Positions 1 to 64,000 of a stretch of DNA of 64,000 nucleotides are shown here, one piece after another. This DNA is from Anastrepha obliqua (lineage: Eukaryota > Arthropoda > Insecta > Diptera > Tephritidae). The notes below the pieces were generated by a model. That model saw only the letters and a list, made by a program, of their open reading frames with translations, searched no databases and was not told the origin of the DNA. The stretch lies in the NCBI RefSeq assembly GCF_027943255.1, contig NC_072893.1, forward strand, positions 127,099,784 to 127,163,783, written 5' to 3'. Position 1 is the first letter of the stretch. Each line of letters starts with the position of its first letter. The translations under genes and the position numbers were made by a program.

Positions 1-507
1 AAACATTTTATACCTTGTGGCGTGCAAACATGAGCGATATCACGGAGGGAACTAAATTGCAGCAGAGCATCCCCAACTGTTGTGTGGTAACTGCTACTTG
101 TTGTTTGTCTTTCCAACAGCCGCTAGCCACCAGTGTCCCACGTTTTACGCTGACAGTGCACGCGATTTCATTGTGCTTCGTTGACTTTGATACGTTTTGA
201 TTTCGTTCGGTTGGGTTTGACAGTTGCCAGCGGCTGTAAAATTTGCTGTATTTCGATTTATGAAGAATTAACAAGTACCACCCACATGACGCTGTGGGAA
301 AAATGTAAATGCTTTAATGCATGAGTGTGTGTGCGTTGGTAGAAAAGTAATTACCTTACATGCATGACACAGCGCGCTCTTGGCGCAAATCCGAACTGCG
401 GTTCCTGCTGGGTTACAATAGCTCTTGGCTGAGCAATAAAAAACAAGGTGTTACAAAAACTTTCGTAGTTGCCTCATATTGCTTGTAACAAATTACGCTA
501 TTTATTG

Positions 508-525
508 GTGCATACTTTTTGGGGC
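508..525 (+). promoter_or_regulatory. Su(Hw)-like site 1
   Basis: Reads GTGCATACTTTTTGGGGC, 15/18 against the window consensus TTGCATACTTTTAGGCGC. That consensus was built from the copies in this window. Its core and tail match, from memory, the site of the Drosophila insulator protein Su(Hw). Confidence 0.65.
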
Positions 526-655
526 ACACCTTTCACCTCTCCCTTATGTTTTCACACGATTTGCTTACTTGGTCCTAGTTGACTTTACTTATATATTTAG
601 CCCACACGCGCATACATGGCGCTTGTGCACATATTCGCATAAAAATTTTCGCTTG

Positions 656-673
656 GCCCACAGAAGTATGCAC
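656..673 (-). promoter_or_regulatory. Su(Hw)-like site 2
   Basis: Reads GTGCATACTTCTGTGGGC (13/18); the GCATACTT core is intact but the AGGC tail is degraded. Confidence 0.45.
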
Positions 674-1172
674 CTCGTTGATGCTCCGCTGAAAAGGCGC
701 TTAAATTGCCATTAGTTTGATGGGGGACAAGCCTGCCAGGTCTGCCAGGTCTGCCAGGTTTGCTATGCCTGTATCTCTAACCCTTTACTCTCCCTACATT
801 TTGAACTCATTCCCCTTGCTGGTCCACATCCTCCTCCATACCTTGCTCCAATCCTCTCTCGCCGTCCCTATCAGGCTAGCGCCCTTGCTTTGCTAGCCCC
901 TAACTACCTACGGTTGTAGCATTTAATTGCATTTTACAGCCGCAGCCACATTTAACGAATTTAACCACGATACGCGGCGTAAAGGTAGCGATGTGTGCAC
1001 CATCGTAATTTTTACAATTTTTCATGTGAACATTTGTTGCTTTTTTTGTTTTGGTTAAACGCAAATTCTCGCTCATAGATTCGCGCTCGCGCATTTATTC
1101 ACCTGCTTGTGTTAATTGGTTCACCTGCAATCGCATTTTTGATTATTATCACACGAACTCTTAATTTGCGTT

Positions 1173-1190
1173 AAGCCTAAAAGTATGCTA
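1173..1190 (-). promoter_or_regulatory. Su(Hw)-like site 3
   Basis: Reads TAGCATACTTTTAGGCTT (15/18) with an uninterrupted GCATACTTTTAGGC. Confidence 0.7.
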
Positions 1191-1429
1191 ACCGAATTAT
1201 GTGTATACATTTTTTATTCAATTAAATATTTCCAAAAAAAAGTAGCTGTTTTCGTAGCGAATTGAAGCGGAAAATAAAAAATTTTATTTAAGATGAGCTG
1301 CAGCTAAAGGCAGTGGGTTTGTTTTAATAATTGATTCAAAGAAAAATAAAACAACAATAATAAAAAAAATAAAAAAATTGGAAAAGGGATTTATGGCGCA
1401 TGAGTGCCACAAAGATTTTTAACCTTTTT

Positions 1430-2750
1430 GTAGTACTAAAATTGAAAATATAATACTAAATTTTAGTACAAAATCGGAGCTGGCAAAGAGAAAATTTTTA
1501 GCGCAAAAATGTAGCAGAACTTTAGTACTTTCATAATTGGGTTTCATAAATTTAGTAGTAAAATTAGATATAGTACTAAATTTTAGAACAAAAATGTAGC
1601 AGAACTTTAGTACTTTAATAATTGTGGCTCATAATTTTAGTACTAAAATTAAAATATAGTACTAAATTTGAGCACACGTTTTGAACTGTCACAAAGAAAT
1701 CTTTTAGTGGAAAAATATAGCAGAATTTTAGTACTCGAATAATTGCGGTTCATAATTGTAGTACTAGATCTAAGTACAAGCTTTGAGCTATCAGAGAGAA
1801 GACCTTTAGAGGAAAAATATTTCAGAATTTTGGGACCCGAATAATTTTGGTACTCCAATTTTTGTTTACCATGCATAATTAAATTTTGCTCAGATTTTAG
1901 AGTATGCGATTTTAGCGCAAAACTATGGGAACATTTATGCCCCTAAAGTTAAGTACTTAGTAGACATGGTTTAGCATAAACAATTTTATAGTATACTAAT
2001 ACTAAAATTTTAATAAATTTTTTATAACATTTCCGTACAATTTATCAATTTTTTTTTTATAGCATTTTAGTACTTTTTTTTTAATATATTTTTATGAGAC
2101 TACTGCAATTTATTGATTTTTTTTTGCAGCATTTCTCTACTAATTTATTCATTTTTCTGTATAAGACTTTGCTACTATCTATTAATATATTTTTGTATCA
2201 TTTTAGTACTAATTTATTTTTGTCATATTTCAGTAATATTTATTAATTTATTTCTGTTACATTTTAGTACTATTTATTGTATTAATATATTTTTAAAACG
2301 TGTTTGTACTAATTTATTAAGACTTTAGCTCTAATTCAACATATTTGATTACTAAACTTGTAATATTTCTGATATTAATTTACTATTTTAAGAACAAAAA
2401 CTGAAGTACTGTTTAAAGTAATAAAAACAAAGTGAATTTTTAGTACAAAAATTTTAATACATGTTTACTACTAAAATTTGAATAAATTTTCAGTAATAAA
2501 ATTCTAATAAATGTTCAGTACTTAAATTTTAATAAATGTTTAGTACTAAATTTTTTAAGTTTTTAATAAATTTGTAGTACTACAATAAAATTTTAATAAA
2601 TGTTTAGTACTAAATTTTATAGAAATTTTTTGTACTAATATTTTTATAAATTGCTAGTACTAACATTTGTATAAACTTTTAGTACTAAAATTTTTATATT
2701 TTTGTAGTACTAAAACTTTTATAAATTTTTTGTACTACTTCAACCCCCCA
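1430..2750. repeat. Array of the palindrome TTTAGTACTAAA
   Basis: About 1.3 kb in which TAGTACTAAA or TTTAGTAC recurs dozens of times with AT-rich spacers of about 15-60 bp, in both orientations because the 12-mer is self-complementary. Units are diverged, period is irregular, and no coding sequence is visible. Confidence 0.7.
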
Positions 2751-4620
2751 AATTTGGTAATATTTCTTTTGTTTTAATATTCAGGTTCCCTAAAATCTTG
2801 CAATTTTGAAAAAAATGCACAATACTTTACAATTACCATTTCAATTTAACAATTCAAACGTTTGTCTAAAAATTAAATACTATATAAGGATTTAATATAC
2901 ACATGGTAAATTTTGACTACCAAAATTTCTGGACTTTTTATCATAACGCCATTAAAATTGTATAACCAAAATTTTGTACTAAAATTCAAAAACTAAAATC
3001 TAGCAATAAAATTTGTCGTTCAGCGATAAACTTGTAAACTTTATAAATCTGCTGCTTAAATTTAATACCAAAATATCATCATCACCAGTAGCACTACAGC
3101 CTTGTCCAGACCGTTGCTTCCACAAAATATAGTTCTAAAATATATATAAAGGGATAACCCTAAAACAATGAATAATTATGCAGGTATTTAGTATACAACA
3201 GCCTCTGGAGATCTTTGGAAATATTTTATATTTAAATTTAAAAAATGTGATCTGCTAGTAAATTACTTTGAACTCGCTTTGATACAAAGTAACTTCAACA
3301 CTCAGTACATACTTCAGCAGCCAACTTATTTTCGAAAGCATGAAAAACGCAATGCTGAAAATAGCTAAGCTCCGCCAAAGTCACTCCCAAACATCGAAAG
3401 ATGAAAGGGAAATGATGTTACGCAGAATGTCCGTTAGCTATTGATTTCCCACCATTGGAAAAATATACCCCCACACCCGAAATATCAACTCATAAAGTAA
3501 TTATTTTCTAATGCGCTGCTTCCTTTAATCTGTCATTTCATACTGAGCATGGAAAGCGAAGAAAACTTTACTTTGCTTGCTTCGGGAATTGTTTGTTTAG
3601 CAAAAACTTTGTTAGCCAAACAAATTTGTTTGTAAGTAATCCTACAAAAAAGAAAATTTTTTCCTGAAGTATTGAAGGAAACTACAAGTGGTATTCAAAG
3701 AATCTACGTCCTTTTACATACCAACTGATATTTTGTTGGGAGCGTTCTGATATATAGGGCCGTTCTGATTTCTTTACTCTTAAACTTGAACTATTTGTAT
3801 GCCAGCTGATTCTCAAGGATAATGTGAAGGGATTGATGAACTGTGAAATGAGAGGAGCCATGCTTGTGTTCTTAGCTGATGATTCCACGTTTTCAATTTT
3901 TGTCTAAGAGAACCCGACTTCACACTCTCACTTCCTTAAACAAAAAAGTTTAACAGTAAATCAGCGAAATTAGAACTGAAAGTACATAAGCACACCAAAT
4001 TTATTTTTTACTCATCACGAACTGATTACAAACTGAGTACCAACTAACCATAAACAGACTACCTCACCTAACTGAGATCACGCATACCTAAACTACATAT
4101 AGGGTAATGTCTGTTCTTTTTAGTTTGCAATTATTCTTCACAAACTACCTGCTAACGAGTGTTCACTGACTATAAACTGATTATCGCACCCAACGGCCAA
4201 CACAAACTACCTGAAACCTGACTATTTAACCTATCCAAAATCTCGCTAGGGCATATTTTCGAAAAAATTTTCCTTTTTTGTTTTTGGTTATGAAGTTTTA
4301 GTTATTGACTACCTCACCGATCTGACTTGCATTTCCTACTAATTCCGTTTTACACGTTCACATTACTCTTCCCCACCCCCCTATCGCACGTACGGTGACA
4401 TGGTCCTATCCCGCATATTGATTTATACGCGATTGCTAACCAACAAACCACAACTTTGCTTTCAACCATAAACAGATTGTATTACGAGCCTGCCACATAG
4501 CCCAACTTGGTTTCGAGTAATGTGAGATGAAGAGGTAATAGCTGGAGACATATCAGTATTAGCCCATGATGCTATTTACTGTTCCAGATACAAAATCACA
4601 AAAAAAAACATGATGGCATG
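2751..4620. other. Unique noncoding DNA
   Basis: AT-rich sequence without a recognisable gene, transposon or tandem repeat. Short open frames here have no domain-like content. Confidence 0.45.
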
Positions 4621-4638
4621 TTGCATGCTTTTAGGCTT
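4621..4638 (+). promoter_or_regulatory. Su(Hw)-like site 4
   Basis: Reads TTGCATGCTTTTAGGCTT (15/18). Confidence 0.65.
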
Positions 4639-5400
4639 AGCCAGCGGATGTATACTTTTTTGCTTTCACTTAAACGTCGCCGAAGCTGCCAAGGTCTTCG
4701 TGCGCATGTGTGTATGTGTGGAGTGAGTGGAGGAAAAATCAAAAATAGCAGCCATCAAGCAATCAATGTCGAAACAAATCCTTACATTTGCGGAATTCTG
4801 TGCTGGAATGGGATAACTGCCGGTGTATGTGGGGTAAGTGCTAGTTTTTCTGGCACAACAGAATAGTTTGTTGCACGGTGGCCTTGCAGTCAGCTTGGGG
4901 CTAAATATGATTTTCATTAAGTTGATAAGATTTGCCTGCAAACAGACGCTCGGTTAGGCGAATATTTTATGCTGGAGAGGATTTTGCTTTTCCAAAATTA
5001 GGCAAATAAAATCAGTGGGACTATAACAAATGTGACATAGAGGAATTATAAACTTATTTATGAATATAAAAAGTTAAATAACTGGAAAACCAATAGAATT
5101 TTCGTAAATTAAGTTGAAGTCTTAAAGCAAACACAAACAAAAATTGAAGAAAATTTTTGTTTTTAAGTTTTTTTAAATTTTTAATGAAAAATATTCGACC
5201 GGTGAGCGTTGAAATAAATACTGGCTGAAGCGAAAAGTGAACGAAAAACCGCAAATTTGGGCAGAAGTTAACAAAATTGTACCCACTCACAGGTACAATT
5301 ATCGTTTCAACGAAAAAAGTAGCTCAACCAAATTTTTTCCGCTAGAAAAAACCTGAAGAAAATTTGCAGTCAACATTTTGAGAAGAAGAAACAAAAAAAG
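4639..5400. other. Unique noncoding DNA
   Basis: Nothing recognised; AT-rich, with small overlapping chance open frames on both strands. Confidence 0.4.
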
Positions 5401-5439
5401 CAGAAGGGACTCTATGCTGTTGTTTGGACTGATAGCGGA

Positions 5440-5678
5440 CCACTTTCTATGAGCGACGCACATGAAAAGGTAGACATCTCAGACAGGGCACTCTGCTCAG
5501 CATGTGGGGAGGAGGATGTGACGGCAGGCCACTATCTTTACGTATCCCCGTCCTCCGCTTGAATCAGACTTGAGGTCTTTGCCACTGATGTGTTAAGAAG
5601 CGAGCACCTTTGCTCCTCGACACCACAAGAACTGCCCAGATTTCTTCGAAAGTCGGGTAGATTTAAAGAAAATTAAAA
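5440..5678 (+). pseudogene. Non-LTR retrotransposon C-terminal relic
   Basis: One frame gives the end of a LINE ORF2. It contains CSACGEEDVTAGH, the CxxC...H part of the zinc-knuckle that follows RNase H in I/R1/LOA-type LINEs, then a tail ending PRFLRKSGRFKEN before a stop, as in that group. An in-frame stop follows the knuckle and the upstream frame is lost, so this is a dead 3' fragment. About 160 bp further on lies a second fragment of the same sort. Family assignment rests on the motif only. Confidence 0.55.
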
Positions 5679-5839
5679 AGGGAACCCGAGTGCAGTACAA
5701 TAGTGAGTGCTGCACTTGCCAGTTGTCCCGACAAAAAAAGACAACTCGGCTAACTGCTAAATGGAGGTGCCTCTTAATAGCCACACAATTGCTTAGAGTT
5801 TTTTTTGCTTGTTTGTAAAACTAAGCTATACGCCAACGT

Positions 5840-6066
5840 GCGTATAGATCCTTCTGGCTAAGTCGTGAGATTTTTCTGGTCACGTGTAGATCGGGGGTGC
5901 TTGAGGAAACTTCTGAGGCTAACAAAGCTAGAGCTCCTTACATGATTTGGCCGTTAGGTGGTCATGCGGTGAGACTTGGGATTGCTTCAACTTCTTTCTG
6001 CAGAAGCTGTCTGGAGAATGAGGCGGAATCATCTCAGCACCTAATTATCAACTTGGTCGTCATCGT
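5840..6066 (+). pseudogene. Non-LTR retrotransposon RNase H tail / zinc-knuckle relic
   Basis: Frameshifted remains. A stretch like the end of an RNase H domain (LAKS, GHV, TSEANKA) is followed by FCRSCLENEAESSQHLI, a CxxC-x8-H zinc-knuckle. The first part aligns well with 44,981-45,060 on the + strand (shared GTCACGAGATT, CACGTGCAGAT, AACTTCTAAGGCTAA blocks), so both belong to one LINE family. Stops and frameshifts make it non-functional. Confidence 0.55.
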
Positions 6067-6844
6067 CTAATCTTAAGACCTTTCTGTTTGGTTTTTGCCA
6101 AAAAATTGTTCCCAAATTTTATTTCAGAAAATGTTCAACAACCCGTTATCTATTTGCTGGCGAAATTTTCCATCGCTCTCCTGAGATTTTTGTTCATAAC
6201 TATTTTTGCGAATGACAGCTTATTAAAAGAAGCAGATCTCACTATACTGAGTTAGAAATTCATATGGAGAAAAAAAGTTTTCCCAATCTACAATTTTACG
6301 CATTTCATATTCTATCAAAAACATATGCGCTCACTTTAATTAAAGCTCATGACAGAAATCTGAAAGCTGCAAACAACTTTAAATTGCACTAAAAATTCAA
6401 AAATTATCCATATCCGCAGGCGCCTCTTCTGCTCGAAGGCGGATAATTTAAACGCCATAGAAAATATTTCAGTGAAATTCTTTTCAAACTACAGCTAACA
6501 AAATGCGGCATAAAATAAGCCAAAAGCAGTTGATTCGCGCTTCACAAAATATTAGGAAAGCAAATATAAAAGGCAGCTGAAAAAAATGTTGCTCTTCAAA
6601 AAGTTACCGTGCCCAACTTGTGCAGCAAGAAATCTTGCAAACTCAATGTCCAAACTTTGGTAAAAAAATAAAATTAGCCTCGGTGTTTCCAACAAGCGTA
6701 AGCTCGTTATTGGCGCGAAAGCTTTCTTACACAATATAATGTATTTTGCAATATATTCCACTCAACAGTAATCAAACGTGTCTAATCACACGCTTAAGCA
6801 TGCATTTAGGTTAATACATTTTGGCAACTTTTTCGCAGTCTAGT

Positions 6845-6862
6845 GCGCCTAACAATATGCAA
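6845..6862 (-). promoter_or_regulatory. Su(Hw)-like site 5
   Basis: Reads TTGCATATTGTTAGGCGC (16/18), both ends perfect. Confidence 0.7.
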
Positions 6863-7373
6863 ATTCGCATGAAGCACAGCTGTTCGATACATTAACATGA
6901 AATTGCTTTTGGAAGTTAGTAAATAAATACAAGTTGCTAAACATCAATTCTAAAGCAGCAAAATGTTTGCAGGAGGGAGAGTAAGGAAGAAAAAATAAGA
7001 AGCGAACAAAGAAAGTAAAAAGTGAAAAATAAGAAAAAAAACTAGAAAAAGTGAAAAAAAGAAAAAAATAAAAAAGTAAAAAAGAAGAAAGTGAAAAATA
7101 TAAAATAAAAGCGCCAGTAGCCGTCAATCGAATTTGCGCGCCTGTTTCCCAATGTCAACTCAAGGAAAATTGGGAATTTATGGCAACCGCAAAAGATTAT
7201 AAAATTAAACTTCAACCGCCAGAAAAGTCTTACGACCCTCCCCAACTCGCTCGCAGACATCACCCCAAAAATACGTGCTTCATTTTTAAATCTCTACTTG
7301 CCCGCTCGTTATTTTCTGGCATGTAAGTATTTTTTCCCCCACTAGTTGCTTCAGGGTACTTTCGCTACAAGCA

Positions 7374-7391
7374 TTGCATACCTTTAGGCGG
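7374..7391 (+). promoter_or_regulatory. Su(Hw)-like site 6
   Basis: Reads TTGCATACCTTTAGGCGG (16/18); TTGCATACC is the form I recall from the gypsy insulator repeats. Confidence 0.75.
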
Positions 7392-8482
7392 TGGGTTTTA
7401 TACATTGTGCGCTTACCTACGCTTTGGAACTATTTAAAAATTCACAGCGCATCGGAAAGTCTTACAAATTGTTTATGCTACCTTTTCCACTTCAAATGCA
7501 CTCAATCACATACGAGGGTAGTTTGTGGGCCACTCACATTTGGCATACATTCACGCTGTGCATAATAAAAGCAAAATCAGAAATGGGTGCTTGTAAACTA
7601 CGTTTACTTCAAGCTGTGTTATATTTTGCCTTGAGCGCGCGTTTTATTTCTATTAGTTCAGTCGCACAAAAGAAACCTCCCCCAACAGTAGGCAAATATG
7701 TAAATGGAAAAGGAAATGATATTTGGCGAAAAATGCGTGGCTTCGGTAAACATTCGCGCGCTGTTTTTGTTTGTGCCATGAATCACATTTATTATCTTTT
7801 TCAGTGCACAAGTTTCGCACGAAACTGCATTTTTGGCTAGAAAATAGATTTCTATATATAATTTGTGAATCTTAAAAATCAAATAAAGAACTGCTTGATA
7901 TTTAGTTATGCATCACAAAATAGAAAATTTGAGCGAGGAAACTGCGCTGTTAAGCGACTATTTAACTTAAGCTTGGCCACTTTTTAGGCGTCACCTAATA
8001 CTAGTAAGTCTGTTCAGCGAAGAAATAAGCGGCGTAACACAAAGTTGCTTGAAAAAAAATATTTACTCCCTCCCTTTTTACTTACAGCTGTCCTGATCTC
8101 CTCTTGGAGCATATCGCCTTTCCCCTAAGCACTACAGATTACCCACTTTCTTCTTCTCAATTCCTCTTCCCTGGTTTGCTAGCGGCATTGCATTAAAATT
8201 CCATGCACATCTTTCACTATACGAAACTTTTAGTTTTTCACGACAAAAACTTCAACACTTTCACTCTTGATTTTTCCACTTTTTTAGTATCACACCATTC
8301 TAATAAAATTTGTTCTGCTTTTCCGCAAATTTTTTCATTGTTAACTGTTATTTATTTATAGCTTATTTCACTTTTGCTTTTACTTTGACGTTGTTAGAGT
8401 TGCACGTTCACTTTTTCATTGTTTGCTTGTTTTGACCAAGTTTCGTAAATACTCAGACAAGTGCCGAGTACGTGTCGATAAA

Positions 8483-8500
8483 GAGCATACTACAAGGCGC
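8483..8500 (+). promoter_or_regulatory. Su(Hw)-like site 7
   Basis: Reads GAGCATACTACAAGGCGC (13/18); core and AGGCGC tail intact, spacer changed. Confidence 0.55.
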
Positions 8501-8739
8501 TCATACAATATTAAGACTGGTCGAGTGGTGAACGTGAAGTGTGTTCATAAACTTTGGCGACTTTTAAGTTTTAGTGTTGCTTATTTGAAAAAAAGATTAT
8601 AATTTTTCCACTAACTAATTTGCTTGTTTGCTTACTTTGTTAAATTTTTTATAAGCACTAAAGTTGAATATTTGTTTGTTTGCGTATACATATATCTGAA
8701 GAAAAAGTTATAATTTTTCTTGGAGTGAAGTTGGCAAAC

Positions 8740-10260
8740 TAAATTTATGAAAATGTTTGACAGACATAAGGATCTCTGTAATGGGCTAAAGAAAATCTTC
8801 TTCTGTAATGATATGGTTCAATGATATGATATCAGCAAAACTTAAAAATGTGTCCAAATGTAAAATAACTGAAAGCCTTTGGAACAAATTTTACATTGAA
8901 CAACATTTCAAATTTTTAATAAATAAAATTGAGTTCTTGTGATTTTTAAAATTAATTTTTGTTCTTTTTAATCAACAGCATTTCCTAGGTTTAGAAATGT
9001 GTTAAAGCTTGGAGTAAGCAAGAGGCGTTGAAAAAAAGTTTAAATGGAATTCATTTTCAAATTTTGCATTTTAAAAAAGCTTTGAATTTTCTATTTTTTC
9101 TAATCAGAAAAAAAAGCTTTTTTTGGATATCTACAAAATTTTCAAAGCTTAAAAACTGGCTAAGGTTAACAATAAATGAAAGGCTTGGAAAAAATTTTGC
9201 ATTGAATTAATATTCAATAGTTAATAATAATTAATAGTTTCAAAATTAAAAGAAAATGTTTGAGATTTTTAGAAATTGAACATAAATAATAATTATACAA
9301 AATTTTTAATTTTTGAGATATCGATACAATTTTGAAGGTTGAACATATGTGTTAAAGTTTAGAATAAGTGAAAGGCAAATAATTGGGAAACATTTTGAAG
9401 GGAATTTAATTCAAAATTTGTAATTTAAAACAAATTTATTTTTGTGTTTTTCTAAATCAGAAAAAAAGGTTTAAGGTTTAAAAATTTGGTTTAAGCTTAG
9501 AATATGTCAAAAGATTTATAAAAATAATTTAGTTGAATTTAATTTCCAGTTTTCAATTTGAAAACATATTCGTGTTTTTGTGAATTTTAAAATAAATTTT
9601 TTTTTTCATCAACAAAATTTCCAAGGTTAAGAAATGTGCTTAAGTTTGTAATAAGCGAGAGGTTTTGAAAAAAAGTTTTAATTGAATTCATTTTCAAATT
9701 TTTAAAAACTTTTTGAATTTTTGTATTTTTTTAAATTAGAAAAAAAATTTTTGGATATCCATAAAATTTTCAAAGTTTAAAAACTTTGCTAAGGTTTACA
9801 ATAAGTGAAAGGCTTCGGAAAAAATTTTACATTAAATATTACAATAAAATAAATAGTTTCAAACTTAAAAAAAAAAATTCAATTTTTGAGATTTTTACAA
9901 ATTGAAAATAAACTTTTAATTTTTTGAATATCAACAAAAATTTCAAGGTTGAATAAATGTGTTTAAGTTTAGTATAAGTGAGAGGCGTTGGAAAAAATGA
10001 ATTTAATTAAACTTGAATTTTAAAATTAAAAAAAAATTTATTTTTGCGTTTTTTTTCAGTTAGAAAAAAAAATTTTTTGTAGCAAGAAAATGTCCAAGGT
10101 TTAAAAATGTTGCTGAAGTTAGGAATAACTGAAACGTTTCGGAAAACAATTTAAATTGAACATAAAAATAGTTTTAAAATTGTAAAAAAAATTTAAATTT
10201 TTGAAGTTTTTAAAATTTCATAAATCCAATTAAACCAAATTTTAATTTGAAGCAGTATTT
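8740..10260. repeat. Decayed ~150-bp tandem array
   Basis: At least nine diverged units. The anchor TAAGTGAAAGGC (or close variant) recurs at 8866, 9014, 9173, 9365, 9503, 9652, 9802, 9974 and 10125, a spacing of 138-192 bp. Within units, AAAATTTTCAAAGCTTAAAAA and TTTTTAAATCAGAAAAAA-like blocks repeat in the same order. A further partial unit may lie near 10,655. The open frame at 9,028-9,210 is inside the array and is not a gene. Confidence 0.7.
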
Positions 10261-12770
10261 CCGCGCAGAGAAAGAAAAAATCGTGTCGATGTAATTCACG
10301 TTTTTATTCTAAGTGCCGTTTTACATTTTTGGCATCGCCTACTATCTAATGTATAATTGTACAAGTACAAAGTTCCATGTAAGTGAAGTACAATTGTTCG
10401 TATAAGAGAGCAGGATTGGCTTGCAGAGTTGTATTTAGAATTCAATATAATTTATAAAAATCTTCTTCTTAATTTTTTTTAATTTTATTTAATTTTGCTT
10501 TACATATCAAATTAAATTCTAACTTTACCTTTTCACTTTTTACTTTCATTCTATTTGCTGTTTTTACAAAATTCACAAAATTTAAATGTCTACCTTTTGC
10601 TATGTTTTTCTTAGCAACCAAATTCCGAAGGCTTAAAAAATCTGTTAAAGTTTAGAATAAGTGAAAAATTAAATCGAGTATAAAATAGTTTTAAAATTTT
10701 TGAGTTTTTTTTAATTAAATAAACTTTTTTTTCGAATTAAACAAAATTTAAATTTATAAAAATCTTCAGAAACTGGAATTTATAAAGTTTTTAAGTAGTG
10801 ATTATTTTAATTTTATTAAATTCTACTTTATTTTTTAAATTTAATTCCATCTCTACCTTTTAACATGTTTTTTAATTATACTCTCTACTTTCAAAAAATG
10901 TGATTTCTACTTAAAAATCTATGCAAGAAAGTTTTTGAAATGCACAAATTTTGACTTTTTTTTACAGATTCTTCAAAGTTTAAAACTTTATGAAAATCTT
11001 GGAACTGCTGAGTTTAGGCCAATATGCAGATATTTTTTGAAATATCAAAGGGAATTGGTTCTGTGAGTTAGCTCAAAGGACCAAATAGGGAGTGTACATA
11101 ATCTAGCCTTATAAAGTTAAGCGCACAATTGAATTTGTTGATACATTTCAAACTAGTTTTTATATACCTTAGTTCAAAATATATACATTTTTCTTGAGGT
11201 ACTAATTTTTCTATTAAGTTTGCATAACTCAGTGGCCTGGCCACAAGTTTAAAGAGATTGGCTTTAAAAAATGCAAATCACTATTTGATAGAATAATCGA
11301 TATTAATTTTTTCCCCCAAAATGTTTAGTTATTTGGTTATATTTTTAATTCGAAAATACCCAAACCCTCCTCCGCTGTTTTATTAAAACGAAATTGCTTG
11401 GTTGCAGGCAACACAGAAATCTTCAAATACGGAAGTGAGAAAGACAAATCCGCGGCTCGTGCGTGCCTTCTAATCTCAGTCTATTGGAAATGAATTATTC
11501 TTCACATAATACACGTGCACAAACACACACGCGCACACACAATAATTTATTTTTCATGACACATAATATATGCGTTATCAAACCATAAAGCTTTTCGTTA
11601 AACAACGCAACTTTGTGGCACCTCACTTCCCCCGCCATTCGGAGCGCTAATGTGGCTGATGAAAATTTCAGCACTTTTTCATTTCATATTTTGGAATATT
11701 TTTGCGGCCAATATTTAATATTAGCTTTTTCATACTAACCAACTTAACACACATCGCATGACTTGCATATTTCATTCCATGTGTGTGTACTTGTGCGCCT
11801 GCATGTATGCTATTGTGAATATTTTAAAGTACCAATATTTTTTAGCCGCCAGCCAATTTAGGCGAAAGTCAGTCAACAATTTTTGCCATGAATAATTTTG
11901 AAAAATTCTATAAGTCACCCCAAATACTCTGCTTATTCCTCGCATCCGGTCTCGCTCGCCATGGCTTGTGCGGGCGTTGTTGGAAAAGTTAGAACTGTAG
12001 GATTTTGATGGGTTTTAAAGTTGAGCACCAAAAAGGGATGAATTTATTAGAACGTGCAGAAGAAAAGTTTTGTATTTTTTTTTTTTATTCCTTTTTTTTG
12101 GAATTTGGATATGCTAATGGATGGGTGTGCCATTAAAAGCAGCTATACGGGAGTTGTATACAATCATATTTATACGTACGTGTATATGTGCTTGCAGCAT
12201 TTTGTAAGCACTTTTGGGCATTTAATTTTAAATATTTTAACTTTAATGAGTTATAAGCTATATTACAGACATTTTGTTTTTTGACTGAAACTAAATAATT
12301 GAGTAAAAATGCAATTCGAAAAAGTTCACAAAAATTCCATCCTCTTACACATCGAGGCTCCCGCATTTGTCCAGTATACCAGCTATTGTCTGCGTAAACT
12401 GTTGCGCTAAGTTTTGTGTCTTCTCAATTCATCTCTTCTGCCCTGACACCCTCACTTCGGGCAATTGCAAACATGGCAATAAAAGGGGCTATGGTGGGTG
12501 CTGCTGGGCAACATCGAAAACCACTCTAAATCACATTTTTTCAATTCATGAAAGTTTGGAAAAATTTAATTTTATAAAACTAATATAAATTATAAGACTG
12601 TCAACTGCAATACTTATCATGTTAGTGCCCGGTAGGCAATTGAAAAATGCGCTCATATATTTAGATTTAAGTTGGAGGTCAACTGAATGCGGCTGAAAAT
12701 GTGTAAGCAAATTATAAAATTCATAAATTAAAAAAAAATTTGTATATAAAAATTCCATACAATTTTTTTT
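10261..12770. other. Unique AT-rich noncoding DNA
   Basis: No gene or transposon recognised. Short CA-type tract near 11,520; one insulator-type site at 11.8 kb. Confidence 0.4.
11795..11812 (-). promoter_or_regulatory. Su(Hw)-like site 8
   Basis: Reads TAGCATACATGCAGGCGC (14/18). Confidence 0.6.
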
Positions 12771-12771
12771 A

Positions 12772-14390
12772 GTCGTTTTTGCCTTTATAGAAATTCAATG
12801 AACTCAAGCAAATTTGTAAAAAAGTGTTGCATATCCTAGAAACAAAAATTTTGGAAAAATTAAAAAACAAAATTATGATAAACAAACCTCAGCAATTTTA
12901 TTACAACTTTTTAATTATCTATTTAGGAAAACCATATTTAAATTTATTATAATTACTCAAATTAAAAATACTTCCATGAATTTTGCAAAATTGTTCGACC
13001 CATTTTTTGAATGCAAAATTTTTGAAAAGCGTAATATTTGCAAAAAAAAGGAAGCAACTTAAAGATTTTAAGAAAAATTGTATGTAAAAGATTTCTCTTA
13101 ATTTTTTTTTAATTATTTTTACCCTTATTAAAATTTCATAAACTCGTCATGCAAATTTGTGAAAAAGTTCTTGCATATTCTAAGGAATGAAAATTTTCGC
13201 AAAACTAAAAAAAATTGCAGCAATTTTATTAAAAGATTTAATTATTCATTGAAGAAGACTTTATTTAAAGTTTTTAAAACTACAGCAGTTAAAAACACTT
13301 ATATTAGTTTTGAAAAAATTTTAGACCCACTTTTGGAATGAAAAATGTTTCAAAGTTGTAATATTCACAAAAAAAATTAAGACACTTAAGGGGGGACCCT
13401 CATTTATCGGGTCAAAAAAATCGATTTTTTGGAAATAATTTTAATCTATTCTACAACTATTTAAGAATATACTTTCAAAATTTCAAGTCGATATCTGTAT
13501 TTTTGAAGGAGTGACAAAATTTTTAACAGGACGCGACGGGTGGCCTGATCGCCTGTATCCAAAACTTTAAACGCGTTTTTCTCGAAACATCATTTTTCGA
13601 TTTTGTGTACACAATTGAGAACGCTGTATTGAACCAATCAGGCTTTACAATAGCTCATTTTAAAGATAATTAAATTGTTTTCAATGTGACATTAAGTGTT
13701 TTTTTTTTTAAAAAGATTTTCATATTTTTTTGTAATTTTAAAGTCAATTTTTATGCATGAAAAATCACTTTTAACATAAAACTGGGTAAAAAATATCAAT
13801 TTCGACATTTTGTTTTTAAATCAAAATGTCACATCGAAGGTATTATCCTAAAGTTTTAAAAAAAATTTGGTTTTTTTATTTCAGAAAAAAATTCAGAGCG
13901 CTACAATGTACACAGATAGAATGAGGTGCCATGGACGAGGTGTATATTTCCATACTTAAAATGTTTTTTTTCTTCTCCGAAAATTTTTGTAGACAGTCAA
14001 GACATTTATTAAAGTACTTTATGAATTACAAAACGTTTGAAGTTATTTTACCTGAGAAAAAAATTCCCAAAAATGATGCATTTTTCGACCGTCTAAATGA
14101 GGGTCCCCCCTTAACGATTTTCAGAAATTCAACTAATTTTCTTTTTTCTTAATTATTTTCACCATTTTCCAAATTTAATAAACTCGATTAAGTCAAGCAA
14201 ATGCGAGCAAAAGTCGTTACAAAGTCTTAGGGAACGAAAATTTTCAAAAAAGTAGAAAAGACATTATCGTAGGAAAAAGTTGAAGCAACCTTTTAAAACT
14301 ATTTAATTATTATTTGGGAAAATTCTATATATAAATTGCAAAAAAATCTTCCATACATTTTGTGAAGATAATAGTGGAAAAAATAGGCTG
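12772..14390. repeat. ~330-bp tandem array, three units, one interrupted by a MITE
   Basis: Units begin near 12,772, 13,112 and 14,147. Each carries in order an AATTATTTT(T)ACC start, AACTC followed by GCAAAT, a CTTAGGGAACGAAAATTTTC-like block and an AATTTTATTA/TTTAATTATT block. Anchors AACTC at 12,801, 13,141 and 14,181 give periods of 340 and, after removing the 725-bp insertion, 315 bp. The third unit is incomplete. Confidence 0.7.
13390..14110. mobile_element. TTAA-flanked MITE (piggyBac- or Kolobok-type)
   Basis: 721 bp bounded by TTAA on both sides (13,386-13,389 and 14,111-14,114). Ends are inverted repeats: GGGGGGACCCTCATTTA at the left and its complement at the right. The sibling tandem unit has a single TTAA at the matching place (GCAACTTAAAGATTTT), an in-window empty site. 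No transposase. The interior holds a module at 13,560-13,600 also found in the elements at 31.5 and 45.6 kb. Confidence 0.85.
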
Positions 14391-16200
14391 TTTGCCCAAA
14401 TTGGTATTATTAAATTTTCCTAAATTCCAAAAACACTTCTGTTTTTGCGCTTCAAATCATTTGTTATTTTACTTATGCTGTTTTTTAGTTGTTTTGTTTT
14501 TTTTGTTTCGCTTCGCCTTTTTTGTGGCTTTCAGCAGTTCATTAAATCCATGGATAAACAGCATGGCGCACAGGATTTGCGGTAAGCACGCAAAAACAAA
14601 CTATTACAAGAATAAATATATATTTGAATGTAAATATTTGTATATAAAGGTATGTGTTTTTGTGTGTATATGTGTGTAGTTAATGAGATATTTATTTAGA
14701 GCGGGAGGATATTTAAATAATTTTTAATTATTTCCCTGCAAAATGCATTTTAATTACACTCATGAAAATAGAAAATATTAAAAAGAGGTAAAATAAATGC
14801 ACGAGTACGTATGTATGTGTGTAGACAAAAGGGATGCATTTAATGAGCCAAAACAAAGGCGGCGTAGTAGTAGTGTGCATCTGTGTGCGTGGGTGTCATA
14901 ATGAATATGCACAATTCTATGTATGTGTGTTTTCACACTCTCGCATGCACTCCGCAAATATTTGCGCACACATATGTTTGCATAAAAGTGGCAGTTACAA
15001 TAGATACATATATACATACATGAGCATATACAAATATGAACATATACATATATACAACTTTGTACTATCGCCTGTTGCTCGTTGTTGACTTAGCTTGGCC
15101 CACGTAGTACTGGTGGCGTTCACTTTTGTTTGCTTAGCGCAATTAATTGAAAAATACAGCTATTATTGGGTCTATGCTGCGGCAGTGCATGCAAATGTGT
15201 GCGTAGTGGATGCAGATGTATTTGCATGAGGAACTAACAAACGCTCACTTAACTGACTACAAGAAAAAGGCCGAAAACAATTTCAACTTCATAACTTTAA
15301 TCTGCAGTGATATTCTTTCAGCTTGCAACTGGAGCATTAATAACACCTGGTTACAAAAGGAAAGAATTTTGGTGCGGAGTACCTAAGACTTGATTTTATC
15401 TGTGTACAATGGTGTCTTAAAACCAAGGTAAGCTTGTTGCATTAATTTTTTTTTTTAAGACAAGATCAATTTCTTTACATTTTTGTTCAACGTTTTTCAG
15501 CTTTATTTTAACCAACTTTACAAAAATATGACCTTTCGGTGACTTCACTTTAGACAATCGCGCATGTATCTCCAGCAATAATTTGCCCTCGTGCGCTTAT
15601 GAGGATCCCAGTATCTCCTTCTTATGTTCTTGCCATAACTTTAACGCACCGATGAAAGTGCACCCTTAGAATAAGCTTAATTGTCTCAGGTTATGTAGCA
15701 AACGAATGATATCTGATTAATATCAAGAGTGTTGGGTATTTTCTTCAGTATAAAAACAATATCGAGCGTTCGTTAAATGGAGCGAATACAAAAGAATGCC
15801 TGAAGAAAATTTTTTTAAAAATCAAGGCGCTTTCTGAGCGAGCTCAAACGTGCACTTTCTTATAGGAAAACTTAAAGTGTTATCAATTTGCATACCCAAA
15901 TTTTTTCTACAGAATACTGAAATTACTATGGATTTTCTTTTTTTAATTTACGCAAACTTTTAAAATTAGATTTATATGATTTTTATAGTAGAATGAACTA
16001 TATTTTTATAAACAAGTTATTGAAGTTATATAAAAACATTTAAAAAGACTTACAACTTTTAAATAAACTAGCGCACCATAGTCTGAGACTCGCCTTTTAT
16101 ATGAGTATACGAAGATCGTTTAAAAAGGCCGTGCAAAAACAAAAACTACCTAATTGCAGGGTGTAAATACTTTCCAATTTTTCTACAGAGCCTTTTTTAG
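14391..16200. other. Unique noncoding DNA
   Basis: No gene or transposon recognised; short TATG/CATA-rich runs around 14,800-15,060 produce antisense open frames without domain content. Confidence 0.4.
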
Positions 16201-16645
16201 TCTTTTAGTCTTCGTTTAGTGCTATTCTAACTTGTTGATTCCTGCCGAATTTTTCCAAGTTTGAAAAATAGCCACTCATTTCTGGAATCACCTCATCGTT
16301 TGAATAAAATCCCTCTCCCGCCAGCCATTTCTTCAAATTGGGGCACAAATAGTAGTCCGTGGAATCCAAGGAAGCAAGCCTGAAGAAAACGGACGTTATG
16401 AAACGAGTTGGAACTCTATTTGCCATAGTTTTGCGAGTACAGCTGCTGAGGCGTGAGCTGGTGAGTTTCCGAGATGGTAAAGGAAAATCGCTCGACTTTT
16501 TTGATTCAAGCAAATTCCAAACAAGCAAATCCAAAGAAGTAAACCGATCTGTCTTAAACTTCATGTGAGTTTTCCAAGAGATGCTACTAAGTAAACATAT
16601 CCTCGATATGCGCCAGTAGTAACATCTCTCTGACTTTTCACACAC
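16180..16645 (-). pseudogene. Mariner transposase C-terminal relic
   Basis: The minus-strand frame ends with DSTDYYLCPNLKKWLAGEGF, then SNDEVIPEMSGYFSNLEK. This is the C-terminal signature of DD34D mariner transposases: the third-aspartate region, here STDYYL, then a KKWLxGxxFxSNxEV helix. A one-base shift later, the next frame reads GINKLE, the expected continuation, then stops. The upstream part of the 146-codon frame no longer resembles transposase, so indels occur there too. Inactive fossil; inverted-repeat ends were not found. Confidence 0.75.
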
Positions 16646-17165
16646 TTTTCGAACGATATAGAAGCATCAAAATGTAATTGGAGGTGCCGTACAATTGGAG
16701 GAACCAACGAGTTTTATGCCACCTCCGAATGATAGATGGTTTTTTCCATTTTGGTTTCCCTCATTTTTTATGCTTATGTCTTACTCTTGCAAAATACCAG
16801 AAACTACAAAGTTCTGGCTGCTGAAAATATACTGCCATCCATGAAATTATCTACCAGATTACAATAAGAAAAATTCATTCTAACAATTTTTCCGTTTTAT
16901 TAGACCATTTTAAGTTCTAAAGCTCTTAAAACAGAAACCAGGGCAACAAAGTTTTTTTTTAATTTTTTTTTTATAAAATGTGCCAAACACTTTAGCGAAG
17001 AGTGCACTAAATATGCAAAATTGCATCCATAAAAAAATTAAGTAGTAAAAGTTTTTATTTTATTTAAAATAATGTCTCAAATGTCTCAATAATGTCCCAA
17101 ATTTTAAAAAAATGCCAAGTTTATGCTCGTTTTGTTTGTTCCATCCAGGGTGTTAACAATGCAAG

Positions 17166-17335
17166 ACAGGAAAGAGAAAATTCGGTAAAATTCGGTATGT
17201 TAAAGAAAATGCCCATAAAATCACAGAAATAAGCAAAACTAACCGGCATGTTAGTAGCTATAGTATTGCACAGGAGCTAAAGATCAACCATTAGTAGAAA
17301 AAAGCGTATACCTGGTTTCACCGACCATCTTTAAT
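17166..17335 (+). pseudogene. Mariner transposase N-terminal relic
   Basis: One + frame reads HKITEISKTNRHVSSYSIAQ, then ELKINH and two stops. This resembles the second helix-turn-helix of insect mariner transposases (I..NRHVSS.SIAQEL.I.H), recalled from memory. No catalytic part follows. It lies about 500 bp from the minus-strand mariner tail but in opposite orientation, so the two may be separate insertions. Confidence 0.45.
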
Positions 17336-17682
17336 TTACAATATATAATAAATATTTCCCAATTGTGACAAGAAAGCAAAAATGTCAAAAACCTTAATGA
17401 AGCCAAGTTTTAAAAATATTTTCCAAAAACGTTCTGCAACAAAAAACAAGTAACACAAAACTATATCAAAAATATTTCGCCCCAAGTAATATTCTCCAGT
17501 CACATGAGAAACTTTTTCTTGAGCACCAAACTCACACTGGAATATCTACTTTTTCCAGCCATTTGCGTGTTTTTTGTTTTGTTTGTTTTTGTGCAGAACT
17601 TTCTTCAACACTTCATTTCCAGATGTTCAGCGGAAAGCCGTCAACCATTTTTGTGCACACAAGTTCACCAAAATCCCACACA

Positions 17683-17700
17683 ACGCCTAAAAGTGTGCTA
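17683..17700 (-). promoter_or_regulatory. Su(Hw)-like site 9
   Basis: Reads TAGCACACTTTTAGGCGT (15/18). Confidence 0.65.
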
Positions 17701-17855
17701 TGCATATGTGCACTCGGCCACATTAAAAAACTTTCTCTCTCGACAATGTCAATGACCTTGCAAAATTTTACTTTTGCTACAAAAATGCAGTATGCCAGGC
17801 GCGCTCTGAGGCAGAACGAAGAAACGTCTGGATAGTTGGCAATTATGCGATACGT

Positions 17856-17873
17856 GAAAGTACTTTTAGGTGC
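17856..17873 (+). promoter_or_regulatory. Su(Hw)-like site 10
   Basis: Reads GAAAGTACTTTTAGGTGC (12/18); the ACTTTTAGG centre is intact but GCAT is lost. Confidence 0.4.
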
Positions 17874-18043
17874 GCGCACACACATTCACATGCATGTCTA
17901 GTAATAATACTTAAATTTGTCTACAAATGTTGTAGATAGTTTCACTTGGCAACCACTTCACACACAGCTATAATATATGCATATGTATATACGCTAACCC
18001 TTTTGGTATGTGTAGATGTGCATGGGCGCTGATGTAAACTCTG

Positions 18044-18061
18044 CTGCATACATTTTGACGG
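18044..18061 (+). promoter_or_regulatory. Su(Hw)-like site 11
   Basis: Reads CTGCATACATTTTGACGG (13/18). Confidence 0.5.
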
Positions 18062-18428
18062 AATAATTTGATTTTATGTTATGAATATTTATGCAAATAT
18101 TTAAAGGATAATTAACTTTACTGCCTGCTCAAGCTCAGCATGAAGATACGCACGCACACTCGCAGGCCTGTCAGGAGGCACTCACACATATTATATAAGA
18201 GTGTATGATGTCGAGTGATGTTGCGCCTGTCGGCATGCGCACACTTTTCCCCTTTGTTGCTGTTATGTTTATTGTGCTGTGAAAAATAATTAAAAGTAAA
18301 TTCAGCACATTTGTGGTAAATGAAGTGTGAAGTGAGATGACGTAGCGGGAGCTGGTTTAAGGCCAACACAAAGGCAGCCACATATTAGGTGCATATGTGT
18401 GTGAATGATTGTGCTTGCACACTCTGTT

Positions 18429-18446
18429 GCGCATGTAAGTATGCAT
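18429..18446 (-). promoter_or_regulatory. Su(Hw)-like site 12
   Basis: Reads ATGCATACTTACATGCGC (14/18). Confidence 0.55.
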
Positions 18447-18576
18447 TTCACTATTTACTTACCTACATTTGCTTTTTACTTAGGCCAGCACTTCTGATTT
18501 ATTACAAAGTATTTACAAAGATTTTTGCAATTCCACCACCTAAACGAGGCTAAAAGTTTCTGTCAGAGATTTTTTG

Positions 18577-18594
18577 TTACATACTTTTCGGTGT
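18577..18594 (+). promoter_or_regulatory. Su(Hw)-like site 13
   Basis: Reads TTACATACTTTTCGGTGT (14/18). Confidence 0.55.
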
Positions 18595-19424
18595 TGTGTA
18601 GCTGTAGATTGCGTACATGTATATTACAGATTTACTCACTGCTAAGTTAAACACCAAGGTTTCAGTGACGCCGGAAAAAAGAGCCAGACCAAGAGATGTG
18701 TGGGAATGAGTGAAATGAAAAAGCGGTAGTCATATGTTCCGCAAAAGAATAAATAATAGATATTGAGGTTTATGAAGCATATTGAGTTGAGTAGCAGATT
18801 TGAGAAAAAAATTGTGTCTCTCATTATTTATAATTTAATCAAAATAAAGCACTCGTTGACTACTTACTTGGGCGGACTAAAAAAAATTCGCTTAGCTGGC
18901 AACGCGAAAAAGAACTTTAGCGTGTGAAGATTGTCAACTGTGGTGATTATTTATTTTATTATATTGTAATTATGGTGATTTTTTATTATAATCTGTTTAC
19001 ATATGAAAGATAATTTCTTAACATTTATCTGGTATCGAAAATCATATCTCGCATGTGTCCGCCCCGGCTACGAGGACCATTCGATGAGTCCAATTTTTGG
19101 CTACTTTTGCTAATAAACCTGGTCATATAACATCAATGGCGGCTTGAACTAAGTAGATTGTTAAACTGAAGTTCAATTTAAAGTTGTACCATTTTGAGGT
19201 CGATGTTTAGCTTAATATAATAATTTTTCTAACAAACAATTCAGTAGCATAGCAAAATTCGGTAGCGCTTGCCATTCACCATAACTGCAGCTCCTTCCTC
19301 ATTTTTAAAAAAATAAGAACCAGAAAGGCCGCCCGCGTTTTATGAACTGTTCCCCATTTATTTATTTTTTTGACGTGATAACGTCTTATAATTCGATTTA
19401 GCCGGCTGCACGCACGAAAAAATG

Positions 19425-19492
19425 TGTCGTTACCTTGCTCATTTGTCGTTACCTTGCTCATTGTCGTTACCTTGCTCATTGTCGTTACCTTG
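19425..19492. repeat. 18-bp tandem repeat, 3.7 copies
   Basis: TGTCGTTACCTTGCTCAT repeated head to tail. It directly precedes the older dispersed repeat that begins at 19,495. Confidence 0.85.
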
Positions 19493-19494
19493 AA

Positions 19495-19606
19495 TGAACT
19501 GCAAGCGAAAGCGCGGAACGAACGACAAAGCAAACAAAGCAAACGAACGGCCACGTTCGACATCTTGCTCTCTCCTACTTAAGTGAGCTTATATATGTAT
19601 GTATAT
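19495..19606 (+). repeat. Dispersed repeat copy 1, left part (interrupted)
   Basis: From TGAACTGCAAGCG to TATGTATGTATAT this matches 25,417-25,543; the copy continues at 24,431-24,489 on the far side of the 4.8-kb transposon. Its nature is unknown; no coding content. Confidence 0.8.
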
Positions 19607-19759
19607 TAGACCGGAGTGAAATACGTAAATTTTTTCAAATCATATCGTAATAGCAGGGAAAAGTTGCTACATATCAATACAAATTTAGGAAAAAAAAGAA
19701 ATTTCAAATCGGTTAATATCTTCCGTTCGCGCATTGCATTTAAAATTTACAAATTTTAT
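19607..19759 (+). repeat. Left terminal inverted repeat of hAT-like element
   Basis: 153 bp; only a handful of differences from the complement of 24,278-24,430 (e.g. AATTTAGG versus AATTCAGG). Confidence 0.9.
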
Positions 19760-20236
19760 CCCAAATCTAGCTGATTTACGAAAACTTGTAGAAGTTGTAA
19801 ATGATTAAAGATCGAGCTCCCTTTTTATACATAGCACTTTCAGCATTGAGTAGTAGATTTTTAATTTACTAATCTATCCATTTCTGTGGTTCTGAGCGAT
19901 TAACTTTTACCAATTTTACACCAAATCTACTAAGGAAGCCTATGCCAAATGAGGCTTGCGTGAAAGCGGCTTACGGCTACTACAACACGTCTGTGATTTA
20001 GATCGTCTTCCACTTGGTTACTTGTATTCCATCGTCTTTCTTTTCATTTTGCTTTTGATTCTGGCATACCGATAAACGAAGTTCACGGAAGAGCTAGTAC
20101 TCTCTGGTCATTACCAGTTCTGCTTTCACTCTTGTCGAACAGCGCTGTTTGGTAAAAAAAAATTCTATTCGATGTTCTTTTGAATTACATAGTTTACACA
20201 ATTACTTAACATTAAATCTCTTGAAACAGTTTATTC

Positions 20237-20499
20237 ATGTCTCTTACTCGTAAGGACATACACTGCCCATTTTTTGGTGCACCTAAACCACTGCTGTCAT
20301 CGGTCCTTCCCACTAATACCGGCATTATACAATGTTGGCAAGAAGTGAGGTACAAAATGTCAGTAGAATCTTCTGCTGCCAGTTCTGGTCAGAAGTTAAG
20401 CTTCACAGTTGTAGCAGATACTGTAGCTCATCAGACTGAGTCCCTTTATTCCAAGGCTTCGATTCCAATAGTTTCCCACACAAGAGTTGTACAAACATC
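20237..20499 (+). pseudogene. hAT-like transposase, N-terminal part (interrupted by Tc1-like element)
   Basis: Starts MSLTRKDIHCPFFGAP and runs about 88 codons to the TA target of the nested Tc1-like element. The text matches my memory of the N-terminus of an unnamed arthropod/cnidarian protein family (DIHCPF..GP, then LYSKASIPIVSHTRV before the next block). The sequence resumes after the insertion at 22,150, but one base out of frame relative to this part, so a frameshift exists besides the insertion. A possible 3' splice site (TTGAAACAG) lies just upstream of the start. Function inferred only from its position within a TIR/TSD-bounded element. Confidence 0.65.
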
Positions 20500-20830
20500 T
20501 ACAGTGAGTCACAGTCAAAGGGAGCCACCAATTCCCTGAAGATATTTGTTTAAACAACTTTTGTAAATACTTTCAAACACCCATTATTTTTTGTCAACTT
20601 TATCAAGTGAGCATGCTGTGTAATCTAACTGTATTTTTTCTGTTTGTTTGCTGCCGAAGTAAGAGTAATAATGAAGAACAAAAACAAACGCACAAACTAA
20701 CGTCACACTCAAAGTGAGCCACCTAACATTGTTTCTTTTAAAATAACGGGATATGTATTTTTGGATATTAATTTTCGCTTGCATCTTATTCTTAGTGTTT
20801 TAGTTGTTTATTATCAAGCGGGTTATAAAG

Positions 20831-21896
20831 ATGGGTCGACAAACAAGTGTTGAAATTAGACAGTTAGTAATTGATCTTTTTAAAAAAGGAAAATCCCAAA
20901 GAAAAACTGCGGAGTATGTGAATAAAAGTCGAGGAACTGTCCAGCACATCATATATCGCTTTACTAGAGGAGGAAGAGTAGGAAACAAGCAGAAAGAAAG
21001 CAAAAAAAGGCGTTTTCAGAAAGGGACGAGGCATTTATTTTGCGGGAAGTGAAGAAAAATCCTCATCTTAGTGCTCCAAAATTAACGAAGATGGTTGAGG
21101 AGCAGCTAAATATCCACGTTAACCCCGAAACTGTAAGAAGAGTTCTCAGAAAGCATGGTTATAATGGTCGTACGGCCAGAAACAAGCCATTTATTAGCAG
21201 CAAAAATCGAAAAAAGGTTGGAGTTTGCGCTGAAATATGTCTACAAGGATATGAGTTTCTGGCAAAAGGTTCATAACGGTATAATGCAACGTAGAGGCTA
21301 TAATAATATTTTTGTAGGTTCTCTTTACAGACGAAAGTAAATTTAACTTATTTGGCTCTGACGGTAAGAAGATGGTATGGCGAAAAAAAAACACTGAGTT
21401 TCAGCCGAAAAATCTAACTCCCAGTATGAAGCACGGCGGTGGCTCCGTCATGGTTTGGGGCTGCATGGCAGGTGGTGGAACTGGAAATCTTCAACATATT
21501 CCAGGCATAATGGATAAATACGTTTATATAGACGTTTTGAAGCAAAATCTTAAGCCAAGTGTCGAAAAACTAGGGATCGAAGGCGACTTCTATTTTTACC
21601 AGGACAATGATCCTAAGCACAAGTCGTTTGTTGCGCGGGAATATCTATTATATTACTGCCCCCACGTATTGGAAGTACCACCGCAGTCTCCAGATATAAA
21701 TATAATTGAAAACTTATGGTTCCGTCTTGACCAAAACATGCGGAAACATAGCATTTCTTCAAAACAAAGTCTTTTAGATGCCTTACAAGATGAGTGGCGT
21801 GCAATTCCTTCCACATATACCTGTAAGTTATTAGAATCAATGCCCCGACGTCTAAAAGCCGTTATTTCCGCCAAAGGTGGCCCAACAAAGTATTAA
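20831..21896 (+). pseudogene. Tc1-like DD34E transposase, frameshifted
   Basis: Starts MGRQTSVEIRQLVIDLF, a paired-type helix-turn-helix (KSQRKTAEYV...SRGTVQHII), then a second HTH (PETVRRVLRKHGY). The catalytic core follows: DESKFNLF (D near 21,330), GGGSVMVWGC, QDNDPKHKS (D at 21,603) and SPDINIIENLW (E at 21,708), i.e. 34 residues between the second D and E. C-terminus KAVISAKGGPTKY. Breaks: a frame change near 21,010 (FSERDEAFILREVKKN continues in the next frame), a one-base loss in the A-run near 21,210, and a 49-bp interruption at 21,269-21,317. All three catalytic residues remain. Confidence 0.9.
21269..21317 (+). other. 49-bp interruption of the Tc1-like transposase (GT...AG)
   Basis: Begins GTTCATAACG and ends TTTTTGTAG. 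Removing exactly these 49 bp joins WQKV to LFTDESKF in frame. It is flanked by GGTTC on both sides. Either a very short intron or an insertion with a 5-bp duplication. Confidence 0.6.
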
Positions 21897-22149
21897 TTTG
21901 TTATTTAAGTTCAGTTCAGCTAAGGTGGCTCACTTTCACTGTGAGATAGATTTGTGAATTATTTTAGTTTTTGTTCATTTTTTTATAATAAGCAAAGAAA
22001 GTTCTTCATGTAAGCGATGAATTATTGAAGCTAATATTCAAACAATAAAAACACATAAACCTTCTTTCCAATCTGTGGTATTTTCAAACAAATTTCTACT
22101 AAATCTGATGACTAGGAAGTGTGGCTCACTTTGACTGTGACTCACTGTA

Positions 22150-23861
22150 CATGATCGATACTACACTCTTCGTAAATCTTATTCAAGGGACAAAGACACA
22201 CCTGAGAAACAAAAGAAGTACAATGATTTTATTGAACAATCTTCAAGTACATTATTTGACATTTCGTCCTGCAAGTGCGAGATGACACTCAATTGCTTTT
22301 GTTCAAAAAATGCACAGATGCGCTTATCACTTCCAGCAACGGCCTTAACAAGTGATCGTTTTGGAGTATCTGATAGAGCAGCAGCAGCTATTGTGTCTAG
22401 TGCATTTAAAGACGTTGGTCTTATAACGGACAAAGATACTTCTTTTGTTGTTGATCGAAGCAAAATGAGAAGAGAAAAAGAAAAATGTAGACTAAAACTT
22501 ATCGAAGCGGGGAATGCAATAGAGCAATTAAACGATCCGATGTGTGTGTATTTTGATGGCAGGATGGATGACACTTTAGTTTTAGTTGAAAAAGGAAACA
22601 AACGTTATCAATCTATAAAAAAAGAAGAGCACATTTCAGTAATAGCAGAACCAGGCTCAAAGTACCTTTGTCATTTAGTACCTACTTCAAAAAGTGGAAA
22701 GGACACAGCATACAGCATTGTAAATTATTTTGAAGAAAATGGTATAAATCAATCTAATGTTGTAGTGATTGGATGTGATGGTACGTCAACAAATACTGGG
22801 TGGAAGAATGGTGCAATAAAATTCATTGAAACGCGTTTAAAAAGACCAGTACAATGGGCTATCTGTCTCCTCCATTTTAATGAATTACCTCTGAGGCATC
22901 TAGTTGAAATACTTGATGGTAAAACAACAGGTCCTCAGTCTTTCAGTGGGCTTCTTGGCAAACAGCTGGCTAAATGTGAATCTTTGTCCATCGTTGCTTT
23001 TCAGAGGATCGAATGCTCTCTTCCACGAACGCTTGACGCAATAAGCTTAAGTAAAGATCAGAAATACTTACATGACATTGCCATTGCTATTGATGCTGGT
23101 TTTTGCTCCCCAGATCTAGCAAATCGAGATCCGGGACCAATATCACACTCTCGTTGGTTGACAATTGCAAACAGGTTCCTACGATTATACATTTCTTTGC
23201 AGGAGCCATCTAAAAATCTCATTCAAATTGTAAAATACATTTTGACTGTATACGCACCTCTATGGTTCGAAATCAAAACAAATTCGTCAATAGTTGACGG
23301 ACCTAAACATATTTTAGAATGTATTAAAAAATGTAGAATCTTATCTTCAGAAGTCCAGGCAGTAGTTCATAAGGTTATTCAAACAAATTCCTTTTTTGCC
23401 CATCCAGAAAACATTCTTCTCTCGATGGTGGTAGATGACAGAGAGCATGTCCGCGATCTTGGATTGAGGCGAGTTCTGAAAATAAAAGAAATCCCTTCAA
23501 AAGACAAAAATATTAGAAACTTTTTGGTTCCTAAACTGAACTTTGAAGCAAATGAATATTTTGAGTTAATTAATTGGTCTGAAATGAAACTTACCTGCCC
23601 TCCAATTTTAGACAGCCTTTCTTCTGAAGATATCTTGCAATTATATTAATTTCTGATAAAGAAAAACCTAAATTAACCATAGATTTAACAAATATTCCAT
23701 GCCATACGCAAGCTGTGGAGCGTTGCGTAAAACTAGTAACTCAAGCGTCCTCAAAAGTGTATGGGAACGAGAGACGTGATGGGTTTATAAGAGCAGCACT
23801 CACTTCTCGTACAGTTATGCCTCAATTTGACACTAAAGCAGACTTTGCCACTCCCGAATAA
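22150..23861 (+). pseudogene. hAT-like transposase, main part
   Basis: Open from 22,150 to 23,649 (500 codons), continuing after a frameshift at 23,652-23,861. Features in order: Cys-rich CKCEMTLNCFCSKN (about 22,270-22,310), probably metal binding; CDGTSTNTGWKNG with a candidate catalytic Asp at 22,777; CLLHFNELPLRH, a CxxH motif (22,864-22,875) as in hAT transposases; DPGPISHSRWLT; FFAHPENILL; and HTQAVERCVKLV with a candidate catalytic Glu at 23,718. The family occurs, by memory, as uncharacterised proteins in aphids, Hydra and other invertebrates. Placement inside a TIR/TSD element supports transposase identity. The N-terminus is split off by the Tc1-like insertion. Confidence 0.7.
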
Positions 23862-24277
23862 ATAATTTTTCATCTTTGGTTGGTTGGTTGGGAAGGGAGT
23901 GGGTGGAACTCGTCGTACAGTCACCTTCACGCGGTGAGTTCTGAGTCGTCCAAAAAGGGCGGGCCAAGAGCTGTACAAAACTTCTTTAAGATAGTGTGGT
24001 TAGTGGGCGCGCTAAGAGGGGAATAATTTATTCTACTTATATACTCAAGAAGACTTATACAAAAATTAAAATAGAGAAACTAACCACCCGCAATTACGTA
24101 AATTTATACAAAAAATGACATTTTCCACTTCTTTTCAGGGGCTGTAGGGGCTTTGATAGAGCGGTAGACGATTTTCTTTTCAAACTATACCTGATGTTGT
24201 AATAGTCTACAAAAAATGAACTTTATCTAACATCATTTCCACCTCTTACAATTTTTCGAATATTTGTTCAATTTATT

Positions 24278-24430
24278 ATAAAATTTGTAAATTTTAAATG
24301 CAATGCGCGAACGGAAGATATTAACCGATTTGAAATTTCTTTTTTTTCCTGAATTTGTATTGATATGTAGCAACTTTTCCCTGCTATTACGATATGATTT
24401 GAAAAAATTTACGTATTTCACTCCGGTCTA
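24278..24430 (-). repeat. Right terminal inverted repeat of hAT-like element
   Basis: Complement of the left repeat. The 62-codon minus-strand open frame here is made of TIR sequence and is not a gene. Confidence 0.9.
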
Positions 24431-24489
24431 ATGTATATGCGCATATGTACATATATAAATTCACGTATTTGTATTTGCATATGCCTTCT
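24431..24489 (+). repeat. Dispersed repeat copy 1, right part
   Basis: Resumes with the duplicated ATGTATAT and GCGCATATG, ending at GCCTTCT; matches 25,536-25,579. Confidence 0.8.
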
Positions 24490-24618
24490 AATTGATTATT
24501 ATTAACTTGATTTACTTGAAGAATTTAAAATAAAACCAGGTTTGTTAATAATACCTGTTGTTTTAATGTTATTATTATTAATTTTTATATGTATGTATAT
24601 AAACATGCATATACATAT

Positions 24619-25290
24619 TAGGGTGGTCCAAAAAAAATTTGTATGCTGCCGCCCCCCAAAATAGTAAAGAATGAAAAATAAAACGACCCGTATTTTTTTT
24701 TTTTTTAATCAGACCATATTTAATGGTGCCGCCGGGGCTTTGAAATATCCCATGTATTTTGCATGGGAAAAAAATACTTTTTCGTAGATTTCATGTAAAA
24801 ACCTGGAAAATGAATATATTTTAACCGGATAACTCAGTTTCTCTTCATAATTGGTCAGGGAATAACAACCAATTATGAAATAATCTCACAAAAAAATATC
24901 ATAAAAGTAATATAAAATATTGTTTTTCGATTTTTTCTTAGATTTTCGTTTTATGGGGGCTTTTTGGGGTTCTATAAAAAATAGTTAATACAAAAAAATT
25001 AATTATTTCATAATTGGTTGTTATTCCCTGACCAATTATGAAGAGAAACTGAGGTATCCGGTTAAAATATATTCATTTTCCAGGTTTTTACATGAAATCT
25101 ACGAAAAAGTATTTTTTTCCCATGCAAAATACATGGGATATTTCAAAGCCCCGGCGGCACCATTAAATATGGTCTGATTAAAAAAAAAAAAAATACGGGT
25201 CTTTTTATTTTTCATTCTTTACCATTATGGGGGGCGGCAGCATAAAAATTTTAATATAAATTTTTTCCCATGCATTTTTGGCCCACCCTA
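24619..25290. mobile_element. hAT-type fold-back MITE, 672 bp
   Basis: Long imperfect inverted repeats (24,619-24,884 and 25,002-25,290) around a loop of about 117 bp. Ends TAGGGTGG fit the hAT start YARNG. An exact 8-bp duplication ATACATAT lies at 24,611-24,618 and 25,291-25,298. No coding capacity; the transcript or single strand would fold into one long hairpin. Confidence 0.85.
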
Positions 25291-25416
25291 ATACATATAC
25301 AATTTCGCGCAATTTTCAAAACGAACAAATCTATATGTAATGATGCATACAAATCATATGGACATATCAAATATACGAATCTATTCCGTACGCAAGCAAA
25401 TGTAAGCTAATGTGCT

Positions 25417-25579
25417 TGAACTGCAAGCGAGAGCGCGGAACGAACGACAAAGAGCACAATCGGCCCCTGCATTCGGCAACGTTCGACATCTGGCTCTGAC
25501 CTACTTGAGTGAGCATATATATGTATGTATATGCGCATATGTATATAAATTCACATATTTGTATTTGCATAGGCCTTCT
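25417..25579 (+). repeat. Dispersed repeat copy 2 (uninterrupted)
   Basis: TGAACTGCAAGCG through GCCTTCT. Provides the empty site for the 4.8-kb hAT-like element: here TATGTATGTATATGCGC is continuous. Confidence 0.8.
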
Positions 25580-26279
25580 TCCTGTGTGCATGGTAATGAA
25601 CCATTTCTCTGTTGAGAATAGGACGATGATAGGAAAAGTAGGAAATGAAAGGGAGTGTTTCGAGTGTAATGTGTCTTGAAAAAGTCAAATCGATGATGGT
25701 GCCTCTTAGTGTTGTGGACTTATTAACATCTGATGCGGAATCGAAATTGAACATATCTTTCATGAATTTGATAAATGTTTCGTCATTTTTCACGTTTGTG
25801 TAAATGTAACTTGATCAATTCCATTGCAATTCCATTTACCCCCTCCTCTATATCCATACCAAATATCTATCAAACAAATAAAACTAAAATTTTGTTTTGA
25901 AAATTTGCAACCCTTACATCAGTATTTTCTTATGACGTTGTCACGTTAAACTATCGTCAGTAAACCGACTTTACAGACAACCTCTTTTATTTTTTTTCGA
26001 AGAAAATTTCCACAATTTGGAAGCGTTGTTCTGGCATTAAAATGAAATCGAAACAAGTAAATTATAAATTTAACTTATTTTTGATTGAATTATCTAGTAT
26101 TAATCGGTTCTTCATAGCCTTTCAGAGGAACTGGATTTTTAGTTTATTAAATGAATAAATAAATAAATAAACAAAGCATTCACAATGACTTGCCAAACCT
26201 TACTGAACAGAAATGGCAACACAGTTTACTCTTCTCAGCTGTCGAACCGTAGTTATGAATATCGTTAGTTCTCATGTAG
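25580..26279. other. Unique noncoding DNA
   Basis: Nothing coding recognised. TGACGTTGTCACGTTAAAC near 25,933 resembles, in inverse orientation, TGACGTGATAACGTC near 19,371; possibly ends of an unidentified repeat. Confidence 0.35.
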
Positions 26280-27610
26280 CTAAAATACCCCATACATAAT
26301 AATGAAAAATTTATATAAATGCTCACTAACTATATGCATGAAAATTAAAAAAGAAAAAACAAAACCGTTAATTAGTAAAAAAATATTTAAATTATTTAAA
26401 TTAAAAAAAAATAAGTCTAATCTAAAAAATACATTATTATTATTTTTTTTAATTTTTAAATACATTTTTTCTAGTTATTATTATCGTATTTATTATAAAA
26501 TAATTTTTTTTAGAGCAAATTAAAAACAAAACATTAAAAAACATCAATTAGTCAGACAGAAATTTAGATTATTTAAATTAAAAAAAAGAAGCCTAATCTA
26601 AAAAAATAGATTATTTATTTTTATTATATTTTTTATATAAGATTTTTCTTCTTTATTATCGTATTTATTACTAGATTTTTCAAAATTATTTTTTTAATTT
26701 TTCTTTTTTACTTTATTTTTATAATTAACGTACTTATTACCATATTTTTGATAAATATTTTTTTAAATTTAAATTTGTTTTTTTAATTTATTTATTTTTT
26801 TTTTTGTTTTTTATTTTTTTATTCGTTAAAAATAATATCTATCTAATGCCAAATTTTGTTAATAATTTCATTTTAAATTTCTTTACTACTAATTTTAATT
26901 CAAAAAAAATTTTGTATTAGAGCAAAAAAATGTATGAAACAATAAAATTATTGTATTTTATTTTTTATTTCAATTTTTCTTGAAATTTTTCATTTAACTA
27001 CTAAAAACAAAATATTTTAATGATTTTGATTTAAAAATCTGGGAATTCAAATCTAGAAGAAAGGTTTCCTTTCTTTATTTTGTAATAAGCTTTTTTTATT
27101 ATTTATTATTAACTTATTTTTTACCATATTTTTGGGAATTCTTGTTTTTTTAATTTTTGTTTCTTTTCTGTTTTCAAAAAAGATATTAATCGAAAGTGGG
27201 GAAAATATTTATTTTTAAATTCCTTTACAACTAATTTTAATTACAATAATAATACATTTTTTCTTAGAGCAAAAAATTTATGAAATAATAAAATTAGTTA
27301 ACTTTTTATTTTAATTCATTTTGAATATTTTTCGTTTAATTTCTCAAAAACAAAATTTTTTAATTAATTTAATTTAAGAACGAAGAATTTTAATCTTATT
27401 TTTTCATATTTTAAATAAGCTTCTTTTTTATTATTTATAATTATCATATTTATTACCATATTTTTGGAAGTTATGTTATTTTTTTTGATAACAAACGAAT
27501 ATAAAAAAATATTAGGAGAAACTTAGTTTTAAATTTATTTACTACAAATTCTAATTCATAAGAAAATATTTTTTAGAGCAAAAAATGTATGGAACAAAGA
27601 AATTATAGAG
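26280..27610. repeat. AT-rich tandem array, about four units of 310-410 bp
   Basis: The anchor TTAGAGCAAAAAATTTATGAA and variants recurs at about 26,512, 26,919, 27,266 and 27,575. In between, TTATTATCGTATTTATTACCATATTTTTG recurs in pieces. Open frames here are poly-A/T artefacts. Confidence 0.6.
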
Positions 27611-28410
27611 CTTGGCTCTTATTTCTTTCACGTTCTACCTTATTAAAAAGCACTGGTCTGCCTGGTCTTGATTGTAAGGTAATACAATCTCTTAGCGTCC
27701 CTGCTTAACCCGACCCAACCAGCTCTAGAGCAAGAAAAGCTCTTGCTTCCGTCTCACAGTAAACGCCGTAATCAAAAAAAACAATTTCCATAAAATCTTC
27801 CCACCTCTCGTTAATCAGGATGTCATCCAAAATAACAGATTTACAGTTGTCTATTAATCCGATTAATTAAACATACTAACAATTTCTTAATTTATTACTT
27901 CGGCATATCTGCCAGTACAAAGGCAGTCTTCCCAGGCAGTGCTTTCGCTTGGCCAGCTCAGCTCACCTGCAACATAATTGAAAAGGTAGGTAGGTGAAGA
28001 CGAAGTGTTGCAATGAGAGAAGGAAAGGCACAGAAGCACGTGTCGATTGGTCGCAAAATAAATACAAATAAATTTGGGGGTACATAAATTATTTGTGAAT
28101 GTCTATGAAAGTAAGGCGTGCATCCTTATGAGATACTTGGCCAAGCTGCGTCTCCAGTTGTTCATGCTGCCCCATAAATACAGAAATTGTTGTTTTTTTT
28201 GACGCCTTCAGAGTTCTTTGATTGCTTCCTCAGCTGGCAGCTCCTATTTGTTTACATCATTTGGTGTTTCATGCATACGCTTCGAACTCACGACCAACCC
28301 TAGGGTAGTTACGTACAAGTCCACACAACTAAAACGTCAGGCAATTTCATTTAGAACAGTGAAAACGATGAGTGGTCACTCCACGTGGGCCAGCCTTATT
28401 TAATATACAG

Positions 28411-28428
28411 CAGCGTTCTTTTAGGCTC
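28411..28428 (+). promoter_or_regulatory. Su(Hw)-like site 14
   Basis: Reads CAGCGTTCTTTTAGGCTC (13/18); tail strong, core weak. Confidence 0.4.
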
Positions 28429-28632
28429 AAACGCCTGTCGGTATACATCGCATTACAAACCGCATTTATCCTCACACCACGCCTCGGCAGCACTCATTTT
28501 CATTGTCATCGTTACCACAATTGAGTGGATAGATTGATGGATGGATGATGCGAGAACGATGATGAATTCATTGAAAATGTCTTGTATGGCTGTCAAAATT
28601 GGCAGGCATTTTCAGGAAATACGTGTGCTTGT

Positions 28633-28650
28633 GCGCCTAAACGTGCACTT
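28633..28650 (-). promoter_or_regulatory. Su(Hw)-like site 15
   Basis: Reads AAGTGCACGTTTAGGCGC (12/18). Confidence 0.4.
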
Positions 28651-29639
28651 CGCTGGGCTACAATATTTCACAGCCAGCTGAAGTTATTGAATGTATTGAA
28701 GCGTACATAGCACTGGCATTCTGCCACCAAACACCAAGTACTACATGCGGAACACTTCAATTTCTTCTATAAGTACACGCCGCCAGTTCTTACGCTATGC
28801 CATTTGCTGCACGATAGGTTGTTGCTTGTTTTGTAGCACGCACTCTTCATGCTTGACGCAAATTTAAAAACGTATTCGTGTTGGTAGACACTTGTGAGAG
28901 GCGCGTAGAGTGTACATACCGAGGTGTGGTGTTGGCACATAGTTTGTGCGACTCACGAAACGGCCTGCCGCCGCCCTTTAGCTGCCACTCCTGGAACTTC
29001 TTTATTTGACATGTCTGATAGACAGCTGCTTACTTGAAGAGCGTTGAATCGATGAAAATGAGTATGTGCGCGTAAATATGAGCGAAGACCTAATTCGATT
29101 TCGATTTAAGCTGAAAAGTTTTATGTGATATTTCACTTTACATCTCGCATATCATCAATGAGTTAGTCAAAAGTGAAGTAATGAATTTATGATGACGTGT
29201 GCGTCAAGTGATGAGGGAATGCTGAGTGTGTCTAAAGTGTGCCAACACGAGTATTAAAGAGGAAGTGGGATATTAAAAATTGTAGTACTGCTTTCAAATA
29301 CGTCTTTGGGGTGCAGTTGAATAGCTTTACTAATAAATGGGAAAAGGAGAACAGTGCAAAAACTAATTTAGTGCAGCAGACTTGACTTTGCTATTTCCAA
29401 GCCTCGTTTTGTGCTCTTAGTGGTCAATTTGAGAAAAGTTTTTTTTGTGTGTTTTAAGATCGAAATAATTTTTAGCTAAATGACTTTTCTGAACCTCTTT
29501 TTTTCTTTAAAGTACAAAAAATTACCCACAATTTTTCTAGTCAATAATTGTTTGCTTATTTTGGCGAGCACAATTTATGAACGTATCATTTATGGTAAAT
29601 TTTTCCTCAAAGTTTGAAAAGTTCACACTTGCTTTACGA

Positions 29640-30150
29640 GAGACAAGGACAAGTTCGCCACGCAGAGTCACAATGGGCTCTGAGCCTCCTCAGTCGCAAA
29701 ATACAAAAAAGACCTTATGGCAAGAGACTTATGAGTAACTTATGAGCATTTTCTTAAAGTGTAATATCTTAAAAACATTGTGTGAAAATTTTAAGTGAAT
29801 CCGACAAATATTTTTCGAGTTATTCAACAATTAACAAAGTTCGCTCGGGCGCTCCCCATCGGAAATTCTGATCGGTATGCTGAAAAAATGGATGCTGCAC
29901 GCATGAAAGTAGCAGATAAGCACGCTAATGATAACACTCGAGAATTTAGAAGGCAACACCAAAGCGATATTTGGAAGCTGCTATGATTAGTATTTTTTTG
30001 TTTTTTTGGAATTTTGCTAAAGTCAAGTCGAAACATGATTTATTAATGCTTTGGTTTTATTTTTGTAAAATAAAGCAATTGACTAGCAAAAAAGTTATTG
30101 AAAATCATCATTTTTTTGGACCTACCCCTATCCCCATAAGTAAAGTAAAG
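29640..30150 (+). other. Unidentified coding-like patch, possibly transposon-derived
   Basis: The frame at about 29,795-29,986 reads DRYAEKMDAARMKVADKHAN, with balanced charged composition and unlike the low-complexity frames around it. It ends at the stop near 29,984. No family recognised. The surrounding sequence (ATATTTTTCGAGTTATTCAAC; TTTTTGGACCTACCCC) has the look of a dispersed repeat, but I see no second copy here and no ends. Confidence 0.3.
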
Positions 30151-31536
30151 TAGGCTTGGAATAAGAAAAAGCAAAGCTTAAGGAAGAAGAATAAGCATTA
30201 AATGAGGCATTCACCCCATAAACAGTTCTAGCAATACCCACACAAGGCCATTCATTACAACCGAAAATGCGCGAGCGAACTACACAACCTCCAAATTTCT
30301 GGCGCCCTACAGAACTGCAGAGCAAAGTAAGGAAACAAATTCCCAGAAAAACAATTGTTTTTGAAACTGAGCCATTTACGTGCTAAACACGCTAACCAAC
30401 TCAGTGGGGTTGCATGTATGCCCTCACGAAGCCATATCAAGTGCCGACTTGAGCACTAAATTTGAACAGACTAACTCACTACCACAGTCGATTGAGTCTG
30501 TAGTGAATTTATCATCTCCCAGGCATTGGGCCGAATCGAAAGGAGTGGAGTTGTAAAGCAAATACCAGTGATTGTTTAAGGAGCTCTAAATGGCAATAGT
30601 AAACAAAAAACGCATTAATCATATTTATTTATTTATTTCAAAGCAAATATGCCCGAAGTGAGCTACACATTTACTTACTTGGCCCAGGCTTGTACATAGT
30701 TACTTTGGTGGTTCTTTTTGTTTTTCGTTTTTTTTCTCTTTTTGCATTTCTTTTTGTCTTCAAAAGCGCTTATTGACATTTGTGTATGCCACAAACATAA
30801 TTTACGGCATTCTGAAAAATTTATTCCATAAGAAACAATGCTTTGAGCGCTAAGAATGTAAGTGAAAAGAGAAAAACAAAATATTTTTCTCAAACGTTCG
30901 ATACTTTGAAGCGCGCACACCGCCTGCGGAGTGACGGCATTGTAGTTGTTGCATATTTGTCGCAACAAAAAACAAAAAATATTAAAAAAAAAAATTTAAA
31001 AAATACAAAACAAAGTGAAAGTGATTGTGCGCGTAATGAGCACAGCCAGCTACAAGTTGACTAGTAAACTACGCTTTCTTTTTTTGTTGTAAAAGCAACT
31101 TTGCTTTGATATTTTTGTTTCACATTTATTTTAAGCACATAACTGTAAGTAAACGCAATAGCAAAGGGGAGTAGGAAAATAGCAGCCATGTCAAAGTAGA
31201 TCTACAAAAATACGCATCTTAGACTTTGGGCATGGAATTTAATCCATCATGCGCGTCTGAAAATATGTCAAAAAATATGAAAATAATTTATTGTTTTATG
31301 GTTGCGGAAGAACAAGTTTGGAGACTCACGCTCGAATTTTTTCTAAAAAACGAAAATAAATACAAACTTTCATTAAAAACTCTCAACCACAACTAGCTGT
31401 GGTATTTTGGACTTGTGTTACTTTATATGGCGCCTGAATATGTGATAGGCTTCAGCAGTAGGCGGTTAAGCGCGCATTTGTGGTAGGCGCGAAAGTTTCA
31501 CAATTTAGTCTCACATCAGGCAAATTACACACTTAA

Positions 31537-31990
31537 GGGGGCCCGCGCTGGTCTAAAAATTTCAAAAATCAATTTTTTTTTCGATATTTCAAAAGTATAG
31601 TATTTTAAGAATATACTATGATATATATATATATATATTTACGGAAATTCCCAATATTATAGCTTTTACAGGCCATTACCCAGCTAGAGAGCGGTCCGCG
31701 CGCTCCTGCACCCCAAACTTTAAACTCATTTATCTGGAAACGACTTTTTTTGGGCCTGGTGCTGTCAGAAAAACCAAAAAAAAACTATTGAACTGAATCG
31801 TTTGAAACTTTAATATGTTATTCACAACATAAATGGCTATCCCTTGTACTAGAATCATATTATTATTTCAATTATTTCGCTTTTTTTTATTAAAAACTGA
31901 AAAACCCCGTTTTTAGAGTGTAACATTCAAAACCACTCCATTTTGTCACATTTTTTTTATTCTAGTACGCGACTTAGCTGATCAGCAGTC
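31537..31990. mobile_element. TTAA MITE relic, left end only
   Basis: TTAA (31,533-31,536) followed by GGGGGCCCGCGCTGG. The interior has TTTAAGAATATAC and, at 31,713-31,750, the module AAACTTTAAACTCATTTATC seen in the 13.4- and 45.6-kb elements. The matching right end was not found, so the right boundary is a guess. Confidence 0.55.
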
Positions 31991-32279
31991 ATACCCATTA
32001 ATACTTTCTTTGGTTTTTACTTTTAAGATAAATGGAAGATTTAAATGGACAACACAGTCCAGATCCAATTTCGGGAGGGTCAACTTCAGTGCCATTTTTA
32101 AAATTATTAAAATTAAATTTTTTCATTTTTGTTTGCAAAAGAATAAAACACCTAAGAAATTTAAATATCGTTTTTCATTTTTTTATTTTAAAAAAATCCC
32201 TAAAATACCCTAAATTTTCGAGCTCTAGACCAACGAGATCCCTTAGTTCAATAGCATGAGTTGTTTTGCATTTGAAAAA
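31991..32279. other. Unassigned AT-rich DNA
   Basis: Between the MITE relic and the 124-bp array; nothing recognised. Confidence 0.35.
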
Positions 32280-32825
32280 AACTGTAGCTTTAATTTTTTT
32301 ATTTTAGGAGCTAAAGTCTGGTTTAACAACAAAAACATAGTACAAATTTAATTATTCCTGCTAGTTTTTGGCGGTCCTTAGACCTACATTTAAAAAACAA
32401 AAATTAAGATTTAATATTTTTACTTTAGGAGCTACAAAAAAAAAAGATAAAAAAACACAAATTAAATTATTGCATCTCTTGTTTTGGATGACCTTTAGAC
32501 CTAAAGTAAAAAAAAGCAACAACAAAAAATTTTGCTTTAATATTTTATTTTAGGAGCTAAAGTTCAGTTTAACAACAAAAAATTTAAAACTAAATTATTA
32601 CTGCCATGTTTTTGGCACTATTTTCACCTCAAATAAAAAACTATATATATATTCAACTTTAATTTTTTTAGTTTAAGAATTAAATGCCGGTTTGACAAAA
32701 AAAGTATTTCTGCAACTTTTTGGCCGACATTTCCACTTCAATTAAAAAAAAAAAGTTTAGCTTTAATGTCATTATTTTACGAGGCAAAGGCTGCTAGTTT
32801 CTGGCCGATATCCACCTCAATTGTT
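32280..32825. repeat. ~124-bp tandem array, five units
   Basis: TTTAATTTTTTATTTTAGGA followed by GCTAAAG recurs at 32,308, 32,428, 32,552, 32,675 and 32,780 (spacing 120, 124, 123, 105). Each unit also has a TTTTTGG(C/A)-GAC...TTTCACCTC block. Units diverge progressively toward the right. Confidence 0.75.
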
Positions 32826-32994
32826 TTAACCTAAAAAAACACCAAATCGGATAAAAATGATAAATCGGCAAGAAGAATGGTTTTACCACTTAATGCAGAC
32901 TATACGGAGGCAATGGTGTCAGCACCACAAGAGCAGTGCAGAACATCGACCAAAGTCTTAAATTAGGTTTCTATTCCCTATACCTGTACATTTG

Positions 32995-33335
32995 TAATTT
33001 CGAAATCGTTCAGGAACTCATATATATTGTTGTCAAAATCGGCAAAAAAACAACTTAGCGACTGAAATTTATCAAAAAATGCTTACCGCGAGCCAATACT
33101 ACTTTGCGTGACGAAGACACCTAAAACGTCGTGGTTTTGGAAGATCAGCGAAAATAATCATTTTTCGTACTTTTATCGTACCAGTACTTACACACGTCAG
33201 TGAAACTTGGGCATTAAACAAGGCCAATGAGCAAAACCTCAACGTTTCTGAGCGCAAAATCCTACGAAAATTATTTGGTGCTATTACGAAAATGTTATTT
33301 AGAAATTACCATTCAATCACGAGCTTCAAAGACTT
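32995..33335 (+). pseudogene. RTE/R1-like LINE reverse transcriptase C-terminal relic, 5' of SINE
   Basis: Frames read FEIVQELIYI, EIYQKMLTASQYYFA, then RRHLKRRGFGRSAKIIIFRT and VPVLTHVSETWALNKANEQN followed by SERKILRKLFGAI. This is the hallmark C-terminal RT/thumb segment of RTE-type LINEs (LYKTLIRPVLTYGSETW...FERKILR). Frames change at least twice. The ORF is split by a minus-strand SINE at 33,336-33,627 and resumes beyond it. Confidence 0.75.
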
Positions 33336-33627
33336 TATATATAATTGGCGCGTACACCCTGTTTCGGTGTTTACCGAGCTCCTCCTCCTATTTGTGGTGT
33401 GCGTCTTGATGTTGTTCCATAAATGGAGGGACCTACAGTTTCAAGCCGACTCCGAACGGCAGATATTTTTAAGAGGAGCTTTTTGATAGCATAAATACAC
33501 TCGGAGGTTTGCCGGTGCCTGCCGAGGGGCGACCGCTATTAGAAAAATGTTTTTCTTAATTTTGGTGTTCTCTCTGTGAATTCCGAATGGTACTCACGCA
33601 CCAACCCATTCGGCTACGGCAGCCGCC
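33336..33627 (-). mobile_element. tRNA-derived SINE, copy 1 (nearly full length)
   Basis: Minus-strand copy: head GGCGGCTGCCGTAGCCGAAT at the right edge, (TA)n tail at the left. About 75-80% identical by eye to copies at 39,892 and 51,354. Lies inside the LINE relic and opposite to it. Part of the B-box region is deleted in this copy (ends of TTGGTGTT then CTCTCTGTGAATTCC are joined). Confidence 0.8.
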
Positions 33628-33910
33628 AATACCCGAATATTATCAAGGCAATAAAGCTCAACCTGTCCACGATGGGCTGGCCACATTATAAGGCAGACGA
33701 AGCATACCGACCGAAGAAAAGTCTACTGGGTACGTGCAGCAAAAATAGAGGCAAAGTAAGACCAAAACTCTGATGGTTGAATGGCGCGGATCGAAACGCT
33801 GAGCTATTTGGAGAACTCAAGCGAGGGATACAGAGAACTGGAGAAAATGTTAGAGAAAGCCAAGACCCGCACCGGGTTGTTTAGCTAACAATAATGATGA
33901 TGATGATTTT
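33628..33910 (+). pseudogene. LINE relic, 3' of SINE
   Basis: Continues as IIKAIKLNLSTMGWPHYKAD then EAYRPKKSLLGTCSKNRGKV and RPKL, WLNGADRNAELFG, corresponding to the (K)LRWAGHVxRM...RPxxRWxDGV...DL C-terminus of RTE-like LINEs. Ends near a TGATGATGATGATTTT tail, typical of RTE 3' ends. Confidence 0.7.
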
Positions 33911-34079
33911 CACCACAGTTAAGAGCCATATTCAGGAGCTCTCGGCTGCTCTCAATATTTTGAGGTCTTTAAAAGGGTTAAAATAATATTTTACTTTTAT
34001 GATACGTAGGTACATAGGTGAAATGGTTGAAGTACCAGTCTAGCACTAGCATTTAACCGTCATTTTGATAGCAGAACAG

Positions 34080-34535
34080 CCAGAGCTTTTCTTGTAATGG
34101 GGATGTAGGTTGACGCAGAGCTGCAGACTGTGGAAGAAAGGAGCACCCAGCTGCCAAACTCGGACATTTACAAAGAAAGTGCTCAACTGTGTCCTTTTCT
34201 GAAAGGTCCCCACGGCTTCTGCAATGGCGGTTAAATGGAGAACCTAGCTTTTCGGCGTATGTGCCAGCTCCAAGTTTGGAAATTTTGAATGGCGTGCAGT
34301 CGCCAGTGTATTCTGAGTGCTCCGTCTATTGTACTGAGACCAAAGGGTCCTCAAAATAGCACACAAAGAAATGGAGCTCCATCTCTTCTGCGCTTTCCTC
34401 AGAAGTAATTTGTGCAATTACACTATATCAACAGCCAGAGGAATGCCGATGACCGGGTAGGAGGTCTCTGAGGCCAATTCAGTAGACGTCTTCTTTGAGA
34501 GCTCATCAGCAATTTACTTTTTCTCTATGTTCCTA
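34080..34535 (-). pseudogene. RNase H-bearing LINE, 3' relic
   Basis: Minus-strand translation gives IADELSKKTSTELASETSYP, the end of an RNase H domain (cf. GNEIADELA), then RKAQKRWSSIS...LWSQYNRR and a degraded zinc-knuckle tail. Several stops and frameshifts. Same general class as the element at 49.1-50.5 kb, but not an obvious copy of it. Confidence 0.6.
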
Positions 34536-34952
34536 TTTTTGTACTCCTGGTTGGACACATTTTTTCACCTTAAATACGAACTTGTTTTTTAAGTGGTTCA
34601 TAAAAATATTTCTTCATATAAATTTCTCTTTTGCAAAGGCGGAGAGAGATTCTCAGAACTAAAAAAAAACCAAAAAACCAAAAAACAAAAAACACAAAAA
34701 GCCCGCATACGCACTCGCTTAATTAAATAAAAAATTTCATCAGAAAAAAATAGTTTTACCCACAATCCACAAACAATTAGGCGCAGATTACACTGCGCTA
34801 GTGCCTTGCAACCCACTTTTGTGGCAGCTGGTATGTGCTTGTGCAAATACTGAACGATCATTGAATTTTCTGTTAATTTTTACATTTTTCAAATCTTTTA
34901 TTTTGTTTATAAATATTTGCCAATTCATTATGCAGCATATCTGGTTACCATG

Positions 34953-34970
34953 GCGCCTGCAAATATGCAA
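34953..34970 (-). promoter_or_regulatory. Su(Hw)-like site 16
   Basis: Reads TTGCATATTTGCAGGCGC (15/18); both halves intact. Confidence 0.7.
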
Positions 34971-35383
34971 TGCATAAGTGTGGTGCAGTAAAACCAATAA
35001 TTCGATGGAAGTATGCGCCGGAAATAAACTCAATGAAAAAAGAACAAAAGGCAAAACGCAAAACGCAAAACACAAGCATGCAGCAACACTACTACAACAA
35101 CTATTAACTGCACAACTCTTGCGTGGCGCAAAGTTCTGATATTTCATGCATACACTTTGAGTGCCAGAGCATTGTATTGAAAAAGAAGAAAACTCGATAT
35201 TCAGTTTTAATTATGACAACGATTATTTGGCTTTACTTCAAAATTCTTTAACTGGTTTTTATTATACAAAAATTTGCGATCATAAAAAGCGACCACTGAA
35301 GTTTTCTCTTTCCTTGCACTTTTTCGTTAAATAGTGCAACCGTGAAGGCTATACTATTTGCATGTCCAAGTGACCGTCGCAAC

Positions 35384-35482
35384 ACGCCTCGGTCTGCATT
35401 TGTAGAACAACAGCACGACGTACGCCACAGATAGGAAAAGGAGCGCGGCCAAACGCCGGAAAAAGGTATAAGCGCCAAGGTA
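35384..35482 (+). mobile_element. SINE 3' fragment (old)
   Basis: About 100 bp matching the 3' third of the SINE at roughly 75% by eye: GAACAACAGCACGACGTACG, then GGAAAAGGAGCGCGGCCAAA and a GTATAAGCGCC end. The tRNA-related head is missing. Confidence 0.6.
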
Positions 35483-36453
35483 ACTTGGTACTAGCGAGAC
35501 TTTAGACTCATGTGACCATTTAATTTTTTTTACCCGACTTTTGTGTTTTTGCATATTTGAAAAGGACATCGATCTCATAGTTTTCTATAAAAATATAAAA
35601 AAAAACCGGGGACAATTGAGGGACTTAAAAAAATTTGACTGATAGAATTTAGCCAGGCAACTTGATACCAGCGAGGGTACAGGCTTATTTTTATTCAGTA
35701 TTTTAGTTCGTAGAAAGGCTGTCTAGTTATGAGTTCTAAAATGTGCAATATAAAAGAAGCAACTGTGAAGCCTGATTTGAAGCAAAATTTTCAAATCGGA
35801 TCTAACGTAAAAAATATGTTTCAAAAATTACTTACAGATTTCTTATTTTATTTCATATCCTCTGCCCAAAGCCTAGCCCCCAGGCGCTTTCAGATATGTG
35901 ACTTTTCTGAAAGATGCACTCTTCTAAAAGTGAAATAAATTTAGTGTTGTGAAATATGCATTAGTCCAAAATTTTTACTTGAGATATCTGACCTTCATAC
36001 GTTTTTTATATGGCTTGTTGATCTCTGGCTTCGTGGGTAAAGCTTTTGGGTTGGCGAATTTTCCTACAATATATATTTCAGTTTAAAAAGAGGTGTAAAA
36101 TAAAACGTCAAATGAATATTATTCTTGTTTTGCTTTTTGAAGGCCACCTAATTCCATACTATTAACCAAAACTTTAGTGAACCCGCTTGAGATGACGTGT
36201 CTTTTACTTTTTAGCGTTTTGATGGGAAACAACTTAATGAATTGCAAGACAAATATTTACGCGCATTTGCGCGAAAGCAAAGTGCGCAAAATAAAAGCTA
36301 GTATTTTGGAATTGACGTAAACGCACAAAACTTTGAAGCTGACAGTGGAAAAAATTCTTCTAATGTATTGCATAACTCGGAAGAGAATGCAGTGCAGAAA
36401 ACGTTGAATACTTTTGGGCAAAGCTGAATATTTTCGGCAAAGCATATTATTAT

Positions 36454-36471
36454 GCGCTTAAAAGTATGTAA
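36454..36471 (-). promoter_or_regulatory. Su(Hw)-like site 17
   Basis: Reads TTACATACTTTTAAGCGC (16/18). First of 21 sites in 6.9 kb. Confidence 0.7.
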
Positions 36472-36927
36472 GCCAATATAAACCACATTTGAATCTGAAA
36501 TCTGTATAACAAAGTTGTTACTTGGACGCAAGCAATACAGGTCTACGTTATTTTTAGCAGAAACAACAAAATAATCCCGCATTTGTCCGCTTTTTTTTAA
36601 GTGCATGTAAATTGGAGTTCTCGTTTCGCAAAAACTGCAGCTAAGCGCCGAACTTGAAAATTTCCATAGGCAACTACACGACATATTACAAATCTTTGCA
36701 AAAAAGCAAAGTGGTAATCAATACAAAAATACCTTAGTTCTGTAGCAGGATTAATGAAGGCGTGATATCTGCACGCTTAGCTGCCATTTCAAGCGCAATA
36801 TACTCAAATTTATGTATTGAATATTGGCAGAAACTTAAACAAGCAACGCTATGAAGCGCACTCACAGAGATTAAATGAAAGTTTGTATGCAAAAAACCAG
36901 CAACGACTGAAATTAATGCAGCGCGCG

Positions 36928-36945
36928 CTGCATACTAGCAGGCGC
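36928..36945 (+). promoter_or_regulatory. Su(Hw)-like site 18
   Basis: Reads CTGCATACTAGCAGGCGC (14/18). Confidence 0.65.
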
Positions 36946-37040
36946 AATTGCTAAAAAACTTCCTCTAAATGAATGCTGGGCGAATTCGCATTTGCAAACA
37001 AGCAAAACAAAGTTCACTGTTTGTGTGGCAACATTTTTAT

Positions 37041-37058
37041 GCGCTACAAAGTATGCTA
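37041..37058 (-). promoter_or_regulatory. Su(Hw)-like site 19
   Basis: Reads TAGCATACTTTGTAGCGC (14/18); back to back with site 20, 14 bp between them. Confidence 0.6.
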
Positions 37059-37072
37059 TGAAACTCATTTCA

Positions 37073-37090
37073 TTGCATACTTTTCGGCTT
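37073..37090 (+). promoter_or_regulatory. Su(Hw)-like site 20
   Basis: Reads TTGCATACTTTTCGGCTT (15/18). Confidence 0.7.
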
Positions 37091-37368
37091 TCGGCAGCAG
37101 TGCGCCGCATTCTACCATGGCAGCTGAACTGTATGGATTGAGCGTGTGCACACATGCAATTTATTGCTTTTTAAACACCACGTGATGTACCCTGGAATGT
37201 GGCAGAGCACTCGCCTGCTTCAACTCAAATCTATATGTAACGCAAATGAGAATGTGCAACCACTTTATGCAAAATTGATTGGAAACATAGTTGGAATTCG
37301 AAATATGAGTGGCATATTGATCAGTGTGCGTCTATATGCATGCATATGTGTGTGTAAAAACTATCAAA

Positions 37369-37386
37369 TTGCATACTTTCAGGCGG
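37369..37386 (+). promoter_or_regulatory. Su(Hw)-like site 21
   Basis: Reads TTGCATACTTTCAGGCGG (16/18). Confidence 0.75.
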
Positions 37387-37914
37387 GCAGGCTAATGGCA
37401 CTCGCATGCAGTCCCACGGCAATATATTAGTTGGAAATTCAGTTGCGAAAGGATGCCGGACTGCAGTTTGCATTAATCTAAATCTAATTGTCGCTCGTTT
37501 GTTGCGTCCCCGTAGGCAGCGTGCAGCTGTTCTACACTATTCTATTGACAAATATCCGTTCCTTTTGCACTATTTGCTTGCTTTCAACGCTTACAATTTG
37601 CAAAATGCGACTTTTGTGCTTTAATTATCACACAACTTGTTTTCCATGCTGGTTTTTGTTAAGTACTATTGTTTTTGTTTTGCTGGCTTCTACATATGTT
37701 GGTTTGCCGGTAGCAACTGTGGCTAATGGGTGTTTGATTGCTGTTAAATCAAGCAACATCGGCAGTCTTCTCCATAGTTTATGAAATTTATAAATAATTG
37801 TTACAGATTTCTCGGCGTTCAGCGTGGAACAATTGCTTTGCAAATAACAAAGTGGTATACGAGTTTTTAAGCACTTTCCAATCATAACAGCTTGGGTAAA
37901 CATTGCAGAAAAAG

Positions 37915-37932
37915 TAGCATACCTTAAGGAGA
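37915..37932 (+). promoter_or_regulatory. Su(Hw)-like site 22
   Basis: Reads TAGCATACCTTAAGGAGA (13/18). Confidence 0.5.
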
Positions 37933-38587
37933 TGAGTTAAAGAGAATTCGAACAGTAAAACTGCTATGCATTTAATTTGCGGTACAGTTGTGGTTGCGCA
38001 CCAATGCATTTTTGGTCAGAAAAATTTAAATCACCTCCTATTACAATGATTAAACAGATTTAAAGCATAGTTTTGGGAGTTTTGCTGAAAATGTACTAAT
38101 GAGTGCACGATTTAAATAACTCACAGCACACACAAAGTCAATTATATGACAATATTTGTGGATTGTCGCTTTCAGTGCATATTTTGGGCGTTTTAGATTA
38201 AGTTAACGAAAGTCATAACATTTTTTTTCTTGTTTAAATTATTCTAAGATTTTCGTACTTGCAATGACACAGTACCGTCTTCTACTAGGTTGACCATATA
38301 AACAAACACGCTTAAATGGCACAAGAAATGTGTACCTGCAAGCAATTTAACAATATCTAATTATTTTTAGAGCAAATTAAAATATATTTAATTATCAAAA
38401 TAATAAACAAATTATCAAAATTGTTCGATCTAAAATATATTTTAAAATAGAGGGTCATACCTGTTTAGGCGCATTAGACTCGACTCCAGTAAATCTTTCA
38501 TGCATTCAAGCAAATGAAGCGTCTTACTTTAACAAGAGTACTATCTGGCAACCCTGACAACTGCGCATCAATTTCTCTCATAGATAA

Positions 38588-38605
38588 AGGCATATTTTTG
38601 GGCGG
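38588..38605 (+). promoter_or_regulatory. Su(Hw)-like site 23 (repeat unit 1)
   Basis: Reads AGGCATATTTTTGGGCGG (13/18). Confidence 0.55.
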
Positions 38606-38812
38606 TTTCACAAAATGTTTCTTAACATCGATCGAAAGTCATTTAGTTTCTATGAATTTTATGGTTTTACCTAGTCCAAACCGGCATATCTGAAAAGTGT
38701 GACTTGAGGAACATTAAGATTTCCTTGTATCAAAGCAAATGAAGCGGCCTACTTCAACAAAAATGCTACCTAGCAACCCTGATAACTGTACATCAATTTC
38801 TCTCATAGACAA

Positions 38813-38830
38813 AAGCATGTTTTCAGGCGC
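38813..38830 (+). promoter_or_regulatory. Su(Hw)-like site 24 (repeat unit 2)
   Basis: Reads AAGCATGTTTTCAGGCGC (13/18). Confidence 0.55.
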
Positions 38831-39002
38831 CTTCATAAAATTTCATTAACACCCATTCTAAATACTTTACATTCCTTGAATTTTATAGTTTTACCTATTC
38901 AAGGCGAATTTCTCCGAAAACTGTGAAATGTTTTTGAGCGCATTCAACTTAAAAAACGGTAAGTGTTCCTTACATTGAATCAACTGAAGTGTTCTTTCTT
39001 AA

Positions 39003-39311
39003 CCCTTTGCACTCGAGGCCTTTTCGCTTGCGCGAACCAGCAACTTGAGACGATTTCGGCGAACACATTGCAAGTACTTGAAAAACATTTATAAGCAAAC
39101 AAACGTATATAAATAATAAAATTTCACCACTTCCAAGAAAACTATCTTATCGCATATTGTAAATAAGGAGATCCAGTTACAAAAGACCATAGCGTCGTAG
39201 CAGCGTAGTTCGATTTAAAGTTTTAAAACACTCGGGCGCCGCAGCAGCGCCGCTCGAGTTGCCACTTCGAATCGGCCGAGCACCGTATCGGCGCCGCTCG
39301 GGTGCAAAGGG
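39003..39311. mobile_element. piggyBac-type MITE, 309 bp
   Basis: TTAA on both sides (38,999-39,002 and 39,312-39,315). Inverted ends CCCTTTGCACTCGAG and complement of CTCGGGTGCAAAGGG. CCCTTTG ends plus TTAA are typical of piggyBac relatives. Sibling tandem units are continuous here, giving an empty site. The interior is unusually GC-rich for the window (39,225-39,305, GCAGCAGCGCCGCTCG). Confidence 0.8.
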
Positions 39312-39364
39312 TTAATAATGGCACTAAATGGCAACTCAAACAAGCGCACATAGATTTTCCATAA

Positions 39365-39382
39365 TTGCATATTTTCAGGCAG
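39365..39382 (+). promoter_or_regulatory. Su(Hw)-like site 25 (repeat unit 3)
   Basis: Reads TTGCATATTTTCAGGCAG (14/18). Confidence 0.6.
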
Positions 39383-39445
39383 TTTCACAAAATTTGATTA
39401 AGACTAGCTTTGAGTATTGGATTTAATGCGAATTTCGGCGAAAAA

Positions 39446-39891
39446 CCTAATGTGCTCTTAGGCAAATGTAGCGTGAAATATTAATTAAAATCATCACTTC
39501 TGTAATTGAGCCAAGAAAATCTCTTCTGTACAACTTCATGATGCGCCTGGGAACATAATTCAAGGAGACAATAATACTTGAATTTTTTTTACTTTTACAT
39601 TAGAATATTTTTACGTTTTTTTTTTTGAAATTTAATAAGCTTTTGAGACCAAAAAATAGCACTACGCAGCTATTTTGATAATGGACATATATGGGCTGTA
39701 TACTTTTTGGCGTTTTACCTCGGCATGAAGTCATTTCAATCGCAGTCCACTTGAGACTATACCTCAGTGAGAACATAAATGGCATAAATTTGTGTAGCTG
39801 AACTTTTTAATTCACTGAAGGGCATCAACATATTACACACTCGTAAATTATTTACAATTTTTCATGCAAAAAATCCTTACTTACACTGATT
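39446..39891. other. Unique noncoding DNA
   Basis: Between the site-bearing repeat and the SINE; holds site 26 only. Confidence 0.4.
39696..39713 (+). promoter_or_regulatory. Su(Hw)-like site 26
   Basis: Reads CTGTATACTTTTTGGCGT (14/18). Confidence 0.6.
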
Positions 39892-40218
39892 GGCGGCCGC
39901 CGTAGCCGAATAGGTTGGTACGTGACTACCATTCGGAATTCACCGAGAGAACGTAGGTTCGAGTTTCGGCGAAACACCAAAATTAAGAAAAACATTTTGC
40001 TAATAGCGGTCGCCCCTCGGCAGGTAATGGCAAACCTCCGAGTGTTTTTCTGCCATGAAAAAGCTCCTCATAAAAATATTTGCCGTTCAGAGTCTGCTTA
40101 AAACTGTAGGTCCCTCCATTTGAGGAACAACATCAAGACGCGCACCACAAATAAGGAGGAGGAGCTTGGCTAAACACCCAAAAAGGGTGTACACGCCAAT
40201 TATATGATATATATATAT
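39892..40218 (+). mobile_element. tRNA-derived SINE, copy 2 (full length)
   Basis: Head GGCGGCCGCCGTAGCCGAAT followed by a GGTTGGTACGTGA stretch and, 40 bp on, GGTTCGAGTTTC, which fits an RNA polymerase III B box (GGTTCGANTCC). The body carries GCGGTCGCCCCTCGGCAGG, CCATGAAAAAGCTCCTCAT and AGGAGGAGGAGCTTGGC; the 3' part ends GGGTGTACACGCCAATTATA then (AT)n. About 325 bp. It is the best copy here and defines the family. Confidence 0.85.
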
Positions 40219-40986
40219 ATGGGTTGGTGTCGAAATTCTGTATGTACAAAATTGTAAAAACAAAATTCTGCTCTTTAAAAGTCTGCTTTTTTAAAATTCT
40301 GCTTTTTTAAATTTCTGCTTTCTAAAATTCTGCTTTCAAAATTCTGTATTACAAAATTCTGAATTGAAATATAATGTTAACAATGTTAAGGAGGTAATGT
40401 AATTATTTAATTTATTATTATTATTATTTTTTATTATTATTCGAGATATTAAATAAAAAATAATAATAATAACAATTTTTTCATCAGTTTCGATAGAATC
40501 CACCGTATTTTTGCGTAGAACTTCTTTTAGCGTGGGCGGCCTTCGGCCGCGCTTCAAAAAAATAACCCTCATCAGTCCCTCATCAACTCCGGCTACGCAA
40601 TCCACAGTATTTTTGCGTAGAACTCTTCTAAAAAAAACGAACAGCTGCGAAGAATTATTAAGAAAAGAAATGAATTAAGTCACACGCATGTTTAAAAAGA
40701 ATTCCAAAAAATATTGTAATTGGCTAAACTAAAATATTGTTATCGCTTAAACATATACATATGTATATTTATGGAATAAATGTTTATTTTGTTACTTCTT
40801 GTATGACGTAAATCACAAAACTCGAATAAAGCAGAATTTTTCGCATTAAACATGCAGAATTTTGAAAAAGCAGAATTTTAGGAAGCAGAATTTTAAAAAA
40901 GCAGAATTTTAAAAAGCAGAATTTTTTTACAATTCACAGAATTTTGTCACCCAGAATTTTGTAATACAGAATAATGACACGCTCCC
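40219..40986. mobile_element. Fold-back-type element with subrepeat ends
   Basis: 768 bp. Inverted ends start GGGTTGGTGTCG on the left and complement of GACACGCTCCC on the right. They continue into arrays of AAAATTCTGCTTTTT-like subrepeats (40,233-40,363) and their complement GCAGAATTTT (40,834-40,975). Flanked by TATATATAT on both sides: a 9-bp duplication as in Foldback elements, but in low-complexity DNA. The centre contains a direct duplication of ATCCAC(C/A)GTATTTTTGCG (40,499 and 40,601) around a CGGCCTTCGGCCG hairpin. No transposase seen. Confidence 0.65.
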
Positions 40987-41062
40987 TATATATATACACT
41001 GATTTGGTGATACTTGAATAATGTAATGCAAAATCTGTACGAAAATCTGAAGTTTAAGGGAT

Positions 41063-41080
41063 TTGCATATTTTTAGGCGA
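41063..41080 (+). promoter_or_regulatory. Su(Hw)-like site 27
   Basis: Reads TTGCATATTTTTAGGCGA (16/18). Confidence 0.75.
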
Positions 41081-41191
41081 GCGAGATATTCTACATGAAT
41101 CATTTGCAATTCACAACTGCATATAGAATTGGATTTAACAATTTCTGATATTTATTTTAATATTTGTGCTCGCACAGCACCTCTTTGTATG

Positions 41192-41209
41192 CTCCATACT
41201 TTTAGATGC
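41192..41209 (+). promoter_or_regulatory. Su(Hw)-like site 28
   Basis: Reads CTCCATACTTTTAGATGC (14/18). Confidence 0.55.
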
Positions 41210-41339
41210 ATTGTTGATAGTAACTGTATTATTATTTGGTCCCATGCGGGTATTTACAATCACGTTCACCATTTCATATATATTCGCAAATAGCAACTAA
41301 GCCATACGGTGATCTTTGCTTGTGCGCCAACATCAATTA

Positions 41340-41357
41340 AAGCATGCTTTTAGGCAA
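41340..41357 (+). promoter_or_regulatory. Su(Hw)-like site 29
   Basis: Reads AAGCATGCTTTTAGGCAA (13/18). Confidence 0.55.
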
Positions 41358-41443
41358 TATAGCCTTTTTCAGTATACCTTAGCACGTCCACAAATAAATA
41401 CACAATTTTTATTATACAACATTTTCATGCTAATACCCGTGAG

Positions 41444-41461
41444 TTGCATATTTTCTGCCTT
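41444..41461 (+). promoter_or_regulatory. Su(Hw)-like site 30
   Basis: Reads TTGCATATTTTCTGCCTT (12/18); overlaps the start of site 31 by 3 bp. Confidence 0.4.
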
Positions 41462-41476
41462 AAAACTTTTAGACGC
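41459..41476 (+). promoter_or_regulatory. Su(Hw)-like site 31
   Basis: Reads CTTAAAACTTTTAGACGC (13/18). Confidence 0.45.
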
Positions 41477-42297
41477 TACGCTGCTCGGTGCGTGCGTTTG
41501 TGGAGCAACTAGAAAAAATAGGCATTTAATCGAAAAATCAACACAGCATATCGGCAACACACACCTACACACACACACACATGCTGGCGTGGGCGTGAGT
41601 GAGTGGGAAAATTGCTTGCCAACGGCAAGTAAGTGGTGCGCCGAAAAATAGGCAAAACTAATGCAATTGAGAGGCATACAGATAGGTGCGGAAAGGCCGT
41701 GGTCGGGAGTAGCCATGAAGTGAGGCGGAAACCGTTGCCGAGGAGAAATGTGAATGAAAAATCAACAAAGTGCTGAGAGCGGTTAATGTTGGGGAGAAAT
41801 TGTAAGGGCATTGCGATAAAAAAGACTCCGTGAACAGACGCGTACGTGCCATATCCGCCAGACAGCTGTATCAGTTGCCAATGCACCAGCACCAGCACCA
41901 GTAGTTGCTTGCCACACAAGCGCATAACTGTTGGTGGCACACACAGAGGACGGGCGGTTGGAATGAGGCGAAACCAGGGTCACATATAACCCACAGTTGG
42001 CAGCTGCAGGCGGCATATCTATTTAGTTTTTTTTTGTGCAATGAAAATGGCATGCAATGGAAAAATTACATGCCGTGTGGCAAGCATACAAATATGCTAC
42101 ACAGTTGCTTGCAGGTTGGCAGAAAAAACGTATATCCACTTTTGGGCGAAAACACTATTTGCATTCCAGTTGTAAACGCTCGAGTGCTCAAGTGCTCCAG
42201 TGCTTGCCATATGCAGCGATTTAAATTGGGTAAGCGTGCACGCAATTTATTTGATATAGTAGGAAAGCGATGTCGGAAGCGCAAATTAAAATTTTAG

Positions 42298-42315
42298 TTG
42301 CATATTTTTGTGCGT
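42298..42315 (+). promoter_or_regulatory. Su(Hw)-like site 32
   Basis: Reads TTGCATATTTTTGTGCGT (14/18). Confidence 0.6.
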
Positions 42316-42420
42316 GGCTAATTTCAACTGTTATTCGGAATATATTTATGGAGATGTGAAATACTAATTTTAGACTACTTGCGTGCCTCTTGAATTTTTG
42401 GCTGGACCACAAATTTACGA

Positions 42421-42438
42421 AGGCATAGTTTTAGGTCA
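42421..42438 (+). promoter_or_regulatory. Su(Hw)-like site 33
   Basis: Reads AGGCATAGTTTTAGGTCA (12/18); shares the rare GCATAGTTTTAGG variant with site 34 in inverted orientation. Confidence 0.5.
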
Positions 42439-42464
42439 TAAAATGCAGTGCCTTTCAAATCGTT

Positions 42465-42482
42465 ACGCCTAAAACTATGCTT
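42465..42482 (-). promoter_or_regulatory. Su(Hw)-like site 34
   Basis: Reads AAGCATAGTTTTAGGCGT (14/18). Confidence 0.6.
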
Positions 42483-42858
42483 ACACTTTGCTCTCTAGTT
42501 CCTTTTCTATGTTTACTGAGAAATACTTCAAAAAGAGAGCAATTTTTTTCTTTTTATTTATATTCCACTGAGGAAGCCCGCATAAAATTGCAAAACATGG
42601 ATTTATCTTTAAAACACAAGCCTATTCTTGGGGCTCCTTCATGCACACAGTGCAAGGAAAGCCTAAGCAGTATATGAGTTCACTACATTCTTATACAAAT
42701 ATTTGTAAAAATACTTGTTTCTGAAATTGTAGGATAATTTAGGCTACAACTAAAATATTGTACTTTTTAAAATTATATTTTAAACACAATTAAGTTTATA
42801 AAAATATGTGCAATAAAACTATTAAAAGTACTGTAAAATAATATATTTACCGAAAATA

Positions 42859-42876
42859 TTACATACTTTTAGGTGA
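42859..42876 (+). promoter_or_regulatory. Su(Hw)-like site 35
   Basis: Reads TTACATACTTTTAGGTGA (15/18). Confidence 0.65.
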
Positions 42877-42950
42877 TGAGCAAACCATGATTTAACACGG
42901 AGCTATTAGGGTTTGTTGCAACAAGATGAATTTATCACAGTGAAAAAACA

Positions 42951-42968
42951 CTGCATACTTTAAGGCGC
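42951..42968 (+). promoter_or_regulatory. Su(Hw)-like site 36
   Basis: Reads CTGCATACTTTAAGGCGC (16/18). Confidence 0.75.
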
Positions 42969-43287
42969 TCGTTACAGATAATTCTACTTTTTGCACGTCG
43001 CTTTCGCAGATCAGACTAGAGAGCAATCAAACGAAATCAGCTTTTGGAATTTGAATATTGTGTGTGGTTCACAGCTTTCCTGAAACCACTTCTACAAAAG
43101 AGATCTACAAACAATGTCTTCAAAATATATCTACAACAAATTTTAAATTCTATAAAAGCCCGTGAAAATTTGTAAGTAGAAAAAATCAATCAAATATAAA
43201 TAGTATACCCTTCCATTCAAGGTTTCAATTGATTTCCACGCGCACGCATTCACCGCATAAACAAATCGCTACGCTTGAAACTGACAA

Positions 43288-43305
43288 ACGCCCAAGTGTA
43301 TGCTA
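43288..43305 (-). promoter_or_regulatory. Su(Hw)-like site 37
   Basis: Reads TAGCATACACTTGGGCGT (13/18); right edge of the main cluster. Confidence 0.55.
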
Positions 43306-44838
43306 CAAATAAATGCGCGTCATTTAAAAATAAGCCATCTATACTAGCTGTCATAGATACATAGAGGCTAGCAAAGCGCCATTGCAGCCAAAGGGGTGCA
43401 GTCAAGCGTGAAAACGGGAGCAAGCAATTGAGGTGTGTCGAGTGTATCGATTCGAGAGACACACACAGCCAGGACACTTTCACACACTTATTTACACACA
43501 GGTCTGAGTTTAACAAGCGTATCAATGCGTCGTTGATGCAAAAAACAACAGAAAAAACAATAACTAACAACATAATTTTATCAATCAATTTCACACATAC
43601 ACGCACACAAGCGGCGCAAAGCGCAAGAGGATCAGTAGCAAAGTACGCAGATAAAGGATGCAAAGAAATTGAATACATGGCAAAGCAGTCGCCACGAAAA
43701 TAGGTCGAAATTGTAGATAAAATGAACAAAGCATACTGAAATTATGTGAGAGATTTATTTTACATGCGGTTAACGCATACACACGAAGGCGCTAGAGCTT
43801 GTGATGGACAGAGCAAAATGAGTGCGCCAAATGAGTGAATGAATGAATGGAAGGGTCGGAGTGCAAGCGCAATTTTTGCTATTTTTATCAAGACACGTAT
43901 GTATGTGTATTGTGTATAGGTCTTAGACAAAAACACATATGGCGGCAACTATCTGCATTCATGCCTAACCTGTGTGAGGACGGAAGGCAGACCAGCGCAC
44001 AAAACATTGCGAACACTGATGAATGACACGCGACACAATCGGGACAATTGCGGCCCCAAAAGAGCGGAAGCTCCAAAGTGAACTAACTCGTAGTACGTGT
44101 GCATTGTGTAAGTATATGAAGTGAGTAAAAATATGAATGAAAATGAGGCGCACACTAAACACAACCTAGCGGCGTACGTGTGTGCAAGGACATGTTACAC
44201 AAAGCAGCTTCAATACAGACGTACATGACAGTTTGCACAGACATTAATTTAGAAATTCTTATTAAGGGCATTTGTAGTGTACGTAGTGTATGTATATATG
44301 CATATGTGCATGTGTAAGTGATGTTGTAAAATTGTGTAATAAAAGTAGCTCAAAGCCGATGGTAAAACGTACATCAGGTGTGTGACTTAACTGAAAACTA
44401 ACCGACGCTTCCGTAGTGTAGTTGAATGGCTGCGTTGTAGAGAAAAGCAAATATTGGTTATTTATGCCAGCACCTACATAGAGGGGCAAATATTTTAGAT
44501 ATCATGGAAAATATGGAAGGTAAATGTTGAATAATTGTACGATATATACCTATACGAGACGGAATGCAATGGAATTGTGGATGGCCGAAAATTTTGCAAG
44601 TACTCAGATGATATTAGCCCTTGTATTTAAGGCCTGGAGAGAATAATTAAGGAATAGGGAAACAAGTGGGACGTGAATTCATTGTTCCTCTGCAAGTCCT
44701 TCAAATATGTCTGAGGATCTCAGTAGTATTTTGAGTAAAAGGGAATGCCGCTTTTCAAGTATCTTTCAAGATCTCAATAGTTTTTGGAGTACAAGGAAAT
44801 GCAGCTTTTCACATATTTTTAAGAATTTCAGCTTAGTC

Positions 44839-45065
44839 TAAGGTTGGTGGAGGAATATTCTGCGAAGAGCTCCTTTTCAAGCTCAATTCTAGGCTCATTG
44901 TTTACTTCATTAACTACCACAAGGCAGGTAAATATTTACTCTGACAGCCTAGCGGCAATTGCAGTGTGCAAAAGTGCCAAGTCACGAGATTCCACTGGCC
45001 ACGTGCAGATTGGGACGCTCGAAAGAACTTCTAAGGCTAATAAAGAAGCAGCTCTCTAATTTTGT
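44839..45065 (+). pseudogene. LINE RNase H domain fragment
   Basis: The + frame reads TTTRQVNIYSDSLAAIAVCK, then SAKSRDSTGHVQIGTLER and KANKEAAL before a stop. VNIYSDSLAAI is the third-acidic-residue motif of LINE RNase H domains (cf. VFSDSQAAL in the 50-kb element). The remainder overlaps the family represented at 5.84-6.07 kb. Flanks on both sides are unrecognisable; a short decayed fragment. Confidence 0.6.
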
Positions 45066-45548
45066 GGCCATCCTTACCGAGGATTATCCGTTTATATGGA
45101 AACAAAAAGGTTTCCCAATGTTTTTTTTGTTTCTCATATTGCCCTGCTAAATACATAATATATCAAAATTACATAGTTTCCTAGGAAAATTTACTATGAT
45201 AATGAAGAAATGAGAGCAAATGTTGGCGTCCCCTAAAAAAATTCAGTTGAAATTGAGTTTTAGAAAGCCTAGACATTTACCTTTTCCTATGCTGCTTTGC
45301 TGCAGAACTCATTGATCTTAGAATTTTACGTTTGCATATTTTTCCCAGTTGAGTTACTTTTATAGCTCGCCAAATGACTTAATTGGGCTTCGTTTTTAAA
45401 GTTCATTCACTTATTTGTACTCTGAGCTGTACTCAGGAGAGATTCAATTGATTGGCCTTCTGATTGGTTGTGCAACTGATAGTTATTCAAAGACCAAACA
45501 AAAGAAAAACAAAAAAAAAGGCAACAAAAAAATATCGTGAACTACGTC
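45066..45548. other. Unique noncoding DNA
   Basis: Nothing recognised. Confidence 0.35.
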
Positions 45549-45552
45549 TTAA

Positions 45553-46280
45553 GGGGGCAGATACTTGTAATATTTCGAAAAAAAAAAAAAATTGTTTTCA
45601 TAAAATGTTAATATAATCCTTTAAGAATATGTCAAAAAAATTTTAAGATCTCATATTGTATTATAGATCGTTAACCGTGACGACTCAATTCTTTGCGTTC
45701 GAGCACTGGGAGAAGTATACCTAGTTACGTTGTATTCAAATTTTAGACGCTTTTTTCTCAAAACTATATTTTTCGAATTGGCGTACACCATAACTCGAAA
45801 AGTTATTGACCGATCTCCCTGAAATTTTGCACACATCTTTTTTATGATATTACTTTTTATGTAAATTTACAAGTTTTTGAAAATTTTTCGAAAAAAAAAT
45901 TTTTTCGAAGCAAAAATAGTAGGAAAATTTGCTCCGAAATTTTTTTAAGCATTTTATTCCGCGAATTTTTTTCCATTTTTGTTTGATTCATATAGAAATT
46001 ATGACATTAATAAACAAAAAAATGTTTGGTCTTTTGTATTCAGCTCACTGACGCTGATGCTACAATGCCCGCCGATTGAGAAGCCCCACTGCGACCTTCT
46101 TGGAAGAATTGAGTGTACATCCGCCATTTTAAATGATTAAAATAAAAAAAAATGTCTTATATTATTTTAATGTATAAATAAAATGTATGTCAAATTTGAA
46201 AAAAATATATTGACTTCTTCGCTTTAAATAATTTTAATGAAAATCAGGGAAAATATAGCCGTTTACAGGTATCTGTCCCC
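45553..46280. mobile_element. TTAA-flanked MITE, 728 bp
   Basis: TTAA at 45,549-45,552 and 46,281-46,284. Inverted ends GGGGGCAGATACTTGTAA and complement of TTTACAGGTATCTGTCCCC. The interior module at 45,736-45,772 (TTTTAGACGCTTTTTTCTC) corresponds to that at 13,560 and 31,713. No coding capacity. Confidence 0.8.
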
Positions 46281-46370
46281 TTAATAATTGTCATATGAAA
46301 AAGTTCCATAAATCTCACACCAGGTACATGGAAAAAATCAAACCCACGCACTCAGCCGCTTAACGACTGT

Positions 46371-46388
46371 TCATATGCTTTTAGGCGC
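46371..46388 (+). promoter_or_regulatory. Su(Hw)-like site 38
   Basis: Reads TCATATGCTTTTAGGCGC (14/18). Confidence 0.6.
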
Positions 46389-46753
46389 TGTTTCGTACAC
46401 ACATACATGCAAACAACTTTCAAGCACTTTATATTGCCTTTAATATCGCTACGTTGTTATTAATAATATTGACAGATGTTTGACCTTTTTTCGCATAAAG
46501 CAGCTTACTCAGTGCCATGCGCCGCTCTTGAATCGCAACATTCTCTACTTCCCCTCATTTATTCACTGCTTCACTCACCCACTCAGCAATTGGACTTTTC
46601 TTGTTTTCATATTTTCATATTTTTTCAAAAGTCTATCAACGATTTTTGTTTTGTTAAGCAGATTTTTGTCATTGTAGTTGCCTGCTGGATATTTACCAGT
46701 GTATTGTGCATGTGAGTGTGTGTTTATATGTGTATGAGCGCAGTGAAACTCAT

Positions 46754-46771
46754 TTGTATGCTTTTAGTAGC
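46754..46771 (+). promoter_or_regulatory. Su(Hw)-like site 39
   Basis: Reads TTGTATGCTTTTAGTAGC (14/18, or a one-base insertion before GCG). Confidence 0.5.
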
Positions 46772-47366
46772 GTAATTCCAAAGTGCGGTGAGTAAGTGAA
46801 ATAGTCAAAAAAATATGACGAAATGACGGCTTACAATTTTTACTTCTGGAAATATTTGGCATTACTTCAATTACTACAAGAATATTGTATTTTTGCGTAT
46901 TTCTTTCTTTGTTGCTTTTTACTTTTAATTTCATTCTGCCTTTTAATGCTCCGTTTTTGTTATTCATCGTTTTTTAATACTTCAAAAAAGTAGGAAAAAA
47001 ATGCAGCAGCAGGTACTTAACTCGCTAATCGCCTTTGTTGTTGTTGAAAAAGAAAACAAAACAATTCGCTATTTCTTTTTCTACATATATTTCTATTTTT
47101 TTGTTCCACTCATTCGAAGCGTACTTTATAAAGAGTTCGACCAGCCTTTTTTTAAGTACTCTGAGTCAAGCTAATAAACAGAGGTATTTGTCACAAACTT
47201 ATAAATAAAACAACTTGCAAAATTCAGGCATATACCTTGTAAAATAAAGCTCAAATTGTTTAAAAAATAAAGAGAAAAATGTTAGTATTAAAAAAAATTA
47301 AAAAAGGAGTTTGAGGGGTTACCTGCACTCAGAATTAAAAAAAGCGATTTTTTTAAGATTAATATT

Positions 47367-47384
47367 CTTTATAGTTTTAGGCGA
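47367..47384 (+). promoter_or_regulatory. Su(Hw)-like site 40
   Basis: Reads CTTTATAGTTTTAGGCGA (13/18); inside a possible MITE relic, so may be coincidental. Confidence 0.3.
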
Positions 47385-48359
47385 ATTTCTGTGGAAACCG
47401 ATTATAAAAATTCCCAATAGATATAAAGTTATAGTAAAAAATGTAACTATCCGACGAGAGTTTGATGCGCACAGGTAGCTGTCCTTCATTTGAGGAGCCT
47501 TTCAGCCTGCCGGTTATTTTTTTATTCTTAAGTATGTATAGGGACATCTATAAAACATTATGAGAATATGTTTACGGTCGATATGCTAAGGTTTATGAAA
47601 CTAAAGGTTAATTGTTTTTGATAATCCGAAACGAACAGTTGTGTCTCCTATTTGTGATTTTCGAAAATGTTAAAACATATGGATTGTAAAGGCAGTAAGA
47701 GTGAAAGATGCTCACGCCCTAGAAAGAAGAAGCCTTCTCAGAGGTTAGATCAGATGAAGAGTGAAACAAAATACACTAATTCGTCTGCAAAAAAATCATC
47801 AGGACAATTACATGAGGTTTCATTCGAACCAACGTTCTCATACTGCGGCTAAAACATGCACGAATTCAGGCTATGAAAGCAACAAAAGAAACCCGAATAT
47901 CTCGTAGACTGGAAAAAAATAAACAAAAATAATGACTTACTGATCAGGAAGGCATACAATATGAAGCTGGAATGGGAGATTAGACGTAAACTAACAAAAT
48001 AAATTAAAACATACATTTTAAGCTCTTGCTTTAAATGCGCGCGACCTCGAGCGAAATGCAATTGAAAGCTTAAACTCGTTGTTCCCAAAACTAATATAGT
48101 TTCTCCGGCACGGTCTGCAAGATAACTCATAGAGTTTTTAATATTTTTTGATGCGGTTTTTTTAAATATTCGAATATTATTTTCTCTATAGTTTGTCGAG
48201 CCAGATTTTTGATATTTATATTAAAAAATTTATAAACATAGCTAAAGGGTGACATTTATGACGTAAAACGCATACTTTTTTTAAAATGCCGTAAAATTGC
48301 TCGACAGACTTTAGCTACAATTTTATTTCACAAGAATTTTTTTTACTTTTTACAGATCC

Positions 48360-48732
48360 ATCAACATCTCAAGGACAAATGATGCAGGCTGTGGAGCAAC
48401 TTTTCTTTCAGTGTACTTTTCAGAGTATTTTTCATGCCGCTCCATGACTAGGGTCTCGAGATATAGGTCAAAACGTGGACCCGGGTAACCTTTGGATGTG
48501 TATGTACAATATGGGTATCAAATGGATGCTGTTGGTGAATGCTTTAGTTCAGAGTATTTTTCATGCCGCTCCGTGACTGGGGTCTCGAGATAGAGACCAA
48601 AACGTGGTATTGAATAAAGAAATAAATAATATGAGAATAAAGAAATAAATAATATGAAAACCATATATTTTCTGTTCTAAACCATATCTATTCTATTTTA
48701 GTGTGCCCAGCGAAGCGGGCCGGGTTTGCTAG
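48360..48732 (+). mobile_element. Non-autonomous Helitron, 3' part
   Basis: Ends with the hairpin GCCCAGCGAAGCGGGC, then CGGGTTTG and CTAG at 48,729-48,732 followed by T: the Helitron 3' signature (hairpin plus CTRR, A/T target). The interior has two copies of a CAGAGTATTTTTCATGCCGC unit (48,419 and 48,549) with GTCTCGAGATA, plus ACAATATGGGTATCAAATGG, a phrase I recall from insect Helitrons. AATAAAGAAATAAATAATAT is also duplicated (48,614/48,637). The 5' TC end was not located. Confidence 0.7.
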
Positions 48733-49066
48733 TTTTTTATAAAGTTTAAGTACTAATAATCAATGTATAAAATTTTTGTATATTTATTTCTATTGTTATC
48801 CCTTCTAAAAACAGGGAAATTTTCTTTTAGCGCATTTTTGGCGCTGCAGGACGTATGTAGCTCCTTAAATTTTTTGAAAAATTCAAATGGAAATGCAGAA
48901 ATAGTTTGTTCTGAGTCTACTCAGATGGAGTAGATATTTATTACGTAAAGACCTGAATTTGAATTTGAAAAGGTCGAGGCAAGGAGCACCAGGAGATAGT
49001 CAAGGAGGGAAGGAGAAAAGTATCAGAGAAAGAGATAGGAAAGAATAGGGACAGAAATAGAGATAG
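48733..49066. other. Probable LINE 3' UTR and flank
   Basis: Follows the stop of the minus-strand LINE; no clear poly(A) end seen. A purine-rich + strand run at 48,965-49,065. Confidence 0.35.
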
Positions 49067-50515
49067 TTAGTCCTGTGAGAATTTTCCAGATTCTTTGGCA
49101 AATCTGTAAATATCCTCCAGTTTCAGAGAACGAATATTTTTCAGTCTCATGACATCGGAACCCAATACTCGTAGCCTTGCTCTAGCAAAGGCTGGACACT
49201 CACAGAGAAAGTGCTCAGTGCTATCCGCCTCCTCCAAGCATGACAGGCATACCGGGTTCTCGATGATTCCAATGGTGGTCATATGCTGACCCCATGGATT
49301 GTGTCCTGTAATGATGCCGACCATCAACCGAATATCTTTCCTTCTAAGTTTTAGTAGAAAGTTTGACAGTTTTCTGTTCGGACTTGTCACAAAACACTTT
49401 GCAGTTCTGCAGCGTTCTAGACCGAACCATCGCTCTTTATGTAGATTGCCTACATAATCGCTGATCCAATTCTTGATTCCTGCGGGACTGATTCCGATTA
49501 TTGGCTCTGGCCCGTGTGGGGGCCCCGCTGATCCACGGTTGGTCAATTCGTCGGCAATTTCGTTTCCTTGAACACCGGAGTGTCCCGGAACCCATATAAG
49601 TACAGGGCTGTTCTGTCTTGTGGCAGAATTAAGCTTCTTCTTACATTCTTGAACAATCTTTGAGGTTTACTTCGCGTTCTTTAGGGCCTTCAATGCAGCC
49701 TGACTGTCACTGAAGACTCCAATCTGTTTCCCGCTCCATGTCCTCTCGATTATCCATTCGGCTACTTTTAGGATGGCAAAAACTTCTGTTTGGAAAACAG
49801 TTGCCATTCCCCCCATAACATAGTGATACTTATTACTATCGTTTAAGTACCATCCGGCTCCAGACCCCATTTCATTCTTAGACCCATCGGTAAAGAAAAT
49901 ATCCGTCAAATCTCCCTGGATGCATTCTGGATTGCTCCATTGCTCACGCAATGGAAATCTCACATCAAATTTCCTTCCAAATGAAACTGTAGGGATCAGG
50001 TCATCTTTAGGTGCTAAAAACAGTGGATACTGCTCCGACAGCAACTTAAAGATTTCTCTGTGCCCCGAAGTTCCATCTTCGTGCCAGAAATCATATTTAT
50101 GGAGTCTACACATTGCTTTTATTGCTTCCTGTTGTATCTTAAGATCCAGGGGGAGCAAATCAAGCATAGCATTTAGGGCATCACCAGAGGTTGTACTCAT
50201 GGCACCCGTGATGCATAAACATACACTTCTTTGCAGCCTGTATAGTTCCCGGATTGGGAACTTAACCATGCTCCGTCGCCACCAGACCACAGAAGCGTAA
50301 GTGATGTTTGTTTTGCCAAAGGCTCTACGGCATTGCTGAAAAATCTTCAATGCACGATTCACCTTCAGTGAAACGTGTGTCTCCCAAGTCAGCTTCTTAT
50401 CCAAGATTACTCCTAGATATTTGACTTCGTTGGAAACACCAAGTGTCACACCTTTCAGTGTTGGAATACTGAGTCCATCCAATTTCCGTTTTCTCGTAAA
50501 GACCTAGTAGGGACC
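49067..50515 (-). pseudogene. RNase H-bearing LINE (I/R1/LOA group), 5'-truncated ORF2
   Basis: Reads from the RT thumb (TRKRKLDGLSIPTLKGVTLG, VKYLGVILDKKLTW) through a complete RNase H: FFTDGSK (D), TEVFAI (E), FSDSQAAL (D) and, past one in-frame TAA at 49,667-49,669, GHSGVQGNEIADELT (D). The tail holds a zinc-knuckle CLSCLEEADSTEHFLCEC. Frame is constant over about 1.4 kb apart from that stop, so this is the best-preserved and probably youngest LINE here. The upstream RT and ORF1 are missing; homology starts near 50,510, the usual 5' truncation. The + strand frame at 49,920-50,300 is a shadow. Confidence 0.85.
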
Positions 50516-50790
50516 GAAAAGTTAATTCCTTCCAGGTTATTTGTTCCTAATAAAACAAAATATTTTCTGTTTGTATGTATACTATGCAAACATTTCAAAA
50601 AATATCTGCACTAGAAACTTTTAATTAATTATAGTTTAAAGTTCGATTGTATATTGTAAAAGATTTCTATTTTTTGAAAGGAAATTTTTTCGAACATCAT
50701 TTTTATTCTTGATATTTTCTATTGCTTTAAAGTCATACGTATTTCTTTTTTAGTATTTTCTATCTTCTTCTAGTGTTTTCTTTCTTCTAG
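50516..50790. other. Unassigned AT-rich DNA
   Basis: Between two oppositely oriented LINE fragments; nothing recognised. Confidence 0.35.
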
Positions 50791-51095
50791 GGCACCTCCC
50801 GATGACTTCTGCAGGAGTCGTGGAGATAAATATCAAATTGAGTCGGTAGAATACCTCCTCCGTGAATGTCCTGCGTTTCAAAGAAGCTACGACTAAATCT
50901 TGGCGATTATTCTTTGAAGACCTGGGAAATTTTTAAAATGGCTCACAGGAAGAATTATTTACTTTCTTAAAAAGATTTAAGTGGCTTAAGCAATTTAGTC
51001 AGGAGATGGAAATGAAATACAGGTATGAAATTTGACATTAGGGCCACCGAGTACCTTGCCTTAGACAAGCAACCTGGCTAACCTACCACATACTG
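50791..51095 (+). pseudogene. LINE zinc-knuckle / 3' tail relic
   Basis: Reads DDFCRSRGDKYQIESVEYLL then RECPAFQRSYD and a stop. It matches the CxxC...EHLLCECPAF tail of RNase H-type LINEs, with the second Cys lost (CRSR). Frameshifted LKWLTGRIIYFLKK and a GGCCACCGAGTACC run follow. Opposite orientation to the 49-50.5-kb element, hence a separate insertion. Confidence 0.6.
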
Positions 51096-51299
51096 TAATA
51101 TTTATGCCTGCACTTTTGATAAAGCATTTTGGGTCTGCTTAGCATTGTTTTCTGTCAGGCGCTAATTTGCTTGAGGTAGGTCAGATTTCTAATATAATTC
51201 AAAAAGACATGATTTATTAAACAGGTTAGTATGAATATTAATAAATTTTGGCGAGTTCCATATATAAACTTTCCATATTCAAATATACTAATTCAATCA

Positions 51300-51300
51300 T

Positions 51301-51339
<39 letters not shown>

Positions 51340-51344
51340 TATGA
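51300..51344. repeat. (AT)n microsatellite
   Basis: About 35 bp of uninterrupted AT immediately before a SINE; followed by GATGTTGTTCC, itself the complement of an internal SINE segment. Confidence 0.85.
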
Positions 51345-51353
51345 TGTTGTTCC

Positions 51354-51592
51354 GGCGGCCGCCGTAGCCGGATGAGTTGGTGCGTGATTACCATTCGGAA
51401 TTCACTGAGAGAACGTTAGTTCGAATCTCAGTGAAACACCAAAATTAAGAAAAACATTTTTCTGAAAGCGGTCGCCCCTCGGCAGGCAATGGCAAACCTC
51501 CGAGTGTATTTCTGCCATGAAAAAGCTCCTCATAAAAATATCTGCCGTTCGGGGTCGGCTTGAAACTGTAGGTCCCTCAATTTGTGGAACGA
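51354..51592 (+). mobile_element. tRNA-derived SINE, copy 3 (3' truncated)
   Basis: GGCGGCCGCCGTAGCCGGAT head, B-box region GTTCGAATCTCAGTG, and the body to CTCAATTTGTGGAACGACA. The 3' third is missing. Confidence 0.85.
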
Positions 51593-52251
51593 CACCCTAC
51601 AGCTACAAAACCATATTTTTAAACACCCGGAACTATGCTTTTATCTAATTCTTTAAATTACCTTTAAAAAACTGACTAAAATCAGCAACGAGCTTAACTA
51701 TATTTAAAGCAACTCTCTAAGCCAAAACTAAAACACTTTTTAGCAGGGGCTTCTGATATCCTTATTAACTTATTAGAGTAACCCCACCCGCACAACTCTG
51801 CCAATTAATCTTACTTGCTCACAATCAATTAGTAAAATTAGTCAGCACACAAGGTGTCTGCTGTCATCAACTTCCTCGCCTCAGTCAATGCACTATACTC
51901 ATACGCTGTGCATTTATTCATAGATATATGCACCTGATTGTGTAAGAAGAGCAATCAACAGTGCAATAGCACCTAAATTTATGCAACACTTTATTTACTT
52001 TACAAATACGCCAGAGTCACTCCGAATGGTGAAGCAATAAATTTTGTAACCTACAGTAGCTGGCCTAACTAGCCACTCACCATGTACCCTATAATCCAAT
52101 ACTGTACGCCCAACAGCAGGCTACGTAGTGGACTGACCGTTGACACATCGCCTCAACACACGCTCGGCACATGCGGGCAACACTCGGTAGCTGTTGGCAA
52201 TATTTGTTCAGCACTGCTTGTCTATGCAGCTTAGTATTTTCACCATATCAT

Positions 52252-52269
52252 GCGCCTGTATGTATGCAT
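52252..52269 (-). promoter_or_regulatory. Su(Hw)-like site 41
   Basis: Reads ATGCATACATACAGGCGC (14/18). Confidence 0.65.
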
Positions 52270-52402
52270 TCATTTTGTTTGGTCACTTAATTAAATTAAG
52301 CTATCATATTAGTGTCATCGATGTGCGGCGATACGTGCAGGCAACGAGCGCACAGAGACGGGTGCGCACTGCCCCCTTTGACAGTCACACAGCGGGGCTT
52401 AT

Positions 52403-52420
52403 TCGCCTTAAAGTATGCAA
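52403..52420 (-). promoter_or_regulatory. Su(Hw)-like site 42
   Basis: Reads TTGCATACTTTAAGGCGA (16/18). Confidence 0.75.
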
Positions 52421-52688
52421 CAGCTAGGCCATGTGTCAATTTATAGCTGAATATCTATGGGCATGCATGAGTGTGTGTGTGTGTGAGTGTGCCTAGGTGA
52501 GTGAAATTAAATTTAGGTCGACTCCCGCCGCTAAGCAGTCAGGCAACATACACACACGCACTCACACACACACAAGGACGTTTTATTACTATGCAGTTCG
52601 TATGTTCTGTAATATGTGCGTACATGGTATTATCTGTAAATTTATCTAATTTATTACAGTTTTAATACAATGTACATATTAATTAGCA

Positions 52689-52706
52689 TCGCCTAAATGT
52701 ATGCAA
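52689..52706 (-). promoter_or_regulatory. Su(Hw)-like site 43
   Basis: Reads TTGCATACATTTAGGCGA (16/18). Confidence 0.75.
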
Positions 52707-53120
52707 CCCTACCTTTTGCAGCATTTCGTTTTATTATTATTACTATTATTATTATTGTTATTACTACGCACAACAACAGCAACAATTATTTTGAGTGCTC
52801 TTATTACACGCATTTATGTATTACATTTGTCAATTCATTGTTGTACGCAATCAATTATTTGTAGCAGCTACTCGAGGCTGAAAATATGCACTTGGTAATT
52901 ATGAAATGTGAAAGGTGATGAATTTAAAATAGAGAGGGTTGAATTGACAGCCATTAAGCCAGTAAAAGTCTATTATTTGAGTTTTAGCCTAAATTTGAAT
53001 GCGTCTAGAAACAGGCAATTGCTGTGCAAAGTGTAAAAACTCGTGAGAAATGATAACAGTTTGAAATATTTATGTAATTATTAAAACAAACGCGCCGAAT
53101 TTTATCATAATAGTCACTAT

Positions 53121-53138
53121 GCGCCTTTAAGTATGCCA
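53121..53138 (-). promoter_or_regulatory. Su(Hw)-like site 44
   Basis: Reads TGGCATACTTAAAGGCGC (15/18). Confidence 0.7.
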
Positions 53139-53232
53139 CGCTGAGAATGTTTTTGCAAAATACATTTGTGATACGCGGCGTTGGTTGAAAAATCGTATTC
53201 ACTGCATATTACTGGAAAGCCTACATTATCCT

Positions 53233-53250
53233 ATGCCCAAAAGTATGCAA
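53233..53250 (-). promoter_or_regulatory. Su(Hw)-like site 45
   Basis: Reads TTGCATACTTTTGGGCAT (15/18). Confidence 0.7.
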
Positions 53251-53520
53251 TGTTTTGCAGAGTATTCGACTTTCCAAGGCGCCCATCATTATTTGAGTTA
53301 TTTCAATAACGTTTCATGTTTTTAATTACGGCCTCAAATATATCAAAAAGTATTTATTCTTGTCAATACTTTCATTAACCAACAAAAAAAGCAGAACTAG
53401 AAAAATGTGTGTAGTTTCTTTTTTTGCCAGCAGATATTTTGTAATATATTTTATCAGTGCTAAATTACAATAGTATTCCCTTACATCCACAAAATACTGC
53501 ATGTCAAAAAACTACTAAAT

Positions 53521-53538
53521 TCCCCTGAAAGTATGCAT
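53521..53538 (-). promoter_or_regulatory. Su(Hw)-like site 46
   Basis: Reads ATGCATACTTTCAGGGGA (14/18); 11 bp from site 47, which points the other way. Confidence 0.6.
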
Positions 53539-53549
53539 CTAAAAGTTAT

Positions 53550-53567
53550 TTTCATACTTTTAGGTCT
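53550..53567 (+). promoter_or_regulatory. Su(Hw)-like site 47
   Basis: Reads TTTCATACTTTTAGGTCT (14/18). Confidence 0.6.
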
Positions 53568-53655
53568 TAACATTGTTAATTTCAGCAGAATTATATCTTA
53601 TTGCGACATGGTTTGTTTGTCATTTCACTGGAATATCGACTGCATTAAAATGATT

Positions 53656-53673
53656 GTGCATACTTTTAGGTGC
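53656..53673 (+). promoter_or_regulatory. Su(Hw)-like site 48
   Basis: Reads GTGCATACTTTTAGGTGC (16/18). Confidence 0.75.
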
Positions 53674-54118
53674 TTTCACTTTTTTACTGAGCTCAAATCA
53701 ATTTATTTAATTTATTTTAAATTATATTATTGTAATTACTCAACATGCAAGTAAAACCATTAATAAAAATATGCGTTCAAATAATAATTATGCACATAGT
53801 CTTTCATGGCCTATAAGTAGGCTTCAGAATTATTAATTCACCGCATGGTACAATTAATTAAAAGGCCATTGTTGTGGTTGTGTGCACATATTTATATGCA
53901 TTTATTCACATGTAAAATGCTAACAATTACATTTTACATTAGACATTGCATTTTAATTGCAATTTTCAGGAATTTCGAAATACGAAAAAAATTAAAATAA
54001 TAGAACAACTACAGATTTTTGTTAATTTATTAGGGCAGGTTTATCACAACACGTCTGCTTTATTATTTGTGTGCAAAATGATGCAGAGAAGAGCGATTTT
54101 AATATATGGGTATGGTAT

Positions 54119-54136
54119 GCGCCTGTGAGTATGTTA
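54119..54136 (-). promoter_or_regulatory. Su(Hw)-like site 49
   Basis: Reads TAACATACTCACAGGCGC (13/18). Confidence 0.55.
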
Positions 54137-55205
54137 TATTTCAGTTTTCCACTTTCGTCTGTATATAAATTTGATGATTTATTTCAACATTTGGTAACTT
54201 AAAAGTTAGTAGTTTTAGTATTGTAGCGGATGCAGGTAACCTAATACTGCCTTCAGCTTTCATCCATTGTGACAGCAGCCTGTAGTTTAACACAAAATTT
54301 CTGCTCTTCAGAAACGCTTGATGCTTTTATGGTCTTGTGCCTCCGTTTATTCTTATCACGAAAGCGCTGACAGAAGGCCTTGGTTATAGCTGCGCAGTGA
54401 CTCTCATTGTGATTTACTGTTCTTTCTTGTAAAGAAAACTTTACAGATCAGTATGCAAAGCTCTTGCCATTGATAGGCATCTACAACTGTACCATGCCCA
54501 CTAAGATAGGCTAGTATCAGTGCAAGGTCGATTTAAGTATACCCACTAAATTTTTAAAACTACCATCACTATGAAGGTCAATGAGGCCAGAATCAAATTA
54601 AAAGAAAATATATAACTTCAGGCTGCAGAAAACATTTCTCATTGCTGCTATTATTTGAATTAGCACGTGGTAAACCTATAAAGTTATGTAAAACCTAGTA
54701 TTAAAAGCAATTGCGAGCCTATACAGTCAACTTCCTTATAGGAATTGTTTTTAGCATAGCTTTTTCCAAGAAATTGACAACTTTTTCTTAATGAAAACCT
54801 TTCAGCAATTAGCTGCCTTTAAAGGAAATGCAAGCAGCCAGACCCTCAAACCATTCTCCTCTTAAACTTATGGATTTATTGAGTGTACGAAGCAATTTAT
54901 TGTTTGCTTAACCGCCGATTATGTGGCGCATGCCCCAAAGTCAATGATTTTCACTTAATTTTATCGTTCGCCATTCATTTCGCTTAAGCCCAAGTGAGAT
55001 TGGTCCTGGACAATTCCACGTGAAGTCTGCATCGCCAGGATATTTTATGTTCTCTTCTGTGCCTGTAACCTTGAGGGTTCAACTTTAAGGCCATCATTGT
55101 TATTCTTTGTACTAGTTTTCTAAAAGTATGTCCAATCCAGGCCCACTTTTGTAACGATTTTCAATATTGATTGATATCTGTTTGCAAAATTCGTGTAAAT
55201 TAGTG

Positions 55206-55500
55206 TTTGATATCCAGTTTTCTAGCCACCAGGCGCGTATTTTTTAGCTTTTCGGTAAGGCGTTTAGAGTACCATACCTTTTTAAGCATTGCCAGGGCTG
55301 CATTTGCTTTGTTTAATCTAGCTGATATATCGGCTAGTGCGCCACCAGACACTAATAGTTTGGCTCCCAAGATGTGTAAACTGCAGAACTCCGTCGATCT
55401 GTTGGCCAGGAATGCTGTCAGTATTGGGCTGGGTAGTATTGAAATCCATAGATCTGGTTTACTGATCATTGATCTTCAATGCATATTTTAAATATTGCTC
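55206..55500 (-). pseudogene. LINE reverse transcriptase C-terminal relic
   Basis: The minus-strand frame reads HILGAKLLVSGGALADISAR, then LNKANAALAMLKKVWYSKRL and TEKLK. This is the YLGSxxxxDGGxxxDIxxRIxKAxxAFxxLxxVWxS segment just after the RT active site in RTE/CR1-like LINEs. It is short and bounded by unrelated sequence; YLGS has become HILGA. No zinc-knuckle or RNase H nearby. Confidence 0.65.
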
Positions 55501-55700
55501 GCAGGACATGATTACCAGCTAAGAATGGTAGTGCAGCTCCTATTTATGGAACAAGTAGAAGGTGTAGCCTTGTCATCTCAAAGCCCATTCACCTCACTTT
55601 TGATATTTCAACTGCACTCCCTGTATGAAAATCCACTCCCTTTTTCAATCTAAGAGCTCAAAAGCTACTCAAAATCTGCATTTCAATTTTACTAGCGGTG

Positions 55701-55718
55701 ACGCCCGCAGGTATGCTT
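55701..55718 (-). promoter_or_regulatory. Su(Hw)-like site 50
   Basis: Reads AAGCATACCTGCGGGCGT (11/18); core perfect, spacer unlike the consensus. Confidence 0.4.
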
Positions 55719-57237
55719 CAATTTTCCTTGCATTTCAAATATTCCATAATCCTTTATTTGTGCTCATCCATCATTTATACCTTTAGCTGCTCGCTTATCC
55801 GTCTGTCAGTCATTTCGCCAAGCGCTTATCACCGCTGACAGTTCAGTGAATTAAGAAAAATGGCATTTATAAATATTTTTAAACAGCGTAACTGTCACTC
55901 AGTTCGCTTCTGCAGTTTTCCACTTTCATTTAATATATTTATTTATTTTTTTTTTTTTTTTGAAATCTGACATAACTTCTGTTTTCATTTGTGTCCAGCC
56001 GCGCTGTCATTCGCTTATTTAGCGCAACCCTTTGCCACCTCGCCACGCTTCAGTTCATTCCAGCTGTGACCTCTCTTATCCATCGTCCCACTTCTGGCTT
56101 TTTGCTTTTCATCAATTTCATTTGGCTTAATGCAAATAAATAAATATTGAATTGAAATAAACAAATGAAATCGAGCGCAGCCAACAAAGGCGTGTTGTTG
56201 GTTTTGTTGTGGTGATAAGTGACAGTAGTGCAGTTATTATTGTTATTGTTACGCTATAACAACTGGTGTGCTTTTTGCATTAATTTCATTAATTTGCGCA
56301 TATTGTCAGATGAACATAAAATGTAGGTAGTTTTTATTTGAATAATTTTGTTTTTTATTAAATATCTTTTTAAATGAAATGTTGTTTCTGTGGGAACCGA
56401 AACGGTATAAGTATTTATTTATTTTATTTTGACTTTTTCAATGTTTCAACAAGCATTTAAACGGTGTCTCTTACATCATTATGGCACTTAATATAAAAAA
56501 GGACTAAAAAAAACAATATAAATTAATGAAAAATAAATAAAAAAAATTTCAGCTTTCTTAATTTTTTTATCCAATTTTTTTAATTTTTTTATTTCAAAAA
56601 TACTCATTTAAAATGAATTTAATTATTCCATAAAATTTAATATAAATATTTTCAATGAAATTTTTACATATATTTTGTTTTTATAATGACCGTATCAGCA
56701 GAAGCTTAAATATTCATACAAATTCCCTCTTACAAATTACTTTTTTACCTTTTTTAACTTCACTTGCATATTAAAATATCTACATTTAAAATCTCCAAAT
56801 TTGTACCTATTTTGTAATGAATATATAAACATATTTAATTAAAATATTTTTTTTTACTTTTAATAGTATTTTTTAAGTCAGAAAAGAAATGGCATACTCT
56901 GGGGCGCATAATAAGATAAGGCATCAGTGAGTATATAATTATAAATTTGGTAGAGCAAATGCTCATTAGCGATAAATTAACAACAAAAAATGAAGTCTAC
57001 TGCAGGGCGTAAGCCTCTGCTAATTAGTTTGAAGCAACGAAAAATTACCAAAATACGCATTCTGTACGCTAAAAAGCTAATTAATGTAAAGCTGTAATAT
57101 AAAGCCTACTTCAAAGCGCACATCTGATAGTGAAAATTTTGTAGTCAAAATTTCTGATATTTCCCAAATAACTGTTATTTTGCAAAGTATAAGTCTCTAT
57201 AAATCAAAAGCATTTGTCTAAAAGCCAATCAACACTT

Positions 57238-57255
57238 TGCTATACTTTTAGGCGG
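57238..57255 (+). promoter_or_regulatory. Su(Hw)-like site 51
   Basis: Reads TGCTATACTTTTAGGCGG (14/18). Confidence 0.6.
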
Positions 57256-57368
57256 TTAGGTTGCTATCGGTTAGTTAGTAAAAAAATCTAACCATAAGCT
57301 ATTAAAAGAACTTGGCTGCTATTAGTAGCTGTAACTTGGATTTTCCTCATTATTATTTAAAAAGTCTA

Positions 57369-57386
57369 TAGCCTATTTTTAGGCTC
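57369..57386 (+). promoter_or_regulatory. Su(Hw)-like site 52
   Basis: Reads TAGCCTATTTTTAGGCTC (14/18). Confidence 0.5.
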
Positions 57387-57513
57387 TGAATTCAATTTTT
57401 CAATTGCATTTTCCACTTATGTATTTACTGCCTATCAAAATCATACGCCTTTTTGTTAATATACAAAAGTGCATTTCTCTCCTAACAAAAATATAATATA
57501 CAACTCACATTAA

Positions 57514-57531
57514 CTGCCTACTTTCAGGCAC
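57514..57531 (+). promoter_or_regulatory. Su(Hw)-like site 53
   Basis: Reads CTGCCTACTTTCAGGCAC (14/18). Confidence 0.55.
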
Positions 57532-57837
57532 AAAATTACAAATTGTTCATAATTCATAGATCAAAGCAATTGCATTTCCCTGAATGCAATAACTGCATTA
57601 AACCACATCATCGCCCACGACGCAGCGGTAGCCGCAATACGACGCATACACGCATACAAATGGCAAGTTGCAAGTGCCCCAATATATAGCCTACTGGTAG
57701 CCGCATTAACAACCAATTGCAGCAATCAACACAACTCAATTTTGGCCACAATTACGCTCAGCATTTGAGGCTGCTTGTGCGTAAACAAATGCATTCAAAT
57801 ATTAGGCGAGGTATTTATTGCTTAGCCAGCCGATACT

Positions 57838-57855
57838 TGATCTACTTTTCGGCGC
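57838..57855 (+). promoter_or_regulatory. Su(Hw)-like site 54
   Basis: Reads TGATCTACTTTTCGGCGC (13/18). Confidence 0.45.
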
Positions 57856-58605
57856 ACAAGCGAATTCATTGCACAATTTTAAAGAGGAACTACAGGGCGG
57901 CGCATGTATCGATAAATGGAAATTTCCTAGTAGGCACAGACGTGATGGGATTTATTAGCAAAATTTGCCAATTTTTTTTTTCTTTTTGAACCGAAGTGCA
58001 ACTCTCACAAATGTACTTTATATTGCACATGAGCATCAACTAGCAAAAAAGTCCTTGTCATTGCATACAAATTAGTTGACGCATAAGCCCCGTGCACCAG
58101 AGCACGCAACGCAATTTGAAGCATTTGAATGATTGAATGTGTGAAATTCCCAAGCACGCATGCAGGCGTAGAGCGAGTTTATTTTTTTTTTTCATTCATT
58201 CATTCCTTCGTTGCATGTAGAAATGTGAGTATGTATGCAGGCATGTGCGTGTGTACGCGTGTGTGTGCGTGGCGCAACTAGTGATTCGCCCGCTTGTTGC
58301 TTGCGTTATTCGTTGCCCCAGAGGATGACACGTCCGAGCACAACACACGCGTGGTATTTAGTAATGATTTGTTTCATGTAAAGCTTATTTTAGTTGCGTA
58401 TATAGTTTGTGCGTGTATCGGTGAGAAGAAAGTGTGCCTGGTTTGGTGTGAAACTACACGTCCACTGGCTGTTTGTCTAACTGTTTATTGACTGTCTGTC
58501 TGCAGTGATTTTTGGATAAACTGTATTTGTGATTTCGGGAGAGGATTATAAGCTCAATATTATTTGAGTTGAACTTAAAGGGGAAGTGACGATAATTCGA
58601 TTATA

Positions 58606-58654
58606 TAAATATATATATATAATTGGCGCGTACACCCTTTTTGGGTGTTTGGAC
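58606..58654 (-). mobile_element. SINE 3' end fragment
   Basis: (TA)n then AATTGGCGCGTACACCCTTT and TTGGGTGTTTGG: the last ~40 bp of the SINE family in minus orientation, tail to the left. Confidence 0.75.
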
Positions 58655-58957
58655 AAGCTAATCCAATTCGATTACTAAGAATATAAAAATTTAACATTTG
58701 AGATATTGCTGACACACTTGGCGTGATTAAAGTCTTGAATGAGATGATGCGATAGTATTTCAAGTGTATAAGCGAATTAAGTCAATCAACACACTTTGCT
58801 GGTACACTGCCGGCCAATCAGCAGCCAAGTAGATGCAGGGTACCTTTTATGCTTGACATCCTTCCTCTACTTACATTATATTTTCCTTTTTGGGAGACGT
58901 TACATTTCTGAACGTCTCACCATAAAGCTTATCCAAAATCTTGAAACACGAATACTA

Positions 58958-59711
58958 AAGGGTGATTTTTTAAGAGCTATAGGAAAGTTTTTCAAAAAAA
59001 GACACGTAAAATTCAGAACAATGCATGAAATTTCTATTTAAATCGATAGTACAGTCCATATATTAATTTATTGTTTGAAGATTATTTCATGCAAATGTTG
59101 ACCGCGACTGCGCTTCAAATGGTCCATCCGCTTACTCCAATTTTGGTATACTCTTTCCAATGCTTCTGAACGTGAAATAAAATGTTCACCGAACTCGCCT
59201 CTCAACAAGTCCATTGTTACGCGTGCTGTGTGGCATGTGGCACCGTTCTGCTGAAACCACATGTCATGCAAGTCAAGCTCTTGCACTTTGGGCAAAAAAA
59301 ATTTGGATATCATTTCACGGTAGCGCTCACCATTCACAGTTACGTTACGATTTGCAGCATCTTTGAAGAAGTACTCCACCAAACTGTGACCTTTTCTGGA
59401 TACATTGGTAGCTCTTGCAATTCTTCTGGCTGATGTTCACTTCAAAATCGACAATTCTGCTTATTTACGTACCCATTGATCCAAAAATGACTTTCATCGC
59501 TGAACACAATTTTTCGACTTTAAACTTTCTTAACAGAACACACATTTTTATAATAAATTTCAATGATTCGCGACCATTGTTCGTTTGTAAGACGATTCAT
59601 GGTTAAACTATATACCAAACTGAAGATGTTTGACAGTGAAACAAAACACGAAACGTGCGTCAGCTGTTTAAACAAACTGTTTAGAAAGATAATAGTTAAA
59701 AAATCACCCTT
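58958..59711. mobile_element. Internally deleted Tc1/mariner-superfamily element, 754 bp
   Basis: TA on both sides (58,956-58,957 and 59,712-59,713). Inverted ends AAGGGTGATTTTTTAA are perfect for 16 bp. The interior is a transposase gene on the - strand with large deletions. Both ends are preserved, so it could have been mobilised in trans. Confidence 0.85.
59068..59601 (-). pseudogene. Tc1/mariner-superfamily transposase, deleted
   Basis: From the start codon at about 59,601 it reads MNRLTNEQWSRIIEIYYKNV for some 23 codons. It then jumps to KIVFSDESHFWINGYVNKQN (first catalytic Asp kept), so most of the DNA-binding domain is gone. After a stop and a small frameshifting deletion it continues YFFKDAANRNVTVNGERYRE to HDMWFQQNGATCHTARVTMD. 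The expected second catalytic Asp (QQDGA in relatives, from memory) is Asn here. A second deletion fuses FISRS to EALERVYQNWSKRMDHL, removing the third acidic residue. Ends QHLHEIIFKQ. Certainly inactive. Confidence 0.85.
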
Positions 59712-59739
59712 TAGTTGTGATTATCCGATTTTTTAATAT

Positions 59740-60450
59740 GTGAATAAACTACTCCGATATTTTGGTCAATCTAAACAGTTCCTTAAACAGTCCTTGAACC
59801 AAAGCTGTTATCTTATAGGTCTTCGAAAAAACTGCAACTCAATCTTCAAAGTGCGTGCCATACCTATAGGTCTGTTATCCTATAGGTCTTCGAAAAAACT
59901 GCAACTCAATCTTCAAAGTGCGTGCCATACGCAAAAAAATTCAAAGCTTGCGGTCATAGGGTCGATTGTTTCAAATGCACAGATCCTCACACTTTTAAAT
60001 TATTATATACGTCTTTCCTGCGCACCAAATTGGAATATGCTACTCTCATTTAAATACCAAGTTATAAAATCTACATAAACAGAATTGAACGGATCCAAAA
60101 AACGCTCCTCGCCCATTGCGGTTTGTTAAACTAATTCCCACCAGTCTCGTTTGCTTTTGAGTAACCGAAAGTCTTTGGAAACAAGAAAATCAGCTCTCTC
60201 ACTGTCATTTGCTTACAATATTAGCAGTGGCAGTATTTGCTGCTCATTTATTTTGGAAGGGATTAATTTCAATATGCCACTGTGTAACATCCGTAGCTCT
60301 TTACCTTTCTATGGTGCTAAATGTAAAACGGAGTAATCGCGCAATAATCCCTTTGTTCAAGGTTTAAGGGAATTTAACTCAATCTCAGGTTCTATACCAC
60401 CAGATTTTTCATCTTCGAAAAATATATTTTTAACTACCCTATCTGTTAGC
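59740..60450 (+). pseudogene. Jockey-type LINE, 3' relic
   Basis: Reads in pieces LNYYIRLSCAPNWNMLLSF, IELNGSKKRSSPIAVC-like, SRLLLSNRKSLETRKSALSL then SFAYNISSGSICCSFILEGI and RSSLPFYGAKCKTE. It matches the pattern of Jockey ORF2 C-termini (YVRSxLEYAS..W.P, RIExIQ, L..RR....L.F.Y.L..G). Several frameshifts and stops, and a 67-bp tandem duplication near its 5' end. Confidence 0.6.
59805..59930 (+). repeat. 67-bp direct tandem duplication
   Basis: CTGTTATCTTATAGGTCTTC ... GTGCGTGCCATAC (59,805-59,863) repeats at 59,872-59,930 with one base difference; a recent duplication inside the Jockey-type relic. Confidence 0.9.
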
Positions 60451-63400
60451 AGCTAACCGAAGCTTCTCCTCAATTTGCGAAAATAGTAAATCAAACGACG
60501 AATGCGTGTTTCATTCTGATTTCTCACGCCCATTCTGATAACTTCGCCAGCATTTTTTCGTTCACCTTTTCTCCCACTTATTATTCTACTTTTTCTGGAA
60601 CACTTTTGTGCCCCAAAAGTCTGTATAGATATGGGCACTGTGCTGTCACTTCTTTGACTCAAAAGCCTGTATATAATATATGGGTACTGTGCTGCCAAAA
60701 GGATTGTTGTTACCTTGGGAATTCTTTAACATATTTTGAGTTGCTCATTACCGAATTAGAAGCTTTCTGAAAGCAACTTCACAGTGTACAAAGAGGTGGA
60801 GTGTTTTCCAGAGTCTTTACCAGCTTTGTTATTATATTACATCACGGCTTTATTCTCTGCTTAATAATAATTTTAAGAGCTATATTTACCAAGCCCAGAG
60901 CCCCAAATGAACTTTTATTCGGAAGCAAACCTTTAAATAGGCACAGTTTCCCATCTCTGATTTTGAATATCTCAGTCGATAGCCGACTCCGCTTTTGACT
61001 AAACTGGTTCCGTGAACGCTGGCAGTTATTCTTGTGAAAGTCGACATATATTCTAGGTTTTTTGCGCACTGCATCAGAAGAGATCTGCAGATATTCGCTG
61101 GAAAGTCTGTATGAAAGTCTGAATGTCTCGTCAAAGAAAGTTCAAGGTGGGATCGCTACTAATTCAAAGTCATCCAAAATCTCCATATTTAGAGTGAATA
61201 TACACATAAAGTAATAGATTAAAATGGTATCTCATTTGTGCTGCAAGAAACATTTCTCTCTCTATGAACAACTCAGCAGATTGAAAATGTCTAATGCAAT
61301 GATACGTGATTCCAGATGAACTTGAACAGAAAGCATCGGTAGATATGCTTGTGAAAGTTTCGTTCTCATGGAAAGAAGGCTTATCCGCCTGGAAAGTGAG
61401 CCATTTGCGCGCCTCTAAAAGATAAGCACAAAACCTACAAGAGTGCTGGAATCCCTGAGAAGTCTGCGCATTTAGCATGAAGTCAAGATCACGGGCCTTG
61501 ACGTTCTGCAATATTCTAACCGAGGTCTTTTCTCAAACGCTCTTCTCCTCAGCTGTACGCAAATCCAGCCTATTTTACTTTTGTTGCTGCTATTCCTGGC
61601 TTTTGTCTTCTTTATCTAATATTTATACCTTCTCAACTCACTCTATGCTCCATCTGTCGTCCTTCACTCTTTCTACTTTTCCAACTCTCCCCTAAATCTT
61701 CTGTTACTCATTCACCTAATTCTCGCATCATTTTTGTCAATAACAGTTTGTTTTGTTTTTGCATTACGCTCTTCTATTCCCTCAATCGTCCACTATTGTG
61801 CTCTACTGTCTCATATTAGCAACACATTTTCATGCGACGTGCTGCAGACTCATTGACGAGTCACAATTGAACATCGACGCGTTCTGCAAATCGGAACATG
61901 AATGAGCGCATTACTGCTTGTCTGTGCGAGTGTTAGCGCGTGGTTAAATACCAATGTAAATGCAAATGGTCACACGCACGAATTGGCATTACTGCTGTAC
62001 ATGGCTGCATACAAATTTGCGCATTTGCCAGCAATGAAGTGGCAGAGGGCAGGCTCAGACTCAGACACTAATCATGTTTACATTACTGCATATAAACCAC
62101 ATAATTGGGGTATGAAGTGAGTGGTCTATGTGTTGTGCTATGTCATAGCTTTTGACGAAGATATTGTAATTTTACTATCAACAAAGAATCATTAGTGCAA
62201 AGCTTGAAGATGGCAGTGAAGGTTTTGCAATCTTGAAGTTAATTATGGTAAAGATATATTATTTTCTTTTTTGCACACAATTTATGTTATTTCATTTGTT
62301 TTTGTTTTAATATCAAAAAACACATTAATAGTTGGTATGAGTAGTCTTCCAGTTAAAGCTTAGAAGAAATTTATATAAAAATATTATTGCAGATTACTGG
62401 GGTTTGCCAAAGGGCAGCAATGTTCTTTGCCCCACTCATTAAATTTCAACGCGCTTAATGACTTTTGTTGCACTCTGTGCGTATTCGCTCTACGTAAGGC
62501 CATTACTGATCTGCTAGCTCAGCCTGACCTAAAAAATTTCGGCAAATAAAAGTATATTTGAGTTTAAAATTCCAGTTTCATAGGTATAAAACTGTCAGAT
62601 AGATCACAAGTGTATTCTTTTCTACAAATTCGTATATTATAAAATAGTAAAAGCACTATTCATGTTTGGATTAATTTTTTTCAATTTTAGCAACTCAGTT
62701 TAGTCAACCTTTTCAGAGACAACACTTTTGAACACAATCGAGAAAGGTTTTGTAGTCTAAGGGTTTTTTTTTTTTTTTGCACAAAATTTATTTATATTCA
62801 TTGATTATAAATATTTCATATCACCTATCAAAGCAAGCATAATCGCTTATACCACTTGCATACCTATGAAACCGTAATTCCACATCTATGTATTAACAAA
62901 GTATTTCCGTGTACTAATTTTAACGAAATTTTAAATGCAAACACAAAAAATGTCTAATATGCGAAAAGAAGTGCCAAAGAAAGTCATTTCGACTCAAAAT
63001 CCCAAGACCCATAATCCCGAAATACCAATTCCTCTTAAGTATCGAAAACAACGTAATTAGCTGATATGAATAACATAATTATTTATTCAGAGCAAAATGT
63101 TTAAAAAAGAAATACGAGGCATGCCTTATTTATACACATACTTACATATCCAAATGGAAATTATTATGGAAATTTTTATGAACAAATTACAGTATTTATC
63201 TAATAACTTCTTATGCACCCTTTTAAAGTAAATAACATTTAATTTTCATAATCCTAAAATTATACGAGTATACAAAAAAATATTCCTTCATTCAAATTTT
63301 CCTATGCAGTAGCCTTTATTTTAGAACTTAATTCTTACATAAAATTTTTGGCAAACTCGACGAGTTTCTCAAAATAAATAGACGAGTATTTAAATAGAAA

Positions 63401-64000
63401 AAGACAACACTTTTGGCTGAGATTTTTTATACAACAAAGCCAAGGCCGCTAACAAGCATGGTCTTATCCCTAATATCTCCAATCCTGGTTGTTAGCAAAA
63501 TGAGGTACTCTTAAGCGAGCGTGCAACAGACTGACAGACCAAGACCGGTTAAAAAATAAGTCATTGAGATAAAATAACGTAACACATTTCACTGCAAGGA
63601 GTTTCTCCTAAGAAGCAAAAAATCCTGCTTATGAAGGAATCACCTCAGCAGTCATCTAATAACAGCCGTACTACTTCCTGGATACAACAGTACATAGTCG
63701 GCGCTTTGAGTTCAAGGATGACATTCAGTAATATAAGAAGAAATCCAGAGATTATAAATGGTTTTATGAATAGCAGCAATTAACTACAGCACAAGTTTTC
63801 GGTAATGGGAGGCAACCCAATACTTAGGCTATCCAGCACTTCACAAGACACAACGAATACTCACACAAGTACGTTTTAGATTATAATTCCAATTCATATC
63901 TTGGATAAGCTTCTCAATATACCAGTCATTTTGGTTTATTTTCTTTGGGTGCAATTAGGTCTTCTACCTTTTCTATATGCCTGGTTTGTGTTGGCTTAGA
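60451..64000. other. Unique AT-rich noncoding DNA
   Basis: No gene, transposon or tandem array recognised. Two weak site candidates: GCATACAAATTTGCGC at 62,007-62,022 (+) and TTGCATACCTATG at 62,856 (+, core only). Open frames (e.g. 61,170-61,511 on the - strand) show no domain. Confidence 0.4.

Follow-up and report, generated by a model that had tools for sequence, protein, structure and literature searches.

A 64-kb stretch of the Anastrepha obliqua genome, hereafter the window, carries a dense field of sites that by sequence identity are predicted binding sites of the insulator protein Su(Hw), and this field is one of several within C2:122-129.6 Mb (C2 being a chromosome-scale contig). The sequence identity of the sites, their density and their locality were observed directly, and the pooled fields suggest that repeated local duplication grew the arrays while the sites were retained by selection. 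The reading that we prefer, i.e. that this is one among the Su(Hw)-site fields on C2, with arrays formed by tandem duplication in which the sites were kept, and that the fields would serve a gene-poor domain as Su(Hw) platforms of many sites, has in our estimation an even chance of being correct as a whole.

The query motif was an 18-bp consensus, TTGCATACTTTTAGGCGC, with which both strands of the 64-kb window were scanned, scoring each site by its matches out of 18. It equals the stretch from position 3 to position 20 of the Su(Hw) consensus published for in-vivo sites, TGT(TA)GC(AC)TACTTTT(GAC)GG(CG)(GT)(CG) (PMC2374998). A sequence-only reading of this DNA had taken the motif for the Su(Hw) recognition sequence, which was borne out both by the published consensus and by a matrix built from 15 printed in-vivo Drosophila Su(Hw) sites, independently of the consensus of the earlier reader. 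That reading had listed 54 copies, 18 of them with 15 or 16 matches; our rescan gave 65 sites at 13/18 or better, 41 at 14/18 or better, 20 at 15/18 or better and nine at 16/18, while no site in the window reached 17/18 or 18/18. In 100 dinucleotide shuffles the means at the same four cut-offs were 7.47, 1.0, 0.12 and 0.02 (maxima 16, 4, 2 and 1), and 200 permuted consensuses applied to the real sequence gave means of 4.4, 0.48, 0.05 and 0.005. The Adryan in-vivo consensus with at most four mismatches matched 35 window sites (60 shuffles: mean 2.0, maximum 6), and none in the 64 kb had zero or one mismatch to it; matching to the Su(Hw) consensus in the window gave five sites with at most two mismatches and 14 with at most three. 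The in-vivo-site matrix yielded 39 matches at lnP<-12, compared to 1.24 in 50 shuffles and 0.92 with 50 column-permuted matrices, and 19 at lnP<-15, compared to 0.04 in shuffles; eight of these 19 fall in the 50-60 kb bin, and the top score of the window, 19.7, is at position 507. The comparison with shuffled sequence proposed in the sequence-only reading, made here with the published consensus and the in-vivo-site matrix, returned tens of matches against about one. Chance or AT-richness as the cause of the site excess is ruled out by the shuffles, the permuted consensuses and the permuted matrices. By sequence, the earlier interpretation in terms of Su(Hw) sites is supported.

Of the 40 gaps between neighbouring sites, 27 are shorter than 700 bp. 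The predicted clusters and single site are as follows:

508..1190, mixed strands: Su(Hw)-site cluster, 3 sites at 13/18 or better (508 +, 656 -, 1173 -)
4621..4638, plus strand: single Su(Hw) site, 15/18, from consensus scan and matrix
6845..8500, mixed strands: Su(Hw)-site cluster, 4 sites (6845 -, 7374 +, 7678 -, 8483 +)
17683..18594, no strand assigned: Su(Hw)-site cluster, 5 sites, including a head-to-tail pair (18415/18577) with a step of 162 bp
36404..39713, no strand assigned: Su(Hw)-site cluster, 13 sites; 19-bp tandem repeat at 36405-36443; sites 38588 and 38813 (both 13/18) on a diverged 225-bp duplicate, 81% over 156 bp
41063..43305, no strand assigned: Su(Hw)-site cluster, 10 sites; head-to-tail run 41063/41192/41340/41459 with steps of 129, 148 and 119 bp
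46371..47384, plus strand: Su(Hw)-site cluster, 3 sites on one strand
51145..54136, no strand assigned: rich cluster of 13 Su(Hw) sites, 9 of them consecutive on the minus strand; run 52874/53001/53121/53233 with steps of 127, 120 and 112 bp
56890..57855, plus strand: Su(Hw)-site cluster, 6 sites on one strand; run 57238/57369/57514/57687/57838 with steps of 131, 145, 173 and 151 bp

The pooled fields show a tendency towards head-to-tail neighbours at distances of 110-160 bp. Pairs at 80-160 bp are on the same strand in 59 cases versus 12 on opposite strands, and with L005 and L008 included there are 72 same-strand pairs at 90-170 bp, compared to 32 in a jitter null with a maximum of 48 in 1000 runs. 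A second, weaker excess is seen at 230-320 bp (58 pairs versus 35 on average in the null, whose maximum in 1000 runs was likewise 58). The signal is weak in the window alone, where 13 pairs at 80-160 bp are on the same strand versus four on opposite strands, with one clear duplicate (38588/38813), and where orientation runs are not significant (p 0.32) and sites at 14/18 or better follow no strand rule. Of 62 near same-strand pairs, 14 have a flank similarity above the 95th percentile of opposite pairs (p 6e-5 overall); the other 48 are without clear flank similarity and differ weakly from opposite pairs (p 0.007). Plain tandem similarity is present in arrays L034, L031/L032 and L008, and BLAST matches are mostly inside one array. 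The pooled fields have both the head-to-tail spacing and the flank similarity of a tandem-duplicated site array and, beyond what had been noticed before, form quasi-periodic head-to-tail runs that bear marks of ancient tandem duplication. The earlier claim that flanks are unrelated outside one tandem repeat largely held in a BLAST comparison of the 150-bp flanks of 41 window sites, which returned nothing beyond overlapping neighbours and, from sites far apart, two short matches of 22 and 26 bp, but it fails for the 38588/38813 duplicate. In the DNA that was sampled for repeats, consisting of L001-L008, L029-L032 and 264 kb around the window, repeated segments make up 12.3% of the window, and none of these 41 sites lies in one. 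The unrelated flanks and this absence from sampled repeats rule out that an element repeated in that DNA dispersed the sites.

Genome-wide, sites with at most two mismatches number 1455 in 836 Mb (reversed control: 17). The window holds nine of them versus 0.11 expected per 64 kb, a Poisson probability of 6.5e-15 for at least nine, and these pattern counts confirm the local excess that the sequence-only reading had predicted, at about 80 times the genome mean. Equal site density everywhere in the genome is ruled out by the same counts and by the clustering on C2, where C2:122-129.6 Mb contains 17 of the 99 core sites among the matches listed, the maximum under uniform placement being nine. The stricter genome patterns (exact core; near-exact form) had no match within the window. 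As a further addition to the earlier reading, the field belongs to a multi-megabase group of fields, spread across about 5 Mb. Site densities at 14/18 or better in the fetched hot spots, which like all fields outside the sampled 264 kb were selected for holding strong matches, are 19 per 10 kb in L032, 14 in L034, 12 in L035, 11 in L029, 10 in L033, nine in L031 and four in L030. Exact matches in the genome number 11; eight were examined as 3-kb loci, and six of the eight are without another site at 14/18 or better.

A crude coding score over 264 kb recognised no host exons among the top 45 segments inspected, the recognisable segments being transposon-like. Pfam matched two of seven window ORFs, both to transposon families, and Rfam gave no match at gathering scores. 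The fields are not all far from genes, because in L029 a dense site run is followed, some 2 kb further on, by a probable host exon. The ATG of this probable first coding exon is at L029:8329, and the last field site, at L029:7849, precedes it by about 0.5 kb; the exon had no protein match at E<=0.001 among 7996 candidates scored, and Pfam gave nothing at E<=1. The words over-represented in 34-59 kb relative to the flanks are ATATATA and CACACAC together with short AT-rich ones like AAATCTGTA (6 versus 0.1 expected), and no partner motif of a second factor was recognised among them.

The host genome very probably encodes Su(Hw), judging from a protein record that exists for A. obliqua. Taking D. 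sechellia as reference, 25 of the 32 specificity residues of fingers 3-10 are kept; fingers 4, 6 and 8 are identical in these residues, fingers 3, 5 and 10 keep three of four and fingers 2, 7 and 9 two of four, while fingers 1, 11 and 12 have diverged.

We propose that a unit of about 110-170 bp carrying one site underwent repeated local tandem duplication, and that the spacers would then decay while selection retained the sites. Su(Hw) may be bound to many of these predicted sites simultaneously and, together with CP190 and Mod(mdg4), would build architectural platforms of many sites within a domain that is gene-poor and probably repressed or late-replicating. Such platforms would insulate, pair with one another and adjust nuclear-lamina contact. 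In Drosophila, the SU(HW) motif is reported to be enriched in lamina-associated domains, hard-coded by sequence (PMC2991331), weak SU(HW) is described in 'Null' domains (PMC6199721), and Mod(Mdg4)-67.2 with SUUR is reported to connect the gypsy insulator to late replication (PMC9917439). Knockdown of SU(HW) is reported to raise lamina contact inside lamina domains; SU(HW) would therefore oppose such contact, which speaks against a simple repressor role (PMC2991331). Su(Hw) sites alone are described as insufficient for long-range pairing (PMC13405320), and Drosophila Su(Hw) sites show little conservation in mosquito, bee and beetle (PMC2374998). A bolder version, which we put forward tentatively, is that of a multi-megabase archipelago of tandem-renewed arrays on one arm, 'insulator minisatellites' that would endow this one domain with a compartment, pairing or replication programme of its own, based on Su(Hw).

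Gene-directed control is possible, although we rather doubt it: the fields would serve particular large genes, developmental or neural, as distributed silencers or insulators, with Su(Hw) acting on the promoters of these genes and not as domain-wide architecture. The position of the last L029 site just before a probable first coding exon fits this, as does the published direct promoter repression by Su(Hw) (reported in PMC6441048 and PMC6385973), but no host exon was recognised within 100 kb of the window by the crude score, and the fields extend over some 5 Mb. It is unlikely that sites arose singly and that selection set their head-to-tail distance at about 130 bp, for nucleosome-sized placement or directional pairing. 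The spacing peak with its weaker second excess at 230-320 bp, and the 48 of 62 close pairs without clear flank similarity, are in agreement with such selection; nucleosome spacing alone is disfavoured because the peak is strand-specific (59 versus 12), and the plain tandem similarity of the arrays named above also argues against one-by-one origin.

Decaying minisatellites that happen to carry the motif, without selected function, would account for the arrays with tandem similarity, but this appears improbable, given that the same motif occurs in arrays with unrelated flanks and outlasts them, and that 0 of 41 window sites are in sampled repeats; the argument from site retention is weakened because the sites were chosen for matching. 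Binding of the field by another zinc-finger protein with a similar motif is, on sequence grounds, quite improbable, as there is a Su(Hw) ortholog whose central fingers are conserved, and the sites fit the in-vivo-site matrix. As a source, relics of gypsy-type retroelement insulators are the least credible, rejected on spacing and flanks, even though gypsy itself carries 12 such sites in 340 bp (PMC2374998). Head-to-tail spacing in the window is 90-175 bp, the GGCG half of the motif is strong though outside the 12-bp gypsy consensus, the sites avoid sampled repeats, and no LTR-element protein was recognised among the ORFs of at least 110 aa listed (Pfam covered seven ORFs); the gypsy arrangement, in which an element holds about 12 sites within 340 bp, was not found in the window.

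With 41-65 sites in 64 kb, sister fields on the same arm and isolated sites elsewhere, the genome offers a ready natural test of whether many middling Su(Hw) sites make a domain as opposed to single strong sites making boundaries. The field may reveal how chromosome domains rich in insulators are built in a fly, and the duplication pattern would show one route by which insulator clusters are born and kept. Among the literature matches listed (titles and abstract starts), none was found on clustered or tandem Su(Hw) sites.

Homotypic transcription-factor site clusters hold many sites for one factor, gained locally. The window differs from them in scale, and in that the factor is an insulator protein. 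The gypsy insulator (PMC2374998) and the window are both homotypic multi-site Su(Hw) arrays, but unlike gypsy, with 12 sites per 340 bp, the window has a spacing of about 130 bp over tens of kb, no retroelement was recognised around its clusters, and its motif extends past the 12-bp gypsy consensus. With the non-gypsy genomic sites of Drosophila it shares the 18-20 bp recognition sequence; these are mostly intergenic or intronic and, as the sequence-only reading rightly held, usually single, since all but one of the 41 enriched fragments that match hold a single site, and in 3 Mb only two site pairs are closer than 300 bp and six closer than 1 kb (PMC2374998), whereas gaps below 700 bp predominate in the window (27/40). 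Motif enrichment is likewise reported to be written in the sequence of the SU(HW)-rich lamina and 'Null' domains of Drosophila (PMC2991331, PMC6199721); the enrichment given for lamina domains is modest, 48.1% of peaks versus 40.6% expected (PMC2991331), compared to a field at about 80 times the genome mean.

The sequence-only reading had described a field of Su(Hw)-like insulator sites in the window (C2:127099784-127163783, in a genome of 836 Mb), and this field is real. A scan of both strands with the 18-mer identified 65 sites with at least 13 of 18 matches, 41 with at least 14, 20 with at least 15 and 9 with 16, against 7.47, 1.0, 0.12 and 0.02, respectively, in the shuffled window. Since the consensus had been derived from the window itself, two outside yardsticks were applied. 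For the consensus given in Adryan et al. 2007 (PMC2374998), the window has 35 matches at up to four mismatches, versus 2.0 in shuffled sequence. The excess expected from a matrix scan was also found, as a matrix from 15 sites in Table 1 of that paper (20 rows, leaving out three asterisked neighbours, one row without a site and one duplicate) gave 19 window matches at lnP<-15, versus 0.04 in shuffles. A very AT-rich stretch, 26001-28000 (21.7% G+C), contains no Su(Hw) site of at least 13/18.

The proposed identity of the 18-mer as the Su(Hw) recognition sequence is borne out, since it coincides with positions 3-20 of the consensus published for Su(Hw) sites in vivo. The most strongly kept parts among 41 aligned sites are GCATACTT and GGCG, and C is avoided directly before the 18-mer (1/41 sites), resembling the A or G at the second position of the gypsy consensus (PMC2374998). 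A protein search with a Drosophila Su(Hw) sequence retrieved a record that carries the name suppressor of hairy wing [Anastrepha obliqua]; judging from this named record, the presence of Su(Hw) in this species is settled. When aligned with the D. sechellia protein and compared at helix positions -1, 2, 3 and 6, fingers 4, 6 and 8 agree at all four positions, fingers 3, 5 and 10 at three, fingers 2, 7 and 9 at two, finger 1 at one, and fingers 11 and 12 at none, with 285/391 residues identical over the whole finger block. The origin of Su(Hw) is placed before the insects (PMC5094011), and PMC2374998 reports no clear ortholog in mosquito or bee.

The density is confined locally. Sites with at most two mismatches number 1455 genome-wide (17 for the reversed pattern), and with background density taken from these genome-wide pattern counts, 0.11 are expected per 64 kb versus 9 in the window (Poisson 6.5e-15). 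Counts in the 200 kb flanking the window are mostly lower and uneven. Beyond the sequence-only reading, two features are new: an archipelago of site fields on C2, the contig of the window, and an array structure of the sites. The core GCATACTTTTAGGCG has 121 exact genome matches (control 0). Among the 100 listed matches, 99 lie on four contigs (C1-C4). The densest 8 Mb, starting at C2:122.2 Mb, holds 17 of these 99, versus a maximum of 9 per 8 Mb in 500 trials of uniform placement. A second genome pattern has 90 matches, all listed, of which 11 fall in C2:122.0-131.8 Mb; 11 perfect sites are common to both patterns. The window has zero matches to either pattern, so its field consists of middling sites. 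Seven loci on the same arm, L029-L035, fetched because of strong matches, contain 11, 4, 9, 19, 10, 14 and 12 sites of at least 14/18 per 10 kb, respectively, and are Su(Hw)-site fields too. Among eight 3-kb loci around perfect sites, six lack a further site of at least 14/18; L005 (C2:129.5 Mb) has three such sites and L008 (C4:109.86 Mb) nine. L008 also shows plain tandem repetition, with a unit length of about 134-145 bp. At least seven core matches, among those listed, lie in C4:109.86-111.2 Mb, which may be a second archipelago.

No host exon was recognised in the 264 kb of the window and its flanks by a crude coding score (top 45 segments), and the recognisable ORFs are transposon-like. 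The features in and near the fields are:
Window 21318-21893, + strand: DDE_3 transposase fragment (Pfam E 8e-9), Tc1/mariner-like
Window 22141-23646, + strand: 502-aa open frame, no Pfam match, 848 relatives at E<=0.001
Window 49070-50503, - strand: remnant of a retroelement, with two adjacent frames, one matching RNase H (E 3e-6) and the other without a match
L029:8329-9069 (C2:122.118 Mb), + strand: host-gene exon, probably the first coding one, ending at GT

The 502-aa frame looks like a mobile-element protein; its best relative is 79% identical, and the few named ones among 120 listed of the 848 are from insects. The probable L029 exon is rich in runs of His, Gly and Ser, and its terminal GT looks like a splice donor; a protein search (7996 candidates, E<=0.001) and Pfam (E<=1) yielded no name for it. 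It lies just downstream of a site array (dense run 4306-6241, then a site at 7849), which counts against a purely gene-free reading of the fields. As to tandem repeats, those in window 1496-2737 are AT-rich, their units measure about 25-140 bp and many of them include TAGTACTAAA, and 59805-59930 holds 1.9 copies of a 67-bp unit (98% matches), by its sequence a recent tandem duplication.

The window sites group into eight clusters of three or more sites each, and sampled-DNA repeats cover 12.3% of the window with 0/41 sites inside. In the window alone, 13 same-strand versus 4 opposite-strand pairs are spaced 80-160 bp apart and orientation runs at 14/18 or better are not significant, so the spacing claim rests on pooled fields, mostly selected for their matches. 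In 245 sites of at least 13/18 from L029-L035 and a 264-kb region (the window with its flanks), the spacing of same-strand pairs has its maximum at 80-160 bp (59 versus 12 opposite-strand); adjacent neighbours at this distance number 52 versus 11 (p 1.7e-7). With L005 and L008 included, 72 same-strand pairs lie 90-170 bp apart, versus 32 in a jitter null (maximum 48 in 1000 runs). Such arrays may stem from tandem duplication long ago, followed by decay of the spacers, or from selection for head-to-tail spacing. Flank similarity in 14/62 close same-strand pairs exceeds the 95th percentile of opposite-strand pairs, and the remainder differ slightly from opposite pairs (p 0.007). The 37 BLAST matches listed are confined to single local arrays apart from three between loci and two between distant places of one locus, all five of 21-29 bp. 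Strand specificity and leftover flank similarity make duplication the likelier origin of some of the arrays at least. The survival of the motif beyond its flanks would point to selection, an argument weakened by the fact that the sites had been picked for matching.

The D. melanogaster genome measures 120-140 Mb. With 2,281 sites predicted there at P<e^-15 by the paper's own matrix (PMC2374998), a 64-kb stretch would have about one, which makes the window approximately 16-18 times richer, the matrices being different. In that paper's test region, in-vivo enrichment exceeded 1.4-fold at 63% of the sites predicted at this threshold. Given tens of sites, no recognised host exon and the Drosophila parallels, the field would most simply act as a multi-site Su(Hw) platform within a repressed domain, and its effect on lamina contact could go in either direction. 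Lamina-associated domains of Drosophila show enrichment of the SU(HW) motif, a pattern encoded in sequence, and SU(HW) knockdown increases lamina contact inside them, indicating that the protein opposes contact (PMC2991331). 'Null' domains are described as having weak SU(HW) and overlapping 'Black' chromatin (PMC6199721). Su(Hw) tethers Mod(Mdg4)-67.2, which acts together with SUUR both in late replication and at the gypsy insulator (PMC9917439). Finally, single shared Su(Hw) sites are reported to aid the pairing of two eve boundaries, but Su(Hw) sites alone to be insufficient for long-range pairing (PMC13405320).
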